Source: Streptomyces griseus subsp. griseus (GTDB taxonomy: Bacteria; Actinomycetota; Actinomycetes; Streptomycetales; Streptomycetaceae). Taken from it: a stretch of 64,000 bases of DNA. Positions 1 to 64,000 of the stretch are shown piece after piece. The stretch's first letter is position 1; each line of letters starts with the position of its first letter. Location: contig NZ_CP032543.1 in the NCBI RefSeq assembly GCF_003610995.1, forward strand, positions 2,604,001 to 2,668,000. The letters run 5' to 3'. A program made the translations under genes and the position numbers. The notes beneath the pieces are model-generated. The model was given only the letters and a program-made list of their open reading frames with translations, had not been told where the DNA came from and did not search any database.

Positions 1-64
1 GTATTTTCCACCATACGAGAAGTCACCCGTTCGGCGGAACCCCCAACAGGCCCCACGAACGAAA

Positions 65-100
65 ACAGACCCGCGCCACCATCAGGTGACGCGGGTCTGT
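65..100. terminator. Bidirectional hairpin terminator
   Basis: An 11-bp perfect inverted repeat (ACAGACCCGCG at 65-75, its complement at 90-100) encloses a 14-base loop. A pyrimidine stretch follows on the plus strand, and an A-rich stretch precedes it, which gives a U-rich tail on the minus strand. It lies past the 3' end of the minus-strand HelD gene, so it could end that transcript, and it may also end a gene entering from the left. Confidence 0.65.
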
Positions 101-330
101 CTTCTTCACTTAAGTGGCACCGACCCGCCATGCTCGCCTCGCGGCAAGTGGTCGCTCGAAGCGACGAAGGTTGGGCCCGGGGGCTTGGATCGAGCCGGTG
201 CCAGTACCACGGTAACAAAGACCCCGGAGAAGTGATTCCCGTGCGACAGGTTGACTCGCGCGCCGCGAATCCCCGGCGGGTCCGGGTCACTCCCGCGGCG
301 GGCCCGGGGCGCTCCCCCGGCAGGTCCGGA
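101..330. other. Intergenic stretch, no gene seen
   Basis: No reading frame here has protein family character. The short open frames crossing this stretch are antisense extensions of the HelD gene region. I see no RNA gene. It probably serves as the 3' flank of the HelD gene. Confidence 0.5.
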
Positions 331-2757
331 TCACTCCCTGAGCAGGTCCGGCACCCCGTCCCCGTCCGGCATGTCCCGCTCCCCCGACACCACCGTGAGC
401 TGCTGGGTGGCCCGCGTCAGCGCCACGTACAGCACCCGCAGCCCGGCCGGGGACTCGTCCGCGATCTCCGCCGGTGAGACGACCACCGTGGCGTCGTACT
501 CCAGCCCCTTCGCCTCCAGGCTGCCCAGCGCCACCACCCGCTCCCCCAGCTCGGCCAGCCACTCGCGGGCCTGGGCACGGCGGTCCATCGCCACGACCAC
601 GCCCACCGTGCCGTCCACCTCCGCCAGCAGCCGCCGCGCCTCCTCGCGGACCGTGGCGGCCAGGTCGCCGCCTCCGACCGGCACGAAGCGCGGCACCACC
701 CCGGTGGAGCGGACCGCCGACGGGGACTCCATGCCGGGCATGGCGAGCGCCAGCACCTTGGCGGCCAGCTCCGCGATCTCGGCCGGGTTGCGGTAGTTGA
801 CGGTGAGGGTGAAGCGGCGGCGCGGCCGGGAGCCGAGCGCCTCGTCCCGGGCGGCGGCCGCCTCGTCCGGGTCCGACCAGGAGGACTGGGCCGGGTCGCC
901 GACGATGGTCCAGGTGGCGTGGCGGCCCCGGCGGCCCACCATCCGCCACTGCATGGGGGTGAGGTCCTGCGCCTCGTCGACGATGACGTGCGTGTACTCC
1001 GTGCGCTCAGCCGCGAGCCGCTCGGCCCGCTCCCACTGGGTCTCCTCGCGCTGCGGCATCAGCTCCTCCAGTCCGGAGAGCTGGTCCAGCGGGTCCATCT
1101 CACGCTTCCGCTTGGGCCGGACCACCGTGCCCAGCAGCGCCTGGAGCTCGTCCAGGAGCGCCACATCGTGTACGGAGAGGGGGCCGGTGCCGTCCGCCGC
1201 GTCCAGCCGCTTCAGGGAGCGGGCCAGGCGGCGCACCTCGCCCTGGTTGAGGATGCGCCGGGACCAGCGGGCCAGCCGCTTCTCGTCGGCCATCGCGGCC
1301 AGCACCCGACGCGGGGTCAGCTCGGGCCACCAGGCGTTCAGGAACTCCAGGAACGGCGTCTCGGTGGAGACGTCCTCGTCGAAGGAGGACCGCAACTCCG
1401 CCACCAGCTGCGGGTCGGTGTAGCGGCCGCGCCCGGAGGACTTGCTCCACAGGGCGTCCAGCAGCAGTTTGCGGGCGCGCGGGCGCAGCAGGTTGACGGG
1501 GGCGGTGCCGCTGAGGACGTTGTTGCGGATGCGCTGGAGCTCGTCGGCCTCCAGCTCCAGCCGGGCGCCGAAGGCGACGACGCGCAGCCGGGTGGGGGTG
1601 GCGGCGCCGCTCTGTGCGGGCTCGTCGCCGAAGGGGAGTTGGCCGTCGCTGGGCGAAGCCTTCGGCGCCTCCAGCGCGCCCCGGGCCGCCTTGCGCAGCA
1701 CCTGGAGCATCCGGGAGGAACCCTTGATCCGGGCGACGGCCGGTTCGTCGTAGACCCCCCCGTCACCCGATCGCCGCCCCTCATCGAGGCCCTTCGAGCC
1801 GCCCCTTCCGTACGCGCCCTCGACGCCCGCCGCCTCCTCCGAGAGCGAGCCGACGGCGCGGATCGCGACCTGGCCCTCCTCACCGAGCGAGGGCAGCACG
1901 CCCTCGGTGTACGCGACCAGGAGCGGGGTCGGCGAGACGACCAGGATGCCGCCCGCGTACCGCCGCCGGTCCTGGTAGAGGAGGTACGCCGCCCGGTGCA
2001 GGGCGACGGCCGTCTTACCGGTGCCGGGGCCGCCGGTGACCTCCGTGACGGAGGCGGCGGGGGCCCGGATCACCAGGTCCTGCTCGGCCTGGATGGAGGC
2101 GACGATGTCCCGCATGGTGTGGCTGCGGGCCTGGCCGAGGGCGGCCATCAGGGCGCCGTCGCCGATCACCGGCAGCTTCTCGCCGTTCAGATACGCCGTC
2201 AGCTCCGGGCGCATCAGGTCGTCCTCGACCCCGAGGACCCTGCGGCCCTTGGAGCGGATGACCCGGCGGCGTACGACGCGGCCCGGCTCCTTCGGGGTGG
2301 AGCGGTAGAACGGGGCGGCGGCCGGGGCCCGCCAGTCGATCACCAGCGGCGCGTAGTCGGAGTCCAGGACCCCGATCCGGCCGATGTGGAGCGTCTCGGC
2401 GATATCGGCCGTGGCGTCCTCCCGTACGGCGTCGTCGGCCGGCTCCACGGAGGTGAACGCGCCGTCGGGGCCGCGCTCACCGTCCTTGCCGAGGAGCAGG
2501 TCGACCCGGCCGAAGAGGAAGTCCTCGAACTCGTTGTTCAGCCGGTTGAGGTGGACGCCCGCCCGGAAGACCTGGGCGTCCCGTTCGGCGAGGGCACCGG
2601 GCGTGCCGACCTGCCCGCGTTTGACGGCGTCGTGCATGAGAAATTCCGCCTCGTCGATCTTCTCTTCGAGACGGTGGTAAACGCGGTCCAGATGATCCTG
2701 TTCGACACCGATCTCCCGGTCCCGCAGCGAATCGACAGCGGCATCCTGCGCGGCCAC
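331..2757 (-). CDS. helD: HelD-type RNA polymerase remodelling ATPase (UvrD/Rep superfamily)
   Basis: The 808-residue protein has the HelD architecture: a charged, coiled-coil-prone N-terminal arm (about 1-90), an RNA-polymerase-binding/1A region, and a Walker A motif GGPGTGKT at about 242-249. The Walker B/helicase motif II VDEAQD lies near residue 590, and motifs typical of superfamily 1 helicases close the protein (YVALTRA near the C-terminus). HelD proteins bind RNA polymerase and clear stalled complexes or DNA from it, and actinobacterial relatives such as HelR can displace rifamycins. Those roles are known for the family and inferred here. The length is typical. The start at 2757 gives the conserved MAAQDAAVDSLRDREI-type N-terminus. 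The neighbouring sigma/anti-sigma genes make an RNA-polymerase-related job fitting. I saw no rifamycin-associated palindrome upstream. Confidence 0.9.
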   Translation of the reverse strand: MAAQDAAVDSLRDREIGVEQDHLDRVYHRLEEKIDEAEFLMHDAVKRGQVGTPGALAERDAQVFRAGVHLNRLNNEFEDFLFGRVDLLLGKDGERGPDGAFTSVEPADDAVREDATADIAETLHIGRIGVLDSDYAPLVIDWRAPAAAPFYRSTPKEPGRVVRRRVIRSKGRRVLGVEDDLMRPELTAYLNGEKLPVIGDGALMAALGQARSHTMRDIVASIQAEQDLVIRAPAASVTEVTGGPGTGKTAVALHRAAYLLYQDRRRYAGGILVVSPTPLLVAYTEGVLPSLGEEGQVAIRAVGSLSEEAAGVEGAYGRGGSKGLDEGRRSGDGGVYDEPAVARIKGSSRMLQVLRKAARGALEAPKASPSDGQLPFGDEPAQSGAATPTRLRVVAFGARLELEADELQRIRNNVLSGTAPVNLLRPRARKLLLDALWSKSSGRGRYTDPQLVAELRSSFDEDVSTETPFLEFLNAWWPELTPRRVLAAMADEKRLARWSRRILNQGEVRRLARSLKRLDAADGTGPLSVHDVALLDELQALLGTVVRPKRKREMDPLDQLSGLEELMPQREETQWERAERLAAERTEYTHVIVDEAQDLTPMQWRMVGRRGRHATWTIVGDPAQSSWSDPDEAAAARDEALGSRPRRRFTLTVNYRNPAEIAELAAKVLALAMPGMESPSAVRSTGVVPRFVPVGGGDLAATVREEARRLLAEVDGTVGVVVAMDRRAQAREWLAELGERVVALGSLEAKGLEYDATVVVSPAEIADESPAGLRVLYVALTRATQQLTVVSGERDMPDGDGVPDLLRE

Positions 2758-2927
2758 CGAGGCCCCCTTCTGACGTGCATCGGGCAGCCGTCAAGCCTAT
2801 GCGAAGGGGGGGCCGGGCGCACCTGCCGTCCACCGTTACGCGTGTTGCGATTGCGCGTCGGAAGGAGGCGCGCCCGGACGGCCGGGCCGCCCGGGCGGGA
2901 GGGGTGCGTCCGGGCGGCCGGGTCCGC

Positions 2928-3908
2928 TCAGGCGCCGATCTCCACCAGCCGCTCCCCGTCGAACGTACGCACCTCGAACCGGTCGATGTCCTCGCGGGCC
3001 ATCGCCGCGCCGCCGTGCACGTACAGCGGGTTCTTCGCCGACTCGTGCGTCGACCCCTCGATGCCGTACCCCCACTGCGGGACGGACCAGGAGGTGACGA
3101 CCTCCTCCTCCCCCGTCTTGGAGACGGCGACGAGCGTGCACTTCTGCGGCCCCTTCACGTTCTTCAGCTCCAGGACCGTGTGGGTGCCCCACGCCTTCTC
3201 CTCCATCCCGACCGTCGCGCCGACCCGGGTGGTGGGGTCGGTCGCGGACACCTTCTCCGTCATGTGCTGGAAGAAGGCGTCCTCGGCCGGGCTGGTGGGG
3301 TGCGGGTCGCCGACGGCGACGCTGCGGCCGCCGTCGTCGCCCGCCGTCACGGCGACGGCGGCGACCGGCCCGCCGATGATCAGGGCGGCGGCCGCGGCGA
3401 TCAGATACCGGCTGCGCCGCGTACGCCGGTGCCGCCGGTGCGCGACCTCGTCCATCAGCCCGCCGAGCACCTTGGGCGCGGGCCGCTCGGGCACGTGCGG
3501 TACGGGACGGGCCCCGGGCGTGGCCGCCGGCGCCTCGGCCAGCATCGCGAGCATGGGCTCCATCCCGGCGAACTCGTCGAGATGCGCCGAACACCGGGCG
3601 CACCCCGCGAGATGGGCCTCGAATGCGCTCGCCTGCGCGTCGTCCAGGATGCCCAGGACGTAGGCGGCGGCCGCGTCGTGCTCGCTCCCTTCGGGCTCCC
3701 CGCCGAACGGCGGCTCGGGGCCGGTGGGTCCACCGGGAGCGGCGGGGTACCCCGGGGCGCCGGGGTGCCCGGGGGCGGAGAGGTACGCGGGCCCTGAGGG
3801 GTGTGCAGGACCCGCGGGACAGGGGGAGTGCGGGGGGTGCGAGGGACCGGTGGGCATACGGGGTCCCGGAGGCCGGGGCCCGAACGGCTGCCACTGCTGG
3901 TCGCTCAT
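2928..3908 (-). CDS. rsuA: Membrane-anchored anti-sigma factor with ZAS zinc motif (RsuA-like)
   Basis: This is the probable negative regulator of the sigma factor encoded just upstream. The 326-residue protein begins with a Pro/Gly/His-rich tail (1-75). An anti-sigma domain follows with the H-x3-C-x2-C motif of ZAS proteins (His99, Cys103, Cys106). A basic stretch leads into one membrane helix (about 168-189), and the extracytoplasmic domain is about 135 residues long. Its ATG overlaps the TGA of the sigma gene (ATGA, 3905-3908), which indicates translational coupling and fixes the start. A longer in-frame reading from 4106 only runs antisense through the sigma gene. In S. coelicolor the equivalent pair is, from memory, SCO2953/SCO2954 (RsuA/SigU). 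The long Pro-rich N-terminal extension ahead of the zinc domain is unusual for such a small anti-sigma factor. Confidence 0.85.
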   Translation of the reverse strand: MSDQQWQPFGPRPPGPRMPTGPSHPPHSPCPAGPAHPSGPAYLSAPGHPGAPGYPAAPGGPTGPEPPFGGEPEGSEHDAAAAYVLGILDDAQASAFEAHLAGCARCSAHLDEFAGMEPMLAMLAEAPAATPGARPVPHVPERPAPKVLGGLMDEVAHRRHRRTRRSRYLIAAAAALIIGGPVAAVAVTAGDDGGRSVAVGDPHPTSPAEDAFFQHMTEKVSATDPTTRVGATVGMEEKAWGTHTVLELKNVKGPQKCTLVAVSKTGEEEVVTSWSVPQWGYGIEGSTHESAKNPLYVHGGAAMAREDIDRFEVRTFDGERLVEIGA

Positions 3909-4492
3909 GCCGTGATCCCCCTCTCTTCGAGTGCGAGCTTCATCGAACGGAGTGCGTAGAAGACCCGGGACCGCACGGTGCCACTGGGGATACCGAGCAC
4001 CTCGGCCGCCTCGTTCACCGTACGTCCCCGGAAGTAGGTCTCGACCAATGCTTCCCGGTGCGCGGGCGTCAAATCGTCGAGCGCGTCCGAGAGCGTCATC
4101 AGCCACAACGCCTTGTCGATCTCGTCCTCCGCGGGAATGACCTCCAGCGGCGACGGATCGACCTCGCGCGGCCGGGCCTGCCGGCTGCGGTGGCCGTCGA
4201 TGACGATGCGCCGGGCGACCGTCACCAGCCAGGGGCGGACGGAGCCGGTGGCCCGGTTGAGCCGGCCGGCGTTCTTCCAGGCACGGATGAGCGTCTCCTG
4301 CACCACGTCCTCGGCCCGTTGGCGGTCGCCCGCCACGAGTCTGAGGACATACGCGAGCAGCGGCCCGGCGTGTTCGCGGTAGAGCGCCCGCATCAGCTCC
4401 TCGTCGGGTATCCCGTCGGGAGGCGTGGGCGGCTCACTGCGATGTCGAGCCCTGTGCGGACGGTCATCGGCCACGGCCGCATCCTTGCGCAC
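3905..4492 (-). CDS. sigU: ECF RNA polymerase sigma factor (SigU-like)
   Basis: This group-4 sigma factor has a sigma-2 region at about residues 32-100, including the core DVVQETLIRAWKN. The sigma-4 helix-turn-helix lies at about 130-185 and contains EAAEVLGIPSGTVRSRV. I chose the GTG at 4492 because AGGAGG (4498-4503) sits five bases upstream, giving 195 residues. An in-frame start at 4561 lacks this ribosome site. The last codons overlap the start of the anti-sigma gene. The family directs RNA polymerase to a small regulon when the anti-sigma factor lets go. SigU of S. coelicolor has been linked to secretion and delayed development. The symbol rests on gene order and context rather than on an alignment. 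Confidence 0.87.
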   Translation of the reverse strand: MRKDAAVADDRPHRARHRSEPPTPPDGIPDEELMRALYREHAGPLLAYVLRLVAGDRQRAEDVVQETLIRAWKNAGRLNRATGSVRPWLVTVARRIVIDGHRSRQARPREVDPSPLEVIPAEDEIDKALWLMTLSDALDDLTPAHREALVETYFRGRTVNEAAEVLGIPSGTVRSRVFYALRSMKLALEERGITA

Positions 4493-4561
4493 CCGAACCT
4501 CCTGGTCGAGACCCTGAATGGAGCTCTTCGCGCATGGGTACGGGGGCGGGCGCCGGATCAT

Positions 4562-5287
4562 TCAACGTCGCTTCATATTTCTTTCGCCGGGATCCTCCTG
4601 GGCCGCTCGCCGGCCGCCCGTGGTGGCAGGTGCCCCGGCCGCCGTGGCGGCGGGCGCGGAGGCCGTGCGGCGGCGGTGCCGGGCGACCCGTTCCCGGTTG
4701 CCGCAGACCTCGCCGGAGCACCAGCGGCGGCGGCCCCCGCGTGAGGTGTCCAGGTAGAGCCGGTGGCAGGCGGCGCCCGCACAGCGGCGCAGGGCTCCCC
4801 GCGCCACCGGGTCGGTGAGCAGGTCCACCGCGTCCCGCGCCACGACCGCGAGGAGCCCCGCGCAGTCGGGTTCGGCGCTCAGGGTCCGAACCAGCGCCCC
4901 GCCCTCACCCGGCACCGCACGCGGACCCGGCGGAGCCGCGGCGGCAAGGGAGTTGACCCGTTCAAGGGCCTTCTCATAGGCAGGTGAGGAGAGTTGAGAA
5001 TCCTTTTGGGCAACCTTCCCGCATAAGGAGTCCAGTTGGTCCGAGACCAGCCGGTCCACATCCGCCCGCAGCTCCCGGAACCGAGGCAGCCAGGTGGCGT
5101 CCAGGGCGGTCAGTGCCGTGCCCGCCGGGACGAGCCGGGCGGCGGTCAGCCAGTCGGCGAGCCGCCCCGGCCCTTCGAGCTGTTCCCGGGCGCGGGGTGT
5201 CCCGCCGCCGGGTCCGGTGGCCACCAGGTCGAGACAGATCCGGCCGGAGTCGAACCGCCACACGTACGCGCCCCTGCCCGCCGCCAT
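4562..5287 (-). CDS. CGNR zinc-finger / ABATE-domain putative regulator
   Basis: The 241-residue protein has an N-terminal ABATE-type region (about 1-150) with the opening RFDSGRICLDLVAT. A C-terminal CGNR zinc finger follows at about 175-208, where the cysteines of CAGAAC and WCSGEVCGNRERV would bind zinc. The family is thought to bind DNA and act in transcription, often as stress-responsive regulators, but its ligands are unknown. The C-terminal 35 residues are Ala/Pro/Arg-rich and probably disordered. The gene ends 69 bases before the sigma gene start on the same strand, so read-through into the sigU operon is possible. Confidence 0.8.
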   Translation of the reverse strand: MAAGRGAYVWRFDSGRICLDLVATGPGGGTPRAREQLEGPGRLADWLTAARLVPAGTALTALDATWLPRFRELRADVDRLVSDQLDSLCGKVAQKDSQLSSPAYEKALERVNSLAAAAPPGPRAVPGEGGALVRTLSAEPDCAGLLAVVARDAVDLLTDPVARGALRRCAGAACHRLYLDTSRGGRRRWCSGEVCGNRERVARHRRRTASAPAATAAGAPATTGGRRAAQEDPGERNMKRR

Positions 5288-5385
5288 GCGCCTGTCACCG
5301 CCTCGGGGTCACCGGTCGGATGCCACCCCCCAGAGTGCCCCCGCCGGAGCTCGCCCGTAACCCCCGCTACCGTGACGGCCATGAA

Positions 5386-5565
5386 CGATCACGGGAGAAC
5401 GGACAGAGGGCCCGGTTCAGCTTCACCGTGACGGACGCGGGCCGGGGTGCGGCCTCCTGCCGGGTGGCGGAGAAGGCCGGTTACGCGTTCACAGAGGTGC
5501 TGGGCGCCCTGCCGACGGAGTTCCCGCTGGACGGCCATCTGCACGCGCGGCGGGCGGAGTTGAGG
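5386..5565 (+). pseudogene. Remnant of a GNAT N-acetyltransferase C-terminus
   Basis: The frame here reads RFSFTVTDAGRGAASCRVAEKAGY, then LPTEFPLDGHLHARRAEL a few residues on (positions 5416-5565 in the best-matching part). The ASxRVAEKAGY element and the closing DGHLHARRAE are typical of the acetyl-CoA-binding end of RimJ/RimL-type GNAT enzymes. The N-terminal two thirds are missing, no plausible start lies nearby, and the frame runs on into the antisense of nnaR. I therefore call it a truncated relic. Confidence 0.6.
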
Positions 5566-5576
5566 CAGGCTCCCGC

Positions 5577-6719
5577 TCAGCGTGGCCCCGGCGTGTCCTC
5601 CGCCGGGTCCAGCGACAGCCGGTAGCCGCGTTTGACGACGGTCCGGATCAGGCGGGGCGCGCCCAGCGCGGAGCGCAGTCGGGCCATCGCCGTCTCCACC
5701 GCGTGCTCGTCGGTGCCGCTGCCCGGCAGGGCCCGCAACAGGTCGGCCCGGGCCACCACCCAGCCGGGGCGGCGGGCCAGGGTGTGCAGGAGGGCCATGC
5801 CCGCGGGTGGGACCGCGCGTAGTTTGTCGTCGACCAGCACGGCGTGGCCGCGGATCTCGACGCGGTGGCCGGCGATGGGCAGGACCCTCGCGGTGGCGGG
5901 GAGTTGGGCGCAGACCAGCTGGACGAGGGGGCCCAGGCGGAAGCGTTCGGGCTGGACGGTGGGGATGCCGCGGACCTGGAGCGGGAGGGCGGTGACCGGT
6001 CCGACGCAGGCGGCCAGCACGTCGTCGCGCAGCGCCCCCAGGATCTCCGGGAGGAGCCCGCGGGTCTCCGCGCGGCCCAGGAACGAGGCGGCGGCCGGGG
6101 CGCTGGTGAAGGTGATGGCGTCCAGCGCCCGGGCTGCGGTGGCGTCGAGCATGCGGTCGAGGGGGGCGATGTCCCGCGGGGGCATCCAGCGGTAGACGGG
6201 GACGCCGACGACCTCGGCGCCCGCCGCCTGGAGGGACTCGATGAAGCCGTGGAGCGGTTCGCCGTGCAGCTGGAGGGCGATACGGCGGCCCTCGACGCCT
6301 TCGCCGAGGAGCCGTTCGAGGACCTCGGCCATGGATTCGGACCCGGGTGACCAGGCCTCGGTCAGCCCGGCGGCCCTCACCGCGCCCTTGACCTTGGGCC
6401 CCCGGGCGAGGAGTTCGGCCCCGTGCAGCCGCTCCAGGAGCGCGTCACCGATGCCCCAGCCGTCGGCCGCCTCCACCCAGCCCCGGAAGCCGACCGCGGT
6501 GGTGGCGACCACCACATCGGGGGCGTGGCCGATCAACTCCTGCGTCGCTTGCAGGAGTTCGCTGTCGTCGGCGACCGGGACGATCCGCAGGGCCGGGGCG
6601 TGCTGGACGGCGGCGCCGCGCCGCCTGAGCAGGGCGGTGAGCTCCTCGGCGCGGCGGGCCGCGGTCACTCCGACCGTGAAGCCCGCGAGGGGGCCGTGCG
6701 TGGTGTCGTCGTCCTGCAT
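5577..6719 (-). CDS. nnaR: NnaR-like regulator: uroporphyrinogen-III synthase domain fused to winged-helix DNA-binding domain
   Basis: The 380-residue protein has a HemD-like domain (about 10-260, opening GFTVGVTAARRAEELTALL). A C-terminal OmpR-type winged helix follows (about 275-370), including PAGMALLHTLARRPGWVVARADLLRAL and a final VKRGYRLSLDPAED. In S. coelicolor this architecture is NnaR (SCO2958 from memory), which works with GlnR to switch on nitrate assimilation genes. The adjacent narK remnant supports that identity. HemD catalytic activity is doubtful in such fusions. The gene is intact even though its neighbour is not, so NnaR may still act on targets elsewhere in the genome. Confidence 0.8.
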   Translation of the reverse strand: MQDDDTTHGPLAGFTVGVTAARRAEELTALLRRRGAAVQHAPALRIVPVADDSELLQATQELIGHAPDVVVATTAVGFRGWVEAADGWGIGDALLERLHGAELLARGPKVKGAVRAAGLTEAWSPGSESMAEVLERLLGEGVEGRRIALQLHGEPLHGFIESLQAAGAEVVGVPVYRWMPPRDIAPLDRMLDATAARALDAITFTSAPAAASFLGRAETRGLLPEILGALRDDVLAACVGPVTALPLQVRGIPTVQPERFRLGPLVQLVCAQLPATARVLPIAGHRVEIRGHAVLVDDKLRAVPPAGMALLHTLARRPGWVVARADLLRALPGSGTDEHAVETAMARLRSALGAPRLIRTVVKRGYRLSLDPAEDTPGPR

Positions 6720-6819
6720 GGCGTGTTCCCGGCTCTCGTGGTCCTGCTGCTACGCGATGTGCGGAGGCCCGAGACTGCCAACGGTCCGTGACAGGCTCGG
6801 TTCCCCCGCATTTCCCGGC

Positions 6820-7312
6820 CGTTACGTCGGCCGTGGCCCGGGAGGCCGCCTCTCCACACCTTCGCGTAACCGACCTGGGCCTTCGTGGGCACGGGTGCGG
6901 GGCGGCGAAGGTATACCACCCAGGTCAGTGCGGAGCACACGGCGTAGAAGGCGAGGAAGGACCAGAAGGCGGCGGTTCCGGTGCCGGAGGTCTGGAAGGA
7001 CTGGCGGCAGGCGAGGTTGACCGCGAGGCCGCCCAGGGCGCCGCCGAACCGGGCGACGGCGAACGTGTACGGCACCCGCACCAGCGCCCCGGCCAGGGTG
7101 GCGGTGGAGATCAGGAAGAACCTCCCGGCCGGGTCGACGCCGTACTCCGGTCCCATGAACAGGACCATCAGCGACCACAGGGTCCAGACGGAGAATCCGA
7201 TGTGCTCGGAGAGCACGGAGAACCACAGGTCGCGGCGGGCGACGCGCTCGCCCCGCTCCCGCCAGGACGTCTCGTCCTCCGGCTCCCAGGTCCCGATCCA
7301 GCGGCCTGCCAT
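6820..7312 (-). pseudogene. narK: narK nitrate/nitrite transporter with large internal deletion
   Basis: The first ~95 residues match the start of NarK-type MFS carriers: WEPEDETSWRERGERVARRDLWFSVL, then GFSVWTLWSLMVLFMGPEYG and VRVPYTFAVARFGG. The frame then jumps directly to the NarK C-terminus (GLAVNLACRQSF, FYAVCSALTWVVYLRRP). A family member has about 12 membrane helices and over 450 residues, so roughly 300 residues are missing in frame. The native stop is also gone: the frame stays open to 6665, overlapping nnaR. The junction lies at a Gly-Gly pair, which would suit deletion between short repeats. Transport function must be lost. Confidence 0.8.
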
Positions 7313-7465
7313 CACGCGCCTCCACAGGGGGGCGGGGTGGTGTCCCCGTCACCGCGGGGTGTGGTCCCGACGCTGGGGAGCGCGCGTCTCGGTGCGGTGC
7401 CGTGAGGTGACCGGTGGGCAACCTTGCTCCCACCGGGCCGGGGGGCGGCCCGGTGAGATGAGCTC

Positions 7466-8632
7466 CTACCGACGCCCGTCCGGCCACAGGCGGGGCCGCC
7501 GCTTGGCGGCGACGTCCTCCACCCAGCCCACGCAGAGGATCACCAGCCCGATCAGCGGCCAGACGAGCAGGGCCATCAGCAGGGTGTACATCGCCTCCAC
7601 CGTCGATCCCAGGTGCGCGTCCACGTACGGGATCTTCCACAGGAGGTCTATCAGCGGGACCGTCGCCAGTATCACCAGGTTGTGCCAGAGGTAGATCGTC
7701 ACGGCCCGGTTGCTGGCGAGCGTGACCAGGCGGTCGAAGCGGGCCAGCCGGCCGGGCAGCTCCTGCCAGGACGGGGCGTACTGGAGCAGGATCACGCAGA
7801 AGCCCAGCGACCAGGCAGCCTGGGCAAGCGGGATGTCGTTGAGGTCCCAGCCGTCCGCGGTGAGGTGCCCGGAGGCCCACCAGAGCCCGAATCCCATGAC
7901 GATCGAGGCCAGCGAGACGGTGAGGTAGCGCGGCACGTCCTCGAACAGACCGTCGTGGTGGGCGAAGCCGAGGATCCAGCAGGAGCCGAACACCGCGAAG
8001 TCGCTCAGCGCGTTGCCGCTCTCGCCGGGGATCGTCACCAGGCCGGTGCCGATCACCGCGGTCAGGCCGAGCGGGGCGAGCAGGGTCACCCAGGGCAGCT
8101 TGCGGAACGCCCGCAGCAGCAGGGGCGAGGCGAGGACGAACCAGAGGTAGGCCCGGACGTACCAGAGGGGCCCGGCCGCCTGGTCCGCCCAGGTCTCCTC
8201 CAGCAGACCGGCCGGGTCACCGCTGGACCAGGGGTAGGGGGGCGCGCCGACCGGGAAGACGTACCAGGCCAGCTTGACGAACCACCACAGCCCCTCCTCC
8301 TTCACCGGCCGCCAGCTCAGCGCGAACATCATCGGTACGACGACGAGCGAGAACGCCCACATGGGCGGCAGCAGACGGCGGATGCGGCCCCGGATGACGC
8401 CGAGGGCGGGGCGGGCCAGCGAACGGGCCATCAGCGAACCGGCCAGGGCGAACATCACGCCCATGGAGGGGAAGAGGACGGTCAGCCAGGCCCAGCCGAA
8501 GAGGTGGTAGATCACCACGCGGACCAGGGCGACGGCGCGGAGCAGGTCGAGATAGCGGTCCCGGCCGGGCTTCCTCGCGGGGGCGGGGGCCTCCAGGGGG
8601 ACACCGGCGGGCACGGTGGCGGCGGCGCTCAT
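7466..8632 (-). CDS. Membrane acyltransferase (acyltransferase-3 family), mat operon
   Basis: The 388-residue protein has about ten hydrophobic helices and the acyltransferase-3 signature near its start (RDRYLDLLRAVALVRVVIYH), with the histidine expected for acyl transfer. Near the end is SNRAVTIYLWHNLVIL. These enzymes move acetyl or other acyl groups onto extracytoplasmic sugars or lipids. Its ATG at 8632 overlaps the matB stop (ATGA, 8629-8632), so the two are co-translated. The likely substrate is the polysaccharide made by MatB, which is an inference from coupling. The upstream in-frame extension to 10225 is only antisense frame. Confidence 0.85.
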   Translation of the reverse strand: MSAAATVPAGVPLEAPAPARKPGRDRYLDLLRAVALVRVVIYHLFGWAWLTVLFPSMGVMFALAGSLMARSLARPALGVIRGRIRRLLPPMWAFSLVVVPMMFALSWRPVKEEGLWWFVKLAWYVFPVGAPPYPWSSGDPAGLLEETWADQAAGPLWYVRAYLWFVLASPLLLRAFRKLPWVTLLAPLGLTAVIGTGLVTIPGESGNALSDFAVFGSCWILGFAHHDGLFEDVPRYLTVSLASIVMGFGLWWASGHLTADGWDLNDIPLAQAAWSLGFCVILLQYAPSWQELPGRLARFDRLVTLASNRAVTIYLWHNLVILATVPLIDLLWKIPYVDAHLGSTVEAMYTLLMALLVWPLIGLVILCVGWVEDVAAKRRPRLWPDGRR

Positions 8633-10881
8633 CCGACGGGCCTCCTCTCCGGTACGGCCTCGGTCCCGCGGCGCTGCGCGGAGACCCCGCCGGGCGCCTC
8701 GACGACGCCCGTACGCCGCAGCTTCTGCCAGCGCAGCCGGCCGCCGGTGAGGGCGGTGATCCAGGACTGGAGCAGCACGACGTACATGAGCTGGCGGTAG
8801 AGGATCTGCTGGAGCGGCAGCGAGATCAGGTGGACCATCCGCTCCTTGTCCAGCCGGAACGCGTACGCAGCACAGACGGCCTGCACGACCAGGACGCCGA
8901 ACCACGCGGCGACGGTCTTGCCGGTCGGGCCGAAGACCAGCCCGTACAGCAGGAAGACATCGATCAGGGGCGCCAGCAGTGGGGCGACGACCATGAAGAG
9001 CGAGACGAACGGCAGCCCGACCCGCCCGAAGCGGCCCGAGGGCCCGCGTTCGATGACCGAGCGGCGGTGCTTCCAGATGGCCTGCATGGTGCCGTACGAC
9101 CACCGGTAGCGCTGTGACCAGAGCTGCTGCACGGACTCCGGCGCCTCGGTCCAGGCGCGGGCGTTCTCCGCGTAGACCACGCGCCAGCCGTCCCGGTGCA
9201 GGGCCATGGTGACGTCGGTGTCCTCGGCGAGGGTGTCCTCGCTCATCCCGCCGACCCGCTCCAGGGCGTCGCGGCGGAACGCCCCGACGGCGCCGGGGAT
9301 GGTGGGCATGCAGCCGAGGAGGTCGTACATCCGGCGGTCCAGGTTGAAGCCCATCACGTACTCGATGTGCTGCCAGGCGCCGATCAGCGAGTCGCGGTTG
9401 CCGACCTTGGCGTTGCCCGCGACGGCCCCGACCCGGGGGTCGCCGAAGGGCTGGACCAGCTCGCGGACGGTGGCGGGTTCGAAGACGGTGTCGCCGTCCA
9501 TCATCACGACGATGTCGTAACGGGCTTGCCGGATGCCGTTGTTGAGGGCGGCCGGCTTGCCCGCGTTCTGCTGGCGCACCACCCGTACGCCGGGCAGCCG
9601 CATCGCCTCGACCAGGTCGGCGGTGCCGTCGGTGGAGCCGTCGTCGATGACGATGATCTCGATGGGGTGCTCGCTGACGGCCAGCGAACGCACGGTCGCC
9701 CCGACGCACGCGCGTTCGTTGTACGCGGGCACCAGGACGGAGACCGGGCGGGTGAAGGGCTCCCCCCAGCTGAAGTCCTTGCGGCGGACCTTGCGGGCGT
9801 GCAGGAAGGAGAGCGGCAGCATCAGCCCGAAGCGGGCCAGGACCAGCACGCCGATGGCGGCGAGGCCGACCACCAGCACGCTGGTGATCCGCTCCGAGAC
9901 GCTGACGGCGGAGACGAACGCCTTCCCCTTCCAGAGCGCGGAGCCGGTGACCGGGGTGTGCGCGCTGGGGGCGTCGAGGGCGGTGGTGAGCCGGGTGAAG
10001 GTGTAGCCCTTCTCCTGGAGGTCCGGGAGCAGGGTGTCGAGTGCGGCCACGGTCTGCGAGCGGTCGCCGCCGGAGTCGTGCATCAGGACGACGGCGCCCT
10101 TGCCGTTCTTCGGGGTGGCGCGCTCCACGATGGCGGCGACGCCCGGGCGCTTCCAGTCCTCGCTGTCGGTGTTGTTGACGACGGTGAGGTAGCCGCGGCT
10201 GCCGATGTACTCGGTGACCGGCCACGACTTGTTGTCCATGGCGTCGGACAACGAGGAGTACGGCGGCCGGAAGAGCGAGGTGCGCACCCCGGCCGCGCCC
10301 GCCAGCGCCAGCTGGTTCTGGGAGAGTTCGCGGTCGATGCGGCTGGTGGACTGGTAGGAGAGGTCCGGGTGGTTGAAGGTGTGCAGGCCGATCTCGTGGC
10401 CGTCCTCCACCATCCGCCGGACCAGGTCCGGGTGGCGGGCGGCCATGGTGCCGGTGACGAAGAAGACGCCGTGGGCGTCGTACTCCTTCAGCTTGTCCAG
10501 CACCCTCGGCGTCCAGACCGGGTCGGGTCCGTCGTCGAAGGTGAGGACGACCCGGTGGTCCGGGATGGACAGGGTCTTCACCTCGGCGGAGCGGGCGTCG
10601 ATGACGGGCCCGCCGTCGAGGACCTCGTCCGGCACCTGGCCGGCGGGCGCGGGCGGGCGGACGCGGTGGTCGGCGAGGATCTCGCTGTGCACATAGCCGC
10701 GCAGCATCAGCAGGGCGAGCAGGGCGACCAGCAGCATGAAGGGCAGGAGGTAGCGCATGGGGAGCTTGCGCCGGGGCCGCTTCCGGGCGGTGCGCGGCCT
10801 CATGGGCGCTCCGGCTCCGGTCTGCCTGTCCGCGGTCCGCTGCGACCGGTCGTGCCTGCCCCGCGGGGCGGGGTGTGTCAT
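8629..10881 (-). CDS. matB: Bifunctional polysaccharide deacetylase / GT2 polysaccharide synthase (MatB)
   Basis: The 750-residue protein starts with a basic cytoplasmic tail and a membrane helix (about 43-62). An extracytoplasmic NodB deacetylase domain (about 105-300) carries TFDDGPDP near 115 and HTFNHPD and MHDSGG as metal/catalytic elements. A second membrane helix is followed by a processive GT2 domain (about 385-620) with PAYNERACVGA, DDGSTDG, MMDGD and QRYRW (near 590), then several membrane helices. This matches MatB of S. coelicolor/S. lividans, which with MatA makes a poly-beta-1,6-GlcNAc-type matrix polymer that clumps hyphae into pellets. Synthesis, extrusion and partial deacetylation in one chain fit this layout. 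Its ATG directly follows the matA stop (TGAATG), and the acyltransferase gene overlaps its end. Confidence 0.88.
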   Translation of the reverse strand: MTHPAPRGRHDRSQRTADRQTGAGAPMRPRTARKRPRRKLPMRYLLPFMLLVALLALLMLRGYVHSEILADHRVRPPAPAGQVPDEVLDGGPVIDARSAEVKTLSIPDHRVVLTFDDGPDPVWTPRVLDKLKEYDAHGVFFVTGTMAARHPDLVRRMVEDGHEIGLHTFNHPDLSYQSTSRIDRELSQNQLALAGAAGVRTSLFRPPYSSLSDAMDNKSWPVTEYIGSRGYLTVVNNTDSEDWKRPGVAAIVERATPKNGKGAVVLMHDSGGDRSQTVAALDTLLPDLQEKGYTFTRLTTALDAPSAHTPVTGSALWKGKAFVSAVSVSERITSVLVVGLAAIGVLVLARFGLMLPLSFLHARKVRRKDFSWGEPFTRPVSVLVPAYNERACVGATVRSLAVSEHPIEIIVIDDGSTDGTADLVEAMRLPGVRVVRQQNAGKPAALNNGIRQARYDIVVMMDGDTVFEPATVRELVQPFGDPRVGAVAGNAKVGNRDSLIGAWQHIEYVMGFNLDRRMYDLLGCMPTIPGAVGAFRRDALERVGGMSEDTLAEDTDVTMALHRDGWRVVYAENARAWTEAPESVQQLWSQRYRWSYGTMQAIWKHRRSVIERGPSGRFGRVGLPFVSLFMVVAPLLAPLIDVFLLYGLVFGPTGKTVAAWFGVLVVQAVCAAYAFRLDKERMVHLISLPLQQILYRQLMYVVLLQSWITALTGGRLRWQKLRRTGVVEAPGGVSAQRRGTEAVPERRPVG

Positions 10882-11583
10882 TCAGAAAGCGCTCTCTTCT
10901 TGCACCGGAGGTTCCGGGGACTCTGCGGGAGCGCTCGTGGTGGCGGGGGGCTCCGGCTCGGGTGACGGCGGCGGGGTGGGGACGGGCGGCTCGGCGGCCG
11001 AGGTGGTGGGCGCCGGTTTCGTGGCACCGCCGCCGGCGGTGGTGGGGCCCGGGGGCTGGGCGGAGGCGGAGGCTGACGGGGTGGAGGCGCCGGACCCGGC
11101 GGGGACGGTGATGGAGGTGACCGAGGGGGCGGCGGAGCGGGAGGCGTCCGGTTCCGGGGTCCCGGCCGGGCCGGTGGCCCCGGGGGCCGGGTCCGGGTCG
11201 TCGGCGGAGGGTCCGGCGGACTCGCTCGGCCCGGGGAGCGCCTCGGCCTCCTCGGCCCTGGCTTCCTCCTTGGGGCCGGAGAGCGGCAGCCAGGGGGCGG
11301 TGGAGTTGCCGCCGAGGACGGCGAGGACCAGCGTCACGGCATACGCGGCACAGAGCGAGGCGACCACCCAGCCGAGGCGGCGGTAGGTCTTGCTGCGGCG
11401 GCCGCTCTCGTCGACGAAGACCGGTCTCTCGGATCCGCCCGGCGGTACGGGCTCGCCGGGCAGCTCGGCGAGCTGCCGTCCGAGGCCGTCCAGCTGGACG
11501 GTGACGTCGTTGGGTTCATGCGTGTGCCCGCTTCGAGCACCTTCGCGCCAATTCTCCACAGGTGTAGCCCATCCCCCACTCAA
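10882..11583 (-). CDS. matA: Single-pass membrane protein with Pro/Ser/Ala-rich outer tail (MatA-like)
   Basis: The protein of up to 233 residues has a soluble N-terminus, one membrane helix (about 71-92: LGWVVASLCAAYAVTLVLAVLGG) and a ~140-residue low-complexity tail rich in Pro, Ser, Ala and Thr. Such a tail is suited to crossing the peptidoglycan. It stands immediately upstream of matB with the stop and start touching, so it is the matA position of the mat locus. The biochemical role is unknown, and a partner or scaffold for the synthase is an inference. The start is uncertain: TTG at 11583 or GTG at 11559 (a GGGGGA lies about 12 bases before the latter). Confidence 0.7.
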   Translation of the reverse strand: MSGGWATPVENWREGARSGHTHEPNDVTVQLDGLGRQLAELPGEPVPPGGSERPVFVDESGRRSKTYRRLGWVVASLCAAYAVTLVLAVLGGNSTAPWLPLSGPKEEARAEEAEALPGPSESAGPSADDPDPAPGATGPAGTPEPDASRSAAPSVTSITVPAGSGASTPSASASAQPPGPTTAGGGATKPAPTTSAAEPPVPTPPPSPEPEPPATTSAPAESPEPPVQEESAF

Positions 11584-11604
11584 CGGACAGGCGCCAAAGA
11601 ATGA

Positions 11605-11651
11605 CCGGTTTTTTACTGTTGGACGGACCCCACTCCGTCAATCAAAACCGG
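11605..11651 (-). promoter_or_regulatory. Nested inverted repeats upstream of matA
   Basis: An outer pair CCGGTTTT (11605-11612) / AAAACCGG (11644-11651) encloses an inner pair GACGGA (11622-11627) / TCCGTC (11634-11639) with a six-base loop. It lies between the LysR stop and the matA start, both on the minus strand. It could end LysR transcription (the inner stem is followed by an A/T-rich run), act as an operator, or form a leader structure for matA. The sequence alone does not decide between these. Confidence 0.4.
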
Positions 11652-11719
11652 CATTCATGCACCTGGAGGACGAATGTAGCGCACGACATTGACACCCAAG
11701 CCCTCCTGAACGGAGTTGA

Positions 11720-12691
11720 TCAGGAACGGTCGTACATCAGCGACAGATCGCCCTCCGGCAGCCAGGCTCCGGGTGGGGGTACCAGCCAGCCGTTCTCCCT
11801 ACTCAACTGGGCACTAGCACTACGCACGGCGTCTACTCCGGGGTGCCGCAGACCTCTGCGCCAGACCAGCATCAGCGGCGAGAGCGGAACCGGTTCGACC
11901 AGTGGCCGCAGCACGGATCCAGGCAGCGGCGGAAAGCCCGTCACCGCCAGCACCGGGTGCCCCGCCTTGGCGATGACGCGCTGAAATTCAGCCACCCCTA
12001 CGGCGAGCGGAACCGGCGGGGCCAGTTCGATGTCCCAGGCGGCGAACAGCAGCGCCGCGAGCTCCGTCCACTCCCGCGTCCGCTCGTTTCCCACCCCCGC
12101 GTAGACGGTCGTCCCGGACAGCTCGGACAGCGGGATGACCTCCCGCCCGGCGAGGGGATGAGAGGCCGGCAGCATCAGCGCCATCGGCTCGTACCGCACC
12201 GGTTGTACGGAGAGCCCGGCGCGCACCCCGGGGGCGAGCCCGGCGGCCCGGCCGAAGGAGACGTCCAGCCGCCCCGCCAGGATCTCGGACGCGGCCCAGG
12301 TCAGCCCGGACTCGAACCGCGCCATCAGCTCGCACTCCGGAGCCAGCTCACGGGCCCGCTCCAGCACCCGGGCGGCGGTCGTCCCCTCACTGTTCAGGTC
12401 GACCAGCAGCGGCCGGGCGGTCCCACCGCCGAAGGCCCCGGCCAGTTCGGCGTGCGCGTCGAGTACGCGCCGCGCGTACGGGAGCAGACGCTCGCCGTCC
12501 GGGGTGAGCGCGACCTGCCGGGTGGTACGGACGAACAGCTCCGCACCGAGCTCGCGCTCCAGCCGCCGGACGTCCCGGCTCAGCGCCTGCTGGGCGACGA
12601 AGAGCCGGGCGGCGGCCCGGGTGAAGTGCAGTTCCTCGGCGACGGCGAGGAAGGCACGGAGGAGCCGGGGGTCGGTGTCGGGGGTGGGCAC
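11720..12691 (-). CDS. LysR-family transcriptional regulator
   Basis: The 323-residue protein has the LysR winged helix at residues 1-65 (LLRAFLAVAEELHFTRAAARLF, then LSRDVRRLERELGAELFVRTTR) and a C-terminal effector domain. Length and layout are ordinary. LysR regulators usually control a divergent neighbour. Here the divergent gene is reduced to an MFS transporter tail (12940-13164), so the original target seems to be lost. The effector is unknown. The ATG at 12691 gives the standard family N-terminus. Confidence 0.88.
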   Translation of the reverse strand: MPTPDTDPRLLRAFLAVAEELHFTRAAARLFVAQQALSRDVRRLERELGAELFVRTTRQVALTPDGERLLPYARRVLDAHAELAGAFGGGTARPLLVDLNSEGTTAARVLERARELAPECELMARFESGLTWAASEILAGRLDVSFGRAAGLAPGVRAGLSVQPVRYEPMALMLPASHPLAGREVIPLSELSGTTVYAGVGNERTREWTELAALLFAAWDIELAPPVPLAVGVAEFQRVIAKAGHPVLAVTGFPPLPGSVLRPLVEPVPLSPLMLVWRRGLRHPGVDAVRSASAQLSRENGWLVPPPGAWLPEGDLSLMYDRS

Positions 12692-12702
12692 GCGGCGAAT
12701 CT

Positions 12703-12890
12703 ACAAGGCCGCGCGCTGCGACAGGGCGGGACCGTGGCGCGGGAGGTCTGCGGGCGGCCGGGCCGCTAGGAGACAGGGCTGCGGCGCGGCAGGGCTGAGG
12801 CGGCGGGCCGCGAGGCAGCGGGTCCACAAGGCGGCCGGGCTGCGGCAGGCCGCGGGGCAGCGGCCGGGCTGCGGCGCGGTGGGTCTGCGA
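12703..12890. repeat. Imperfect GC-only short repeats upstream of LysR
   Basis: The stretch is made of reshuffled copies of a GCGGCCGGGCTGCGG-like word (near 12830-12845 and 12860-12875) and of GGGCTGCGGCGCGG (near 12778 and 12868). No reading frame on either strand looks like a protein. It occupies the place where the regulator's promoter and the start of the lost MFS gene would be expected, so it may be rearrangement debris. Confidence 0.4.
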
Positions 12891-12939
12891 TTCACCACTG
12901 TGGTGCGTGAATCGGCGGGGAGAACGCGCCACACCCTCG

Positions 12940-13164
12940 GGCCAGTTGAACGAGGGCATGACGCTCTCGGTCACCGCCCTGCTGGGCGGGGTCGCAGCCG
13001 GCGCGGCGACGGGCGGCTGGCTGGTGGAGCACACGGGCACGGTCTCCGGCTACGCGGCCCCGATGAGCGCGGCGGCCCTGGCTCTGGTCGTCGCGGCCGC
13101 AGGGACACACTTCCGGCGTCCGAGCGGAGCGGAGCCCGCCGCACCGCCGTCACCGGCGGCGTGA
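12940..13164 (+). pseudogene. C-terminal remnant of an MFS transporter
   Basis: From 12940 the frame reads GQLNEGMTLSVTALLGG, then AAGAATGGWLVEHTG and YAAPMSAAALALVVAAAG. These are the last two membrane helices and loop typical of DHA1-type MFS efflux proteins, and a stop follows at 13164. Ten or so helices upstream are absent, and the preceding sequence is low-complexity. The remnant sits divergently from the LysR gene, where a regulated transporter would be expected. Confidence 0.65.
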
Positions 13165-13203
13165 CGGTGGCACCGGGTGGCGGCCGCCACCCGGTGCCGG
13201 ACG

Positions 13204-13248
13204 CGAAAAAACCTCTGCCCCGCGAGCGGACTCGCGGGGCAGAGGTTT
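13204..13248 (-). terminator. Rho-independent terminator of ssrA
   Basis: An 18-bp perfect stem (13209-13226 paired with 13231-13248) has a CGGA loop. On the minus strand it is followed by six T residues (complement of A6 at 13206-13211). It begins nine bases beyond the tmRNA CCA end. Confidence 0.9.
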
Positions 13249-13256
13249 ACATGGGG

Positions 13257-13643
13257 TGGTGGAGATGGCGGGAATCGAACCCGCGTCCAACGGTGCGGAA
13301 CCAGGGCTTCTCCGAGTGCAGTTCGCTACGCTTTTCTCGGCCCCGGAGGTCACGCGAACAAGCCTCCGACAGGCCCAGCCACTGTTTGATTTCCTTCTCG
13401 GCCCCGTGGCCGGGCCGAGAAGTTTAGATCCCTAGTTGATGCCAGGATCCGGGTCGGGATCACCCCCGGGCTGACACTCCGCAGAGTCTTCGCTAGCTGC
13501 TAATTAGGCAGCGAGGGCGAAGGCGGAGGAATCGCGCTTGGAATTGGCGATTATTGTTTGCGACATATGGTTTACGAGATCATTGCCGCTTCCTCGACTC
13601 GCTTCCCCTGCTTCGACATCCGCTGTCGAAACCGATCATCCCC
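13257..13643 (-). ncRNA. ssrA: Transfer-messenger RNA (tmRNA)
   Basis: The 5' end GGGGATGATCGG (13643 downward) pairs with the 3' end ...CATCTCC ACCA, with CCA at 13257-13259 encoded. The T-arm GGGTTCGATTCCCGCC is intact just before it. The tag frame runs from 13548 (resume codon GCC) to the TAA at 13504-13506 and encodes ANSKRDSSAFALAA. Its AFALAA end is of the type recognised by Clp proteases. tmRNA rescues ribosomes stalled on broken messages and marks the product for degradation. Its partner smpB lies 99 bases upstream on the same strand. Confidence 0.96.
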
Positions 13644-13742
13644 ATGTTGATTTTTCAAAACGCACACCTTCGCTGAGGTGCACGGCCCATCGTACGTGAC
13701 CAACGCCGGACGATGCCAGCGTATTCCCCCGCAGGGGGCTCC

Positions 13743-14231
13743 TCAGGCGCTGCGCTGCCGCCGGCGGGCCGCCGAGATGGCGCGGTTCGTCTCCCTCGTG
13801 TCCTGCTTCTCGCGGAGCGTCTGACGCTTGTCGTACTCCTTCTTGCCCTTCGCCAGCGCGATCTCGACCTTGACCCGGCCGTCCTTGAAGTACAGGGCGA
13901 GCGGCACGATCGTGTGGCCGCTCTCCTGGGACTTCGACGCCAGCTTGTCGATCTCGGCCCGGTGCAGGAGCAGCTTGCGCTTGCGCTTGGCCGCGTGGTT
14001 GGTCCAGGTGCCCTGGACGTACTCGGGGACGTGGATGTTGTGCAGCCACGCCTCGTGGTCGTCGATCTGGACGAACCCGTCGACCAGGGAGGCCCGGCCC
14101 ATGCGCAGGGACTTCACCTCGGTGCCCATGAGGACGAGGCCGCACTCGTAGGTGTCGAGGATGGTGTAGTCGTGTCGCGCCTTCTTGTTCTGCGCGATCA
14201 TCTTGCGCCCGGTGTCTTTTTCCTTAGCCAT
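13743..14231 (-). CDS. smpB: SsrA-binding protein SmpB
   Basis: The 162-residue protein is a full-length SmpB. The OB-fold opens [21 protein letters not shown], and the conserved [18 protein letters not shown] and [12 protein letters not shown] elements follow. The basic C-terminal tail ([16 protein letters not shown]) enters the mRNA channel of stalled ribosomes. It binds tmRNA, whose gene follows on the same strand. The S41 peptidase gene ends 18 bases before its start, so both may share a transcript. Confidence 0.97.
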
Positions 14232-14249
14232 AGTGCGGCCATTTTCGCA

Positions 14250-15437
14250 CTACGACCCACCCCCGAGGCCACTCAATACCGTCTCGGCCCGCTGCTGGGC
14301 CCGCTCGCCCGCCACCAGGTCGGGTGTGATGCCCCGGCCCTCGACGCTGCGGCCGGCCGGTGTGCGGTAGTGGCCCACGGTCAGCTCGGCCACCGAACCG
14401 CCCGGCAGCTCGCTGGGCATCTGCACCGAGCCCTTGCCGAAGGTGCGCGAACCGACGGTGACCGCGCGGCCCCGGTCCTGGAGGGCGCCGGTCAGCAGCT
14501 CGGCCGCGCTCATCGTGCCGCCGTCCACCAGGACCACCACGGGCCGCTCGGTGTCGCCGCCCGGGTCGGCGTACAGGGCCTGCTCCTCGCCGCGTACGTC
14601 GTACGTGGCGACCAGGCCGCCGTCCAGGAAGGCGGAGGCGGCGGTGACGGCCTCCGTGACCAGGCCGCCGGAGTTGGCCCGGAGGTCCAGGAGTATCCCG
14701 GCGTCCCGGGGCGCCTCGCGGACCGCCTCCCGTACCTCCTCGCCCGCTCCCTTGGTGAACGCGCTGACCTTGAGGAGCAGGGCGGCGGAGGGGCCGGTGC
14801 CCAGGCGGCTCACGGTGACCGCGTCGGGGGTCAGCCGGGCGCGCTCCAGCGTCCGCGTGGAGGGTTTCCCCTCGCGCACGAGACCGAGGACGACGCGGGT
14901 GCCTTCCCCCGCCCCCGTACCGTCACCGCGCAGCAGGGCCACCACCTCGGGGACGGGGCGCTTGTCGACCCGGCGGCCGTCGACGGTGCGGAGCAGGTCG
15001 CCCTCGTGGATGCCGGCCCGGTCGGCGGGACCGCCGGGCTGGACGCGGGAGACGGCGACGCCGCCGCCCTCGGTGCGGCGGGCGGAGAGGCCGACGCCCA
15101 GGTACGAGCCGTCCAGGGACTGCTCGAACTCCTCGTACTCGCGCTCGTCGTACACCGCGCCCCAGCGGTCCCCGCTGCGGCTGACGACCTCCCCGGCCGC
15201 CTCCTTCACCGACTTCCCGTCGGCCGCGGCCTTCGCCGCCGCGTCCCGGATCTCCTCGCGGTCGACCGGGGGCAGGGTGGAGGCCACGGCACGGGCCGGG
15301 AGTTCAGGGAGGGGGTCGGGGTCCTGGGGCAGCGAACCGGTCGCCGCGCCGGTGGCGAGGACACACCCGAAGACCAAGGTCAGGGTCACCCCACGGCAGA
15401 GGCCGCGGGGCCGGAAGCGGTGCGAACAACCGGACAT
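14250..15437 (-). CDS. S41-family C-terminal processing protease with PDZ domain
   Basis: The 395-residue protein has a signal peptide or N-terminal anchor (VTLTLVFGCVLATGAATG). A PDZ domain lies at about 95-185 (YLGVGLSARR, VQPGGPADRAGIHEGDLL), and the S41 catalytic region carries GTMSAAELL near 307 (Ser) and GKGSVQ near 332 (Lys). These Ser/Lys proteases trim or degrade exported proteins at the envelope. I chose the ATG at 15437. The longer open frame to 15509 runs through the ftsX terminator. The position between ftsX and smpB is conserved in streptomycetes as far as I recall. Confidence 0.88.
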   Translation of the reverse strand: MSGCSHRFRPRGLCRGVTLTLVFGCVLATGAATGSLPQDPDPLPELPARAVASTLPPVDREEIRDAAAKAAADGKSVKEAAGEVVSRSGDRWGAVYDEREYEEFEQSLDGSYLGVGLSARRTEGGGVAVSRVQPGGPADRAGIHEGDLLRTVDGRRVDKRPVPEVVALLRGDGTGAGEGTRVVLGLVREGKPSTRTLERARLTPDAVTVSRLGTGPSAALLLKVSAFTKGAGEEVREAVREAPRDAGILLDLRANSGGLVTEAVTAASAFLDGGLVATYDVRGEEQALYADPGGDTERPVVVLVDGGTMSAAELLTGALQDRGRAVTVGSRTFGKGSVQMPSELPGGSVAELTVGHYRTPAGRSVEGRGITPDLVAGERAQQRAETVLSGLGGGS

Positions 15438-15456
15438 GGCGCCGAGTCTAGGACAA

Positions 15457-15500
15457 GCCTCCTGGGGCGCACGGGTGATCGGCCGTGCGCCCCAGGAGGC
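15457..15500 (-). terminator. Terminator of the ftsEX operon
   Basis: A 16-bp perfect stem (GCCTCCTGGGGCGCAC at 15457-15472, complement at 15485-15500) with a 12-base loop lies six bases after the ftsX stop. No clear U-run follows, as is common in Streptomyces. Confidence 0.8.
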
Positions 15501-15505
15501 GTATG

Positions 15506-16426
15506 TCATACCTTCAGATACTTGCGCAGCGCGAAGAGAGCGGCGACGGCCGGCATCAGGAGGCCGATCGCGAGCACCAGCGGGAGCTTGGTGAGGACCG
15601 CGTCCCAGCCGATGAAGTTGATCAGGTTCAGCTTCTCCTGGAGGGCGAGACCGCCGTCGATCAGGAAGTACCGGCCGCCGAGCAGCATCGCGCAGGCCAG
15701 CAGACCGCCGATGAGTCCGGCGACGGCCGCCTCCATGATGAAGGGGGCCTGGATGTAGAAGCCGGAGGCTCCCACCAGCCGCATGATGCCCGTTTCACGT
15801 CTCCGGCTGAACGCGGAGACGCGCACGGTGTTGACGATCAGGATCAGCGCGATGACGAGCATGAGGATCATCACGTAGATCGCGACGACGTTCATGCCGT
15901 TCATCAGCTCGAAGAGGTTGTCCAGGATGGACCGCTGGTCCTGGACGGACTGCACTCCGTCCCGCCCCGCGAAGGCCGTCGCGACGACCTTGTACTTCTG
16001 CGGGTCCTTGAGCTTGACGCGGAACGACTCCTGCATCTGGTCGGGCGTGATGTTGCCCGCCATCGGGGAATCGCCGAACTGCTCCTGGTAGTGCTTGTAC
16101 GCCTCGTCGACCGTCTCGAAGTGGACCGGCTTCTGCACGGCCTCCATCTTCTCCAGGTCGGCCTTGATCTGGTTCTTCTGCTCGGTCGTGACAGCGCCCT
16201 TCGCACACTTGGGCATGTCCTTGGCGTCGTTCTTGTTGCAGAGGAAGATCGAGACGTTGACCTTGTCGTACCAGTAGTCCTTCATCGTGCTGACCTGTTC
16301 GCGCATCAGCAGCGCGCCCCCGAACAGGGCGAGCGAGAGGGCGACGGAGACCACGACGGCGAAGGTCATCGTGAGGTTGCGACGGAGACCGACGCCGATC
16401 TCCGACAGGACGAACTGGGCGCGCAT
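15506..16426 (-). CDS. ftsX: Cell division ABC transporter permease-like protein FtsX
   Basis: The 306-residue protein has a cytoplasmic N-terminus, membrane helix 1 (about 19-42), an extracytoplasmic domain with two cysteines (FLCNKNDAKDMPKCAKG), and three more helices in the C-terminal half (from about 180). The FtsX signature SRRRETGIMRLVGAS lies between helices 2 and 3. With FtsE it forms a complex that transmits ATP hydrolysis to cell wall hydrolases outside the membrane. It follows ftsE after 57 bases, an operon-like gap. Confidence 0.96.
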   Translation of the reverse strand: MRAQFVLSEIGVGLRRNLTMTFAVVVSVALSLALFGGALLMREQVSTMKDYWYDKVNVSIFLCNKNDAKDMPKCAKGAVTTEQKNQIKADLEKMEAVQKPVHFETVDEAYKHYQEQFGDSPMAGNITPDQMQESFRVKLKDPQKYKVVATAFAGRDGVQSVQDQRSILDNLFELMNGMNVVAIYVMILMLVIALILIVNTVRVSAFSRRRETGIMRLVGASGFYIQAPFIMEAAVAGLIGGLLACAMLLGGRYFLIDGGLALQEKLNLINFIGWDAVLTKLPLVLAIGLLMPAVAALFALRKYLKV

Positions 16427-16483
16427 GGCGTCCTTTCAGTGACTCGATGCTCGAAATGCGCGAGGGGCCCGAGGGCCCCTCGG

Positions 16484-17173
16484 TCAGTGCTGGTAGCCGT
16501 AGACGCCGCGCGCCTGGTCGCGTACGAGACGGCCCTGTTCGAGCTCGATGACGCGCTTGCGCATCTGGTCGACGATGTTCTGGTCGTGGGTCGCCATGAT
16601 CACGGTGGTGCCGGTCCGGTTGATCCGGTCCAGCAGCTTCATGATGCCGACGGAGGTCTGCGGGTCGAGGTTGCCGGTCGGCTCGTCCGCGATCAGCAGC
16701 ATCGGGCGGTTGACGAAGGCCCGGGCGATCGCCACCCGCTGCTGCTCACCACCGGAGAGCTCACCGGGCATCCGCTCCTCCTTGCCACCGAGGCCGACGA
16801 GGTCGAGGACCTGGGGCACGGCCTTGCGGATCTCGCCGCGGGGCTTGCCGATGACCTCCTGGGCGAAGGCCACGTTCTGCGCGACGGTCTTGTTGGGCAG
16901 CAGGCGGAAGTCCTGGAAGACCGTCCCCAGCTGGCGGCGCATCTGCGGCACCTTCCAGTTGGAGAGCCGCGCGAGGTCCTTGCCGAGCACATGGACCATG
17001 CCCGTGCTGGCGCGCTCCTCGCGCAGGATCAGCCGCATGAAGGTCGACTTGCCGGAGCCGGAGGAGCCCACCAGGAAGACGAACTCACCCTTCTCGATGT
17101 CCAGCGAGACATCACGCAGAGCCGGTCGGGTCTGCTTCGGGTAGGTCTTGGAGACGTTGTCGAATCGGATCAC
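16484..17173 (-). CDS. ftsE: Cell division ATP-binding protein FtsE
   Basis: The 229-residue ABC ATPase has Walker [10 protein letters not shown] (about 37-45), Q-loop VFQDFRLLP, signature LSGGEQQR, Walker [13 protein letters not shown] and switch histidine ATHD. It opens [19 protein letters not shown] as FtsE proteins do. It drives FtsX, encoded next. Upstream (17174-17427) is the promoter region shared with the divergent small membrane protein. Confidence 0.97.
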
Positions 17174-17427
17174 GGATGCACCACGGTCGGCCGGGAGTAG
17201 GTGAGCGTGACCATACGCGAACCGGGCTCACGCGCGCAGGCGGCGTCCGGCAATGGGCGATTTATGGCGGATCGCCGCACGGAACGCATCGGGTCGGACC
17301 CTCCCTTCTCCGGCGGGCCGCGCCGAAAACGGCCGGAGCTGGCACAGTGGTGGGGGGAACGGTTGCGTTTCCCGGAGCGTTGTGCGGAGAGAGAAGCAGT
17401 CAGCGGCTCCGCCGCGCGGGAGGAGGA

Positions 17428-17634
17428 ATGCGCATGACCTATGACCGACTGGTGTGCGCGAACTGCGCGGCCCCCGTGAGCGAGGGGCGTTGCCGCGTCT
17501 GCCGTGCTGTCCGGCAGCAGATGCTGGAGGAGCAGGGGCAGGGCCCGCTGGCCGGGATGAATCCGGCCATGCTGATCGCGCTGATGGTCGTGCTGCTGGC
17601 CGCGCTCGCGCTGCTGGCCCACCAAACGGCCTGA
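17428..17634 (+). CDS. Small zinc-ribbon membrane protein
   Basis: This 68-residue protein starts at the ATG after a strong GGGAGGAGGA ribosome site. Cys10, Cys13, Cys22 and Cys25 form two CxxC pairs of a minimal zinc ribbon (CANCAAPVSEGRCRVC), and a C-terminal membrane helix spans about 47-64. The function is unknown. A longer in-frame reading from 17176 has no ribosome site. It lies divergent to ftsE and convergent with the surface protein gene. Confidence 0.75.
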   Translation: MRMTYDRLVCANCAAPVSEGRCRVCRAVRQQMLEEQGQGPLAGMNPAMLIALMVVLLAALALLAHQTA

Positions 17635-17684
17635 CCCCCACACGCACGGCCCTCCGGGGCCCATGAAGCAGCCGAGGCCAGCAG

Positions 17685-17724
17685 GAAGGGCCCGGGAGGT
17701 GTTCTGCTGCCTCCCGGGCCCTTC
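17685..17724. terminator. Terminator between convergent genes
   Basis: A 15-bp perfect stem (GAAGGGCCCGGGAGG at 17685-17699, complement at 17710-17724) has a ten-base loop and lies between the small membrane protein gene and the surface protein gene, which converge here. It can serve both. Confidence 0.85.
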
Positions 17725-17783
17725 GTGCGTTGCCGGACCGTGTACGGGGCTCAACTCGCCCCGTACGCGATCTTCAGCGGGTC

Positions 17784-18719
17784 CTAGGCGACCGTACGGC
17801 CGCCGACCAGACGCGGCAGGATACGGAAGCCGATACCGCCGGCGATCATCGTCGCGGCACCGATGACCAGGAAGGTGGTCTCGGCCGCACCGGTCTCGGC
17901 GAGCTCTTCCTTGCCCTTGCTCTGCTCGACCGGCTGGTTGCCGACGCTGTTCGGGCCCGTGTTGTCGGCGCACTCGACGACGCCGGACTCGACGGTGCAG
18001 GCCTCGTCGCCGCCGGTCGCGGAACCGGAGGTGCCGGCGCCGGCGGTGGTGGAGCCGGTGGTACCGGTCGTGCCGGTGCCGCCGTCGTCGTCGCCGCCGG
18101 AGCCGCCGGTGTTGCCCGAACCACCGTTGCTGCCGGAGCCGCCGTTGCTGCCACCCGTGTTGCCGGAGCCGCCGTTGTTGCCGGACCCGCCGTTGTTGCC
18201 CGAGCCGCCGTTGTTGCCGCCCTCGGAGGTACCGCCCTGGTCGCCACCCTCAGAGGTACCGCCCTGGTCGCCACCCTCGGACGTACCACCCTGGTCGCCA
18301 CCCTCAGAGGTACCGCCCTGGTCGCCACCCTCGGACGTACCACCCTGGTCGCCACCCTCAGAGGTGCCACCCTGGTCGCCACCCTCGGACGTACCGCCCT
18401 GGTCGCCACCCTCAGAGGTGCCACCCTGGTCGCCACCCTCGGACGTGCCACCCTGGTCGCCACCCTCAGAGGTGCCACCCTGGTCGCCACCCTCGGACGT
18501 ACCGCCCTGGTCAGCGCCACCGATGGGGTTCTCACCGCTGGTGTTGCCCTCGATGAGGCCCCCGATGAGCCCGCCGTCGGTGTTCCCGTCCTGGGTGGTC
18601 ACCTGGTCCTCGCCGGGATTCAGTGCCTGCGCCGCACCGGCGGCGGTCAGCGAGGCACCCGCGGCGATAATCGCGCCGGCGGTTATCCGCGCGACGCGAA
18701 CGCGCGTCTTCTTCGTCAT
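17784..18719 (-). CDS. Repeat-rich surface protein with LAETG sortase motif
   Basis: The 311-residue secreted protein has a signal peptide (about 1-33, AGASLTAAGAAQA before LNPGEDQ). A short acidic region is followed by eleven perfect copies of the nonapeptide DQGGTSEGG, a Gly/Asn/Ser-rich segment (GGSGNNGGSGNN-like) and a short cysteine-containing stretch with two Cys. The C-terminal sorting signal is LAETG (about 273-277), then a membrane helix and a basic tail. LAxTG is the motif used by class E sortases, which attach chaplins in Streptomyces, so wall anchoring is likely. The repeats would form a flexible, acidic stalk. No adhesive or enzymatic domain is visible, so the role could be a spacer, matrix component or adhesin. 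Confidence 0.82.
   Translation of the reverse strand: MTKKTRVRVARITAGAIIAAGASLTAAGAAQALNPGEDQVTTQDGNTDGGLIGGLIEGNTSGENPIGGADQGGTSEGGDQGGTSEGGDQGGTSEGGDQGGTSEGGDQGGTSEGGDQGGTSEGGDQGGTSEGGDQGGTSEGGDQGGTSEGGDQGGTSEGGDQGGTSEGGNNGGSGNNGGSGNNGGSGNTGGSNGGSGSNGGSGNTGGSGGDDDGGTGTTGTTGSTTAGAGTSGSATGGDEACTVESGVVECADNTGPNSVGNQPVEQSKGKEELAETGAAETTFLVIGAATMIAGGIGFRILPRLVGGRTVA
18216..18512 (-). repeat. Eleven 27-bp tandem repeats with 54-bp higher-order period
   Basis: Eleven tandem 27-bp units each encode DQGGTSEGG. Read on the plus strand, units 2 to 11 alternate strictly between a CTCAGAGGT and a CTCGGACGT version of the Ser-Glu/Thr codons. Unit 1, nearest the C-terminal side, is a third variant (CTCGGAGGT). 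The alternation shows that the array grew by copying 54-bp pairs. Confidence 0.95.
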
Positions 18720-18878
18720 CTGTTGCTACCCCCAGTAGCTGATCTCGTCAGTGGAGCAGCCATATGCGGGCCACGGCGGCCCTGCGGGGATCGCTCTCGG
18801 CGAGGCCACGTTCGTATCGTGGTCACCCCGCCGGCCCCCGGTTCGCACCCGTCCCAGACATACGCATGCTGCTCCAGC

Positions 18879-18907
18879 ACCCTCGCCAGAGTTAAGGATT
18901 CCGTCAA
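18879..18907 (-). promoter_or_regulatory. Candidate promoter for the LAETG protein gene
   Basis: On the minus strand TTGACG (18902-18907) is followed after 17 bases by GAGGGT (18879-18884), close to the Streptomyces housekeeping consensus (TTGACN, TAGRRT-like). It would give a leader of about 150 bases before the ATG at 18719. The rest of the 352-base gap between the surface protein start and the prfB stop shows no gene. Confidence 0.45.
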
Positions 18908-19024
18908 GGTCGTTGTGTGCACTACGCACCTTATAGGGGTTCTTGACGGCCATTCGACAGCACGACTGTGACGCATCGGGCACAGTTTCCCCCCAACTCG
19001 GAACAGCGGTGCCACGACGCGAAC

Positions 19025-19052
19025 GGGCCCGGACAGTTCCCCGTCCGGGCCC
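19025..19052 (-). terminator. Terminator after prfB
   Basis: A 10-bp perfect stem (GGGCCCGGAC at 19025-19034, complement at 19043-19052) with an eight-base loop begins 20 bases beyond the prfB stop. Confidence 0.75.
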
Positions 19053-19071
19053 AACCCTCGTACGGCGGAGG

Positions 19072-20178
19072 TTACTTCTCGCGCTGCTTGCGCCAGCGGA
19101 TGCCCGCCTCGACGAAGCCGTCGATCTCGCCGTTGAAGACCGCTTCGGGGTTACCCATCTCGAACTCCGTACGCAGGTCCTTGACCATCTGGTACGGGTG
19201 GAGGACGTACGAACGCATCTGGTTGCCCCAGGAGTTGCCGCCGTCGCCCTTGAGCGCGTTCATCTTGGCCTGCTCCTCCTGGCGGCGGCGCTCAAGGAGC
19301 TTGGCCTGGAGGACGTTCATCGCGGACGCCTTGTTCTGGATCTGCGAGCGCTCGTTCTGGCAGGAGACGACGATGCCGGTCGGCAGGTGGGTCAGACGGA
19401 CCGCGGAGTCCGTGGTGTTGACGCCCTGTCCGCCGGGGCCCGAGGAGCGGTACACGTCGATGCGCAGCTCGGACTCGTCGATCTCGATGTGGTCGGTCTG
19501 CTCCACGACCGGGAGCACCTCGACGCCCGCGAAGGACGTCTGTCGGCGGCCCTGGTTGTCGAAGGGCGAGATCCGGACCAGACGGTGGGTGCCCTGCTCC
19601 ACGGAGAGGGTGCCGTAGGCGTACGGGACCTGGACGGAGAAGGTGGTCGACTTGATGCCGGCCTCTTCGGCGTACGCCGTCTCGTAGACCTCGGTCTTGT
19701 AGTTGTGCCGCTCGGCCCAGCGGAGGTACATGCGCTGGAGCTTCTCCGCGAAGTCGGCGGCGTCCACGCCACCGGCCTCGGCGCGGACGGTCACCAGCGC
19801 CTCGCGGGCGTCGTACTCGCCGGACAGGAGGGTGCGGACCTCCATCTCGTCCAGCGCCTTGCGCACCGACTCCAGCTCGGCCTCGGCCTCGGCCAGCGCC
19901 TCGGCGTCGCCCTCGTCCTCGGCGAGCTCGAAGAGGACCCCGAGGTCGTCGATGCGACCGCGCAGGGCCTCGGTCTTGCGGACCTCGGCCTGGAGGTGCG
20001 AAAGCTTGCTGGTGATCTTCTGGGCCGCGTCCGGGTCGTCCCAGAGGGACGGTGCCGCTGCCTGCTCCTCGAGCGCGGCGATGTCCGCCCTCAGCGCATC
20101 CAGGTCCAGGACGGCCTCGATCGACCCCATGGTCGAGGAGAGGGACTTCAGCTCTTCGGAAATATCGACGACTGCCAC
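19072..20178 (-). CDS. prfB: Peptide chain release factor 2
   Basis: The 368-residue protein carries the catalytic GGQ loop ([18 protein letters not shown], about 245-262) and the RF2-type stop-codon recognition tripeptide SPF ([15 protein letters not shown], near 205). It releases chains at UGA and UAA, which matters in a genome where most stops are UGA. I took the GTG at 20178, giving the normal RF2 length and N-terminus. The longer open frame to 20601 is non-conserved. No internal in-frame stop or programmed frameshift is present. Confidence 0.95.
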
Positions 20179-20269
20179 GGGTCCAGCGTAACGGCATGGC
20201 GGATGAAGCTCGCCCTCCCCGGGGACAGGTGCCGGGAAAGGGCCGCCCGCGGAGTCGTCGCGGCGCCTT

Positions 20270-21516
20270 CTACGGGATCGCCGGCGCCGAGTTCTCGCTG
20301 TCCTGGGGCCCCGCCGGGTCCCCGTCGCCGCCCGCGGCGAACCAGCCGCCCACCGCGACGGCCGCGCAGAGCAGCAGGGCCGCCGCCCCCAGGGTGATCC
20401 GGCGCTTGCGGACGGCCGCCGCCTTGTTACGGGCGGAGCCGGGGCGCGGCTTGCCCGGGGCGCGCGGGGCGCGGGCGGTGCCCAGGGGGCCGCCGGCCAG
20501 CTCGTCGGGGGCGGGGACACGCATGCTCGTATGGGTATCCCGGTTGGAGTCCGGGGACGAGCCGGGCACCAGCGGGACCGCCCCGCGGCGGCGCGGCTCA
20601 TCGGCGGAGGGGGTGTACTGCTGCTCGTCGTACGCGGCCGGCTGCTGCTCCGCCTCGTCGCCGCCGGGCTCGTCCACGTCCAGGGGCGGGATGCCGGCGA
20701 GGAGCGGGAGGAGGTCCCTCAGGCGTACGGCCAGCTCGGAGGCGCGCAGCCGGGAGGCCGGAGCCTTGGCCAGGCACTGGACCAGGAGCTGCCAGAGCTC
20801 TTCGGGGATGCCGGGGAGCGGGACGACGGTCTCGGTGACGTGGCGGCGCAGGACCGCGCCGGGGTGGCCGCCGCCGAAGGGGGTGAACCCGGCGAGCAGC
20901 TCGTACAGCACGGTCGCGAGCGCGTAGATGTCGACGGCGGCGCGCGGCGGGAGGCCCTCGACGATCTCGGGGCCAGATAGTCCGGCGTACCGATGATCTT
21001 GGTGGCCTTGGTGCGGCGCGGGGTGTCGATCAGCTTGGCGACGCCGAAGTCGGTGAGCAGGGCCGGGTGGGAGCCGCCGGGGCCGAGGGGTCCCTCCATG
21101 TCGAGGAGGATGTTCTCCGGCTTGACGTCCCGGTGGACCACTCCGGCCTTGTGGGCGGCGGCCAGCCCGTCGGCGACGTCCGCGATGATCGCGGCGGCGG
21201 CCTCGGGGGCGAGACGGCGCTCGCGGTCCAGGCGGGTGCGCAGGTCGGTGCCGCGTACGAGGGTCATGACCAGGGCGAGGTCGTTGCCGTCCACGACGAG
21301 GTCCCGGACGGCGACCACCTGGGGGTGGTCGAGTCCGAGCAGGGCGGTGCGCTCCTGTACGAAGCGGCCCACGAGCTCCTGGTCGGACGCGAGGTCCTCA
21401 CGGAGCAGCTTGATGGCGACCGGGCCCTCGGGCCCTTCGCCGAGCCACACCGTGCCGGCGCTGCCGCGCCCCAGGATCTGGTGGGCCGTGTACCGGCTGC
21501 CGATATTCCGTGCCAA
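20270..21516 (-). pseudogene. pkaB: Ser/Thr protein kinase PkaB with a single-base frameshift
   Basis: The kinase N-lobe and active site are clear: GRGSAGTVWLGEG, VAIKLLRED, HRDVKPENILL, TDFGVAKL and GTPDYLAP. At about 20969 one base is missing from what should encode APEIVEG, and the frame shifts. The rest of the kinase domain (MLYELLAGFTPFGGG, then LWQLLVQCLAKAPASRLRA), a juxtamembrane Pro-rich region and a membrane helix ([20 protein letters not shown]) continue in another frame. With one base restored the protein would be about 415 residues, close to the known PkaB length. A TTG at 21516 after GAGGGAG is the likely start. The change is either a genuine inactivation within the APE motif or a sequencing error in a C/G run. 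Confidence 0.8.
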
Positions 21517-21664
21517 GACTGCTCCCTCAGCGGCTGGCGGTGGACCCCCGGTCGACAAAGTTACGCGGCGTTCCGGGTGGTGCGTGCCCAGGATGGCGCC
21601 AACCTGCACTTCTCCGGGCCGATTGGGCCCGGAGAAGTCGACAAAGGGACAGAGCCGGGGGCCG

Positions 21665-23344
21665 TCAGGCCCCGCCCGTGCCCCCGGAGTCGCCGGTGGC
21701 CTCGCCGAGCTGGGAGACCCAGTCGGTGACCTTGCTGATCGCGTCGCCGATCGCCTGCCAGTAGCCCTTGCCCTGGGCGACCCAGTCCTGGACCGGGGTC
21801 AGCTCCCAGATGAGCCAGCCGGCGATGACCAGCAGCACCACGGTGAACAGGCAGCCCTTGAGGCAGCCGAGACCGGGGATGCGCATCGGGTTGGAGCTGC
21901 GCTGCCTGGGCGGACGCGGCTCACGCGGGGCGGGCCGCTGGGGCTGCTGCGGCTGCGGGGGCGCGTACTGCTGGCGCTGGGGCTGCTGCGGGGCCTGGTA
22001 GCGCTGCGGCTGGTGCTGCTGGGGCTGTTGCTGCGGGTACTGCTGCTGGAGCGGCTGCTGCCGGTGCTGCGGCTGCTGCTGGCGCTGGGGAGGCTGCTGG
22101 GGCGCCTGGCGCTGGGGGCGGCGGCGCAGCGGATCCTGGCTCGGGTCCAGGTACTGCACCTGGGTCTGCTCGTTGCGGTCGCGGGCCGCCTGGAGCTGCG
22201 ACTGCCAGGGGTGCGGGCCGTCCGGCTGCGGCGGCCCGTCGGGGCGCTGCGGCACGGGCGGCATGACGGCGGTCGGGTCGGCGTGTCCCTGGCTGCCGTG
22301 GCCCTGGGGGGAGCCGGGGTTGCCGGTCTGCGGGAGCACGCTGGTGGCGGCCGCCGGGTCGTACGAGCCCGCGTTGCCCGGCAGCACCTGGGTCGGGTCG
22401 GCGGCTCCGGGGGTCTCCGGGACGGCCGTGGGTGCCGGGTCGGGGGCGAGCAGGGCGCCCACCCCGTCGGCGGCGGCGATCTGGGCCGAGTTCGCGTGGA
22501 CGCCGATGCCCGCGGCGACCGTACGCAGTCCACGGGCCAGGTTCTCGGCGCTGGGCCGCTGGTCGGGGTCCTTGCGCAGGCAGCGCTCCATGACCGTCCA
22601 GAGCGGCTCGGGGACGGTGGAGGGGCGGCGGGGCTCCTCGCTGAGGTGCCGGTGCAGGACTTCGAGGGCGGTGCCCCCGGCGAACGGCGGGCGACCGGTG
22701 ACCAGTTCGTACAGCAGGATGCCCGCGCCGTAGATGTCCACGGCGGAGGTCTGCGGGCGGCCCTCGGCGGACTCCGGCGCCACATAGGCGGGGGTGCCGA
22801 CGAACTCGTGCGTCCGGGTCAGCCCCGGGGAGTCGGCGAGCCGCGCGATGCCGAAGTCGGTGAGCATCGGGGTCATGCCGCCGTCGCGCTCGTCCAGCAG
22901 CACGTTGGCCGGCTTGAGGTCGCGGTGGACGACGCCGTCGGCGTGGCTGGCGGCGAGCGCGTCGGCGATCTGCGCGGTGAGCAGGGACGCGGCGACCGGG
23001 GTGAGCGGACCGTTGGCGCGCAGGTAGCGGTGGAGGTCGGGACCGTCGATCAGGTCCATCACCAGGGCGAGGAGATCGCCTTCGACGACCAGGTCGCGGG
23101 TCCGCACGATGTTGGGGTGCGTGAGCCGCAACAGGACCGAGCGCTCCCGCAGGAACCGCATCACGACATCGGCGTCGTTGGCCAGCTCCTCCTTGAGGAC
23201 CTTGATCGCCACGGTCTCGCCGGGCTGACCGGCGACGGCCGCCTCGGCGCCCGCGGTCTCCCGCTGGCGGGCTCGCCAGACGGTGCCCGTGGCACCGCGT
23301 CCGAGCGGCTCCTCCAGGAGGTACTTGCTGCCTACAGGCCGCAC
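21665..23344 (-). CDS. pkaA: Ser/Thr protein kinase PkaA
   Basis: The 559-residue kinase has a complete catalytic domain (about 1-265): GRGATGTVWRA, VAIKVLKEEL, HRDLKPANVLL, TDFGIARL and GTPAYVAPE. A linker follows with a very Gln/Pro-rich stretch (about 405-490), then one membrane helix (GCLFTVVLLVIAGWLIWEL) and a short outer tail. Kinases with this layout phosphorylate Thr/Ser in cytoplasmic partners. FHA domains read phosphothreonine, and one is encoded divergently next door. I prefer the GTG at 23344 because GGGAG lies eight bases upstream, while the GTG at 23353 abuts that site. PkaA and PkaB are a linked pair in S. coelicolor. Confidence 0.88.
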   Translation of the reverse strand: MRPVGSKYLLEEPLGRGATGTVWRARQRETAGAEAAVAGQPGETVAIKVLKEELANDADVVMRFLRERSVLLRLTHPNIVRTRDLVVEGDLLALVMDLIDGPDLHRYLRANGPLTPVAASLLTAQIADALAASHADGVVHRDLKPANVLLDERDGGMTPMLTDFGIARLADSPGLTRTHEFVGTPAYVAPESAEGRPQTSAVDIYGAGILLYELVTGRPPFAGGTALEVLHRHLSEEPRRPSTVPEPLWTVMERCLRKDPDQRPSAENLARGLRTVAAGIGVHANSAQIAAADGVGALLAPDPAPTAVPETPGAADPTQVLPGNAGSYDPAAATSVLPQTGNPGSPQGHGSQGHADPTAVMPPVPQRPDGPPQPDGPHPWQSQLQAARDRNEQTQVQYLDPSQDPLRRRPQRQAPQQPPQRQQQPQHRQQPLQQQYPQQQPQQHQPQRYQAPQQPQRQQYAPPQPQQPQRPAPREPRPPRQRSSNPMRIPGLGCLKGCLFTVVLLVIAGWLIWELTPVQDWVAQGKGYWQAIGDAISKVTDWVSQLGEATGDSGGTGGA

Positions 23345-23859
23345 GTCTTGCACTCCCTGCTGATCGTGGTGCTTGCGGTCCCCCGGGCCTGCCCGGATCT
23401 TCCCGGCCCGATGTTCCGGCCCACTCTAATGCCGCTGGACAAGGGGGCGGGGTGCCTGTGGAGGAGGCGCTCCGGGGGCCGCGTTCCGGGGAAAGACGCA
23501 TGGACCGGACAGATGGTTGCCACACGCGGTTGACGCTCGGGAATCGGAGGATCGAACGGCAGTGCCGTACACCTGCGCGAACAGGCGCTGGCGGCCCCGA
23601 TTGCGGGGGTCCGGGCGGCGGGAACCGGACGCAAGCAGGCACTTTTGCGCCCACAGCCGACCATTCAAGATCATTTAAAGGTGACCGCCGGGCGTGTTGT
23701 CAGTGGCAGGTGCGAGGATGCCTCCAAGCACGGATCTGACGGGTCGGGAGCCCGGGGTCCGTGACGACCTGTACGGACGACCTGTCCGTGCCGGGCGGGG
23801 GGAATCACAGGGCGTTTCCCCCTGCCGGGCACCCCGCGCAGAAGGGACCGCCGACGGCG
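23345..23859. other. Divergent promoter region between pkaA and the FHA protein
   Basis: No coding frame with family character was found. The stretch must hold the promoters for pkaA (leftward) and the FHA protein (rightward). An A/T-richer patch at 23665-23685 stands out against the GC-rich background, but I found no well-spaced -35/-10 pair that I would defend. Confidence 0.45.
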
Positions 23860-26800
23860 ATGCAGATCCGGCTGACCGTCCTCGCGCCGCGCAGCGGCCA
23901 GACCCCGGCGCGCGCCTGCGACGTGCTCGTCACCGCCCCCGCCGGGACGGCCCTGGCCGCCGTCGCCTCCGGGCTGGCCCAGGCCGTTTCCGGGCCCGAG
24001 AGCTCCCAGGGGGGCGGGGCGGTGGTCCTCTTCGCCGGGCGGGAGCGGCTGGACTCCCAGCGCATCGCCCTCGGTGAGCCGCCGCTGATGGACGGGGCGG
24101 TGCTCTCGCTCCAGGTGCCGGGTGAGGACGAGGCGACGGACGGCCCCGTTCCGGCCCAGCTCCATGTGGTCGCCGGGCCGGACGCGGGCGGGGTCCATCT
24201 GCTGCACGGCGGGCAGATCCGGATCGGCCGCTCCGCCGAGGCCGACGTCCCGCTGGACGACCCGGACGTGTCCCGGCTGCACTGCGCGGTGACGGTCTCC
24301 GAGGACGGCCGGGTCTCGGTCGCCGACCTGGGCTCCACGAACGGCACCTCGCTGGACGGTACGGAGGTCCGCGACCGGCCCGTCCGTTTCCCACCCGGCG
24401 CCCTGCTGCGGCTCGGCGAATCGGCCCTCCGGCTCACGGCGGGCCCGCGCCCGGTGACGCTGCCGACGGCCCCGGACGGCGAGGGCCACCTGCGGGTGAG
24501 CCGCGCCGAGCCGGAGCAGCACACGCCGGCCCCCGCGTTCGGGGGCCCGTCGTCCTCCTGCTCGCGCGCGGAGCCGGAGGGGTACGAGGGGCCGGCGGGG
24601 TACGAGGGCCAGGAGCCCGACGGCCCCGAGACGGCCGCGCGGCAGGGCACCCATGGCGGCCGGGAGCAGTTCCCGGGCGGGCACGTGCCGTTCGCTCCGA
24701 CGGGCGCGAGCACGGGCGGCCGGGAGCCTTCCGGTGCGGGCGAGGCGCCTCGGCGTGGGGGCATAGGTGCCTGGGCCCGGCGGCTCAAGGGCGGCGGGAA
24801 GGCCGAGCAGGCTCAGGGCCCCGATCAGACGGCCCGGGGCCCCTGGCCGGGGGCGGGCGCCTCCCCGTCCGGCTGCGCCGACTCCCCGGAGGCCGCGCCC
24901 CCCGACCCGTACGCCCCCTCCTTCGCCTCGTCCGGTGATGCGGGAGGCCACCTCGCCTCCCCCGCCTCACCCCAGTCCCCCTTCTCCGCCGTGCCGTCCG
25001 CGCCCGAGGGCACCTGGCCGGACCCGGCGGCGGTGCTGCTGACCGCGCTGGGCCCCGGGCCCCGGCTCTGGGAGCGCCACGACGGGCACCCGGAGGCGCT
25101 GGTGGTGCGGCTCGGGACGACCGAGCGGGCCGATGTGCCGTCGGTGCCGGTGACGGTGGGGCTGCGGGAGGCCGGTTCGCTGGGTCTCGCCGGGCCGCGC
25201 GCCCGGCTGGCGGGGCTGGCCCGCGCCACGGTGGCGCAACTGGCCGCGCTGCACTCCCCCTTCGACCTGGAGATCGTGCTCATCTCCACGGACCGCTGCC
25301 GCTCCCTGGAGGAGCGGCGGCGCGAGTGGTCCTGGCTGGGGTGGCTGCCGCATCTGCGCCCGATGCACGGGCAGGACTGCCGACTCCTTCTCGCCTACGA
25401 CCGTGAGCAGGCGGCCGCCCGTACGGCCGAGCTGGTCCGCCGCCTCGACGAGGGCCCGCTCGGTCCCGGCTGGCCGAACCTGGAGCGCACCGAGGTGGCC
25501 GACGCGGCCCGCGCGCACTCGGGCCCGCACACGGTGGTGGTGCTGGACGGCGACCCCGGTACGGCGGCGCTGCGCGAGACGACGGCACGGCTGGCGGGTG
25601 CGGGGGCGGCGGCGGGCATCCATCTGATCTGCCTGGCCGAGACCCCGGCGGCCTCGCCCACCTCCCCGGTGGACGCGACGTACGACGCCGCCTGCCGGGC
25701 CTCCATCGCCTTCCGCGAGTGCGGGGCGGTGGCGATGCTGAGCGGCGATGTGGCGACGGCGTTGCGGCTGCTGCGTACCGCGGGCGGTCAGGCGGCGGGG
25801 CACGGCGCGGTGGCCGCGGTGGACGCGGTCTCGGCCGCCTGGGCCGAGCGGTTCGGGCGGGCGCTGGCGCCCCTGCGCGACGAGGGCTCGGCCGCGCTGG
25901 CGGGCCGCCCCACGACGGCGGCGCTGCCGCCCTCGGCCCGACTGCTGGACGAGCTGGGCCTGGCCCGGGCGACCCCGGCGTCGCTGATGGCCCGCTGGGC
26001 CTCCACGGCGGACCACCAGCCGGGTGCCTCGGCCCCGGCGGCCGTCCCTCCGTCCCGCGCGGACCTGGAGACCCCCGGCTCGGGCCGCACCCTGAGCACG
26101 GGCCCCCGCGTGGGCCCCCAACGCACGGTCACCCCGGACGGCCACCGCTCCCAGGACACCTCCGCTTCGGGCCGTACGCCGCACCCGGGCGCGGGCGAGG
26201 GCGGCTCGGGCCGGACGGCGTACCCGGGCGCGGCGGAGGACCGGGGCTCCGGCCGCACTCCCCACCCCCGGGCCGACACCCGGGACTCCGGCCGCACCCT
26301 CTACCCCGGCACGGACGACCTGGACCACGGGCACACCCCGTACCCGGCCGCCGAGGCCCATGGCTCCGGGCGTACGCCGTACCCCGCACCCACCGCCCCC
26401 CGCGTGGGCCCGCAGGCCGGTGAGGCGCAGGTCAGTTGCCCGCCGCACGCCGGGCGGCCCGTGCTCGTGCTCGGGGCCGGGCCCCGGGGTGCCCTCAGCG
26501 TCGATCTCGCCGACGAGGGGCCGCACCTGCTCATCGAGGGCCCGGCGGGCAGCGGCCGTACCGAGCTGCTGCGCGCCATCGCCGCCTCCCTCGCCTCCGC
26601 CGCCCGGCCCGACCGGCTCGGCATCCTGCTGGTCGACGGCGCCGGCGGGAAGCCCGAGGAGCGCGACAGCTCAGCACCGGGGCTGCTCCCCTGTACGGAG
26701 CTGCCGCACGTCTTCACCCACCTCGTCGCCTCCGACCCGGTCCGGATGCGGGAGTTCGCGCAGGCCCTGGGCGGCGAGCTGAAGCGCCGCGCCGAGCTGC

Positions 26801-27522
26801 TCGGCCCGCTGGACTTCACCGCCTGGCACGCCCGGCAGGCGGAAGCGGCCCAGCGGCAGGAGGAGCCCCGGCGCATCGTGGGCCAGCGTCCGCCGAGCGG
26901 CGCCGAGCGCCGGGGCGACCTGGACTCCCCGGCCAGCGGCACACTGCGGCTGCGCCATGTCGCCGCCCGGACGCCGGACCCGGGCCCCTCGCCCCTGCCG
27001 CGCCTGGTCGTGCTCGCCGACGACTTCGACGCACTGGTCGCTCCGGGGCTCGGCAGCCCCGGCCGCCCCTCAGCCGGTTCCGTGGTGCGGGCGCTGGAGG
27101 CCGTGGCCCGGGACGGCGGCCGGCTCGGGGTGCACCTGGTCGCCACCTCGGCGCGCCCGGACCGCACGGAGGACACCGAGCTGGCCCGGGGGGCGCGGCT
27201 GCGCATCGTGCTGGACGCCCCGGTCCTGCCGCCCTCACCCGACGAACCGGCCCCGGGCCGGGGCAGGCTGGGCCACCCGGACGGCCGGGTGACCCCGTTC
27301 CAGGGAGGCCGCGTCACGGGCCGCATCCCGCGTACGGCGACGCTGCGGCCCACCGTCGTACCGCTGGAGTGGGAGCGGATGGGCGATCCGCCGACCCGCC
27401 GCCCGGTCCGCGAGCTGGGCAACGGGCCGACGGACCTGGCACTGCTGGCCAGCGCCCTGGAGCGCGCGGCCCGTTCGGTGAACGCCGAGCGGCTGCCCCC
27501 GCTGATCCCGTTCCCGCCGTGA
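23860..27522 (+). CDS. Giant FHA-domain / EccC-FtsK-like P-loop protein
   Basis: The 1220-residue protein starts with a ubiquitin-like region (1-90, QIRLTVLAPRSG; similar folds occur in EccD/EsaB partners). An FHA domain follows (about 95-190, IRIGRSAEADVPLDDPDVSRLHC and LGSTNGTSLDG). After a ~200-residue disordered linker comes a FtsK/EccC-like module (about 390-700) without an obvious Walker A, then a linker of SGRT repeats (about 740-850). A C-terminal ATPase-like module carries LLIEGPAGSGRTELLRA near 890 and LVVLADDFDAL. This resembles the FHA-FtsK fusion proteins near type VII-like systems. The start is the ATG at 23860, 7 bases after the GAAGGGACC stretch region. The divergent PkaA/PkaB kinases are likely partners through the FHA domain. 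The precise role is unknown. Confidence 0.75.
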   Translation: MQIRLTVLAPRSGQTPARACDVLVTAPAGTALAAVASGLAQAVSGPESSQGGGAVVLFAGRERLDSQRIALGEPPLMDGAVLSLQVPGEDEATDGPVPAQLHVVAGPDAGGVHLLHGGQIRIGRSAEADVPLDDPDVSRLHCAVTVSEDGRVSVADLGSTNGTSLDGTEVRDRPVRFPPGALLRLGESALRLTAGPRPVTLPTAPDGEGHLRVSRAEPEQHTPAPAFGGPSSSCSRAEPEGYEGPAGYEGQEPDGPETAARQGTHGGREQFPGGHVPFAPTGASTGGREPSGAGEAPRRGGIGAWARRLKGGGKAEQAQGPDQTARGPWPGAGASPSGCADSPEAAPPDPYAPSFASSGDAGGHLASPASPQSPFSAVPSAPEGTWPDPAAVLLTALGPGPRLWERHDGHPEALVVRLGTTERADVPSVPVTVGLREAGSLGLAGPRARLAGLARATVAQLAALHSPFDLEIVLISTDRCRSLEERRREWSWLGWLPHLRPMHGQDCRLLLAYDREQAAARTAELVRRLDEGPLGPGWPNLERTEVADAARAHSGPHTVVVLDGDPGTAALRETTARLAGAGAAAGIHLICLAETPAASPTSPVDATYDAACRASIAFRECGAVAMLSGDVATALRLLRTAGGQAAGHGAVAAVDAVSAAWAERFGRALAPLRDEGSAALAGRPTTAALPPSARLLDELGLARATPASLMARWASTADHQPGASAPAAVPPSRADLETPGSGRTLSTGPRVGPQRTVTPDGHRSQDTSASGRTPHPGAGEGGSGRTAYPGAAEDRGSGRTPHPRADTRDSGRTLYPGTDDLDHGHTPYPAAEAHGSGRTPYPAPTAPRVGPQAGEAQVSCPPHAGRPVLVLGAGPRGALSVDLADEGPHLLIEGPAGSGRTELLRAIAASLASAARPDRLGILLVDGAGGKPEERDSSAPGLLPCTELPHVFTHLVASDPVRMREFAQALGGELKRRAELLGPLDFTAWHARQAEAAQRQEEPRRIVGQRPPSGAERRGDLDSPASGTLRLRHVAARTPDPGPSPLPRLVVLADDFDALVAPGLGSPGRPSAGSVVRALEAVARDGGRLGVHLVATSARPDRTEDTELARGARLRIVLDAPVLPPSPDEPAPGRGRLGHPDGRVTPFQGGRVTGRIPRTATLRPTVVPLEWERMGDPPTRRPVRELGNGPTDLALLASALERAARSVNAERLPPLIPFPP
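26083..26385 (+). repeat. SGRT(P/L/A)(H/Y)P repeat linker in the FHA protein
   Basis: Within the FHA protein, about residues 741-842, the motif Ser-Gly-Arg-Thr followed by Pro/Leu/Ala, His/Tyr and Pro recurs at least six times at roughly 14-20-residue spacing (for example SGRTPHPGA, SGRTAYPGA, SGRTPYPAP), together with two degenerate versions. Each unit offers a Thr preceded by Arg. Confidence 0.7.
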
Positions 27523-27579
27523 GCCCCTGGGCCGGACGATGGGGACGAACCTGACGAGCCCCTGACCCCGCCCCCCCCG

Positions 27580-27838
27580 TTATGTTTTTCGCGGTCCTGC
27601 AAGAGGGCCGCTGGCCTCCGGGCCCGGCATGACTGTTGCCCCCTGTCGAACGGATGACCTGGGGGGGTGGTGTCACCGGGCCCGAGGGGTGCCGTCGGAG
27701 ACGCTGATGAGAGGTCCGACCACCGCCCGGCCGGGCGCAATGCCCGGCCGCTTACGGGCGGCAGGTCTGCATAACGTGGATGCGCGAGAACGGCCCCGAC
27801 GCCCAGGCCAGCACGGGTATCGAGCAAGTGGGGGCACG
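27580..27838 (+). ncRNA. Candidate IS110 bridge RNA / structured leader
   Basis: IS110-group elements of the IS621 type carry a non-coding bridge RNA upstream of the recombinase, with loops that pair with target and donor DNA. Here the leader has a perfect 8-bp stem GGCCGGGC (27729-27736) / GCCCGGCC (27742-27749) inside a second stem CCGCCCG (27723-27729) / CGGGCGG (27755-27761). It also has a smaller stem around TGACC...GGTGTCA whose loop holds G7 (27661-27667). That G7 could pair with the C-rich flanks. The assignment is by position and structure only. Confidence 0.4.
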
Positions 27839-29047
27839 ATGATCGACACCAGCGGCGTAGGCGTCTTCCTGGGCCTGGATGTCGGCAAGACCGCTCATCA
27901 CGGCCATGGACTGACCCCGGCCGGTAAGAAGGTCTTCGACAAGCCGCTGCCGAACAGCGAGCCTAAACTGCGGGCCGTCTTCGACAAGCTCCGCGACAAG
28001 TTCGGCACCGTCCTCGTGGTCGTGGACCAGCCCGCCTCGATCGGCGCCCTCCCGCTCGCGGTGGCCCGCGACGCGGGCTGCCACGTCGCCTACCTGCCCG
28101 GACTGGCGATGCGGCGGATCGCCGACCTCTACCCCGGCGAGGCCAAGACCGACGCGAAGGACGCCGCGGTGATCGCGGACGCCGCCCGCACCATGCCCCG
28201 CACACTGCGCTCACTGGAACTCACCGACGAGATCACCGCCGAGCTCACCGTGCTCGTGGGCTTCGACCAGGACCTCGCCGCCGAAGCCACCCGCACCTCC
28301 AACCGGATACGCGGCCTGCTCACCCAGTTCCATCCCAGCCTGGAACGAGTCCTCGGACCACGCCTGGACCACCAGGCCGTCACCTGGCTGCTGGAACGCC
28401 ACGGATCCCCGGCCGCCCTGCGGAAAGCCGGCCGCCGCAGACTTGTCGAGCTGATCCGCCCGAAGGCCCCGCGCATGGCACAGCGGCTCATCGACGACGT
28501 CTTCGACGCGCTCGACGAACAGACCGTCGTCGTCCCCGGCACCGCAACCCTCGACGTGGTCATCCCGTCCCTGGCCCGCTCGCTCGCGGCCGTCCACGAA
28601 CAACGCCGGGCCCTGGAAGCCCAGATCAACGAACTGCTGGAGGCCCACCCTCTTTCCCAGGTCCTGACGTCGCTGCCCGGCGTCGGCGTCAGGACCGCCG
28701 CAGTCCTCCTGGTCACCGTCGGCGACGGCAGTTCGTTCCCGAGCGCCGCCCACCTGGCCTCCTACGCCGGCCTCGCACCGGCAACCAAGTCGTCCGGGAC
28801 CTCGATCCACGGCGAACACGCACCCAGAAGCGGAAACCGGCAGCTCAAACGCGCCATGTTCCTCTCCGCGTTCGCCGCCCTGCACGACCCCGCATCCCGC
28901 ACCTACTACGACCGCTGCCGAGCCCGCGGCAAAACCCACACCCAGGCCCTCCTCCGCCTCGCCCGCCACCGCATCAGCGTCCTGTTCGCCATGCTCCGGG
29001 ACGGCACCTTCTACGAGGCACGCCAGCCCGAGGTAGCCGCCGCATGA
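27839..29047 (+). CDS. IS110-family transposase (DEDD recombinase)
   Basis: The 402-residue protein has an N-terminal RuvC-like DEDD domain (FLGLDVGKTAHHG, VVDQPASIGAL, DAKDAAVIADAARTM). A coiled region follows, then the C-terminal Transposase_20 domain (LTSLPGVGVRTAAVLLVTVGD, YAGLAPATKSSGTS) with the SGNRQLKRAMF segment that contains the conserved serine. All parts look intact, so the enzyme may be active. The ATG at 27839 was chosen. The open frame continues upstream through the leader but lacks family similarity there. Confidence 0.92.
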   Translation: MIDTSGVGVFLGLDVGKTAHHGHGLTPAGKKVFDKPLPNSEPKLRAVFDKLRDKFGTVLVVVDQPASIGALPLAVARDAGCHVAYLPGLAMRRIADLYPGEAKTDAKDAAVIADAARTMPRTLRSLELTDEITAELTVLVGFDQDLAAEATRTSNRIRGLLTQFHPSLERVLGPRLDHQAVTWLLERHGSPAALRKAGRRRLVELIRPKAPRMAQRLIDDVFDALDEQTVVVPGTATLDVVIPSLARSLAAVHEQRRALEAQINELLEAHPLSQVLTSLPGVGVRTAAVLLVTVGDGSSFPSAAHLASYAGLAPATKSSGTSIHGEHAPRSGNRQLKRAMFLSAFAALHDPASRTYYDRCRARGKTHTQALLRLARHRISVLFAMLRDGTFYEARQPEVAAA

Positions 29048-29078
29048 CCACCTCGGGCTTGACGAAGGACATAGAGGC

Positions 29079-29113
<35 letters not shown>

Positions 29114-29404
29114 ACGCGAGGCCACGGACCACCGGCCATGACGAGCCCCGACCCCGTCGGCCGCCACCGCCCCGAACCGCGTGCCCGACCTGGCACTCCT
29201 GTCCCTGCCCGCCCGTTCCTCACCTCATTCCGCCGCATTACCCGGCATCGGCTGATGTGACGTCACGAGGCCATCACGATCACCGTGTTGGCCCCGACGG
29301 CGGTATTGCGGGGCCCGTGCCCCGGGCGTAGGACTGTGCGCACGGACGACGCAGCCCGGGCGACGACAACGTGGTCGGGCGCGTACGGAAGAGACGGGGC
29401 AGGA
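29114..29404. other. Upstream region of the sugar transporter operon
   Basis: No recognisable gene is seen. A 40-codon open frame (29138-29260) begins MTSPDPVGRHRPEPRARPGT but has no ribosome site or family match that I know. The region should carry the operon promoter. TGTGACGTCACGA at 29254-29266 includes the palindrome TGACGTCA, a possible operator. Confidence 0.4.
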
Positions 29405-30766
29405 ATGCGTACAACCCTTTCCATACGCAGGGCCGCGCTCGTCCTCACGGCGGTCGGCGCTCTGGCGCTGACCGGCTGCGGGGACGGCGGCGGGTCGAAG
29501 AAGTCGGGCGACGGGACGGACAAGGGCACCGACAGCGCCCCCACCGTCACCCTGCCGAAGCTGGACGGGGAGAACATCTCCGTGGCCGCGGTCTGGACTG
29601 GACCCGAGCAGGCCAACTTCACCAAGGTGCTGGGCGAGTTCGAGAAGCGTACGGGCGCGAAGGTCACCTTCGTCCCGGCCCAGGACCCGATCGTCAACTT
29701 CCTCGGTACGAAGATCGCGGGTGGCCAGCCCCCGGACGTCGCGATGATCCCGCAGGTCGGCGCCATCCAGCAGGCGGTGGCCAAGAAGTGGGCCAAGCCG
29801 GTCGGCGACGAGGCGAAGGCCCAGCTGACGAAGAACTACGCCAAGGTCTGGCAGGACCTCGGGGCGGTGGACGGCACCCAGTACGGCGTGTACTTCAAGG
29901 CCGCCAACAAGTCCCTGATCTGGTACAACGCGGCGGCGTTCGACAACGCGGGCGCGAGTGAGCCGAAGACCTGGAAGGACTTCATCACCACCGCGGAGAC
30001 CATCTCCGCCTCCGGTGTCACCCCGGTCTCCGTCGCGGGCGCCGACGGCTGGACACTCACCGACTGGTTCGAGAACGTCTACCTCTCCCAGGCGGGCCCG
30101 GAGAAGTACGACCAGCTCGCGAAGCACGAGATCCCGTGGACCGACCCCTCCGTCAAGGACGCGCTGACCACGCTGGCCGAGCTGTTCGGGAAGCCGGAGC
30201 TGATCGCGGGCGGCGCGGACGGGGCGCTCCAGACGGAGTTCCCGACCTCGGTGACCCAGACGTTCACCGGCGGCGACCAGCCCAAGGGCGCCATGGTCTT
30301 CGAGGGCGACTTCGTCTCCATCAACATCGCGCAGACCGAGGCGAAGATCGGTACGGACGCCAAGGTCTTCCCGTTCCCGGCGGTCGGCTCGGACTCCCCC
30401 GTGGTGACCGGTGGCGACGCGGCCGTGGCGCTGAAGGACTCCAAGGGCGCCCAGGCGCTGCTGACCTGGCTGGCGTCGGCGGACGCGGCGAAGATCTGGG
30501 CCGAGGCGGGCGGGTTCATCTCGCCGAACAAGTCCCTGGACGTGGCCGCGTACCCGAACGACGTGCAGCGCACGATGGCCGAGGCGCTCGTCGCGGCCGG
30601 TGACGACGTCCGCTTCGACATGTCCGACCAGGCCCCGCAGTCGTTCGGCGGGACGCCCGGCAAGGGTGAGTGGAAGATCCTCCAGGACTTCCTGAAGAAC
30701 ACGAAGGACATCGCTGGGGCCCAGCAGAAGCTGGAGTCCGAAGCGGCCAAGGCGTACAAGAGCTGA
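29405..30766 (+). CDS. Carbohydrate ABC transporter substrate-binding lipoprotein
   Basis: The 453-residue protein has a lipoprotein signal (lipobox ALTGC, Cys25), a Gly/Ser/Lys-rich tether and an extracellular solute-binding domain of the family 1 type (WTGPEQANFTKVLGEFEKRTG, GGQPPDVAMIPQVG, MVFEGDF). It would catch a sugar outside the cell and deliver it to the two permeases that follow. The ATG follows GGGGCAGGA. No ATPase gene is present, and in Streptomyces such systems share the MsiK ATPase. The substrate cannot be read from sequence. Confidence 0.9.
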   Translation: MRTTLSIRRAALVLTAVGALALTGCGDGGGSKKSGDGTDKGTDSAPTVTLPKLDGENISVAAVWTGPEQANFTKVLGEFEKRTGAKVTFVPAQDPIVNFLGTKIAGGQPPDVAMIPQVGAIQQAVAKKWAKPVGDEAKAQLTKNYAKVWQDLGAVDGTQYGVYFKAANKSLIWYNAAAFDNAGASEPKTWKDFITTAETISASGVTPVSVAGADGWTLTDWFENVYLSQAGPEKYDQLAKHEIPWTDPSVKDALTTLAELFGKPELIAGGADGALQTEFPTSVTQTFTGGDQPKGAMVFEGDFVSINIAQTEAKIGTDAKVFPFPAVGSDSPVVTGGDAAVALKDSKGAQALLTWLASADAAKIWAEAGGFISPNKSLDVAAYPNDVQRTMAEALVAAGDDVRFDMSDQAPQSFGGTPGKGEWKILQDFLKNTKDIAGAQQKLESEAAKAYKS

Positions 30767-30770
30767 CGCG

Positions 30771-32150
30771 GTGGCCACCACGAACGCGGAGGGCGCCGGT
30801 CCGGCGTCCTCCGCCTCCGCAGACACGGACCAGCGCCCGTCACCGAAGCCCGGCGGCAGAGGTGTGACCGGCACCCGCAGGGTCATCGCGGCGGCGTTCC
30901 TGCTGCCCGCGCTGGTGCTGCTCGGCGCCCTGGTGCTCTATCCGATCGGCTACTCGGTCTACCGGTCGTTCTTCGACCAGGCGGGCACCAGCTTCGCCGG
31001 GATCGACAACTACACGGCGCTGTTCACCGACGACACGATCCTCACCGCGGTGAAGAACAACGCGATCTGGGTGGTGTTCGCCCCGACCGTCGCCACCGCG
31101 CTCGGCCTGATCTTCGCGGTGCTCACCGAACGGATCCGCTGGGGCACGGCGTTCAAGCTGATCGTCTTCATGCCGATGGCGATCTCGATGCTGGCAGCGG
31201 GGATCATCTTCCGCCTCGTCTACGACCAGGCGCCCGAGCGCGGGGTGGCCAACGCCGTCGCGGTGGGCGTGCACGACACGTTCAACGAGTCGGCCGGCTA
31301 CCCCAAGGCGCGTCCGCTGCCCGTGCACCCGCTGGAGAAGGGTGCGGGCGGGTCGTTCGTCTCCAAGGAGCCGGTACGGGCGGGGGAGAGCGTCCAGGTG
31401 CCGCTGGTCGGCGTGGCCCCGGGCAAGATGCCGGGCGACGCCCGCCCGGCGAAGGCGGCCCCGGCGGCGAAGGGTGACGAGATCACCGGCACCGCCTGGC
31501 TGGACTTCACCCGGGGCGGCGGCGGGAAACCCAATGTCGTCGACCCGGAGGAGCTGGGCCTGAAGGGCCTGAAGATCGAGGCGGTCAGGGACGGCAGGGT
31601 CGTCGCCACGGCGACCGCCGGGGCCGACGGGGTGTTCACCCTGCCCGCGTCGGCGGACGGCGCCCAACTGCGGCTGCCCGCCGACAACTTCCGCGAGCCG
31701 TACAACGGCGTCGACTGGCTCGGCCCGTCCCTGGTGACCCCCGCGATCATCGGGAGTTACGTGTGGATGTGGGCCGGGTTCGCGATGGTGCTGATCGCGG
31801 CCGGTCTGGCCGGCCTGCCACGCGAGCTGCTGGAGGCGGCCCGGGTGGACGGCGCCAACGAGTGGCAGGTGTTCCGGAGGATCACCGTGCCGATGCTGGC
31901 CCCGGTCCTGGCGGTGGTGCTGGTGACGCTGATGATCAACGTGTTGAAGGTCTTCGACCTGGTCTTCATCATCGCGCCGGGCTCGTCCCAGGACGACGCC
32001 AACGTCCTGGCCCTCCAGTTGTACCGGTCCTCGTTCGGCACGGACGCCGACCTGGGTATCGGCAGCGCCATCGCGGTGCTTCTGCTGCTGCTGGTGTTGC
32101 CGGTGATGCTGTTCAACATCCGGCGGATGAGGAAGGAGGCACGGCGATGA
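30771..32150 (+). CDS. Sugar ABC transporter permease 1 with large extracytoplasmic insert
   Basis: The 459-residue MalF-type permease begins with GTG five bases after the binding-protein stop. Membrane helices lie near residues 38-60, 100-125 and 130-155, and several more in the C-terminal third. The EAA loop for the ATPase is ELLEAARVDGANEWQVFRRI. Between helices 3 and 4 is an insert of about 150 residues (from NESAGYPKARPLPVHP to LRLPADNFREPYNGVDWLG) with a beta-rich, Ig/carboxypeptidase-regulatory flavour (EAVRDGRVVATATAGADGVFTLP). Similar inserts occur in some streptomycete sugar permeases and may dock the binding protein. Its stop overlaps the next start (ATGA). Confidence 0.88.
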   Translation: MATTNAEGAGPASSASADTDQRPSPKPGGRGVTGTRRVIAAAFLLPALVLLGALVLYPIGYSVYRSFFDQAGTSFAGIDNYTALFTDDTILTAVKNNAIWVVFAPTVATALGLIFAVLTERIRWGTAFKLIVFMPMAISMLAAGIIFRLVYDQAPERGVANAVAVGVHDTFNESAGYPKARPLPVHPLEKGAGGSFVSKEPVRAGESVQVPLVGVAPGKMPGDARPAKAAPAAKGDEITGTAWLDFTRGGGGKPNVVDPEELGLKGLKIEAVRDGRVVATATAGADGVFTLPASADGAQLRLPADNFREPYNGVDWLGPSLVTPAIIGSYVWMWAGFAMVLIAAGLAGLPRELLEAARVDGANEWQVFRRITVPMLAPVLAVVLVTLMINVLKVFDLVFIIAPGSSQDDANVLALQLYRSSFGTDADLGIGSAIAVLLLLLVLPVMLFNIRRMRKEARR

Positions 32151-33060
32151 GTACACCCCCGACCACACCTGCGAGTTCACCACCGAGCACGCCCCCGAAG
32201 CTCAAGGCCGAGCAGTCCCTCGGCGCCCGGATCGCGGCGCGCCTGGGCGGCGGGGCGATGCGGGTCTTCCTGATCCTGGTCGCCCTGTTCTGGATCATGC
32301 CGACGATCGGCCTGTTCCTCTCCTCGCTCCGCGGCCCCGAGAACATCGCGGCCACCGGCTGGTGGAAGATCTTCACCGCCCCTCCGAGCTGACCTTCGAC
32401 AACTACCAGCGGCTGCTGGACAATTCGACGATCACCGGCTCCCTGGTCAGCACGGTCATGATCACCGTGCCGTCCACCGTCCTGGTGGTGGTGATCGGTT
32501 CGCTCGCCGGGTACGCCTTCGCCTGGATGGACTTCCCCGGCCGCGACTGGTGGTTCCTGCTGGTCGTCGGGTTGCTGGTGGTCCCCGTGCAGGTCGCGCT
32601 GATCCCGGTCTCCGAACTCTTCGGCACCATCGGGATCTTCGAGACGACGCTCGGGGTGGTCCTCTTCCACACGGCCTTCGGGCTGCCGTTCGCGATCTTC
32701 CTGCTGCGGAACTTCTTCGCGGAGATCCCGCGCGAACTGCTGGAGGCCGCACGGCTGGACGGGGCGGGCGAGATCCGTCTCTTCACCCGGGTCGTGATGC
32801 CGCTGGGCGGTCCGGCGATCGCCTCGCTCGGGATCTTCCAGTTCCTGTGGGTGTGGAACGACATGCTGGTGGCGCTGATCTTCGCGAGCTCCGACTCGCC
32901 GCCGATCACCGTGGCGCTCCAGCAGCAGGTACGCCAGTTCGGCAACAACATCGACGTCCTGGCGCCGGGCGCCTTCGTGTCGATGGTGATCCCGCTGGTG
33001 GTGTTCTTCGCCTTCCAGCGGCAGTTCGTGTCCGGCGTCATGGCGGGGGCGGTCAAGTGA
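32147..33060 (+). pseudogene. Sugar ABC transporter permease 2 with single-base frameshift
   Basis: The frame from the ATG at 32147 gives a MalG-type start (FLILVALFWIMPTIGLFLSSLRG, then GWWKIFTAP) and stops prematurely at 32392. The rest (LTFDNYQRLLDNSTITGSL to the end, with EAA loop ELLEAARLDGAGEIRLF) is in another frame to 33060. Adding one C to the C4 run at 32379-32382 restores GWWKIFTAPSELTFDN and a normal permease of about 304 residues. It is either a real defect, which would disable the transporter, or a homopolymer sequencing error. Confidence 0.85.
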
Positions 33061-33253
33061 CCCCGTAACGCGTGCGCCTGCCCCTGCGTACGACACCACC
33101 GCACAGCCGTACGTCAACCGGAAGCGGTCCGGTTCCCCGGAACCGGGCCGCTTCGCCGTGCGCTTCGCCCGAATGCCACGTCCGGCGTAACCCTGTCATT
33201 CCATCCGACGTTTGCGGGCCACCTGGTTCCCGCGAACGACCCATGGATGTGTA

Positions 33254-35491
33254 GTGCCCCGGTTCACTGTCATCGTGCCCGCATTCCGGGTCCAGGCGTA
33301 TCTGCACGCGTGTCTGGATTCCGTGCTGAGCCAGTCCTTCAAGGACTTCGAGGTCGTCGTGGTCGACGACTGCTCCCCGGACGCCTGCGGCCCGATCGCC
33401 GACGAGTACGCCCGCCGGGACCCCCGCTTCACCGCGCTCCACCTCCCCGCCAACTCCGGCCTGGGGCCCGCCCGTAACGCCGGGATGGAGCGGGCCACCG
33501 GCGACTACCTGATCTTTCTGGACGGCGACGACACCCTCCTCCCCGAGGCGCTGCGGACCATCGCCGACCGGCTCGGGGCGACCGGCGACCCCGACGTCCT
33601 GATGTACGACTACGCGCGGACGTACTGGTCGGGCCGGAGCGTACGCAACGTCCTCGCGGACCGCCTCGACGAGCGCGGCCCCGCCTCCTTCCGGCTGGCC
33701 GACCGCCCCGAGCTGCTCCACCTCCTCATGGTCGTCTGGAACAAGGCGTACCGCCGTGCGTTCGTCGAGGCCGAGGGGTTCACCTTCCCGCCCGGCTACT
33801 ACGAGGACACCCCCTGGACCTATCCGGTGCTGATGTCGGCCGGGTCGATCGCGGTCCTGGACGCGGTCTGCGTCTCCTACCGGCAGCGGCGGCGCGGCAA
33901 CATCCTCTCCACCACCAGCGAGAAGCACTTCGACATCTTCGAGCAGTACGACCGGGTCTTCGCGTTCCTCGACGCGCGCCCCGAACTCTCCGTGTGGCGA
34001 CCCGTGTTGTTCCGCCGGATGCTGGACCACTTCTGCGCCGTGTACGCCTCCCGGGACCGGCTCCCCCACCCCCGCCGCGCCGCCTTCTTCCGCCGGGCCT
34101 CCGCCTCCTGCCGCCGCTACGCCACCCCCGGTGCCCCGGTCCCCCGCCGCGCCCTGCTCCGCCACGGGCTGCTGCACCTGGGCGCCCGCCGCACCTACCG
34201 GGCCCTGGCGGCGGGCCGGCGGATCGGCGACGGGCTGCGGCGGGGCGTCGCCGCCCTGCGCCGGGTGGTGCGGGGCGCGGCGCTCCAGGCGCACTACCGG
34301 GTCCAGCTGCGGCTGCCGCTGCGCCCCCGGGACGCGGTGTTCGCCGCCTGCGGGGGCGGAGGGTACGCGGGCAGCCCGGCCGCGATCGAGGCGAAGGCGC
34401 GCGAGCTGGTCCCGGGGCTGCGGACCGGGTGGATCTGCCGCCCCCTCGACGCCCCCACCCTGCCGCCCGCCACCCGCGCCCTGACGCCGGGCTCCTTCGC
34501 GTACTGGAGCGCCCTCGCCCGCTCCACCTACCTCGTGAACGACACCGCCTTCGACCGGCGGCTGGTGAAGCGGCGCGGCCAAGTCCTCCTCCAGACCCAC
34601 CGCGGCACCCCCCTCAAGACCATCGGCACCGACCTCCTGGACCGCCCGGCCGCCGCCCGGTCCACCGACTTCGAGCAGCTGCTGCGCGACGTCGACAAGT
34701 GGGACTTCGCGCTCTCCGCCAACCCGCACTCCACGCTCGTACGGGAGCGGGCCTACCCGTCCGCGTACACGACGCTCGAACATGGCTCCCCGCGCACCGA
34801 CGTCTACCACCGCGCCGACCCCGCCGACGTGGCCCGGCTCCGCGAGACGCTCGGCATCCCGGCGGGCGCCACGGCCCTCCTGCACGCCCCCACGCACCGC
34901 GACTACCGGCGCGTCCAGCGGCCCACGCTGGATCTGGAGCGGCTGGTCCGGGTGCTGGGACCGCAGTTCGTGATCCTGGAACGCGCACCTCATGGCCACC
35001 AGCGCGGTGGCGACCGTACGCGTACGACGGCGCATCCCCGGATCATCGACGTCACCGGGCATCCCTCGCCGGAGGCGCTGGCGCTCGCCTCGGACGCGCT
35101 GATCACGGACTACTCGTCGCTGATGTTCGACTACGCCAACCTGGACCGTCCGGTGGTCCTGCATCTGGACGACATCGAGGCGTACGAGGCGGCCCGGGGG
35201 ACCTACTTCGACATCACGGCGTTCCCGCCCGGCGTCGTCGCGCGCAGCCAGGACGACCTGTTCGACATCTTCGCCACCGACCACTGGCGGGGCTCGCGCT
35301 CGGCGCAGCTGCGGGCGGCGTTCCGCGCCCGGTTCTGTCCGTACGACGACGGGAACGCGGCCGAGCGGGTGGTGCGGCGGGTCTTCCTCGGCGAGACGGA
35401 CGGGCTGCCGCTGCCCGTGCCGCCTTCGGCCCGGCGGGCGGCCGTCCCGGCGCAGCAGCATCCGGCGGGGGCCCGGGCCGCGCAGGGCTGA
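33254..35491 (+). CDS. GT2 glycosyltransferase - TagF-type glycerophosphotransferase fusion
   Basis: The 745-residue protein has a GT2 domain (about 1-230: VIVPAFRVQAYLHACLDSVL, VVVDDCSPD, FLDGDD) and a basic linker. A C-terminal CDP-glycerol:poly(glycerophosphate) glycerophosphotransferase domain follows (about 365-735: LLQTHRGTPLKTIG, SANPHST, HAPTHRDYR, ITDYSSLMFDYANLDRP). TagF enzymes transfer glycerol-phosphate units from CDP-glycerol to a lipid-linked chain at the inner membrane face. The fused GT2 could add sugars to the same polymer. The start is a GTG at 33254. The first gene of the wall glycopolymer region, it faces its neighbours convergently. Confidence 0.85.
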   Translation: MPRFTVIVPAFRVQAYLHACLDSVLSQSFKDFEVVVVDDCSPDACGPIADEYARRDPRFTALHLPANSGLGPARNAGMERATGDYLIFLDGDDTLLPEALRTIADRLGATGDPDVLMYDYARTYWSGRSVRNVLADRLDERGPASFRLADRPELLHLLMVVWNKAYRRAFVEAEGFTFPPGYYEDTPWTYPVLMSAGSIAVLDAVCVSYRQRRRGNILSTTSEKHFDIFEQYDRVFAFLDARPELSVWRPVLFRRMLDHFCAVYASRDRLPHPRRAAFFRRASASCRRYATPGAPVPRRALLRHGLLHLGARRTYRALAAGRRIGDGLRRGVAALRRVVRGAALQAHYRVQLRLPLRPRDAVFAACGGGGYAGSPAAIEAKARELVPGLRTGWICRPLDAPTLPPATRALTPGSFAYWSALARSTYLVNDTAFDRRLVKRRGQVLLQTHRGTPLKTIGTDLLDRPAAARSTDFEQLLRDVDKWDFALSANPHSTLVRERAYPSAYTTLEHGSPRTDVYHRADPADVARLRETLGIPAGATALLHAPTHRDYRRVQRPTLDLERLVRVLGPQFVILERAPHGHQRGGDRTRTTAHPRIIDVTGHPSPEALALASDALITDYSSLMFDYANLDRPVVLHLDDIEAYEAARGTYFDITAFPPGVVARSQDDLFDIFATDHWRGSRSAQLRAAFRARFCPYDDGNAAERVVRRVFLGETDGLPLPVPPSARRAAVPAQQHPAGARAAQG

Positions 35492-35550
35492 ACCGGCGCC
35501 CCGCGCTCGGGTCCGGCCCCGCGCCCACCGACGGCGCCGTCCACCCGGCC

Positions 35551-36693
35551 TCACCGCTCCAGGAACGCGAACAGCTCCTCCCAGCGCCGCGCCACCTCCC
35601 GCTCGGAGAACCGCTGGACCCCGGACCGGGCCCGGTCGCCCAGCGCGTCGCGCAGCCGGGGGTTGCCGGTCAGCCGGAGGAGCCGGTCGGCGAGGGCGGC
35701 GGTGTCCCCGGCGGGGGCGAGGAGCCCGTCCTCGCCGTCCCGGACGATCTCGCGGACCCCGGGGGCGCAGTCGAACGCGGCACACGGAACCCCGCTCGCC
35801 ATCGCCTCCAGGAGGGCGAGCGGGAAGCCCTCGCCCCGGGAGGACTGGACGAAGACGGAGGCGTCCGCGAGGGCCCCCTCCACGTCGTCCGTGCGGCCCA
35901 TCCACTCCACGGACCCGTCCAGGCCCAGCCCGGTGCACCGCTCCCTCAGCGCGGCCTCGTCCTCGCCCGTCCCGTACACACGCAGCCGCCAGTCGGGGCG
36001 CTGCGGGGCGACCAGGGCCCAGGTGTCGAGGAGCAGGTCGATGCCCTTCTGGTCGGTGAGACGGCCGATGCTCGCCACGGTCCTCGCGGTGCGCGGCGAG
36101 GGCACGAGGGGCAGGAGGGCGAGGGCGTTGGGGAGGAAGCCGACGTTGTCGAAGCCGTCGCCCGCCCACCGGTCGGCGTCCTCCTCGGTGAGGACGAGCC
36201 AGTGGTCGATGTCCTTGTAGTGGTTCCTGATCCAGCGGTAGCGGTGACTCGCGCGGGAGTAGTCGTAGGACTCGTGACTCATCCCGATGGTCCGCAGCCC
36301 GGTGGTGTCGGCCTCCCCCACCCACTCCATCGCCCAGACCTGGGTGACGACGACGACCGCGCCGGGCCGTGCGGTGGCGAAGAGTTCGGAGAGGTGCTCG
36401 ACCGCCCGCCGCTTCGCCGCGGCCCGGGCCGCCTCCCGGCGCCGGGTGGGGATGCGGAAGCGGTCGCGGATGCCCTGGGGGGCCCAGGGGGTCGGCGGGT
36501 GGGCCGGGTAGAGGGCGGTGACGGGGTGGCCGGGCCGGGCGGGCAGGGCCATCTTCCGGTCGGAGGCGTGGATGCCGACGGTGTGGACGCGGTGGCCCTG
36601 CTCGGTGAAGAGGCGGGCGGTCTGGTGCATCCAGGCGGTGACACCGCCGAGTTCGTCGGTGCTGTTGGAGACGATGAAGATGTCACGGCTCAT
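35551..36693 (-). CDS. GT4 family glycosyltransferase
   Basis: The 380-residue protein has the GT-B fold of family 4: N-terminal FIVSNSTDELGGVTAWMHQTARLF, and C-terminal RTVASIGRLTDQKGIDLLLDTWA, VYGTGEDEAALRE and RGEGFPLALLEAMASGVPCAAFDC, with the EX7E-type donor-binding motif. It transfers a nucleotide-sugar residue to a cytoplasmic or lipid-linked acceptor, probably part of the wall glycopolymer. Its ATG overlaps the stop of the upstream TagF-type gene (36690-36693), so it is the third gene of a coupled operon (43066 to 35551). Confidence 0.88.
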   Translation of the reverse strand: MSRDIFIVSNSTDELGGVTAWMHQTARLFTEQGHRVHTVGIHASDRKMALPARPGHPVTALYPAHPPTPWAPQGIRDRFRIPTRRREAARAAAKRRAVEHLSELFATARPGAVVVVTQVWAMEWVGEADTTGLRTIGMSHESYDYSRASHRYRWIRNHYKDIDHWLVLTEEDADRWAGDGFDNVGFLPNALALLPLVPSPRTARTVASIGRLTDQKGIDLLLDTWALVAPQRPDWRLRVYGTGEDEAALRERCTGLGLDGSVEWMGRTDDVEGALADASVFVQSSRGEGFPLALLEAMASGVPCAAFDCAPGVREIVRDGEDGLLAPAGDTAALADRLLRLTGNPRLRDALGDRARSGVQRFSEREVARRWEELFAFLER

Positions 36694-39545
36694 CGGCCGG
36701 CCCCCGGGCGGTGGTGGTGGTCGGTGGTACGGGAGGCGCCCTGCCGGGCGAACACCGCGGCGACGACCTGGCGGGCCGCGTCCCCCCGGTCGTAGGCGCC
36801 GAACTCCGCGGCGAAAGCGGCCCGATGGGAGGCGTGCCGGATGTCGGACTTCTTCAACTCGGCGATCTCCGCGAAGAGTTCCTCCTGTGTCGCGGTCACC
36901 GGGCCCGGTGCCCTCTCCCGCAGGTCGAAGTAGCTGCCGCGCTCGGCGGCGTACGTGTCGAGGTCGGGGGCGTACAGGACGACGGGCCGGTCCAGCAGCG
37001 CGAAGTCGAACATGATCGAGGAGTAGTCGGTGACCAGGACGTCGGCCAGGGCGAGGATCTCGCTGACGTCGTGGTGGCGCGAGACGTCGATCACCGTGCC
37101 GGGCGGGCAGACGGGGAGCCGGGCGGCCTCCAGGTAGTGCGCCCGGACGAGGAGGGTGTGCGTGTCCCCGAACCGTTCGGCGAACTCCCTGACGTCCAGC
37201 AGGAGTCGGCGCCTGGTCTGCTTTCCGCCCGCCGCCGGGCCGCCCCGGAACGTCGGCGCGTACAGCACCACCTTCTTGTGGTCGTCCAGCCCCAGCGCCC
37301 CGGCCAGCGGCGGCCGTGGCAGCCGGCCCTCGCTCTCGGCCCGGGTGCGCTCGGCGGCCAGGGCGTCGTTGCGCGGGTAGCCGGTGCGCAGCAGCCGCTC
37401 CTCGGGGAGGCGGTAGGCGCGGGCGAGGGTGTTCACGTCGTGCTCGGAGCGGACGAGGAAGTGGTCGAAGCGGTGGACGGCCTGCTGGAGGCGTTCGCGC
37501 TGGGGGGCGTTCTGAAGGCGTACGCGGGTCTCGTCGAAGCCCATCCTCTTGTACGCCGAGCCGTGCCAGGTCTGGAGGTAGGTGGTGCGGGCGGGCTTGC
37601 GCAGGTGTTGCGGGAAGCCCTGGTTGTCGACCCAGAACTCGGCGCGGGCCAGCGCCCAGAGGTACCGCCAGGACCAGCGGCGTACGAGGCGGGCGTCGGC
37701 CGGGAAGCCGTCCGGGGAGGTGTCGTAGGACCAGGTGGAGCGGAGCCTCAGCCCCTGGCGGCGGATCTCCTCGTGGAGGGCGCGCGGGCTGTCGCCGTAG
37801 CAGCGGCCCATGTGGCTCTCGAAGACGACGGAACCCCGGCGGACGGGGAGCCGGGTGAGCCAGGCGTTGTAGGCGGTCGCCTTGAAGGACCGGGAGCGGT
37901 AGCGGTCCAGCCGCCTGCGCAGGGCGCGGGTGAGGAGCCTGGCCTGGCGGGCGGGGCGGAAGTGGGTGGCGTAGCGGACCAGGCGGTGGGCGGTCCGGGC
38001 CGGGCTGCGGCGGGCGGTGAGGCGGAGGGCCAGGTGGTCCTTGAGGGTGATGTAGGGCTCCCAGGTGTCCCCGGCGAGCCGCCCGAGCCGGGGCCGGGCG
38101 GCGAACCGGACCGCGCCCCCCACCACGTCCTGCGGGCCGAAGAGATCACTGACGGACCGGACCCCTCCCGCCGCCACGATCAGCCGCGCGTCCCAGGCCG
38201 TGTCGCGGATGCCGACGGGGCGCAGGAGGCGGGTGACATCGGCGCGCGCCCCCCAAGTGATCCCGTTCCCGTCGCGGCAGACGTCGTCCACCGGGAACGC
38301 GACGGCGCGCGCCCCGCCCCGGGCCCGGAACTCCAGGGTGGCGGTGAAGGGGGTGTCCGGGGCGCCGTGCGGGGGCAGCACGAGGCGGCCCTCCAGCAGC
38401 AGCCTGCCCTCCTCGGCGGTGCAGCGGGTGAGCCTGTTCATCAGCCGGGCCTCACCGAACACCCGGTACCGGTGCCCCAGTTCGCTGACGTCCACAGGAC
38501 AGCGGTCGTCCCACTCCACCCGCCCGTCCTCGCCCCCGACGACCGGGGCGCAGACGGTCGCGGGACGGCTCAGCGCGTACGCCGCCGTCAGGACGCCCTC
38601 CGCGTCGCCCCGGGCCAGCAGAGTGGCCGCGACCCGCTCCAGCGGCGGCAGTCCGTCCGGCACGGGCGCGGTCAGGACGCGGGCGGCCGTGGCGGCGGTC
38701 CGGGTGCGGCGGGCGGCGGGGAGCCGGGGGAAGGCGCGGGCCAGCGGCACCAGGTGGTCGCGCACGAAGGCCCGCTCCCGCTCCTCGCTCAGCGCCGGAA
38801 GTCCTTGCGCGTCGAGGGTGTTGGCGACCCGGCGGTGGGCCTCCACCAGGGCGGTGAGGTCGCGGGCCCGGTCGGGGACGGCCCGGCCGGTCACGATCAG
38901 CCGCCGGACGAGGGTGATCCGGCCCACGGCTGCGGCGGCCAGCGGGCCGAACAGGATCTCGCCGTGCGCCAGGTCCTCCTCGTACCGCAGCCCATGGCGC
39001 CGGGCAGCCTCGCGGCGCAGACAGAACCCGGTCACCAGGGCGTCCCTGACCACGAGTTGGGGCGCGTCGGTGAAACGCGGGACGGTACGGGAGCGGGCGT
39101 ACAGCTCGTCCTGCCACGGCGGCTCCTGCTCCTTGCCGCCCTCGCCCACGGCCCGGCTCCACCGCCCGGCCACCAGGTCGGCGCGGCTGCGCTCACCCGC
39201 CTGCCAGAGGTTGCGGCAGGCGTGGCGGTGGAGGCGCTCACCGGGGGTGAGGACGAGGACGTACCGGCCGGCCGCCGCGTCGAGGCCCGCGTTGCGCAGG
39301 GCGCCGGTGGTGCGGACGGCCGGGTCGGCGTGGATCAGACGGACCCGGTCGGGGGCGGAGTCGGCGAGGGTACGGGCGGCGGTGCGGAGGATCGCGTCGG
39401 TGCCGGAGGCGAGGACGACGACGGCCTCGGAGCCGCGCAGCGACTGGCCGAGGACGGAGGCGACGGAGGCGCGCAGGGCGTCGGCGTCGCCCGGGCCTTC
39501 GCCGCTCTCCCCGCCGCCGGTGATCACACAGCTGAAGTCGGTCAT
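36690..39545 (-). CDS. Large TagF-type glycerophosphotransferase with degenerate GT2-like N-terminus
   Basis: The 951-residue protein has an N-terminal GT2-like fold (about 1-200) in which the usual DDGS is replaced (VVLASGTDA), so that part may be inactive. A middle region of beta-strand character (about 330-500) is followed by the TagF domain (about 560-950: FESHMGRCYGDSPRALHEEI, LQTWHGSAYKRMG, YAPTFRGG, VTDYSSIMFDFALLDRP). The role is polymerising or priming a glycerol-phosphate-type wall polymer. It is coupled by ATGA overlaps both to the 1174-residue enzyme upstream and to the GT4 gene downstream. Confidence 0.83.
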   Translation of the reverse strand: MTDFSCVITGGGESGEGPGDADALRASVASVLGQSLRGSEAVVVLASGTDAILRTAARTLADSAPDRVRLIHADPAVRTTGALRNAGLDAAAGRYVLVLTPGERLHRHACRNLWQAGERSRADLVAGRWSRAVGEGGKEQEPPWQDELYARSRTVPRFTDAPQLVVRDALVTGFCLRREAARRHGLRYEEDLAHGEILFGPLAAAAVGRITLVRRLIVTGRAVPDRARDLTALVEAHRRVANTLDAQGLPALSEERERAFVRDHLVPLARAFPRLPAARRTRTAATAARVLTAPVPDGLPPLERVAATLLARGDAEGVLTAAYALSRPATVCAPVVGGEDGRVEWDDRCPVDVSELGHRYRVFGEARLMNRLTRCTAEEGRLLLEGRLVLPPHGAPDTPFTATLEFRARGGARAVAFPVDDVCRDGNGITWGARADVTRLLRPVGIRDTAWDARLIVAAGGVRSVSDLFGPQDVVGGAVRFAARPRLGRLAGDTWEPYITLKDHLALRLTARRSPARTAHRLVRYATHFRPARQARLLTRALRRRLDRYRSRSFKATAYNAWLTRLPVRRGSVVFESHMGRCYGDSPRALHEEIRRQGLRLRSTWSYDTSPDGFPADARLVRRWSWRYLWALARAEFWVDNQGFPQHLRKPARTTYLQTWHGSAYKRMGFDETRVRLQNAPQRERLQQAVHRFDHFLVRSEHDVNTLARAYRLPEERLLRTGYPRNDALAAERTRAESEGRLPRPPLAGALGLDDHKKVVLYAPTFRGGPAAGGKQTRRRLLLDVREFAERFGDTHTLLVRAHYLEAARLPVCPPGTVIDVSRHHDVSEILALADVLVTDYSSIMFDFALLDRPVVLYAPDLDTYAAERGSYFDLRERAPGPVTATQEELFAEIAELKKSDIRHASHRAAFAAEFGAYDRGDAARQVVAAVFARQGASRTTDHHHRPGAGR

Positions 39546-42500
39546 GCCTGCACCCCCTCGGCCCCCGAGGCGTCTTCGGTCCGGGACTCGCCCTCGGGCC
39601 CCGGGCCCTCCTTGAGCATCCGGTCGACTACCCGCGCCGCCGCGCTCCCGTCGTCCAGATCGCAGAACGCCTCCCGGAACCGCTCGTACGCCCCCGCGTG
39701 CCCGGCGACGGCGGCCTCCGGATCGCGCAGGGCGGCCACGACACCGGCGGAGTCGGGGATCAGGGGCCCGGGGGCGCGGTGCTCGAAGTCGAAGCAGAAG
39801 CCGCGCAGGGTGTCCCGGTAGTGCGCCAGGTCGTGGGTGTGGAAGAGCATCGGGCGGCCGGTCTGCGCGAAGTCGAACATGATCGAGGAGTAGTCGGTGA
39901 CCAGGACATCGCTGATCAGCAGCAGTTCGGCGACGTCCGGGTGGCGCGAGACGTCCCGGACGAAGTCGGTGTCGGGGACGCTGCCGCCGACCAGGTAGTG
40001 GCGGCGCACCAGGAGGACACGGTCACCGCCGAGGGCCTCGCGGGCCTGGTCCAGGTCGAGTTGGAGGTCGGCGTCGTACCGCCCGGCCCGCCGTGGCCGG
40101 TCCTCGCGCCAGGTGGGGGCATACAGGATCACCCGCCGCCCCTCGGGGATCGCGAGCCGCTCCCGTACGGCGGTGGCGACCTTGGCCCGGTCGGGCGCGT
40201 ACAGCAGGTCGTTGCGCGGGTAGCCGCACTCCAGCACCTCGCCCGAGTAGCCGAAGGCGCGGCGCAGGACCGGGGTGGAGAAGCTGTTCGGGGAGACGAG
40301 CAGGCTCCACTGGGCGGACCGGTGCTCCATGGAGGCCATGTAGGCGGCGTCCGCGTGCGGGGTGCCCGCGAGGTCCCGGCCGATGCGCTTGAGCGGGGTG
40401 CCGTGCCAGGTCTGGACGACGCACTGCCCCTCGGCCCGCTCGAACCACTGCGGCAGATGGGTGTTGGTGACGACCCAGCGGCTCCGGGCGAGCGCCTCGT
40501 ACCACTCGGCGCTGTGCAGGGCGATGGCGCGGACGCCCTCGGGCACGGCCGCCTGCTGGTCGCGGACGACCCAGAGGTGTTCGATGTCCGGTGCGCGGGC
40601 GGCCAGTTCGCGGTGGATCGCGCGGGGCGAGTCGGAGTGCTGGCGGCCGTCGAAGCTGGAGTAGAGGGCGGCCGGGCGCAGTTGGCCACGGTCGGCGGCG
40701 CGGAGTCCGGCGTACCGCTCGCGCTGGACGCGCTGCCCATACGGTCCCTGTTCGCCGACCGGGAGGGCGCTGCCGGACTCCAGGACGAGCCGGTCGTGGT
40801 GGCGGCGCTGGAGGGTGAACGTCCTGCCGCTCAGCTCCCGTTGAAGCGGCAGGTCCGCGTGGAGCTGGGTGGCCAGGCGCAGGGGCCGGTACGCGTCGGG
40901 GTCGCGTTCGCCCGGCTCACGGAGGAAGAGGTACCAGCGCCCCTCGGCCGGCGGCAGCGGCCCGCCGGGACCATCGACGGCGGCGGGGCTGACGACCGCC
41001 CGGAAGCCGCCCCCCTCCTCCAGCTCACACGCGAGAACAGCCTCTTCATGGTGGCCGCTGTGCCGCAGGATCAGCTCGCCGATGGTCCCGGACGGCTCCG
41101 GAAACGCCCCTTCGAGGACCAGCTCCCCGCCCTCGGCCCACGCCGCGGAGGTGACGACGGGCTGTACGGCCCGGTCGGTGAGGACGAGGTCGCCGGACGG
41201 GTTCGGGGCCGCGTACAGCTCGCGTCCGCCGGGGAGCGGGAAGCGGCCGTCCTCGGCGTCCGTCCGGGCGGCCACGGTCAACCGGTCTTTTCCGCCCACC
41301 AGTTGTACGCCCCAGACCTCGTCCCTGCCACGGAACGCACTGAGCGGGATCTCGGCGGCACGGGACCCCAGGGAGCCGCGCAGCGCGAACTCCTGGATGT
41401 CCTTGGTGCGCCACTCGGTCAGCCGCAGAGCCACCGGCCCGTCGTCGTCGAGGACCTTCACCTCCAGGTGGAGGGAGCCGTCGGTGACCGAGTGGCCGGT
41501 CAGGAGGGCCGCGATCCGCTCGGTGCGCAGCTCCAGCTTGTTGCCGGAGAGGACGGGGACGACCCGGGTCCGCTCGTCCGTGTACAGGGCGGCGGGCGGG
41601 GCCGGGGTGCCGGTGAGCCGCATCGGGCCCCGGCGGAGGCGGCCCGCGCCGAACAGGACGGACTCCAGCTTCCATGTCGTACGCCCGGCCTTGCCCATGC
41701 TCTTGCTCTTGCTCTTGGTGGCGATGGCGCGCGGGTCGATGACCGCCTCGAACCCGGCGTGCGCGTACCGGTGCAGGGAGCGTCCGGAGCGGGCGGTCGC
41801 CTCGTCGCCACCGGTGCCGTCGGTGGACCGCAGGCGCAGCGGGACCAGCCGCTTCCCGGACCGCAGCCAGCCGAGCCGGGGCGGCCCGCCGGGGGCGTTG
41901 CGTACGTAGGCGTACCCGGTCAGCCGCAGCAGCCCGTCCCGCCACACGGCCTCGGTGAGGTGGGCGTGCACGGGGAGGTCGGCGGGGGTGAGCGCGGTCG
42001 CGGCGGGCGGCAGCGGGTCGCGGACGGCGGGGTGGTGGGCGCGGGGACGGAGGAGGCCGCGTACGTGGAAGGCGTCGCGGTCGCCCTTCTCCTCGCCGAG
42101 CAGCGCGAGGAGTTCGGCGATCCGGCGCTCGCGGATCAGCTGCCACTTGACCCGCAGATCCAGCGGCAGGCCGGCGAAGACGGCCGGATCGACGGTGGCG
42201 GCGAAGGCCCCCGCGTGATCGAGGAAGGCCTCGTGGAACTCCTCGTCCCCCTCCGGCAGCGCCTCGATGAACAGCCACAGGTCGCCGGAGAGCACGTGCG
42301 CGTCGTAGCGCCGCCTGGCCTCGGCCAGGCCGGGGCGGCCGGCGAGGAAGTCGCTGACGGTGGTGACGGCGGTGACCCGGTCGCGGATGCCCTGGGGGAC
42401 GGCCCGGCGGGTGGTGATCGACCCGTCGCGGTCGCGCCAGTGGTAGACGGGCTCCTCGACGACGTCGACCGAGCGGGCCAGGAAGTGGGCGGGCAGGACG

Positions 42501-43066
42501 ACGGCGATGTCCTCGTAGAGCACGCCCGTCGGGAAGGCGAAGGCGTGCTCGTCCCAGAAGGTGCGGCGGAACACCTTGTTGCAGGCGATGCGGTCGCCCA
42601 GCAGGATCCAGTCGCGGGTGACGTGGGTGGCCGGCCGGGCCTTCTCCATCGGCTTGCGGAACATCGGGGACTGTTCCAGCGCCCCGTTCGCCCGCAGCCG
42701 CAGTACGTTGCCGGTCGCGAAGTCGGAGCCTGAGGTGTCGAGTTCGGCGAGCATGCGCTCGTACGCGCCCGGAGGGACGATGTCGTCGCTGTCGACGAAC
42801 GTGAGGAACTCCGCGGCGGGGTCCGCCTCGCGCACACCGGCGTTACGGGCCGCGCCGAGCCCGGCGTTCTGCTGCCGGATCAGCCGGAAGCGGGGGTCGC
42901 TGTCGGCGAACTCCGCTGCCACGACGGGCCCGTTGTCGGTGGAGCCGTCGTCGACGAGGACGACCTCCAGGTCCGCCATGGTCTGTTCGGCGAGCGAGGT
43001 CAAGCAGGCACCGAGGTACTCCTCGACGTTGTAGAGGGGGACGACGACGGTGAGACGGGGTGCCAT
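39542..43066 (-). CDS. GT2 - TagF bifunctional wall polymer synthase
   Basis: The 1174-residue protein has a canonical GT2 domain (about 1-230: VVVPLYNVEEYLGACLTSL, VDDGSTDN, FVDSDD). A long middle part (about 330-760) contains beta-rich segments, and a TagF domain closes the protein (about 770-1150: YSSFDGRQHSDSPRAIHREL, VVQTWHGTPLKRIG, YAPTWREDR, VTDYSSIMFDFAQTGRP). It leads a minus-strand operon with the next two genes, joined by a 4-base overlap. Enzymes of this class build complex teichoic acids by alternating sugar and polyol-phosphate transfer. The exact product here is unknown. Confidence 0.87.
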   Translation of the reverse strand: MAPRLTVVVPLYNVEEYLGACLTSLAEQTMADLEVVLVDDGSTDNGPVVAAEFADSDPRFRLIRQQNAGLGAARNAGVREADPAAEFLTFVDSDDIVPPGAYERMLAELDTSGSDFATGNVLRLRANGALEQSPMFRKPMEKARPATHVTRDWILLGDRIACNKVFRRTFWDEHAFAFPTGVLYEDIAVVLPAHFLARSVDVVEEPVYHWRDRDGSITTRRAVPQGIRDRVTAVTTVSDFLAGRPGLAEARRRYDAHVLSGDLWLFIEALPEGDEEFHEAFLDHAGAFAATVDPAVFAGLPLDLRVKWQLIRERRIAELLALLGEEKGDRDAFHVRGLLRPRAHHPAVRDPLPPAATALTPADLPVHAHLTEAVWRDGLLRLTGYAYVRNAPGGPPRLGWLRSGKRLVPLRLRSTDGTGGDEATARSGRSLHRYAHAGFEAVIDPRAIATKSKSKSMGKAGRTTWKLESVLFGAGRLRRGPMRLTGTPAPPAALYTDERTRVVPVLSGNKLELRTERIAALLTGHSVTDGSLHLEVKVLDDDGPVALRLTEWRTKDIQEFALRGSLGSRAAEIPLSAFRGRDEVWGVQLVGGKDRLTVAARTDAEDGRFPLPGGRELYAAPNPSGDLVLTDRAVQPVVTSAAWAEGGELVLEGAFPEPSGTIGELILRHSGHHEEAVLACELEEGGGFRAVVSPAAVDGPGGPLPPAEGRWYLFLREPGERDPDAYRPLRLATQLHADLPLQRELSGRTFTLQRRHHDRLVLESGSALPVGEQGPYGQRVQRERYAGLRAADRGQLRPAALYSSFDGRQHSDSPRAIHRELAARAPDIEHLWVVRDQQAAVPEGVRAIALHSAEWYEALARSRWVVTNTHLPQWFERAEGQCVVQTWHGTPLKRIGRDLAGTPHADAAYMASMEHRSAQWSLLVSPNSFSTPVLRRAFGYSGEVLECGYPRNDLLYAPDRAKVATAVRERLAIPEGRRVILYAPTWREDRPRRAGRYDADLQLDLDQAREALGGDRVLLVRRHYLVGGSVPDTDFVRDVSRHPDVAELLLISDVLVTDYSSIMFDFAQTGRPMLFHTHDLAHYRDTLRGFCFDFEHRAPGPLIPDSAGVVAALRDPEAAVAGHAGAYERFREAFCDLDDGSAAARVVDRMLKEGPGPEGESRTEDASGAEGVQA

Positions 43067-43236
43067 CGCAGCGCACGATCCTTCCGGGCGGACGACATCG
43101 GGGAGATGACCATCGAGGGGTATGAGGGAGCCACGGTGTACAACCCGCGCCCCCGGGCCCGGTCACCCGAGGGGAGCCATTCGGGTGACGGAGCGGGCGG
43201 GGTCACGCGCACGGGGGCGCGCCGGTGACACAGCCG

Positions 43237-43265
43237 AGCCCCGTACCGGAGAGGGGCACGGGGCT
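43237..43265 (-). terminator. Hairpin after the methyltransferase operon
   Basis: An 8-bp perfect stem AGCCCCGT (43237-43244) / ACGGGGCT (43258-43265) lies 30 bases beyond the methyltransferase stop and ahead of the next minus-strand operon (start 43066). It is a plausible terminator separating the two operons. Confidence 0.55.
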
Positions 43266-43294
43266 GGGGCCTGCCGCAGGTCAGGTCCGGCAGG

Positions 43295-44194
43295 TCAGGG
43301 CTTGACGGCGATGCGGCCCTCGTCCATGCGCAGCAGCAACAGCCGCTCACCGGTCTTGTCGAGGAACTCGTCGACGGCCTGGCGCGATCCCTGCCAGTAG
43401 CCGTAGTCGTCGATCAGCAGCACACCGCCGCTGACCAGCCGGGAGTAGAGGTGCTCCAACTCGTGCTTGGTGGAGGCGTACCAGTCGGTGTCCAGGCGCA
43501 GGATCGCGATCTGCTCGGGCGCCTGCTCCGGGACCGTGTCCTCGACCCGCCCCTGCACGTAGTGGACGCGCTCCTTCGGGTACGGGACGTTCTCGAACCC
43601 GGCCTGCACGTCCTCCAGCGAGGCGACCGCCCAGATCGGCCGGTCCTTGCCCTGGGCGTCCAGCAGCTCCTGTGCCGGGCGGCCGTCGCGCCGCAGGTCC
43701 TCGGCGGTGGGCGGGGTCATGCCCTCGTACGTGTCGAAGAGGTACAGCTCGCGCTCGGTCTCCCCGGCGGAGAGCAGGGTCCGGGCGCAGGCCTGCATGG
43801 AGCCGCCGCGCCAGACGCCGCACTCGACGATGGAGCCCGGGATGTCGTGCCGGGCGATGTACCGGGTGGCGAGGATGAAGGCGTTGAGCCGCTCCGGCGA
43901 GGTCATCGAGTACGGCTTGACCGCCCGGATGATGTCCCTGGCCTCGTCGTCGTAGTCCTCCGGGAAGGCCGGGGAGGGCTTCTTCGCGGGGGACTTCTCC
44001 GCCTCGGGCCCCTTCGCCTCCGGCTTCGGGGGCGCCGGGGCGGGGGTCGAGGCCGCGAGGGATTCGGCCGGGGCCGTACGGGCGGCGGGCACCGTCACGC
44101 GCCTGAGCTGGTATCCGGTGAGCTGCTGAAGGACGCCGTTGACGGCGTTGCGCCAAGCCATGGACCCGGACAGTACGCGCGGTTTGTGGCGCAT
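43295..44194 (-). CDS. TylF/MycF-type SAM-dependent O-methyltransferase
   Basis: The 299-residue protein has an Ala/Pro-rich N-terminal segment (about 40-75) and then a TylF-type methyltransferase fold. Visible elements are GSIVECGVWRGGSMQACART, LYLFDTYEGMTPPT, LRLDTDWYASTKHELEHLY and GGVLLIDDYGYWQGSRQAVDEF, the last with the metal-binding Asp residues of this family. It methylates a sugar hydroxyl, so a methylated sugar in the wall polymer is likely. The start is ATG at 44194 or a second ATG at 44161. It follows the second methyltransferase gene by 11 bases. Confidence 0.85.
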   Translation of the reverse strand: MRHKPRVLSGSMAWRNAVNGVLQQLTGYQLRRVTVPAARTAPAESLAASTPAPAPPKPEAKGPEAEKSPAKKPSPAFPEDYDDEARDIIRAVKPYSMTSPERLNAFILATRYIARHDIPGSIVECGVWRGGSMQACARTLLSAGETERELYLFDTYEGMTPPTAEDLRRDGRPAQELLDAQGKDRPIWAVASLEDVQAGFENVPYPKERVHYVQGRVEDTVPEQAPEQIAILRLDTDWYASTKHELEHLYSRLVSGGVLLIDDYGYWQGSRQAVDEFLDKTGERLLLLRMDEGRIAVKP

Positions 44195-44205
44195 GTCACT
44201 TTTCG

Positions 44206-45012
44206 TCAACCTGCCATTGATCGGGGCGGATTCTGTTCGAGTGCGGGGGTCTGCGCGGGCAGGTCCTTCGGGCGCCCGCACCGCTCGCGCCCCGCGACGG
44301 GCTCGGGCAGCGGGACGGAGTCGACACCGCCGACCCGGTTCGCCCACCAGACCGCCAACTCCCTTACGGCGAACATCGTCAGCCGGGGGTAGCGCTGCGG
44401 CTTGCGGAAGACGCCGACGGAGTCGCCCCAGTAGGCGGCCTTCTTGTCGATGGCCCGGTAGTCGTGCCAGATGCCCTTCCGCGGCGGGAAGTCCGTGTAG
44501 GCCTCGCGGAGTTCGAGCCGGGAGTGAGCGGCGAGGGCCCGGAACCCGTCCGGGTAGTAGCGCCAGCAGTCCTGCGCATCGTGGACATGGCCGCGCGAGG
44601 GTGCGGTGATGAAGGCATGGCCGCCCGGCTTCAGCACGCGGGCGATCTCCAGCATGGAGGCCCAGAAGAACGGGATGTGCTCGAACGCCTGCCCGGAGAG
44701 CACGACATCGGCGCTGTTGGAGCGGGCGGGGATGCGGTACGGCTTCTTCATGACCGCGTCCACGTTGGGACCGTCCTGCACATCGACGCCGAAGTAGTCG
44801 ATGGAGTGCCTGGCGAGGAGCGCCCGGTGGGTGCGGGTCTGCTTGCCGGAGATACGGGAGCCGAGGTCGACGACCCGGTAGGTGCCGTGGGCCGGCGAGG
44901 GCCCGTCGGCAGCCCCTTCCGCCGGCACTTGCCGCTGCCCTTGCCCCGGCCCTTCGACGGGCAGGTACTCCTTGATGCAGAGTTCCATCTGTTCGTAGGC
45001 GGACCGGTGCAT
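44206..45012 (-). CDS. Class I SAM-dependent methyltransferase
   Basis: The 268-residue protein has a Rossmann-type motif I variant (YRVVDLGSRISGKQ), YFGVDVQDGPNVD, SADVVLSGQAFEHIPFFWASMLEIARVL and LKPGGHAFITAPS, typical of the Methyltransf_11/FkbM-like class. I chose ATG 45012 after GGGAG. An extended N-terminus to 45072 overlaps the TagF gene and looks non-conserved. The substrate is unknown, probably a sugar of the same polymer since it lies within the same operon. Confidence 0.82.
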   Translation of the reverse strand: MHRSAYEQMELCIKEYLPVEGPGQGQRQVPAEGAADGPSPAHGTYRVVDLGSRISGKQTRTHRALLARHSIDYFGVDVQDGPNVDAVMKKPYRIPARSNSADVVLSGQAFEHIPFFWASMLEIARVLKPGGHAFITAPSRGHVHDAQDCWRYYPDGFRALAAHSRLELREAYTDFPPRKGIWHDYRAIDKKAAYWGDSVGVFRKPQRYPRLTMFAVRELAVWWANRVGGVDSVPLPEPVAGRERCGRPKDLPAQTPALEQNPPRSMAG

Positions 45013-45052
45013 GGACGTCTCCCAACCTCGCTGTGTACGTGAGCTGTCGGAA

Positions 45053-46267
45053 TCAACGACCGCGTGGGGCAAAGGGGACGCCGAAGAACCGCCGTACGAC
45101 CCGTTCCGCCGCGTGCCCGTCGTCGTACGGGCAGAACCGCTCCCGGAACGCGGTGCGCAGCGCGGCCGACGCGGGTGAGCGCCACTCCCCCGTACGGAAC
45201 GCCTCGACCAGCTCGTCGGAGGTGGTGGTGACGGTGCCCGGGGTGTCGCCGAGCCGGCCGGAGAGCAGGTCGAAGTAGGTCCCGCGGGTGGTCCGGTAGG
45301 CGTCCCAGTCGGGGGCGTGGACGACGATCGGGCGGTCCAGGCAGGCGTAGTCGAAGGTCAGGGACGAGTAGTCGGTGATCAAAGCGTCGGCGGCCAGGCA
45401 GAGTTCTTCGATCCGGGGGTGTGCGGTGACGTCCAGGACCCGGCCGGTGCCGGTCGGGTCCTGGATGCCTGCGGACCGGCCGTAGAAGTAGTGGGCGCGC
45501 ACCAACACCACGTACCGCTCACCGAGTTCACGGGTCAGGTGCTCCGGGTCGAGATCGGGTGCGAAGCCCTCGCGGTAGTCGCGGTGGGTCGGGGCGTAGA
45601 GGAGGGCGACCTGCCCTTCGCCGATGCCGAGTTCGGCACGGATCTTCGCGATGTCCTCGGCGGTGGCGGTGAAGTAGACGTCGTTACGGGGGTAGCCGAG
45701 GTCGAGGTGCTGGTAGGCCGGTCCGTCCGAGGGGGCCGGGTAGACGCGGTCCCAGACATCGGTGCTGTGCGGGTTGGCGGAGAGGCTGAAGTCCCACTGG
45801 CCCACGTGCGCAAGGATTTTGGCGAAGTCCGCCTTCCGGGCGAGGGCGGGGTAGGCGCGCTGGTCCAGGCCCATCGTCTTGAGCGGGGTGCCGTGGTGGG
45901 TCTGGAGGTAGCGCTGACCGGGGCGCTTGGTGAAGCCGCCGGGGAAGCTGGAGTTGTTGACCAGGTACGTGGCGGTGGCCATCGCCCGCCAGTAGGGGCG
46001 CGAGCCCTCGATGACGTACGGCACACCCGGGGGCATCCGGTCGCGGTGCCGGGAGGAGACGGCCCACACGCCCGTGATGTGCGGGGCGAGTTGGCGCGCC
46101 TTGGCGTGGATGGCGGCGGGGTTGCAGGCGACGCCCCGGTTCCAGTAGGCCCCGTAGACCGCGAGGTTCGGGTCGAGGGGGCGGTGGAGGTCGGTGCGGT
46201 AGGCGGCCCGCATGACCTGCCTGCGGACGAACCGCTTCATGGATGCTCTGGTGGGCCTGGAGGGCAT
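45053..46267 (-). CDS. Stand-alone TagF/TagB-type glycerophosphotransferase
   Basis: The 404-residue protein consists of the glycerophosphotransferase domain only (VYGAYWNRGVACNPAAIHAK, YLQTHHGTPLKTMG, SANPHSTDVWDRVYP, YAPTHRDYREGF, ITDYSSLTFDYACLDRP). It is the shortest of the five TagF-type proteins here and could be the primase that adds the first unit. I used the ATG at 46267. An in-frame start at 46291 is possible. It heads an operon with the two methyltransferases and is divergent from the 1254-residue enzyme. Confidence 0.87.
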   Translation of the reverse strand: MPSRPTRASMKRFVRRQVMRAAYRTDLHRPLDPNLAVYGAYWNRGVACNPAAIHAKARQLAPHITGVWAVSSRHRDRMPPGVPYVIEGSRPYWRAMATATYLVNNSSFPGGFTKRPGQRYLQTHHGTPLKTMGLDQRAYPALARKADFAKILAHVGQWDFSLSANPHSTDVWDRVYPAPSDGPAYQHLDLGYPRNDVYFTATAEDIAKIRAELGIGEGQVALLYAPTHRDYREGFAPDLDPEHLTRELGERYVVLVRAHYFYGRSAGIQDPTGTGRVLDVTAHPRIEELCLAADALITDYSSLTFDYACLDRPIVVHAPDWDAYRTTRGTYFDLLSGRLGDTPGTVTTTSDELVEAFRTGEWRSPASAALRTAFRERFCPYDDGHAAERVVRRFFGVPFAPRGR

Positions 46268-46368
46268 GGCAGCCGAGGGTAGTCGCGGCACCGGCCGCCG
46301 GGCTGCCCGCGTTCACCCGTTCGGGGCAGCGCCGGTGCCCCCGGGACCCGCCCTCCGTTGACCAGGAC

Positions 46369-49300
46369 ATGAAGCCACCGCTCCTCAGCGTCGTCATCCC
46401 CGTCCACAACGTCGAGGACTACCTGGAGGACTGCCTGCGATCGGTGGCGGAGCAGACCCTCGCCGCGATCGAGGTGGTGATGGTCGACGACGGTTCCACG
46501 GACGGCAGCGCGGCGATCGCGGAGGCGTTCGCCGCCCGGGACAGCCGCTTCCGGCTGGTGCGGCAGCGGAACGGCGGCCTGAGCGCGGCCCGCAACACCG
46601 GTGTCCGGCACACCACTCCGGCGGTCCCCTACCTGGCGTTCGCGGACAGCGACGACTTCGTCGTGCACGACGCGTACGAGCGGATGGTGGCCTCGCTGGA
46701 GTCGACCGGCTCCGATCTGGTGACCGGCAATGTGTGGCGGCTCACCGAGCGGGGGCGGCAGCAGGCCTGGCAGTACCGCTGGCTGACCGCCACGCGTTCC
46801 CGCACCCACATCACCCGGGACCCGCGCCTGCTGGCGGACCGGGTGGCGTGGAACAAGGTGTTCCGGCGCTCCTTCTGGGACGGGCACGCCTTCGCCTTCC
46901 CCGAGGGGAAGCTGTACGAGGACACGCCGGTGATGATCCCCGCGCACCATCTGGCCGGGTCCGTGGACGTCCTGCACGAGCACGTCTACTACTGGCGGGT
47001 GCGGGAGGGGTCGATCACCCGGCGGCGGACGGATGTCACCGGCGTACGGGACCGGATCGACGCGTCCGAGCAGGTCAGCGCCTTCCTGGGCGAGCGGCAG
47101 GCGGGCCCGGAGCAGCGGCGGGCGTACGACGTGTCCTGTCTGCGCGACGACTTCGGGTACTTCCTGGACGGGTTGCCGATGGGCGGCGAGGCCTACCGGG
47201 CGGCGTTCCTGGAGGGGGCCGGGGCGTTCGTGGACCGGGCGGGGGACGGGGTGCTGGCGGGGCTGCCGGTGGAGCTGCGCATCAAGTGGCAGCTGGTGCG
47301 GGAGCGGCGGCTTGAGGAGCTGCTGGCCGTCCTCGCCTTCGAACGGGCCAACGGGGTGGGGACGTTCGCGGTGGAGGGGCTGCCCGGACGGCGGAGGGCG
47401 GTCTACCCCGGCGTGCGCGGCGCGAGCGCCCGGCTCGCGCGCACCGACGTACCGGCGGTCGCACGGCTCGTGGAGGCGCGGTGGGGCGCGGACGGGAAGC
47501 TCCGGCTGCGCGGGTATGCCTATCTGCGCAACCTTCCGGCCGGGTCGGCGCGGCAGCAGATGAAGGTGGGGATGGTCCGGGCGGAGGGGGGCCGTCGGGT
47601 GCGGGCCGTGCCGGTGCGGACGGTGCCGGTGCCCGAGGCGACGGTGAACTCCGGTCAGGAGCTGCACGGTTACGACCACGCGGGCTTCGAGATGGTCCTC
47701 GACCCGGACCGGCTGCCCGCCGCAGGGGACGGCGGTGGCGGCTGGCTGGTCGGGCTGGTCGTCGCGGCGCACGGGACGGTACGGCGGGTGGCGGTGCGCG
47801 CCCTGGACGCGGGCGCGGACCAGCCGCTGGTGCACGACCTGGGGGACGGACGGCGGGCGGTACTGGACCACCGGGGCGGTCGGCTGCGCGTGAGGGTGGC
47901 ACGGCTGGGTGCGGTGGTGGAGGGGGTCGGCGGTGCGGAGGGGTTCGGCGGTCCGGAAGGGGGCGGCGGTCCGGAGAGGGGCAGCCGTCCGGACGGGGGC
48001 GACCGTCCGGAGGAGAGCGGCGGTCCGGAAGGAGGCGCGCTGGAGTTGTCGGGGCGGTACTTCGAGGGCGCCGCGGCTGCGGCCCTTGTGCTGATGCGCG
48101 ACGGGGAGAGGGAGCGTTCGTTCCCGGTGGAGTGCGGGGCGGCTGGGGAGGGTGAGGGCCGTGGGACGGCTTTCACGGTACGTGTCCCTCTCGACGGTCT
48201 CGCCGCCGTACCGCCCGCCCCGCACCGGGCCCCGCCCGAGGTCAGGGCGGAGGGCGGCGCGCGGTGGCGGACCCGGCTGCTGCTCGCGGACGGCACCCGC
48301 ACCCCGCTGCCCGCCGCGCCGGACCTGCCGCCGCCCGCGTGTGCGGACGCGGCGGGGGAGCTGGTGGTGGACCTGGGCGGGCTGCCGGTGGCGGACGAGG
48401 TGGAGCGGCTGGGGGACGGTTCGCTACGGGTCCGGGGGACGTACGGAGGGGCCTCCGCAGCCCCGGGGACGTACGGAATGGCCTCTCCGGCTCCGGGAAC
48501 GGACGGAGTGCCCCCCACGGCTCCGGGGACGTACGCGCCGGCGCTTTCGGGAGCGTACCTACCGGCGGCCGCGGCAACAGCCCCCGGCACCGGCGCACGC
48601 CTTCTCCTCCGCCACGAGACCCTGCACGAGACGCTCCCCGCCACCGAGGTCACCGTCGTCACCGAGGCCACCGTCGGGGCCCGCCCCACCGGCCGCTTCT
48701 CCGTGCGGATCGCCCCGCCCCTCCCCGAAGGCCGCTGGGGTCTCCACCTCGACGGTCACCCCGTCCGCGTCCTCGCCTCCCTCGCCGCTCGCCTCCCCTG
48801 CGGCGACTCCGCCCTCGCCCTGGAGCGGCGCGACGGCGACCGGCTGACCGTCCTGGCGGCTCCGGCGCTCCCGGTCGCCGAGCGGAGCGCGTACAGCAGG
48901 CGGCTTCTGCGCGACGCGCACCACGGCGCCGGGCGCACCACCCTCCCGCTCCTGGACACCGTCCTCTACGCGGGCGGCGCGGGCGGCGACTCCCCGCGCG
49001 CCGTGCACGCCGAGCTCATCCGCCGGGGCGTGGCGGCCGAGCACCTGTGGGTGACCGGGACCGCCCCCGGCCGTGCGACCCGTGTCCCGCCCGGTGCGCG
49101 GGCCGTCCCCGTGCACAGCACCGCCTGGTACGAGGCGCTGGCCCGCGCCCGGTGGATCGTCACGGACGGGCAGCTGCCGGTGTGGTTCGAGCGGCGCCCC
49201 GGGCAGACCGTCGTCCAGACCTGGCACGGCACCCCGCTCGGCCGCTTCGGCACCGGCCTGACGGAGACCCTCTACGCTGACCACCAGCATCTCGCCACCC

Positions 49301-50133
49301 TGGCCCACCGATCGGCCCAGTGGTCGGTACTGGTCTCCCCGAGCCGCTTCGCCACCCCGTTGCTGCGCAGGTCACTGGCGTACGACGGGGAGGTGCTGGA
49401 GGCCGGATCGCCCGCCAACGACGTGCTGTGCGCGCCCGACCGGGACAAGACCGCCGAAGAGATCCGGCGCACGCTGGGCGTACCGGAGGACCACCGCGTC
49501 GTCCTGTACGCGCCGACCTACCGCGACCACCTGGCCCACCCCCCGTCCGCCGCCCCCCACTCCCCCGACCGCACGGCCCCCGGCCCGTACCGCTGGGATC
49601 CGGCGCTGGACCTGCCCGCGCTCGCGCGCTCGCTGGGCCCCGGCCACACGGTGCTGGTGCGCCGGCACCCCCGGGTCACGGGCAGCATCGCGGAAGGGCC
49701 CGGCGTCCTCGACGTCTCCCGCCACCCGGGCGCGGCCGAACTGCTGCTGATCGCGGATGTGCTGGTCACCGACTATGCGGGACTGATGTTCGACTTCGCG
49801 CTGACGGGCCGGCCGATGCTCTTCCACACATACGACCTGGAGCACTACCGCGACACCGTGCGCGGCTTCTGCCTGGACTTCGAGACCCGGGCGCCCGGGC
49901 CGCTGCTGGTCACGACGGACGAGGTGGTGCAGGCCCTGCGCGGCCTCGGGGCGCTGGCGGCCCGGCACGCCGACGCGTACGAGAGCTTCCGCCACGACCA
50001 CTGCGACCTGGACGACGGCGGGGCGGCGGGGCGGGTGGCGGACCGGCTGCTGGCGGACCTCGCACAGCGCTCTGCGGACGTCCCCCGGAAGAGTGGCGGG
50101 CGGGAGGGACGGCCCCGCGCACGGAACTCATGA
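46369..50133 (+). CDS. GT2 - TagF bifunctional wall polymer synthase (largest)
   Basis: The 1254-residue protein has a canonical GT2 domain (about 1-230: VVIPVHNVEDYLEDCLRSV, VDDGSTDG, FADSDD) and a long middle part. A TagF domain closes the protein (about 850-1235: VVQTWHGTPLGRFG, YAPTYRDH, VTDYAGLMFDFALTGRP). The usual TDYSS reads TDYAG, a notable change in a conserved motif. Two repetitive segments occur: Gly-Pro-Glu-rich units at about 520-560 and APGTYG-like units at about 690-735. Both lie in the middle linker and look like recent expansions. It is followed after three bases by the membrane protein gene. Confidence 0.85.
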   Translation: MKPPLLSVVIPVHNVEDYLEDCLRSVAEQTLAAIEVVMVDDGSTDGSAAIAEAFAARDSRFRLVRQRNGGLSAARNTGVRHTTPAVPYLAFADSDDFVVHDAYERMVASLESTGSDLVTGNVWRLTERGRQQAWQYRWLTATRSRTHITRDPRLLADRVAWNKVFRRSFWDGHAFAFPEGKLYEDTPVMIPAHHLAGSVDVLHEHVYYWRVREGSITRRRTDVTGVRDRIDASEQVSAFLGERQAGPEQRRAYDVSCLRDDFGYFLDGLPMGGEAYRAAFLEGAGAFVDRAGDGVLAGLPVELRIKWQLVRERRLEELLAVLAFERANGVGTFAVEGLPGRRRAVYPGVRGASARLARTDVPAVARLVEARWGADGKLRLRGYAYLRNLPAGSARQQMKVGMVRAEGGRRVRAVPVRTVPVPEATVNSGQELHGYDHAGFEMVLDPDRLPAAGDGGGGWLVGLVVAAHGTVRRVAVRALDAGADQPLVHDLGDGRRAVLDHRGGRLRVRVARLGAVVEGVGGAEGFGGPEGGGGPERGSRPDGGDRPEESGGPEGGALELSGRYFEGAAAAALVLMRDGERERSFPVECGAAGEGEGRGTAFTVRVPLDGLAAVPPAPHRAPPEVRAEGGARWRTRLLLADGTRTPLPAAPDLPPPACADAAGELVVDLGGLPVADEVERLGDGSLRVRGTYGGASAAPGTYGMASPAPGTDGVPPTAPGTYAPALSGAYLPAAAATAPGTGARLLLRHETLHETLPATEVTVVTEATVGARPTGRFSVRIAPPLPEGRWGLHLDGHPVRVLASLAARLPCGDSALALERRDGDRLTVLAAPALPVAERSAYSRRLLRDAHHGAGRTTLPLLDTVLYAGGAGGDSPRAVHAELIRRGVAAEHLWVTGTAPGRATRVPPGARAVPVHSTAWYEALARARWIVTDGQLPVWFERRPGQTVVQTWHGTPLGRFGTGLTETLYADHQHLATLAHRSAQWSVLVSPSRFATPLLRRSLAYDGEVLEAGSPANDVLCAPDRDKTAEEIRRTLGVPEDHRVVLYAPTYRDHLAHPPSAAPHSPDRTAPGPYRWDPALDLPALARSLGPGHTVLVRRHPRVTGSIAEGPGVLDVSRHPGAAELLLIADVLVTDYAGLMFDFALTGRPMLFHTYDLEHYRDTVRGFCLDFETRAPGPLLVTTDEVVQALRGLGALAARHADAYESFRHDHCDLDDGGAAGRVADRLLADLAQRSADVPRKSGGREGRPRARNS

Positions 50134-50136
50134 GCT

Positions 50137-51360
50137 GTGTCCCTCTCCTCTCCCACCCCCGCCCCGTCCGACACCCCTACCTCCGCCCCTCCCCCCACCC
50201 GGGCGGCGGACGACGAGCTCATCGCAGCGCCCCGGTGGCTGCCCTCGCCGTACGTCCTGCTGGGCGGTCTGCTGTGGGCGGTCCTGTCGGCGGCGGCCTG
50301 GCAGGTGCCGATGTGCTGCGAGGCCGGGCTCAACGCGGCCGTGGTCGAACGGCTGCGGAGCAGTCTGCTGCACCCGGCGTTCCCGATGACGGACCTGCCC
50401 GCCGTGGCCAGCGCGCACTACTCCCCGTACGCCGTCGCGCAGGGCCTGACCGCCCGGGCGAGCGGGCTCTCCGGGCAGACCGTGCTCGCGCTGTCCGCCG
50501 CCGTCAACCTGGCACTGCTGCTGACCGGGATCGGCCGGCTGGCCCGGCTGCTGACCCCGAACCGCTGGGTGCCGGTCCTCGTACTGATCCCGCTGGCGCT
50601 GATCCACTGGGCGGACCCGGGGCGGTGGAGTGCGCCGGGTACGTTCGCCGTCGCGGTCACCCTGCACCTGTGGGCGTGGACGGGTCACGCGGTCACCCGG
50701 CTCCCCCGCACCGGCTCCGGGCGGCCGCCGGGCCGGTCGCCCCGGTGGGTGGAGGCGGTGGGGATCGGCGTCCTGCTCGGCCTCGTCCTGCTGGTCCATC
50801 CCCCGACGGCGCTGGGCGCGGCGCTGGGCGTGATCGCGCTGGTGGCGGTGAAGCAGCGGACCCGGATCAGGCCGACGCTGCGGAGGTGGGCGGTGGCCGG
50901 GCTGTGCGCGGCGGCCGTGGCGGCGGTGTGGCCGTACTACAACGGGCTCACCGTCCAGAAGGCCCCGTCGCCCGCCGGGGCCGCGGCTCGCCCGGAGGCC
51001 GGCGGGGCGCCGGTGACCGGGGAGCCGTACACCTGGGCGACCGCGCACGTCCCGCCCGGTGAGGTGGTGCTGACGGACAGCGTCCCGGCGATGTACGCCC
51101 TGGCCGGGCACGGGTCGTTCGTGCTCGCCGACGAGGTGCCGGAGGCGGGGCTTCCGGCGGCCGAGCGGCGGGCGCGGAGCCGGGCGGTGGCGACGTACCT
51201 GGACGCGGCGACGGCGCCGGCGGAACGGGAGAGGATCACCGGGCGGTACGGGGTGCGGTGGGTGCTGCTGACCCGGTTCCAGAAGCTGCCGGGGGACGCG
51301 TCGGTGCTGGCGTACAGCCCGCGTACTGGCGAGGTGCTGGCGCGCGTACCGGAGCGGTGA
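50137..51360 (+). CDS. Polytopic membrane protein of unknown function
   Basis: The 407-residue protein starts with GTG. A Pro/Ser/Thr-rich N-terminus is followed by helices at about 40-60, 115-140, 145-165, 170-190, 205-225 and 250-265, then a ~130-residue hydrophilic C-terminal domain (VPPGEVVLTDSVPAMYALAGHGSFVLADEV, YGVRWVLLTRFQKLPG). The tail is of the type found after the helices in GT39/GT-C membrane glycosyltransferases, but I see too few helices for a full enzyme. The break after AVWPYYNG could mark an in-frame loss. It is co-transcribed with the largest TagF fusion, so a role in polymer glycosylation is possible. Confidence 0.6.
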   Translation: MSLSSPTPAPSDTPTSAPPPTRAADDELIAAPRWLPSPYVLLGGLLWAVLSAAAWQVPMCCEAGLNAAVVERLRSSLLHPAFPMTDLPAVASAHYSPYAVAQGLTARASGLSGQTVLALSAAVNLALLLTGIGRLARLLTPNRWVPVLVLIPLALIHWADPGRWSAPGTFAVAVTLHLWAWTGHAVTRLPRTGSGRPPGRSPRWVEAVGIGVLLGLVLLVHPPTALGAALGVIALVAVKQRTRIRPTLRRWAVAGLCAAAVAAVWPYYNGLTVQKAPSPAGAAARPEAGGAPVTGEPYTWATAHVPPGEVVLTDSVPAMYALAGHGSFVLADEVPEAGLPAAERRARSRAVATYLDAATAPAERERITGRYGVRWVLLTRFQKLPGDASVLAYSPRTGEVLARVPER

Positions 51361-51388
51361 CGCCGGTCCTCACGGACGGTCGCCCCGG

Positions 51389-51535
51389 CTGACGCGAACC
51401 GGAGGGGTGACCCTAGGCCTACGTGTACCGGAGGGGTGACCCCCGGCCGACGCGAACCGGAGAAGTGCCCCTCGGCCGACGCGTACCGAAGGGGCGCGAC
51501 CCCTGGCCGACGCGTACCGGAGAGATGCCCTCTGG
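51389..51535 (+). repeat. Five imperfect ~29-bp tandem repeats
   Basis: Units at 51389-51417, 51418-51446, 51447-51475, 51476-51506 and 51507-51535 share the core GACGCG(A/T)ACCGGAGRGGTGAC and end in a CCC..GG stretch. They fill the gap between the membrane protein stop and the end of the TetR gene, which converge here. Any role in transcription termination is unproven. Confidence 0.85.
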
Positions 51536-51541
51536 ACCGCT

Positions 51542-52153
51542 TCAGGCGCCGTTGCGCAGCGCGGCGACCGCTGAGGCGGCCAGGTCGTCCAGGTACCCCT
51601 TGGGCAGCTCGCCCCGGACGACGACGAGCCGCCAGTACAGCGGCCCCACGATCAGGTCGAGGGCCCGGTCCGGGTCGCTCCCCTCCGGCAGCTCCCCCCG
51701 GGCCACCGCCTCCCGCACCACCACGGCGGCGACGCCCTGCTGCTGGTCGAGGAGGGCGGCCTTGATCGCCTCGGAGATCTCCGGGTTGCGGGCGGCCTCC
51801 ACCAGCAGGTCCGGGATGACCTGCGAGGCGACCGGGTGGCGCAGGGCGTAGGCGGCGAGTTCGAGCACGGCGCGCACATCCCCGTAGAGCGAACCGGTGG
51901 CCGGGGCGGGCATCCCCTGTGCGGCGACGGCCGCGACCAGGTCGAGGACCAGGGCCAGCTTGGACTTCCAGCGGCGGTAGACGGCCGTCTTTCCGACCCC
52001 GGCGCGCCGCGCGATGCCCTCGATGGACATCCGGGCGAACCCCACCGCGGCCAGCTCCTCGAAGACGGCCGCGCGGATGGCGTCGGTGACGTCCTCGCGC
52101 AGGACGGCGGCGCCTGCGGGGGCGCGGCGGCGGGTTCCCCGTTCGGTGGTCAT
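51542..52153 (-). CDS. TetR/AcrR-family transcriptional regulator
   Basis: The 203-residue repressor has its helix-turn-helix at about 22-68 (AIRAAVFEELAAVGFARMSIEGIARRAGVGKTAVYRRW) and a TetR_C-type ligand domain. It is divergent from tagG, so control of the exporter genes, or of itself, is likely. Inverted repeats in the shared promoter region (52182-52207, 52230-52269) are candidate sites. The effector is unknown. Confidence 0.9.
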   Translation of the reverse strand: MTTERGTRRRAPAGAAVLREDVTDAIRAAVFEELAAVGFARMSIEGIARRAGVGKTAVYRRWKSKLALVLDLVAAVAAQGMPAPATGSLYGDVRAVLELAAYALRHPVASQVIPDLLVEAARNPEISEAIKAALLDQQQGVAAVVVREAVARGELPEGSDPDRALDLIVGPLYWRLVVVRGELPKGYLDDLAASAVAALRNGA

Positions 52154-52181
52154 GGCCCGAATGATAGTCGGCGACGACGGA

Positions 52182-52207
52182 ACGGTTGCGTTGCGACGTA
52201 CAACCGT
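52182..52207. promoter_or_regulatory. Candidate TetR operator over a tagG promoter
   Basis: ACGGTTG (52182-52188) and its complement CAACCGT (52201-52207) form a 7-bp inverted repeat with a 12-base spacer between the TetR gene and tagG. It overlaps a possible plus-strand promoter, TTGCGT (52186-52191) with TACTCT (52210-52215) after 18 bases. A repressor bound here would block tagGH transcription. This is a pattern-based suggestion. Confidence 0.45.
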
Positions 52208-52229
52208 CCTACTCTCAGCGTTACGACGA

Positions 52230-52269
52230 TACGGTCCCGTCCCTACGAGGGCGTCCCCACGGGACCGTA
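52230..52269 (+). promoter_or_regulatory. 11-bp perfect inverted repeat in the tagG leader
   Basis: TACGGTCCCGT (52230-52240) pairs perfectly with 52259-52269 across 18 bases. It lies 50-90 bases before the tagG start, downstream of the candidate promoter. It could be a second operator or an mRNA hairpin that limits translation. Confidence 0.5.
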
Positions 52270-52321
52270 CCGTTCTGCTCCACTTCCCCCCTCCCGCTTC
52301 CGACGAAAGCGATCGTTCGTG

Positions 52322-53278
52322 GTGAGCCAGACAACAGCCCCACCACCCCCGGTGGCCTCTCCCGTCCAGGACACCCCGGCCACCGAGCCCGCGGCGCCGG
52401 TATACGCGCCCGGTGAGCTGGCCGCCCTGGCCGCCCGGCACGGGCTGACGGTCAGCGGTGCCCGGCCGACGCTGCCCGCGTACCTCCGGCAGCTCTGGGG
52501 GCGGCGGCACTTCATCGCCGCGTTCGCGACGGCCAAGCTGACGGCCCAGTACAGCCAGGCGAAGCTCGGCCAGATCTGGCAGATCATGACGCCGCTGCTC
52601 AACGCGACGGTCTACTACTTCATCTTCGGCGTCCTGATGGACACCAAGCGCGGGGTGGAGGACTTCGTTCCGTTCCTGGTCACCGGGGTCTTCATCTGGA
52701 CCTTCACCAGCAGCTCCATCACCGCGGGCACCCGGGCGATCAGCGGCAACATCGGCCTGGTGCGGGCCCTGCACTTCCCGCGCGCCTCGCTGCCGGTGGC
52801 GCTGGCGCTCCAGCAGCTCCAGCAGCTCCTGTTCTCGCTGGGCGCGCTGACCCTGATCCTGCTGGCGTTCGGCCAGTACCCGCGCCCCTCCTGGCTGCTG
52901 GCGATCCCGGCGCTCGCCCTCCAGGCGGTGTTCAACACGGGCGTGTCGATGGCCGTGGCCCGGCTGACGGCGAAGACCCCGGACATCGCGCAGCTGACGC
53001 CGTTCGTGCTGCGGACCTGGATGTACTCCTCCGGCGTGATGTGGAGCCTGGACCATCTGCTGGCGGGCGACCGGGTGCCGCACGCGGTGATGGTGCTGCT
53101 GGAGTACAACCCGGCGGCGCTCTTCATCAACCTCATGCGGTTCGCGCTCATCGACAGCTACGGCGCCGCGCAGCTGCCGGCGCACGTGTGGGCGGCGGCG
53201 GCCGGGTGGGCGCTGCTGTGCGGGGTGGCGGGATTCGTGTACTTCTGGAAGGCGGAGGAGACGTACGGACGTGGCTGA
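52322..53278 (+). CDS. tagG: ABC-2 polymer exporter permease (TagG/Wzm-like)
   Basis: The 318-residue protein has a Pro/Ala-rich cytoplasmic head (about 1-60), then six helices of the ABC-2 membrane family. The first part contains WGRRHFIAAFATAKLTAQYSQAKLGQIWQI and PLLNATVYYFIFGVLM, as in teichoic acid and O-antigen exporters. With TagH it moves lipid-linked wall polymer across the membrane. The start is GTG at 52322, or the adjacent GTG at 52319. Its end overlaps the next gene by eight bases. Confidence 0.88.
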   Translation: MSQTTAPPPPVASPVQDTPATEPAAPVYAPGELAALAARHGLTVSGARPTLPAYLRQLWGRRHFIAAFATAKLTAQYSQAKLGQIWQIMTPLLNATVYYFIFGVLMDTKRGVEDFVPFLVTGVFIWTFTSSSITAGTRAISGNIGLVRALHFPRASLPVALALQQLQQLLFSLGALTLILLAFGQYPRPSWLLAIPALALQAVFNTGVSMAVARLTAKTPDIAQLTPFVLRTWMYSSGVMWSLDHLLAGDRVPHAVMVLLEYNPAALFINLMRFALIDSYGAAQLPAHVWAAAAGWALLCGVAGFVYFWKAEETYGRG

Positions 53279-54074
53279 CCTCAAGGACATCTCCAAGGAC
53301 GCCTCCGCGGACGACCGCGTCCCGACGGTCGTGGTGGACGACGTCCACATCACGTACACCGTCAACGGCGCGCGGACCGGCAAGGGCAGCGCGACCTCCG
53401 CGCTCAGCCGCCTCACCTCGCGCCGCCGCACCCCCGGCGCACGCCAGGTGCACGCCGTGAAGGGGGTCAGCTTCGCCGCGTACAAGGGCGAGGCGATCGG
53501 CCTGATCGGCTCCAACGGCTCCGGCAAGTCGACCCTGCTCAAGGCCATCGCAGGCCTGCTCCCGCCCTCCAGCGGCAAGGTCCACACCCAGGGCCAGCCC
53601 TCACTGCTCGGGGTGAACGCGGCCCTGATGGGCGACCTGACCGGCGAGCGCAACGTGGTGCTGGGCGGACTGGCGATGGGCATGACGCGCGACCAGGTCC
53701 GCGAACGCTACGACGACATCGTCGAGTTCTCCGGCATCAACGAGAAGGGCGACTTCATCACCCTGCCGATGCGGACATACTCCTCCGGCATGGGCGCCCG
53801 GCTCCGCTTCTCCATCGCGGCCGCCAAGAGCCACGACGTCCTCCTGATCGACGAGGCGCTCTCCACGGGCGACGCGAAGTTCCGCCGCCGCAGCACGGAC
53901 CGCATCCAGCAGCTCCGCGCCGAGGCGGGCACGGTCTTCCTGGTCAGCCACAGCAACAAGTCCATCACCGAAACCTGCGACCGGGCCCTGTGGCTGGAGG
54001 CGGGCACGCTGAGGATGGACGGCCCGGCGAAGGAAGTGGTGGCGGCCTACGAGAAGTTCACCACATCCAAGTGA
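53271..54074 (+). CDS. tagH: Polymer exporter ATPase (TagH/Wzt-like)
   Basis: The 267-residue ABC ATPase has Walker A IGSNGSGKST, signature YSSGMGARLRFSIA, Walker B LLIDEALSTGD and SHSNKSI as the switch region. The SSGM form of the signature is characteristic of polysaccharide/teichoic acid exporters. An ~60-residue N-terminal insert precedes VHAVKGVSFAAYKGE. No C-terminal carbohydrate-binding domain is present, as in TagH-short types. Its GTG start lies inside the tagG end, so the pair is translationally coupled. Confidence 0.9.
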   Translation: MADLKDISKDASADDRVPTVVVDDVHITYTVNGARTGKGSATSALSRLTSRRRTPGARQVHAVKGVSFAAYKGEAIGLIGSNGSGKSTLLKAIAGLLPPSSGKVHTQGQPSLLGVNAALMGDLTGERNVVLGGLAMGMTRDQVRERYDDIVEFSGINEKGDFITLPMRTYSSGMGARLRFSIAAAKSHDVLLIDEALSTGDAKFRRRSTDRIQQLRAEAGTVFLVSHSNKSITETCDRALWLEAGTLRMDGPAKEVVAAYEKFTTSK

Positions 54075-54110
54075 CCGCATCAGCCCGGCCGTTACCCACC
54101 TGCACGGACC

Positions 54111-54181
54111 CAGCCCGTCCGGCCGCCTCCAGCCCGTCCGGCGCTTGAGGACACTTCTCAGCCCGTCCGGCGCTTGAGGAC
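54111..54181 (+). repeat. Dispersed intergenic repeat (CAGCCCGTCCGGCGCTTGAG type), first cluster
   Basis: Two full copies of a 23-base word, CAGCCCGTCCGGCGCTTGAG plus GAC, occur at 54130-54152 and 54159-54181, with a partial copy at 54111-54123, just after tagH. The same word recurs near 60263-60345. I recall this sequence as a common intergenic repeat in Streptomyces chromosomes, often at convergent gene ends. Confidence 0.85.
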
Positions 54182-54194
54182 GGACCCACGCCGA

Positions 54195-54226
54195 GGGGGC
54201 CGGCGCCACCAACGGCACCGGCCCCC
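54195..54226. terminator. Bidirectional terminator between tagH and NAD-GDH
   Basis: A 13-base stem GGGGGCCGGCGCC (54195-54207) pairs with 54214-54226 (one G-U/A-C position) around a six-base loop. It sits between the two convergent genes and can end both transcripts. Confidence 0.8.
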
Positions 54227-54239
54227 ACAGACGTACCGC

Positions 54240-57200
54240 CTAAGCGTGCGTACGCAACAACGTCCGCATCGTCCGCATCGCCACCGAGAGATTCGCCAGA
54301 TCGAACGCGTCCGATCCCTGGATCTCCTCCAGCGTGGAGCGCGACCGCGCGAGGATCGCCGCGTTCCTCTCCTCCCACGCCCCGAACCGCTCCTCCGGCG
54401 TCGCCGTGCCGTCGCCCACGCTCAGCACGTCCGACGTGAGCGCGGCGTGCGCCGCGTACAGGTCCTCGCGGATGGAGGCGCGGGCCATGGACTGCCAGCG
54501 GTCGGCCCGCGGCAGGTCGATGATCCGGTCCATCAGCTGCGTGATCCGCAGCCGGTCCGCGAGGTCGTAGTACACCTCGGCGACGTCCAGCGGGTCCTTG
54601 CCCGTCCGGTCCGCGATCGCGACGATGTCCAGCGCCGGGAAGGCGGAGGAGAACCCGGCGACCCGGACCGCCAGCTCGCTCGGGACCCCCACCGAGGTCA
54701 GCTCGTCCAGGATCGAGTGGTACCAGTCCAGGTCGGCGCCCCGAAGCAGCTTGGGCAGCTCGCTCCAGACCCGCTCCACCCCGTCCCGGAACCCCTCGAT
54801 GGTCTCCGCGATGGCGACGGGCTGCGGCCGGTTGCCCAGCAGCCAGCGCGAACCGCGCTCCACCAGCCGCCGCGAGTGCAGCCGGATCCGGGTCTGGACA
54901 TCGGCGGCGACCTGGTTGTCCAGCGCCTCGACCGCGTCCCACACCGCCGACAGCCCGAAGATCTCACGGGCCGTGAACTGGGCCCGCACGATCTCCTCGA
55001 TCGACGCCCCGGTCTCCTCCCGCAGCCGGTGCAGGAAGGTCGAACCGGCGGTGTTCACCGTGTCGTTGACCAGCACCGTCGTGATGATCTCGCGCCGCAG
55101 CGCATGTCCGTCGACCGCCTCCGGGAACCGCTCGCGCAGCTGGCTCGGGAAGTAGGCGTGGACCAGCTTCTGGAGGTGCGGGTCGTCGGGCAGGACGGTG
55201 GAGATCAGCTCGTCCGCCGTCGTGATCTTGGTGTAGGCGATCAGCACGGCCAGCTCGGGCTGGCTGAGCCCCGACTCGTTGCTGAGCAGCTCGCGGATCT
55301 GCCGGTCGGCGGGCAGGAACTCCAGCGCCCGGTCCAGCGCCCCGTCCTTCTCCAGCCGCCGCATGAAGCGCTGCTGGGCGTGGAGCAGGGAGGGGGCCTG
55401 GGCGGAGGCGTTGGAGAGGGCGACGTTCTGCGCGTAGTTGTTACGGAGGACGAGCGCGCCGACCTCGTCGGTCATGTCGGCGAGCAGCTTGTTGCGCTGC
55501 TTGACGGTCATGTCGCCGTCCCGGACGAGACCGTTGAGCAGGATCTTGATGTTCACCTCGTGGTCGGAGGTGTCCACCCCGGCGCTGTTGTCGATCGCGT
55601 CGGTGTTGATCCGGCCGCCGTTGCGGGCGAACTCGATCCGGCCGAGCTGGGTGGCGCCGAGGTTGCCGCCCTCGCCGACGACCTTGGCCCGCAGCTCCTC
55701 GCCGTTGACCCGGATCGCGTCGTTGGCCTTGTCGCCGACGTCGGCGTTCGACTCGGGGACGGCCTTGATGTACGTGCCGATGCCGCCGTTCCACAGCAGG
55801 TCGACGGGGGCCTTGAGGATGGTCTGCATCAGGTCGGCGGGCGTCATCTTGCTCACCGACGCGTCGATGCCGAGCGCCTCGCGGATGTGGTTGTTCAGCG
55901 GGATCGACTTGGCACTGCGCGGGTGGATGCCGCCGCCCGCGGAGAGCAGCCCGGTGTCGTAGTCGGCCCAGGAGCTGCGGGGCAGCTCGAAAAGGCGGCG
56001 GCGCTCGGCGTACGAGGTCGCCGCGTCCGGGGTCGGGTCGAGGAAGATGTGCCGGTGGTCGAAGGCGGCGACCAGGCGGATGTGCTCGGAGAGCAGCATC
56101 CCGTTGCCGAACACGTCACCGGACATGTCGCCGACGCCGACGACGGTGAAGTCCTCGGTCTGGGTGTCGTGGCCCAGCTCCCGGAAGTGGCGCTTCACGG
56201 ACTCCCAGGCGCCGCGCGCGGTGATGCCCATGCCCTTGTGGTCGTAGCCGGCCGAACCGCCGGAGGCGAACGCGTCGCCGAGCCAGAAGCCGTACGCGAC
56301 GGCGACCTCGTTGGCGATGTCGGAGAAGCTCGCGGTGCCCTTGTCGGCGGCGACGACGAGGTAGGTGTCGTCCTCGTCGTGGCGGACGACATCGGCGGGC
56401 GGCACGACCTCGCCGGCCACCATGTTGTCGGTGATGTCCAGCAGCGCCGAGATGAAGGTGCGGTAGGCGGCGATGCCCTCAGCGAACCAGGCGTCCCGGT
56501 CCACGGACGGGTCCGGGAGCTGCTTGGCGACGAAGCCGCCCTTGGCGCCGACGGGGACGATGACGGTGTTCTTCACCATCTGCGCCTTGACCAGGCCGAG
56601 CACCTCCGTACGGAAGTCCTCCCGCCGGTCCGACCAGCGCAGCCCGCCGCGGGCGACCTTGCCGAAGCGCAGGTGGACGCCTTCGACGCGCGGCGAGTAG
56701 ACCCAGATCTCGTACGCCGGGCGGGGCGCGGGCAGGTCCGGGATGGCCTGCGGGTCGAACTTCATCGAGACGTACCTGTGCGGGGCGCCGTCGTCCGCGT
56801 TCTGGAAGAAGTTGGTGCGCAGGGTCGCCTTGATGACGGTGAGGAAGGAGCGCAGGATCCGGTCCTCGTCCAGGGACGCGACCTGGTCCAGGGCCCCGTC
56901 CAGCTCCTCCAGGAGCCCGTCGGTGAGCTCGGTGCCCGCGCTCTGGCGGCCGGGCGACATCCGGGCCTCGAAGAGGGAGACGAGCAGCCGGGTGGTGTGG
57001 ACGTTGTTGCGGAGCGTGGACTCCATGTAGTCCTGGCTGAAGGTGGAACCGGCCTGCCGCAGGTACTTGGCGTAGGCGCGCAGCACCACGGCCTGGCGCC
57101 AGTTCAGCCCGGCGCCCAGCACCAGTGCGTTGAAGCCGTCGTTCTCCGCCTCGCCCTTCCAGACGGCGGCGAACGCCTCCTGGAAGCGGGCGCGCGCGTC

Positions 57201-59237
57201 GTCGGCGAAGTGGCCGGTGTGGCCGTTCGCCTGCGGCATCCGCAGCCCGAAGTCGTAGATCCAGGCGTGCGTACGGTCGGCGCAGCGCAGCTCGTACGGA
57301 CGCTCGTCGACGACCTCGACACCGAGCTGCTGGAGCGCCGGGAGGACGGCGGAGAGGGAGACCTGCTCGCCGGTCCGGTAGATCTTGAAGCGGCGCTCGC
57401 CGGGGCCCGCGCCGACCGGCTCGTACAGGCTGAGGGCGAAGTCCTTCTCGCCCTCCTTCAAGGTCTCCAGGTGGACCAGGTCGGCCACGGCGGCGCGCGG
57501 CGAGTGGTCGGCCTTGTAGCCCTCGGGGAAGGAGTGGCCGTACTGGCGCTGGAGTTCGGCGGCGCGCTCCTCGCCCAGCTCGGCGTTGAGGGCCTCGCCG
57601 AAACCGTCGGCCCAGGAGCGGGCGGCCGCGACGAGGCGGGCCTCGATGCGGTCGGCATCGGCGTCGGTGAGGTGGGCCAGCTCGGTGCCCGGCGGGACCC
57701 GGATGACGAAGTGCAGCCGGGAGAGGATCGACTCGGTGTTCCAGGCGCTGAAGTCGACGCTGGTGCCGCCGAGTTCCTCCTTGAGGATGTCGATCAGCCG
57801 CAGGCGTACGCCGGTGGTGTACCGGTCGCGCGGGAGGTAGACGATCGCGGAGTAGTAGCGCCCGTACTCGTCCTGGCGCAGGTAGAGCCGCAGCCGGCGG
57901 CGCTCCTGGAGGTAGAGGACGGAGGTGACGACGGCGCGGAGCTGGTCGACGGGGGTCTGGAACAGCTCGTCACGCGGGTAGGTCTCCAGGATCTGGAGCA
58001 GGTCGCGGCCGTCGTGGCTGTTGTACGAGAACCCGGCGCCCTCCACCACTTCGGCGACCTTGCGGCGGATGACGGGCACCCGGCGCACGGACTCGGTGTA
58101 GGCGGCGGAGGAGAAGAGACCCAGGAAGCGGCGCTCGCCGACGACGTTGCCCTTGGCGTCGAACTTCTTCACGCCGACGTAGTCGAGGTAGCTGGGGCGG
58201 TGCACGGTGGCCCGGCTGTTGGCCTTGGTCAGGACGAGGAGCTTGTGCTCACGGGCCTTGGCGCGGGCGTCGGCGGGCAGCCGGTCGAAGGACGGGCTGA
58301 CCGGGTGGTCCTCGTCCACGCTGTGCTGCGGGTCGGAGCGCAGGATGCCGAGCCCGGTGCCGGGTACGGCGGCGAGCGCGTCGCTGTCCTTGAGCTCGTA
58401 CTCGCGGTAGCCGAGGAAGGTGAAGTGGTCGGCGGCCAGCCAGCGCAGCAGCTCGCGGGCCTCCTCGACCTCCTCTTCGGCCAGGTCGTCCAGCGGCTCG
58501 CCCGGCAGGTCGTCGGCGATCCGGAGGGCGGCCTCGCGCATCTTCCCCCAGTCCTCGACGGTCTCCCGTACGTCGGACAGGACGCGCAGCAGGTCCGCGG
58601 TGATCTGCTGGAGGTCGGCGCGGTCGGTCTCGCGGTCGATCTCGACGTGGATCCAGGACTCGACCAGCGCGTCGTGCGGCAGCTCCGCCTTGGCGTCCTT
58701 GCGGCCCTTGGAGGTCCTGGGGATGCCGGGGCCGCCGGAGAGGACCTCGATGAGCTGGCCGGTGAGATCGCGGCGGACGGTGACCTGCGGGTGGATCACG
58801 AGATGGATGCCGCGGCCCTGCCGGGACAGCTCGTTGGTGACGGAGTCCACCAGGAAGGGCATGTCGTCGGTGACGACCTCGACGACGGAGTGGCTGCAGG
58901 TCCAGCCGTTCTCCTCGACGGTCGGGGTGTGCACGCGGACGTTGGCGGTGCCCTGCGGGCGGGTCTCGGCCAGCCGGTAGTGCGAGGCGGCGGCGCCGTA
59001 GACGTCGACCGGGTCCCGGTTCTCGAGGTCCTCGGGAGCCGTATGCAGGTAGTAGCGCTGAAGGTAGGCGAGCGCCGTGTCCTGTCCCGGACGGGCGTCG
59101 TCGTCGGCCCCGGCGGCGGCGACCCGCACCCGGGGGGTACCGCCCGGGCCACCGACACCACCGCCCGGGCTGTTGTCAGCTACCTGGGCGGCCCGTGCGA
59201 GCAGCTCGGCCTTGGCTTCGTCCAGCTTGGTCTGCAT
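54240..59237 (-). CDS. gdh: NAD-dependent glutamate dehydrogenase, 180-kDa type
   Basis: The 1665-residue protein is the large NAD-GDH known from S. clavuligerus, mycobacteria and S. coelicolor. It has an N-terminal ACT-like regulatory half (about 1-700), a central catalytic domain containing KVARGGLRWSDRREDFRTEVLGLVKAQMVKN and VPVGAKGGFV, and a Rossmann part with VGDMSGDVFGNGMLLS and LWNGGIGTYIKA. The enzyme oxidises glutamate to 2-oxoglutarate and ammonium with NAD. It works in glutamate breakdown. The whole 5-kb frame is intact. A plus-strand open frame of nearly the same length is only the GC-driven shadow of this gene. Confidence 0.95.
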   Translation of the reverse strand: MQTKLDEAKAELLARAAQVADNSPGGGVGGPGGTPRVRVAAAGADDDARPGQDTALAYLQRYYLHTAPEDLENRDPVDVYGAAASHYRLAETRPQGTANVRVHTPTVEENGWTCSHSVVEVVTDDMPFLVDSVTNELSRQGRGIHLVIHPQVTVRRDLTGQLIEVLSGGPGIPRTSKGRKDAKAELPHDALVESWIHVEIDRETDRADLQQITADLLRVLSDVRETVEDWGKMREAALRIADDLPGEPLDDLAEEEVEEARELLRWLAADHFTFLGYREYELKDSDALAAVPGTGLGILRSDPQHSVDEDHPVSPSFDRLPADARAKAREHKLLVLTKANSRATVHRPSYLDYVGVKKFDAKGNVVGERRFLGLFSSAAYTESVRRVPVIRRKVAEVVEGAGFSYNSHDGRDLLQILETYPRDELFQTPVDQLRAVVTSVLYLQERRRLRLYLRQDEYGRYYSAIVYLPRDRYTTGVRLRLIDILKEELGGTSVDFSAWNTESILSRLHFVIRVPPGTELAHLTDADADRIEARLVAAARSWADGFGEALNAELGEERAAELQRQYGHSFPEGYKADHSPRAAVADLVHLETLKEGEKDFALSLYEPVGAGPGERRFKIYRTGEQVSLSAVLPALQQLGVEVVDERPYELRCADRTHAWIYDFGLRMPQANGHTGHFADDARARFQEAFAAVWKGEAENDGFNALVLGAGLNWRQAVVLRAYAKYLRQAGSTFSQDYMESTLRNNVHTTRLLVSLFEARMSPGRQSAGTELTDGLLEELDGALDQVASLDEDRILRSFLTVIKATLRTNFFQNADDGAPHRYVSMKFDPQAIPDLPAPRPAYEIWVYSPRVEGVHLRFGKVARGGLRWSDRREDFRTEVLGLVKAQMVKNTVIVPVGAKGGFVAKQLPDPSVDRDAWFAEGIAAYRTFISALLDITDNMVAGEVVPPADVVRHDEDDTYLVVAADKGTASFSDIANEVAVAYGFWLGDAFASGGSAGYDHKGMGITARGAWESVKRHFRELGHDTQTEDFTVVGVGDMSGDVFGNGMLLSEHIRLVAAFDHRHIFLDPTPDAATSYAERRRLFELPRSSWADYDTGLLSAGGGIHPRSAKSIPLNNHIREALGIDASVSKMTPADLMQTILKAPVDLLWNGGIGTYIKAVPESNADVGDKANDAIRVNGEELRAKVVGEGGNLGATQLGRIEFARNGGRINTDAIDNSAGVDTSDHEVNIKILLNGLVRDGDMTVKQRNKLLADMTDEVGALVLRNNYAQNVALSNASAQAPSLLHAQQRFMRRLEKDGALDRALEFLPADRQIRELLSNESGLSQPELAVLIAYTKITTADELISTVLPDDPHLQKLVHAYFPSQLRERFPEAVDGHALRREIITTVLVNDTVNTAGSTFLHRLREETGASIEEIVRAQFTAREIFGLSAVWDAVEALDNQVAADVQTRIRLHSRRLVERGSRWLLGNRPQPVAIAETIEGFRDGVERVWSELPKLLRGADLDWYHSILDELTSVGVPSELAVRVAGFSSAFPALDIVAIADRTGKDPLDVAEVYYDLADRLRITQLMDRIIDLPRADRWQSMARASIREDLYAAHAALTSDVLSVGDGTATPEERFGAWEERNAAILARSRSTLEEIQGSDAFDLANLSVAMRTMRTLLRTHA

Positions 59238-59683
59238 GTCCTCTGGCTCCTGTCGCGCGCCGTTGCGTGACGTAGGTGAGAAAAGCGACGTACCGCCACG
59301 ACACGGGGTTTCCGGTCTGGGTCGACGCTATGCCGCTTCGAGAGTTGCCCGGGACCACATGGGCCGTTCTTGACGGCCGGTCCGGGGTCGGAAGATCACG
59401 GATCGCCCGGGTGCGGTGGCACTCCGGGCGGCGGCCGGGGGCTTCGCTGCCCCCGAGGCGTATCGCGCTGATCACGGCACCAGGCTATCGCCCCCGCACC
59501 CCACCCCGTCATGAGCCGCATGTGTACAAAAGAAGACATCGAACTTTGACACTTCGGACAGTGCGGCGCCTCCCCCGGACGAACTGGCGTTCCGCCTTGG
59601 CGAACGCGCGGGAACCGGGGGAACCTGTCCCTGGAGCACAGGAATCGACCCCCGGCCCCCGCCCGAGCCCCGAGGAGCGCGCC
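59238..59683. other. Divergent promoter region of NAD-GDH and the DJ-1 protein
   Basis: No gene with family character was found in these 446 bases. A perfect -35-type TTGACA stands at 59548-59553 on the plus strand within an A/T-richer patch, but a matching -10 is not clear. A CGGGGGC (about 59436) / GCCCCCG hairpin with a TTCGCT loop is also present. Confidence 0.45.
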
Positions 59684-60244
59684 ATGCCCGAGCCCGAGAA
59701 GGTCCTCATCGTCACCGGCGACGCCGCCGAGTCCCTCGAAGTGCTCTACCCCTACCAGCGACTGCTGGAGGAGGGGTACGAGGTCCACATCGCGGCCCCC
59801 GAACGCAAGACGCTGCGCTTCGTGGTCCATGACTTCGAGCCCGGCTACGACACGTACACGGAGAAACCCGGCTACACCTTCCCCGCCGACCTGGCCTTCT
59901 CCGAGGTGGACCCCGGGGAGTACATCGCCCTGGTGATCCCCGGCGGCCGCGCCCCCGAGTACCTCCGCAACAACGCCGAACTGCGTAAGATCATCGGCGC
60001 CTTCTTCTCCGCCGACCGCCCGGTCGCCCAGATCTGCCATGGTCCCCTGATCACCGCCGCCACCGGCAGCCTGAGTGGCCGCCGCGTCACCGCGTACCCC
60101 GCCCTGGAGCCCGACATGCAGAGCGCGGGCGCGACGTTCCGGGACACGGAGGCGGTGGTGGACGGCACCCTGGTCTCGTCCAGGGCCTGGCCGGACCACC
60201 CGGCGTGGATGAGGGAGTTCCTGAAGGTGCTGCGCACCGGATAA
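59684..60244 (+). CDS. DJ-1/PfpI family protein
   Basis: The 186-residue protein has the DJ-1/PfpI fold: EKVLIVTGDAAESLEVLYPYQ, YIALVIPGGRAPEYLRNN and the nucleophile elbow AQICHGPLI with Cys near residue 117 followed by His. Members include deglycase/glyoxalase III-type stress enzymes and amidases, and the exact activity cannot be fixed. The ATG follows GAGGAG. An open frame upstream to 59276 is not conserved. Confidence 0.85.
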   Translation: MPEPEKVLIVTGDAAESLEVLYPYQRLLEEGYEVHIAAPERKTLRFVVHDFEPGYDTYTEKPGYTFPADLAFSEVDPGEYIALVIPGGRAPEYLRNNAELRKIIGAFFSADRPVAQICHGPLITAATGSLSGRRVTAYPALEPDMQSAGATFRDTEAVVDGTLVSSRAWPDHPAWMREFLKVLRTG

Positions 60245-60262
60245 AGCCCGCCCGGCCACATC

Positions 60263-60345
60263 CAGCCCGTCCGGCGCCTGAGAACATCTCTCCACTCCGT
60301 CAGGCGCCTGAGGACACCCTTTCAGCCCGTCCGGCGTTCGAGGGG
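60263..60345 (+). repeat. Dispersed intergenic repeat, second cluster
   Basis: Three variants of the same word as at 54111-54181 lie between the DJ-1 gene and the HAD gene: 60263-60285, 60292-60315 (with CTCCGTCAGGCG) and 60323-60345. A GGGGCGGGGCCGGGGG stretch follows the last. The two flanking genes converge here, as at the first cluster. Confidence 0.85.
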
Positions 60346-60392
60346 CGGGGCCGGGGGCAGAGCCCCGCACCACGGCTCCCGCACCGGCCCCG

Positions 60393-61070
60393 TCAGGCGG
60401 AGAACGTCTCCGCCAGAGCGACCGCCTCCCCCAGGCTGTCCACCACCGGCACCCCCGCCCCCAGCAGACTGCTCCGGCTGTGCGACCCCCCGGTGTACAG
60501 CACCGCCCGCGCCCCCACATGCGCCGCCGCCACCGCGTCGTCCACCGCGTCCCCGATGACCACCGAGTTCTCCGGGGATATCCCGCCCACCGCGGCCAGC
60601 GCCTCGAAGTGCCGCTCCATGTGGAGCGCCTTGCTCCCGCCCGACGGGCCCGTCCGCCCGTCGACCCGGACGAAGTGGGACTCGATCCCGTACCCGCGCA
60701 CGACCGGCACCAGGTGCTCGTGCCCGTACATGCTCAGCAGCGACTGGCTGTGCCCGGCCTGCCGCCACCGCGCCAGCAGGTCCTCCGCCCCGGCGGTGAG
60801 CCCGCAGGCGACCCGGCGCTCCGCGTAGTACCGGTGGAAGATGTCGTCCATCCGCTCCCACTCGGCCTCGGTGGGCAGCCGGCCCAGGAGCCGCTCGTAG
60901 AAGCGGGGTATGGGCACGCAGTACATCTCCCGGTACTGCTCCAGCGTCAGCGGCGCCAGCTCCACCTCCGCGAACGCGGCGTTCGTCGCGTGGATGACGG
61001 CGTGGATGTCGTCGAGCAGCGTGCCGTTCCAGTCCCAGACCAGATGCGTGCGTGTCTTCCCGGGTGTCAT
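60393..61070 (-). CDS. HAD-family hydrolase (phosphoglycolate phosphatase-like)
   Basis: The 225-residue protein carries HAD motif I DWNGTLLDD (about 13-21), where the Asp pair normally written DxDGT reads DWNGT. This variant occurs in a recognised HAD subgroup. Motif II (SLLSMYG), the motif III lysine (SKALHMERH) and motif IV (VVIGDAVDDAVAAAHVGA) follow, and the cap is helical. A small phosphorylated substrate is likely, but its identity is unknown. Confidence 0.85.
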   Translation of the reverse strand: MTPGKTRTHLVWDWNGTLLDDIHAVIHATNAAFAEVELAPLTLEQYREMYCVPIPRFYERLLGRLPTEAEWERMDDIFHRYYAERRVACGLTAGAEDLLARWRQAGHSQSLLSMYGHEHLVPVVRGYGIESHFVRVDGRTGPSGGSKALHMERHFEALAAVGGISPENSVVIGDAVDDAVAAAHVGARAVLYTGGSHSRSSLLGAGVPVVDSLGEAVALAETFSA

Positions 61071-61109
61071 ACGGAAAAAGTACCCGCCGGGTCTGACAAC
61101 GCCGAGGCG

Positions 61110-61616
61110 TCAGCCGATGAGCTGCGGAATCTCCTGCACGCCGAACCAGAGCAGCTCATGGTCCTCCGCCCCGTCCACCGTGAACTGCGCGTCGTCGTCG
61201 CCGAGGTCCGCCGCACCCAGCGCGGCCGCGGCCGCGGCCACGTCCTTCTCGGCCTCGTCCGCGTCCACATGCACCGCCGCCGCCTTGGCCAGCGGCAGGG
61301 CGGTGGCGAGGCGCACCTCGCCGAGCGAGGCCGCGCTCAGCCCGTGGTCGGGGTCGGCGGTGGCTGCCCCGTCGGGGACGTCCACGGCGATGACGATCCG
61401 GCGCCGGGCCTCGTCCGGGTCCCCCGCGATCAGGCGGAGCGAGGCGGCGGCCGCCCGGTTGAGCGCCGCGTACTCCAGCTCCTCGATGTCGTCGGAGACG
61501 TACCACTCGCGCAGCCCGGGGGTGACCGCGTAGGCCGTCAGCGGCCCCGGGCCGACCTCTCCGGACGCGTGTGCCGCTGCGAGACCGGAGAGGGTCAGGG
61601 GGACGTACACGCGCAT
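61110..61616 (-). CDS. DUF6912-like small acidic protein
   Basis: The 168-residue protein opens MRVYVPLTLSGLAAAHASGE, continues with YAVTPGLREWYVSDDIEELEYAALNRAA and has an acidic Ala-rich C-terminal half. I recognise it as a widespread actinobacterial hypothetical next to secA-region genes. No catalytic motif, membrane segment or signal peptide is visible, and its function is unknown. Confidence 0.75.
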   Translation of the reverse strand: MRVYVPLTLSGLAAAHASGEVGPGPLTAYAVTPGLREWYVSDDIEELEYAALNRAAAASLRLIAGDPDEARRRIVIAVDVPDGAATADPDHGLSAASLGEVRLATALPLAKAAAVHVDADEAEKDVAAAAAALGAADLGDDDAQFTVDGAEDHELLWFGVQEIPQLIG

Positions 61617-61886
61617 GGCAGGCCGCTTTCGTAGTCGGAGACGCCTTCAGGATACGTGGGGACCGTCCCCTTTCGGGTTTCGGCAACCGGGGGCCCACGT
61701 CCACCCGCGACGCTCCGTCACCCCCACGATGGCCCTTGCGGCACCTGGCCCGCGCCCCGGATAGGTGAATCGCCCCGAGCCCCTGACCGGCCGCGGGAGC
61801 CCCTTGCGGTGTTGTCGGCCGTCCCCGTAGAAGATCCACAGCACAAGTTACCGCCCGGTACTTCCCGGGCCCGGTCCACGGGGGCG

Positions 61887-62339
61887 ATGAAGATGAGCAT
61901 GAACAGCACCAGGCCCACCGGCCGCCGCGACCAGCGCCGGCCCCAGGCCGTACCTCCACAGCGGGCCCGGCGGCTCCAGCCGCACCGCCCGCCACGGCCC
62001 CACCAGTGGTTCGCCGAACGGCTGCTCGCGGTCCTCAGCGGCCAGCGCCCGGTGCACTGGATGCTCGGCCACACCATCGGCGACGCCTACGACCAGCTCG
62101 CCGAACTGGCCCCCAGCACCCCGCTCGGGGCCACCCGGGGCGCCCGCCCCGTCCTGCGCCACTGCCACGGCGCACAGCCCGCCACCGGAGTGGTCGAGGC
62201 GTTCGCCAGCATCACGGCGGGCGACCGGGTCCAGGCCATGGCCTTCCGCCTGGAACAGGGCCCCGACCAGCGCTGGCGCTGCGCGGCCGTGGAGCTGGGC
62301 GGCGAACGCCTCACCGCAGGGCAGCCGGGCCGCCGGTGA
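61887..62339 (+). CDS. Rv3235-family protein
   Basis: The 150-residue protein has a basic, Pro-rich N-terminal third (about 1-38). A conserved domain follows, with WFAERLLAVLSGQRPVHWMLGHTIGDAYDQLAEL and VVEAFASITAGDRVQAMAFRLEQG, closing with RWRCAAVELGG. It resembles the actinobacterial Rv3235 family, which occurs next to secA in mycobacteria as well. The function is unknown. ATG 61887 is the assumed start (the ATG at 61899 is another option). Confidence 0.75.
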   Translation: MKMSMNSTRPTGRRDQRRPQAVPPQRARRLQPHRPPRPHQWFAERLLAVLSGQRPVHWMLGHTIGDAYDQLAELAPSTPLGATRGARPVLRHCHGAQPATGVVEAFASITAGDRVQAMAFRLEQGPDQRWRCAAVELGGERLTAGQPGRR

Positions 62340-62351
62340 CCCTCACCACGC

Positions 62352-62389
62352 GGCCGGGGCCGGACACCCTGCGGTGTCCGGCCCCGGCC
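62352..62389. terminator. Bidirectional terminator between the Rv3235-like gene and secA
   Basis: A 17-bp perfect stem (62352-62368 and 62373-62389) closes on a CTGC tetraloop. It lies 12 bases after the Rv3235-like stop and 18 bases beyond the secA stop, so it can end both convergent transcripts. Confidence 0.9.
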
Positions 62390-62407
62390 CGTGCGGCGCT
62401 GCTGGTG

Positions 62408-64000
62408 CTACTTCTTGCGACGGCGACCGCCGCCGCCACCGCTCTTCTGCGCCTTGCGGCGCTCGGCACGCGTCATGCCGTCGGCGGGACCGGACTGCGC
62501 ACCGTCGGTGGCGAGTTCACCCTCGACGACACCGCCCTCGCCGTCCACCGAGGGAGCGGAGAAGTGCAGCCGGTCCGGACGCTGCGGGGCCTCCAGGCCC
62601 TTGGCCCGGATCTGGGGGGCGGCGGGCTCCTTCGCCAGCGACGGGCCCTCGGCCGCGTCCTGCACCGGAACCTCCTCGACCTGCTGCTCCACCTGGACCT
62701 CCAGGTTGAACAGGTAGCCGACGGACTCCTCCTTGATGCCCTCCATCATGGCGTTGAACATGTCGAAGCCCTCGCGCTGGTACTCGACCAGCGGGTCCTT
62801 CTGCGCCATGGCCCGCAGGCCGATGCCCTCCTGGAGATAGTCCATCTCGTAGAGGTGCTCGCGCCACTTGCGGTCCAGCACGGAGAGGACCACGCGCCGC
62901 TCCAGCTCACGCATGATCTCCGAGCCGAGGGTCTTCTCGCGCTCCTCGTACTGCTCGTGGATGTCGTTCTTGACCGACTCGGCGATGAACTCGGCGGTGA
63001 CGCCCGCCAGGTCGCCGGCCGCCTCCTCCAGCTCCTCGACGGTGACCTTCACCGGGTAGAGCTGCTTGAAGGCGCCCCACAGCCGGTCCAGGTCCCACTC
63101 CTCGGCGAAGCCCTCGGAGGTCTCCTGCGCGATGTAGTCGTCGATCGTGTCGTCCATGAAGTGCCGGATCTGGTCCTGGAGGTCCTCGCCCTCCAGGACG
63201 CGGCGGCGCTCGCCGTAGATGACCTCGCGCTGCCGGTTGAGCACCTCGTCGTACTTCAGGACGTTCTTACGCGTCTCGAAGTTCTGCTGCTCCACCTGCG
63301 ACTGGGCCGAGGCGATGGCGCGGGTGACCATCTTGTTCTCGATCGGCACGTCGTCCGGGACGTTCGCCATCGACATGACGCGCTCGACCATCTGGGCCTT
63401 GAACAGGCGCATCAGGTCGTCGCCCAGCGACAGGTAGAAGCGGGACTCGCCCGGGTCGCCCTGACGGCCGGAACGACCACGCAGCTGGTTGTCGATACGA
63501 CGCGACTCGTGCCGCTCCGTACCGAGCACGTAGAGCCCGCCGAGCTCCTTGACCTCTTCGAACTCCGCCTTCACGGCCAGCTCGGCCGACTCCAGCGCGG
63601 CGGGCAGCGCGGCCGCCCACTCCTCGACGTTCTCCACCGGGTCGAGGCCGCGCTGGCGCAGCTCCGCCTCGGCAAGGTCGTCCGGGTTGCCGCCGAGCTT
63701 GATGTCGGTGCCTCGGCCGGCCATGTTCGTGGCGACCGTGACGGCGCCCTTGCGGCCGGCCTGGGCGACGATCGTCGCCTCCCGGTCGTGCTGCTTGGCG
63801 TTGAGGACCTCGTGCTGGACACCGCGCTTGGAGAGCTGCTGCGAGAGGTACTCGGACTTCTCGACCGAGGTGGTGCCGACCAGGATCGGCTGGCCCTTCT
63901 CGTGCTTCTCCGCGATGTCGTCGACGACCGCGGCGAACTTGGCGACCTCGGTCCGGTAGATCAGGTCCGACTGGTCGGCCCGGACCATCGGCCGGTTCGT
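62408..64000 (-). CDS. secA: Preprotein translocase ATPase SecA (C-terminal part, cut by window edge)
   Basis: About 530 residues are visible: the frame is open to the window end ([15 protein letters not shown] is in place). The second nucleotide-binding fold contains [16 protein letters not shown] and [14 protein letters not shown], with [20 protein letters not shown]. The helical scaffold and wing domain follow ([32 protein letters not shown]). The tail ends in a basic [10 protein letters not shown] and lacks the zinc-binding C-terminal motif of E. coli SecA. SecA drives ATP-dependent export through SecYEG. The true N-terminus lies outside the window. Confidence 0.96.

What the first reader, a model, noticed from the sequence alone, without database searches (positions are those of the whole stretch)
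33254..50133. Five TagF-type enzymes, four fused to GT2 or GT2-like domains
The set ranges from a 404-residue TagF alone to fusions of 745, 951, 1174 and 1254 residues, arranged in two minus-strand operons plus two plus-strand genes. In several the long middle region is unassigned. The mix suggests a wall polymer with alternating sugars and polyol phosphates plus O-methylated sugars (two methyltransferases). A division into primase, chain extender and branching enzyme is testable.
Basis: partly seen in the sequence, partly recalled or inferred. Interest (0 to 1): 0.7.

Follow-up and report, generated by a model that had tools for sequence, protein, structure and literature searches.

The report
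Teichoic acid locus with half-dead enzymes
A Streptomyces gene cluster for a cell-wall polymer holds five related polymer-building proteins, and two of the four two-headed ones have each apparently lost a different head, so the work looks shared out between partners rather than done by five complete machines.

Summary
In detail: five TagF-domain (PF04464) genes at 33254-50133, four with an N-terminal GT2 or GT2-derived domain, in a wall teichoic acid (WTA) locus with TagGH. The kind is known: S. epidermidis TagF itself has a GT2-like N-terminus, and GT-A/TagF capsule polymerases are characterised (PMC5974469).

(1) F745 keeps a GT2 active site, but its TagF half lacks both catalytic His (R and P). 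H444 is lost in 35 of 89 orthologues; the GT2 DxD is intact in 87 of 87 readable.
(2) F951 is the mirror image: TagF motifs intact, GT2 DxD absent in all 119 readable listed homologues, present in 12 of 12 distant ones.
(3) F404 is TagF only; F1174 and F1254 look complete.
(4) The 'unassigned' middles resemble TarS/RmlT linker and beta-sandwich parts, in F1174 also TarL/TarK N-terminal domains.
(5) Many sister loci share constant ends with different interiors.

Best reading: a ribitol-type WTA cassette with labour divided by domain loss; the dead halves remain under purifying selection. 'Primase, extender, brancher' found no support. New variant of a known kind.

The parts
33254..33913 (+). 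F745 residues 1-220: GT2 (GT-A) domain, motifs DDCS, DGD, YED intact
   Evidence: PF00535 115.9 bits; DD/DxD intact in 87 of 87 readable orthologues of 89
34292..35386 (+). F745 residues 347-711: TagF domain lacking both catalytic His (R450 at SeTagF H444, P579 at H584)
   Evidence: PF04464 351 bits; alignments
35551..36693 (-). GT4 glycosyltransferase, start codon overlaps the stop of F951; pair kept in distant relatives
   Evidence: PF13692 132.8 bits; GT4-like frame beside the F951 homologue in 12 of 12 loci
36750..37856 (-). F951 residues 564-932: TagF domain, both catalytic His present
37896..38840 (-). F951 residues 236-550: helical linker and beta-sandwich, TarS/RmlT-like
38841..39545 (-). 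F951 residues 1-235: GT2 fold without DxD (predicted inactive)
39614..40669 (-). F1174 residues 800-1151: TagF domain, both His present
40763..42391 (-). F1174 residues 226-768: linker and beta-sandwich segments; 631-768 TarL-NTD-like, 519-634 TarK-NTD-like
42401..43066 (-). F1174 residues 1-222: GT2 domain, motifs intact
43295..44161 (-). TylF-type O-methyltransferase
   Evidence: PF05711 148.5 bits
44206..45024 (-). Class I SAM methyltransferase
   Evidence: PF08241 37.4 bits
45053..46267 (-). F404: TagF domain alone, both His present; nested among GT2-TagF fusions in the tree
46369..50133 (+). F1254: GT2 plus long middle plus TagF, paralogue of F1174, motifs intact
50137..51360 (+). Downstream protein of 407 aa, no Pfam match at E 0.001; homologues at sister loci
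51542..52222 (-). TetR regulator, placed like TagR of S. roseosporus
   Evidence: PF16859/PF00440; PMC10269677 passages
52316..53278 (+). TagG-type ABC permease
   Evidence: PF01061 46.5 bits
53271..54074 (+). TagH-type ABC ATPase
   Evidence: PF00005 72.1 bits

Best explanation
This is a Streptomyces wall teichoic acid cassette between constant flanks (sugar importer and F745 on one side, TetR-TagG-TagH and glutamate dehydrogenase on the other). Steps inferred: the polymer is built on its lipid in the cytoplasm, TagGH exports it, and LCP proteins elsewhere in the genome attach it. Chain growth by polyol-phosphate transfer is done by the four TagF domains that keep both His (F951, F404, F1174, F1254), and glycosyl transfer by three live GT2 domains (F745, F1174, F1254) and the GT4. 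The methyltransferases probably cap or modify the sugars. Two formerly two-headed enzymes have each lost one head: F745 now acts as glycosyltransferase only, F951 as polyol-phosphate transferase only. Each would work with a partner that supplies the missing activity (my guess: F404 for F745, GT4 or F1174 for F951), and the dead domain stays as scaffold or acceptor-binding part. The polyol is probably ribitol. Shown by computation: gene content, motif losses, their phylogeny, folds. Inferred: substrates, partners, order of steps.
For: Domains and cut-offs. F745 lacks H444 and H584: multiple alignment, pairwise alignment. The corresponding H-to-A mutants of Cps1B and Cps7D, and the DxD mutant of Cps1B, make no polymer, yet GT-dead and TagF-dead mutants complement each other in trans (PMC5974469 section 13). 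H444 lost in 35 of 89 F745 orthologues against DD/DxD intact in 87 of 87 readable; in named genomes plus the window 26 of 81 lost H444, GT2 triad intact in 79 of 81. At least 8 changes on a quick tree, 7 forced by starred branches; the window-clade loss is one supported event in 5 rows. F951: the two DxD Asp are never both present in the 119 readable of the 120 listed homologues (34 of the 120 keep the first Asp, 1 the second; the list is the top 120 of 4184), present in 12 of 12 distant homologues; all 21 loci with the dead-GT2 F951 also hold F1174. NG86 dN/dS of dead halves 0.24-0.53, below 1 but above the live half of the same protein in 18 of 18 pairs. CDP-ribitol: IspD-SDR protein of 499 aa beside an Obg-type GTPase and about 6 kb from the sixth TagF. 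Eight LCP matches, one marginal.
Against: No activity has been measured for any of these proteins. An Arg or Glu in place of H444 might support another chemistry. F745 also lost H444 in 3 of 13 loci where it is the only TagF gene found, so a partner in the locus is not always needed; loss with a companion is 27 of 50, but only 4 independent pairs exist on the tree, so the association is not significant. The dN/dS pairs share sequences. No CDP-glycerol synthase (TagD) or TagA match passes its cut-off, so the linkage-unit route is unknown. The sixth TagF elsewhere may make the main chain, leaving this locus a second polymer. Beta-sandwich matches of F1174 are partly generic: Foldseek also lists immunoglobulin-type receptors and an adhesin, at weaker E-values.
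Confidence: 0.6

Rival explanations
1. Five ordinary bifunctional or monofunctional TagF enzymes, all active, building one alternating sugar/polyol-phosphate backbone.
For: TagF-like polymerases with an N-terminal GT-A or C-terminal GT-B domain and alternating products exist (PMC5974469 section 6); F1174 and F1254 keep both active sites.
Against: F745 lacks both TagF His, F951 lacks DxD. The N-terminal half of F951 resembles TarP/TarS/RmlT, side-chain enzymes as I recall.
Confidence: 0.12
2. The lost motifs are simple decay: F745 TagF and F951 GT2 are on their way to being pseudogene segments without function.
For: H444 is lost repeatedly and to nine different residues; dN/dS of the dead halves is higher than that of the live halves.
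Against: dN/dS stays at 0.24-0.53, the frames compared stay open, and the dead GT2 of F951 persists in homologues down to 57% identity.
Confidence: 0.15
3. The altered domains have a new catalytic role: the changed F745 TagF site binds a different donor or acts as an acceptor or lipid clamp with its own chemistry.
For: Third tandem F745-like copies at sister loci have Gln or Arg at H444 in 39 of 40 cases, which suggests a kept, not random, change in that group.
Against: In F745 itself the replacements are diverse, not one fixed residue.
Confidence: 0.13

Closest known systems
Group 2 TagF-like capsule polymerases with GT-A/TagF architecture (Cps1B and relatives; PMC5974469)
   Same: N-terminal GT-A domain plus TagF-like domain in one chain; same catalytic motifs; single-domain mutants trans-complement.
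   Different: Those tested there have both domains active in one enzyme. Here one half is naturally lost in two of four fusions, several paralogues sit side by side in a Gram-positive WTA locus, and F1174 carries extra TarL/TarK-NTD-like modules.
S. epidermidis TagF (3L7I)
   Same: GT2-like N-terminus and TagF domain (two matched stretches).
   Different: F745 lacks H444 and H584. Whether SeTagF has a TarS-like beta-sandwich was not tested; the crystal chains cover about 400 residues.
S. aureus TarS/TarP and L. monocytogenes RmlT
   Different: Fused to a TagF domain; the F951 DxD is gone.
S. aureus TarL/TarK
   Different: Joined behind a GT2 module; sequence models of TarL are far below their cut-off.
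S. coelicolor WTA set SCO2979-SCO2998 with SCO2997 (Kleinschnitz 2011; not held, seen only in citing passages and reference lists)
   Same: Described as a second WTA gene set with several such transferases; I equate the loci by flanking genes (gene numbers of the flanks recalled).
   Different: Gene content of the S. coelicolor interior was not compared here; the window's interior differs from the three-tandem type seen in many sister loci.
S. roseosporus TagR-TagGH (PMC10269677)
   Same: TetR gene beside and divergent from tagG-tagH, as in the window.
   Different: In the passages and section I read, the paper deals with the transporter and its regulator, not with the TagF genes.

Membership tests
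TagF-like (PF04464) protein family | Domain over the curated cut-off | tested here: met
   5 of 5 proteins, 274-401 bits against 22.1
TagF-like (PF04464) protein family | Catalytic His (H444, H584 of SeTagF) in F951, F1174, F404, F1254 | tested here: met
   4 of 4
TagF-like (PF04464) protein family | Catalytic His in F745 | tested here: not met
   R and P at the two places (a His follows the P but is not kept in relatives); a member by descent, not a predicted active TagF enzyme
GT-A/TagF-like capsule polymerase architecture | N-terminal GT-A domain with DxD plus TagF domain with both His in one chain: F1174, F1254 | tested here: met
GT-A/TagF-like capsule polymerase architecture | The same in F745 and F951 | tested here: not met
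   F745 fails on the TagF side, F951 on the DxD side
GT-A/TagF-like capsule polymerase architecture | Polymer product from nucleotide-activated donors in vitro | not testable with these tools
   needs purified enzymes
TarS/TarP/RmlT WTA glycosyltransferases | Fold of GT2, linker and C-terminal beta-sandwich | tested here: met
TarS/TarP/RmlT WTA glycosyltransferases | TarS_linker PF22181 over cut-off | tested here: not met
   F1174 19.1 and F1254 26.5 bits against 27; not listed for F745 or F951
TarL/TarK ribitol-phosphate polymerases | N-terminal domain fold in front of the TagF domain (F1174) | tested here: met
TarL/TarK ribitol-phosphate polymerases | Curated TarL model NF041713 over cut-off | tested here: not met
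   54-89 bits against 1000 in the five proteins
TarB-type primase | Curated TarB model NF041711 over cut-off | tested here: not met
   28-68 bits against 500
Wall teichoic acid locus | TagGH-type exporter beside the polymerase genes | tested here: met
   PF01061 and PF00005 at 52316-54074
Wall teichoic acid locus | Wall polymer lost or changed in mutants | not testable with these tools
   needs mutants and NMR

The most novel reading that the evidence does not exclude
Streptomyces assembles this wall polymer with a naturally split set of two-headed enzymes: paralogous GT2-TagF proteins in one locus have lost opposite active sites (TagF side in F745, GT2 side in F951, whole GT2 in F404), keep the dead halves as selected scaffolds, and work only as a complex. 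It would be nature's own version of the trans-complementation made in the laboratory with Cps1B mutants. The repeated loss on the TagF side of F745 across the genus would mark recurrent rewiring of a polymorphic wall-antigen locus, possibly driven by phages or wall-binding toxins.
Probability: 0.35. Interest if true: 0.7.

Novelty: new variant of a known kind. Interest (0 to 1): 0.5.

Why it matters
Databases often name the F951 and F1174 homologues 'bifunctional glycosyltransferase/CDP-glycerol:glycerophosphate glycerophosphotransferase' (listings); for F951 half of that name is probably wrong. If the mirror-image losses reflect an obligate complex, single deletions plus wall NMR could show how a teichoic acid assembly line divides polyol transfer and glycosylation. 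The constant-ends, variable-interior layout would also let wall-polymer type in Streptomyces be guessed from one locus. Glycan chains carried on WTA are receptors for umbrella toxins in this genus (PMC13274773, passages and section 9), so variation here may matter in such conflicts.

Tried and rejected
Primase/extender/brancher division: no TarB-like score stands out. Partner rule (F745 loses TagF only where another TagF is present): 3 of 13 alone against 27 of 50 with companion, but only 4 independent pairs and clear exceptions (L097, L109, L112), so not claimed. CDP-glycerol route: the TagD model gave one match below cut-off, 65.6 against 165.4 bits, and WecG/TagA none over its cut-off; this is weak evidence of absence. 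One read of L002 (protein 3) was a wrong-frame ORF without matches and was dropped. The tRNA-Thr call inside the TylF gene I take as a false positive. In one search, homologue P0201 is a fragment without the GT2 region and was left out of the 120, giving 119; P0230 is partial but readable at DxD. In one search, L039 and L122 were unreadable for GT2 because the fetched stretch or contig ends there; six of the 89 orthologues (L039, L114, L118, L120, L121, L122) were set by identity alone, without the perm2 neighbour. Searches used 100 regions chosen by me from the listing, not all 150 genomes; 83 of the 102 tabulated loci show perm2 and 63 show perm2 together with TagG or TetR. The rest are cut off, or are F745-like genes in other surroundings (for example L043-L045, L047, L049, L050), so the constant-ends layout is not universal. 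An automatic order test missed L026, which one search shows in the same order. The model of F1174 has low confidence in the GT2 part (pLDDT under 50 at 108-221), so only its middle and C-terminal matches are used. F1254 exceeds the folding tool's length limit; its middle is placed by homology to F1174 alone. Whole-model structure searches may miss single domains. That I found no paper on domain-inactivated TagF/GT2 fusions in Streptomyces rests on the listings of searches (the last returned nothing) in an open-licence library only.
Full report
Observation. The window lies in a 7.24 Mb genome. Named genomes that hold close relatives of F745 are Streptomyces; the nearest listed are S. cyaneofuscatus, S. 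microflavus and Streptomyces sp. CB00316 (best segments 88-90% identical). The five TagF genes are real and at the stated places. I call them F745, F951, F1174, F404 and F1254. Beside them lie a GT4 glycosyltransferase, a TylF-type and a second methyltransferase, a 407-residue protein without Pfam match, a TetR regulator and TagG/TagH. A sixth TagF lies elsewhere (G000:C1:2171594), about 6 kb from an IspD-SDR protein of 499 residues that looks like a TarIJ fusion, next to an Obg-type GTPase. The S. griseus TagF gene SGR_4957 and TarIJ gene SGR_4956 lie near ribosomal L21/L27 (PMC13274773, passages); that Obg sits there too is recalled. S. coelicolor is described as having two WTA gene sets, one including SCO2979 and SCO2998 (PMC3937824, passage). 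I equate the window locus with that set by flanking genes; the SCO numbers of the flanks are recalled.

Active sites. Mutation of the TagF His (places of H444 and H584 of SeTagF) or of the GT-A DxD stops polymer formation in Cps1B, and of the His in Cps7D, and single-domain mutants rescue each other in trans (PMC5974469 section 13). On an alignment ruled by SeTagF (pairwise check), F951, F1174, F404 and F1254 keep both His. F745 has Arg and Pro; a His directly after the Pro is not kept in its relatives. In F745 the GT2 motifs DD, DxD and ED are intact. In F951 the DxD reads T-P-G. Among the 120 listed homologues of F951 (the top of 4184) one is a fragment; in the other 119 the two Asp are never both present, though 34 of the 120 keep the first and 1 the second. 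In 12 distant homologues (31-43% identical, each beside a GT4-like gene) the motifs of both halves are intact, 12 of 12. So the F951 GT2 half lost its site after the split from these. All 21 tabulated loci with the dead form also hold F1174, while none of the 12 distant loci shows a second TagF domain in the roughly 10 kb fetched.

F745 across the genus. A protein search of 150 genomes of the genus found a match in all 150, but many are other paralogues. I fetched 100 stretches of up to 20 kb chosen from that list. In 89 loci an F745 orthologue could be set, 83 by its neighbour perm2 and 6 by identity alone. H444 is lost in 35 of 89, to nine different residues, while the GT2 DD/DxD is intact in 87 of 87 readable (2 truncated); the E-D base pair is altered in 6 of 87. 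In 80 named genomes plus the window, H444 is lost in 26 of 81 and the GT2 triad is intact in 79 of 81; some of these are the same or close species as the unnamed ones, so the two counts are not independent. On a FastTree tree of 87 orthologues the kept/lost state needs at least 8 changes, 7 forced by starred branches; the window's loss of both His is shared by a supported clade of 5 rows. Loss is commoner where other TagF genes share the locus (27 of 50 against 3 of 13), but the tree offers only 4 independent pairs, so this is no test.

Selection. NG86 dN/dS on 6 pairs in the clade that lost the F745 His gives 0.24-0.53 for the TagF half and 0.12-0.28 for the GT2 half; in 6 pairs that kept them 0.10-0.37 and 0.11-0.27. 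For F951 the dead GT2 half has 0.24-0.45, the TagF half 0.15-0.30, in 12 pairs. The dead halves are relaxed but not neutral. Pairs share sequences and the GC content is high, so the values are rough.

Descent. In the TagF-domain tree (94 rows, quick method) F1174, F1254, F951 and SeTagF fall on one side, F745 and F404 on the other. SeTagF is a long row, and the join of F951 with its farthest homologues was flagged as long branches meeting. F404 lies in a starred set of 12 rows with F745-type genes; five of the frames there (L105, L046, L055, L044, L054) cover over 700 of the 745 residues of F745, so F404 most simply lost its GT2 part.

Locus layout. Of 102 tabulated loci, 83 show perm2 and 63 show perm2 with TagG or TetR in the fetched stretch. 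Between these ends the interiors differ: the window type (GT4-F951-F1174-TylF-MT-F404-F1254, in the same order in 14 loci, window included), a type with three tandem F745-like genes, and a minimal type with F745 alone. Other F745-like genes lie in different surroundings. The layout resembles capsule or O-antigen loci (recalled). TUA loci of Streptomyces are also described as variable outside a handful of core genes (PMC13274773 section 9); those lie near the other WTA locus.

What it makes. Poly(ribitol phosphate) with 4-linked beta-glucose, partly 3-O-methylated, is reported for S. antibioticus, and mainly poly(RboP), perhaps with glycerol-phosphate branches or ends, for S. griseus (PMC13274773, passages). 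The IspD-SDR protein, the TarS/RmlT fold and the TarL-like layout fit a ribitol polymer with sugar side groups; two methyltransferases fit methylated sugars. The TarF-model scores would fit glycerol as well. Side groups versus alternating backbone is open.

Verdict. A known kind of locus and known kinds of domains, with a sound first observation. What is new here is the mirror-image loss of active sites in paralogous fusions, the repeated loss in F745 across the genus, and the assignment of the middle regions. I found no report of it in the listings of searches, which cover an open-licence library only. Kleinschnitz 2011 on SCO2997 could not be read and may bear on it. Papers: PMC5974469 outline with abstract and sections 6 and 13; PMC13274773 passages and section 9; PMC10269677 passages and section 8; PMC3937824, PMC7831098, PMC7300013, PMC6629963 and PMC11481543 passages only.

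Noticed in passing
sister loci such as L032, L033, L037, L057, L113 (third F745-like gene): In loci with three or more F745-like genes the third copy has Gln (32) or Arg (7) at the TagF His H444 in 39 of 40 cases, the exception being L115, so this group may be a non-standard or inactive TagF. Second copies keep both His in 44 of 46.
   Followed up: partly
L023 and L064, F1254 orthologues: F1254 has lost H444 in two relatives (R in L023, P in L064), so the same kind of loss is starting in another paralogue.
   Followed up: no
window 50137-51360 +: A 407-residue protein without Pfam match; partly similar frames sit inside many sister loci. Role in the pathway unknown.
   Followed up: no
window 43428-43523 +: ARAGORN calls a tRNA-Thr (cgt) of 96 bases inside the TylF gene on the other strand; probably a false positive.
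   Followed up: no
window 13257-13643 -: tmRNA gene with tag peptide ANSKRDSSAFALAA.
   Followed up: no
window 54174-59270 +: A 1698-residue open frame runs antisense to the glutamate dehydrogenase gene, one of many long antisense frames, as I would expect at this GC content.
   Followed up: no
L100, L103, L109, L112 (F745 orthologues): The GT2 base pair E-D reads A-D or T-D in these loci, where F745 is the only TagF gene found, and H444 is also lost in two of them: perhaps a further decaying or altered form.
   Followed up: no
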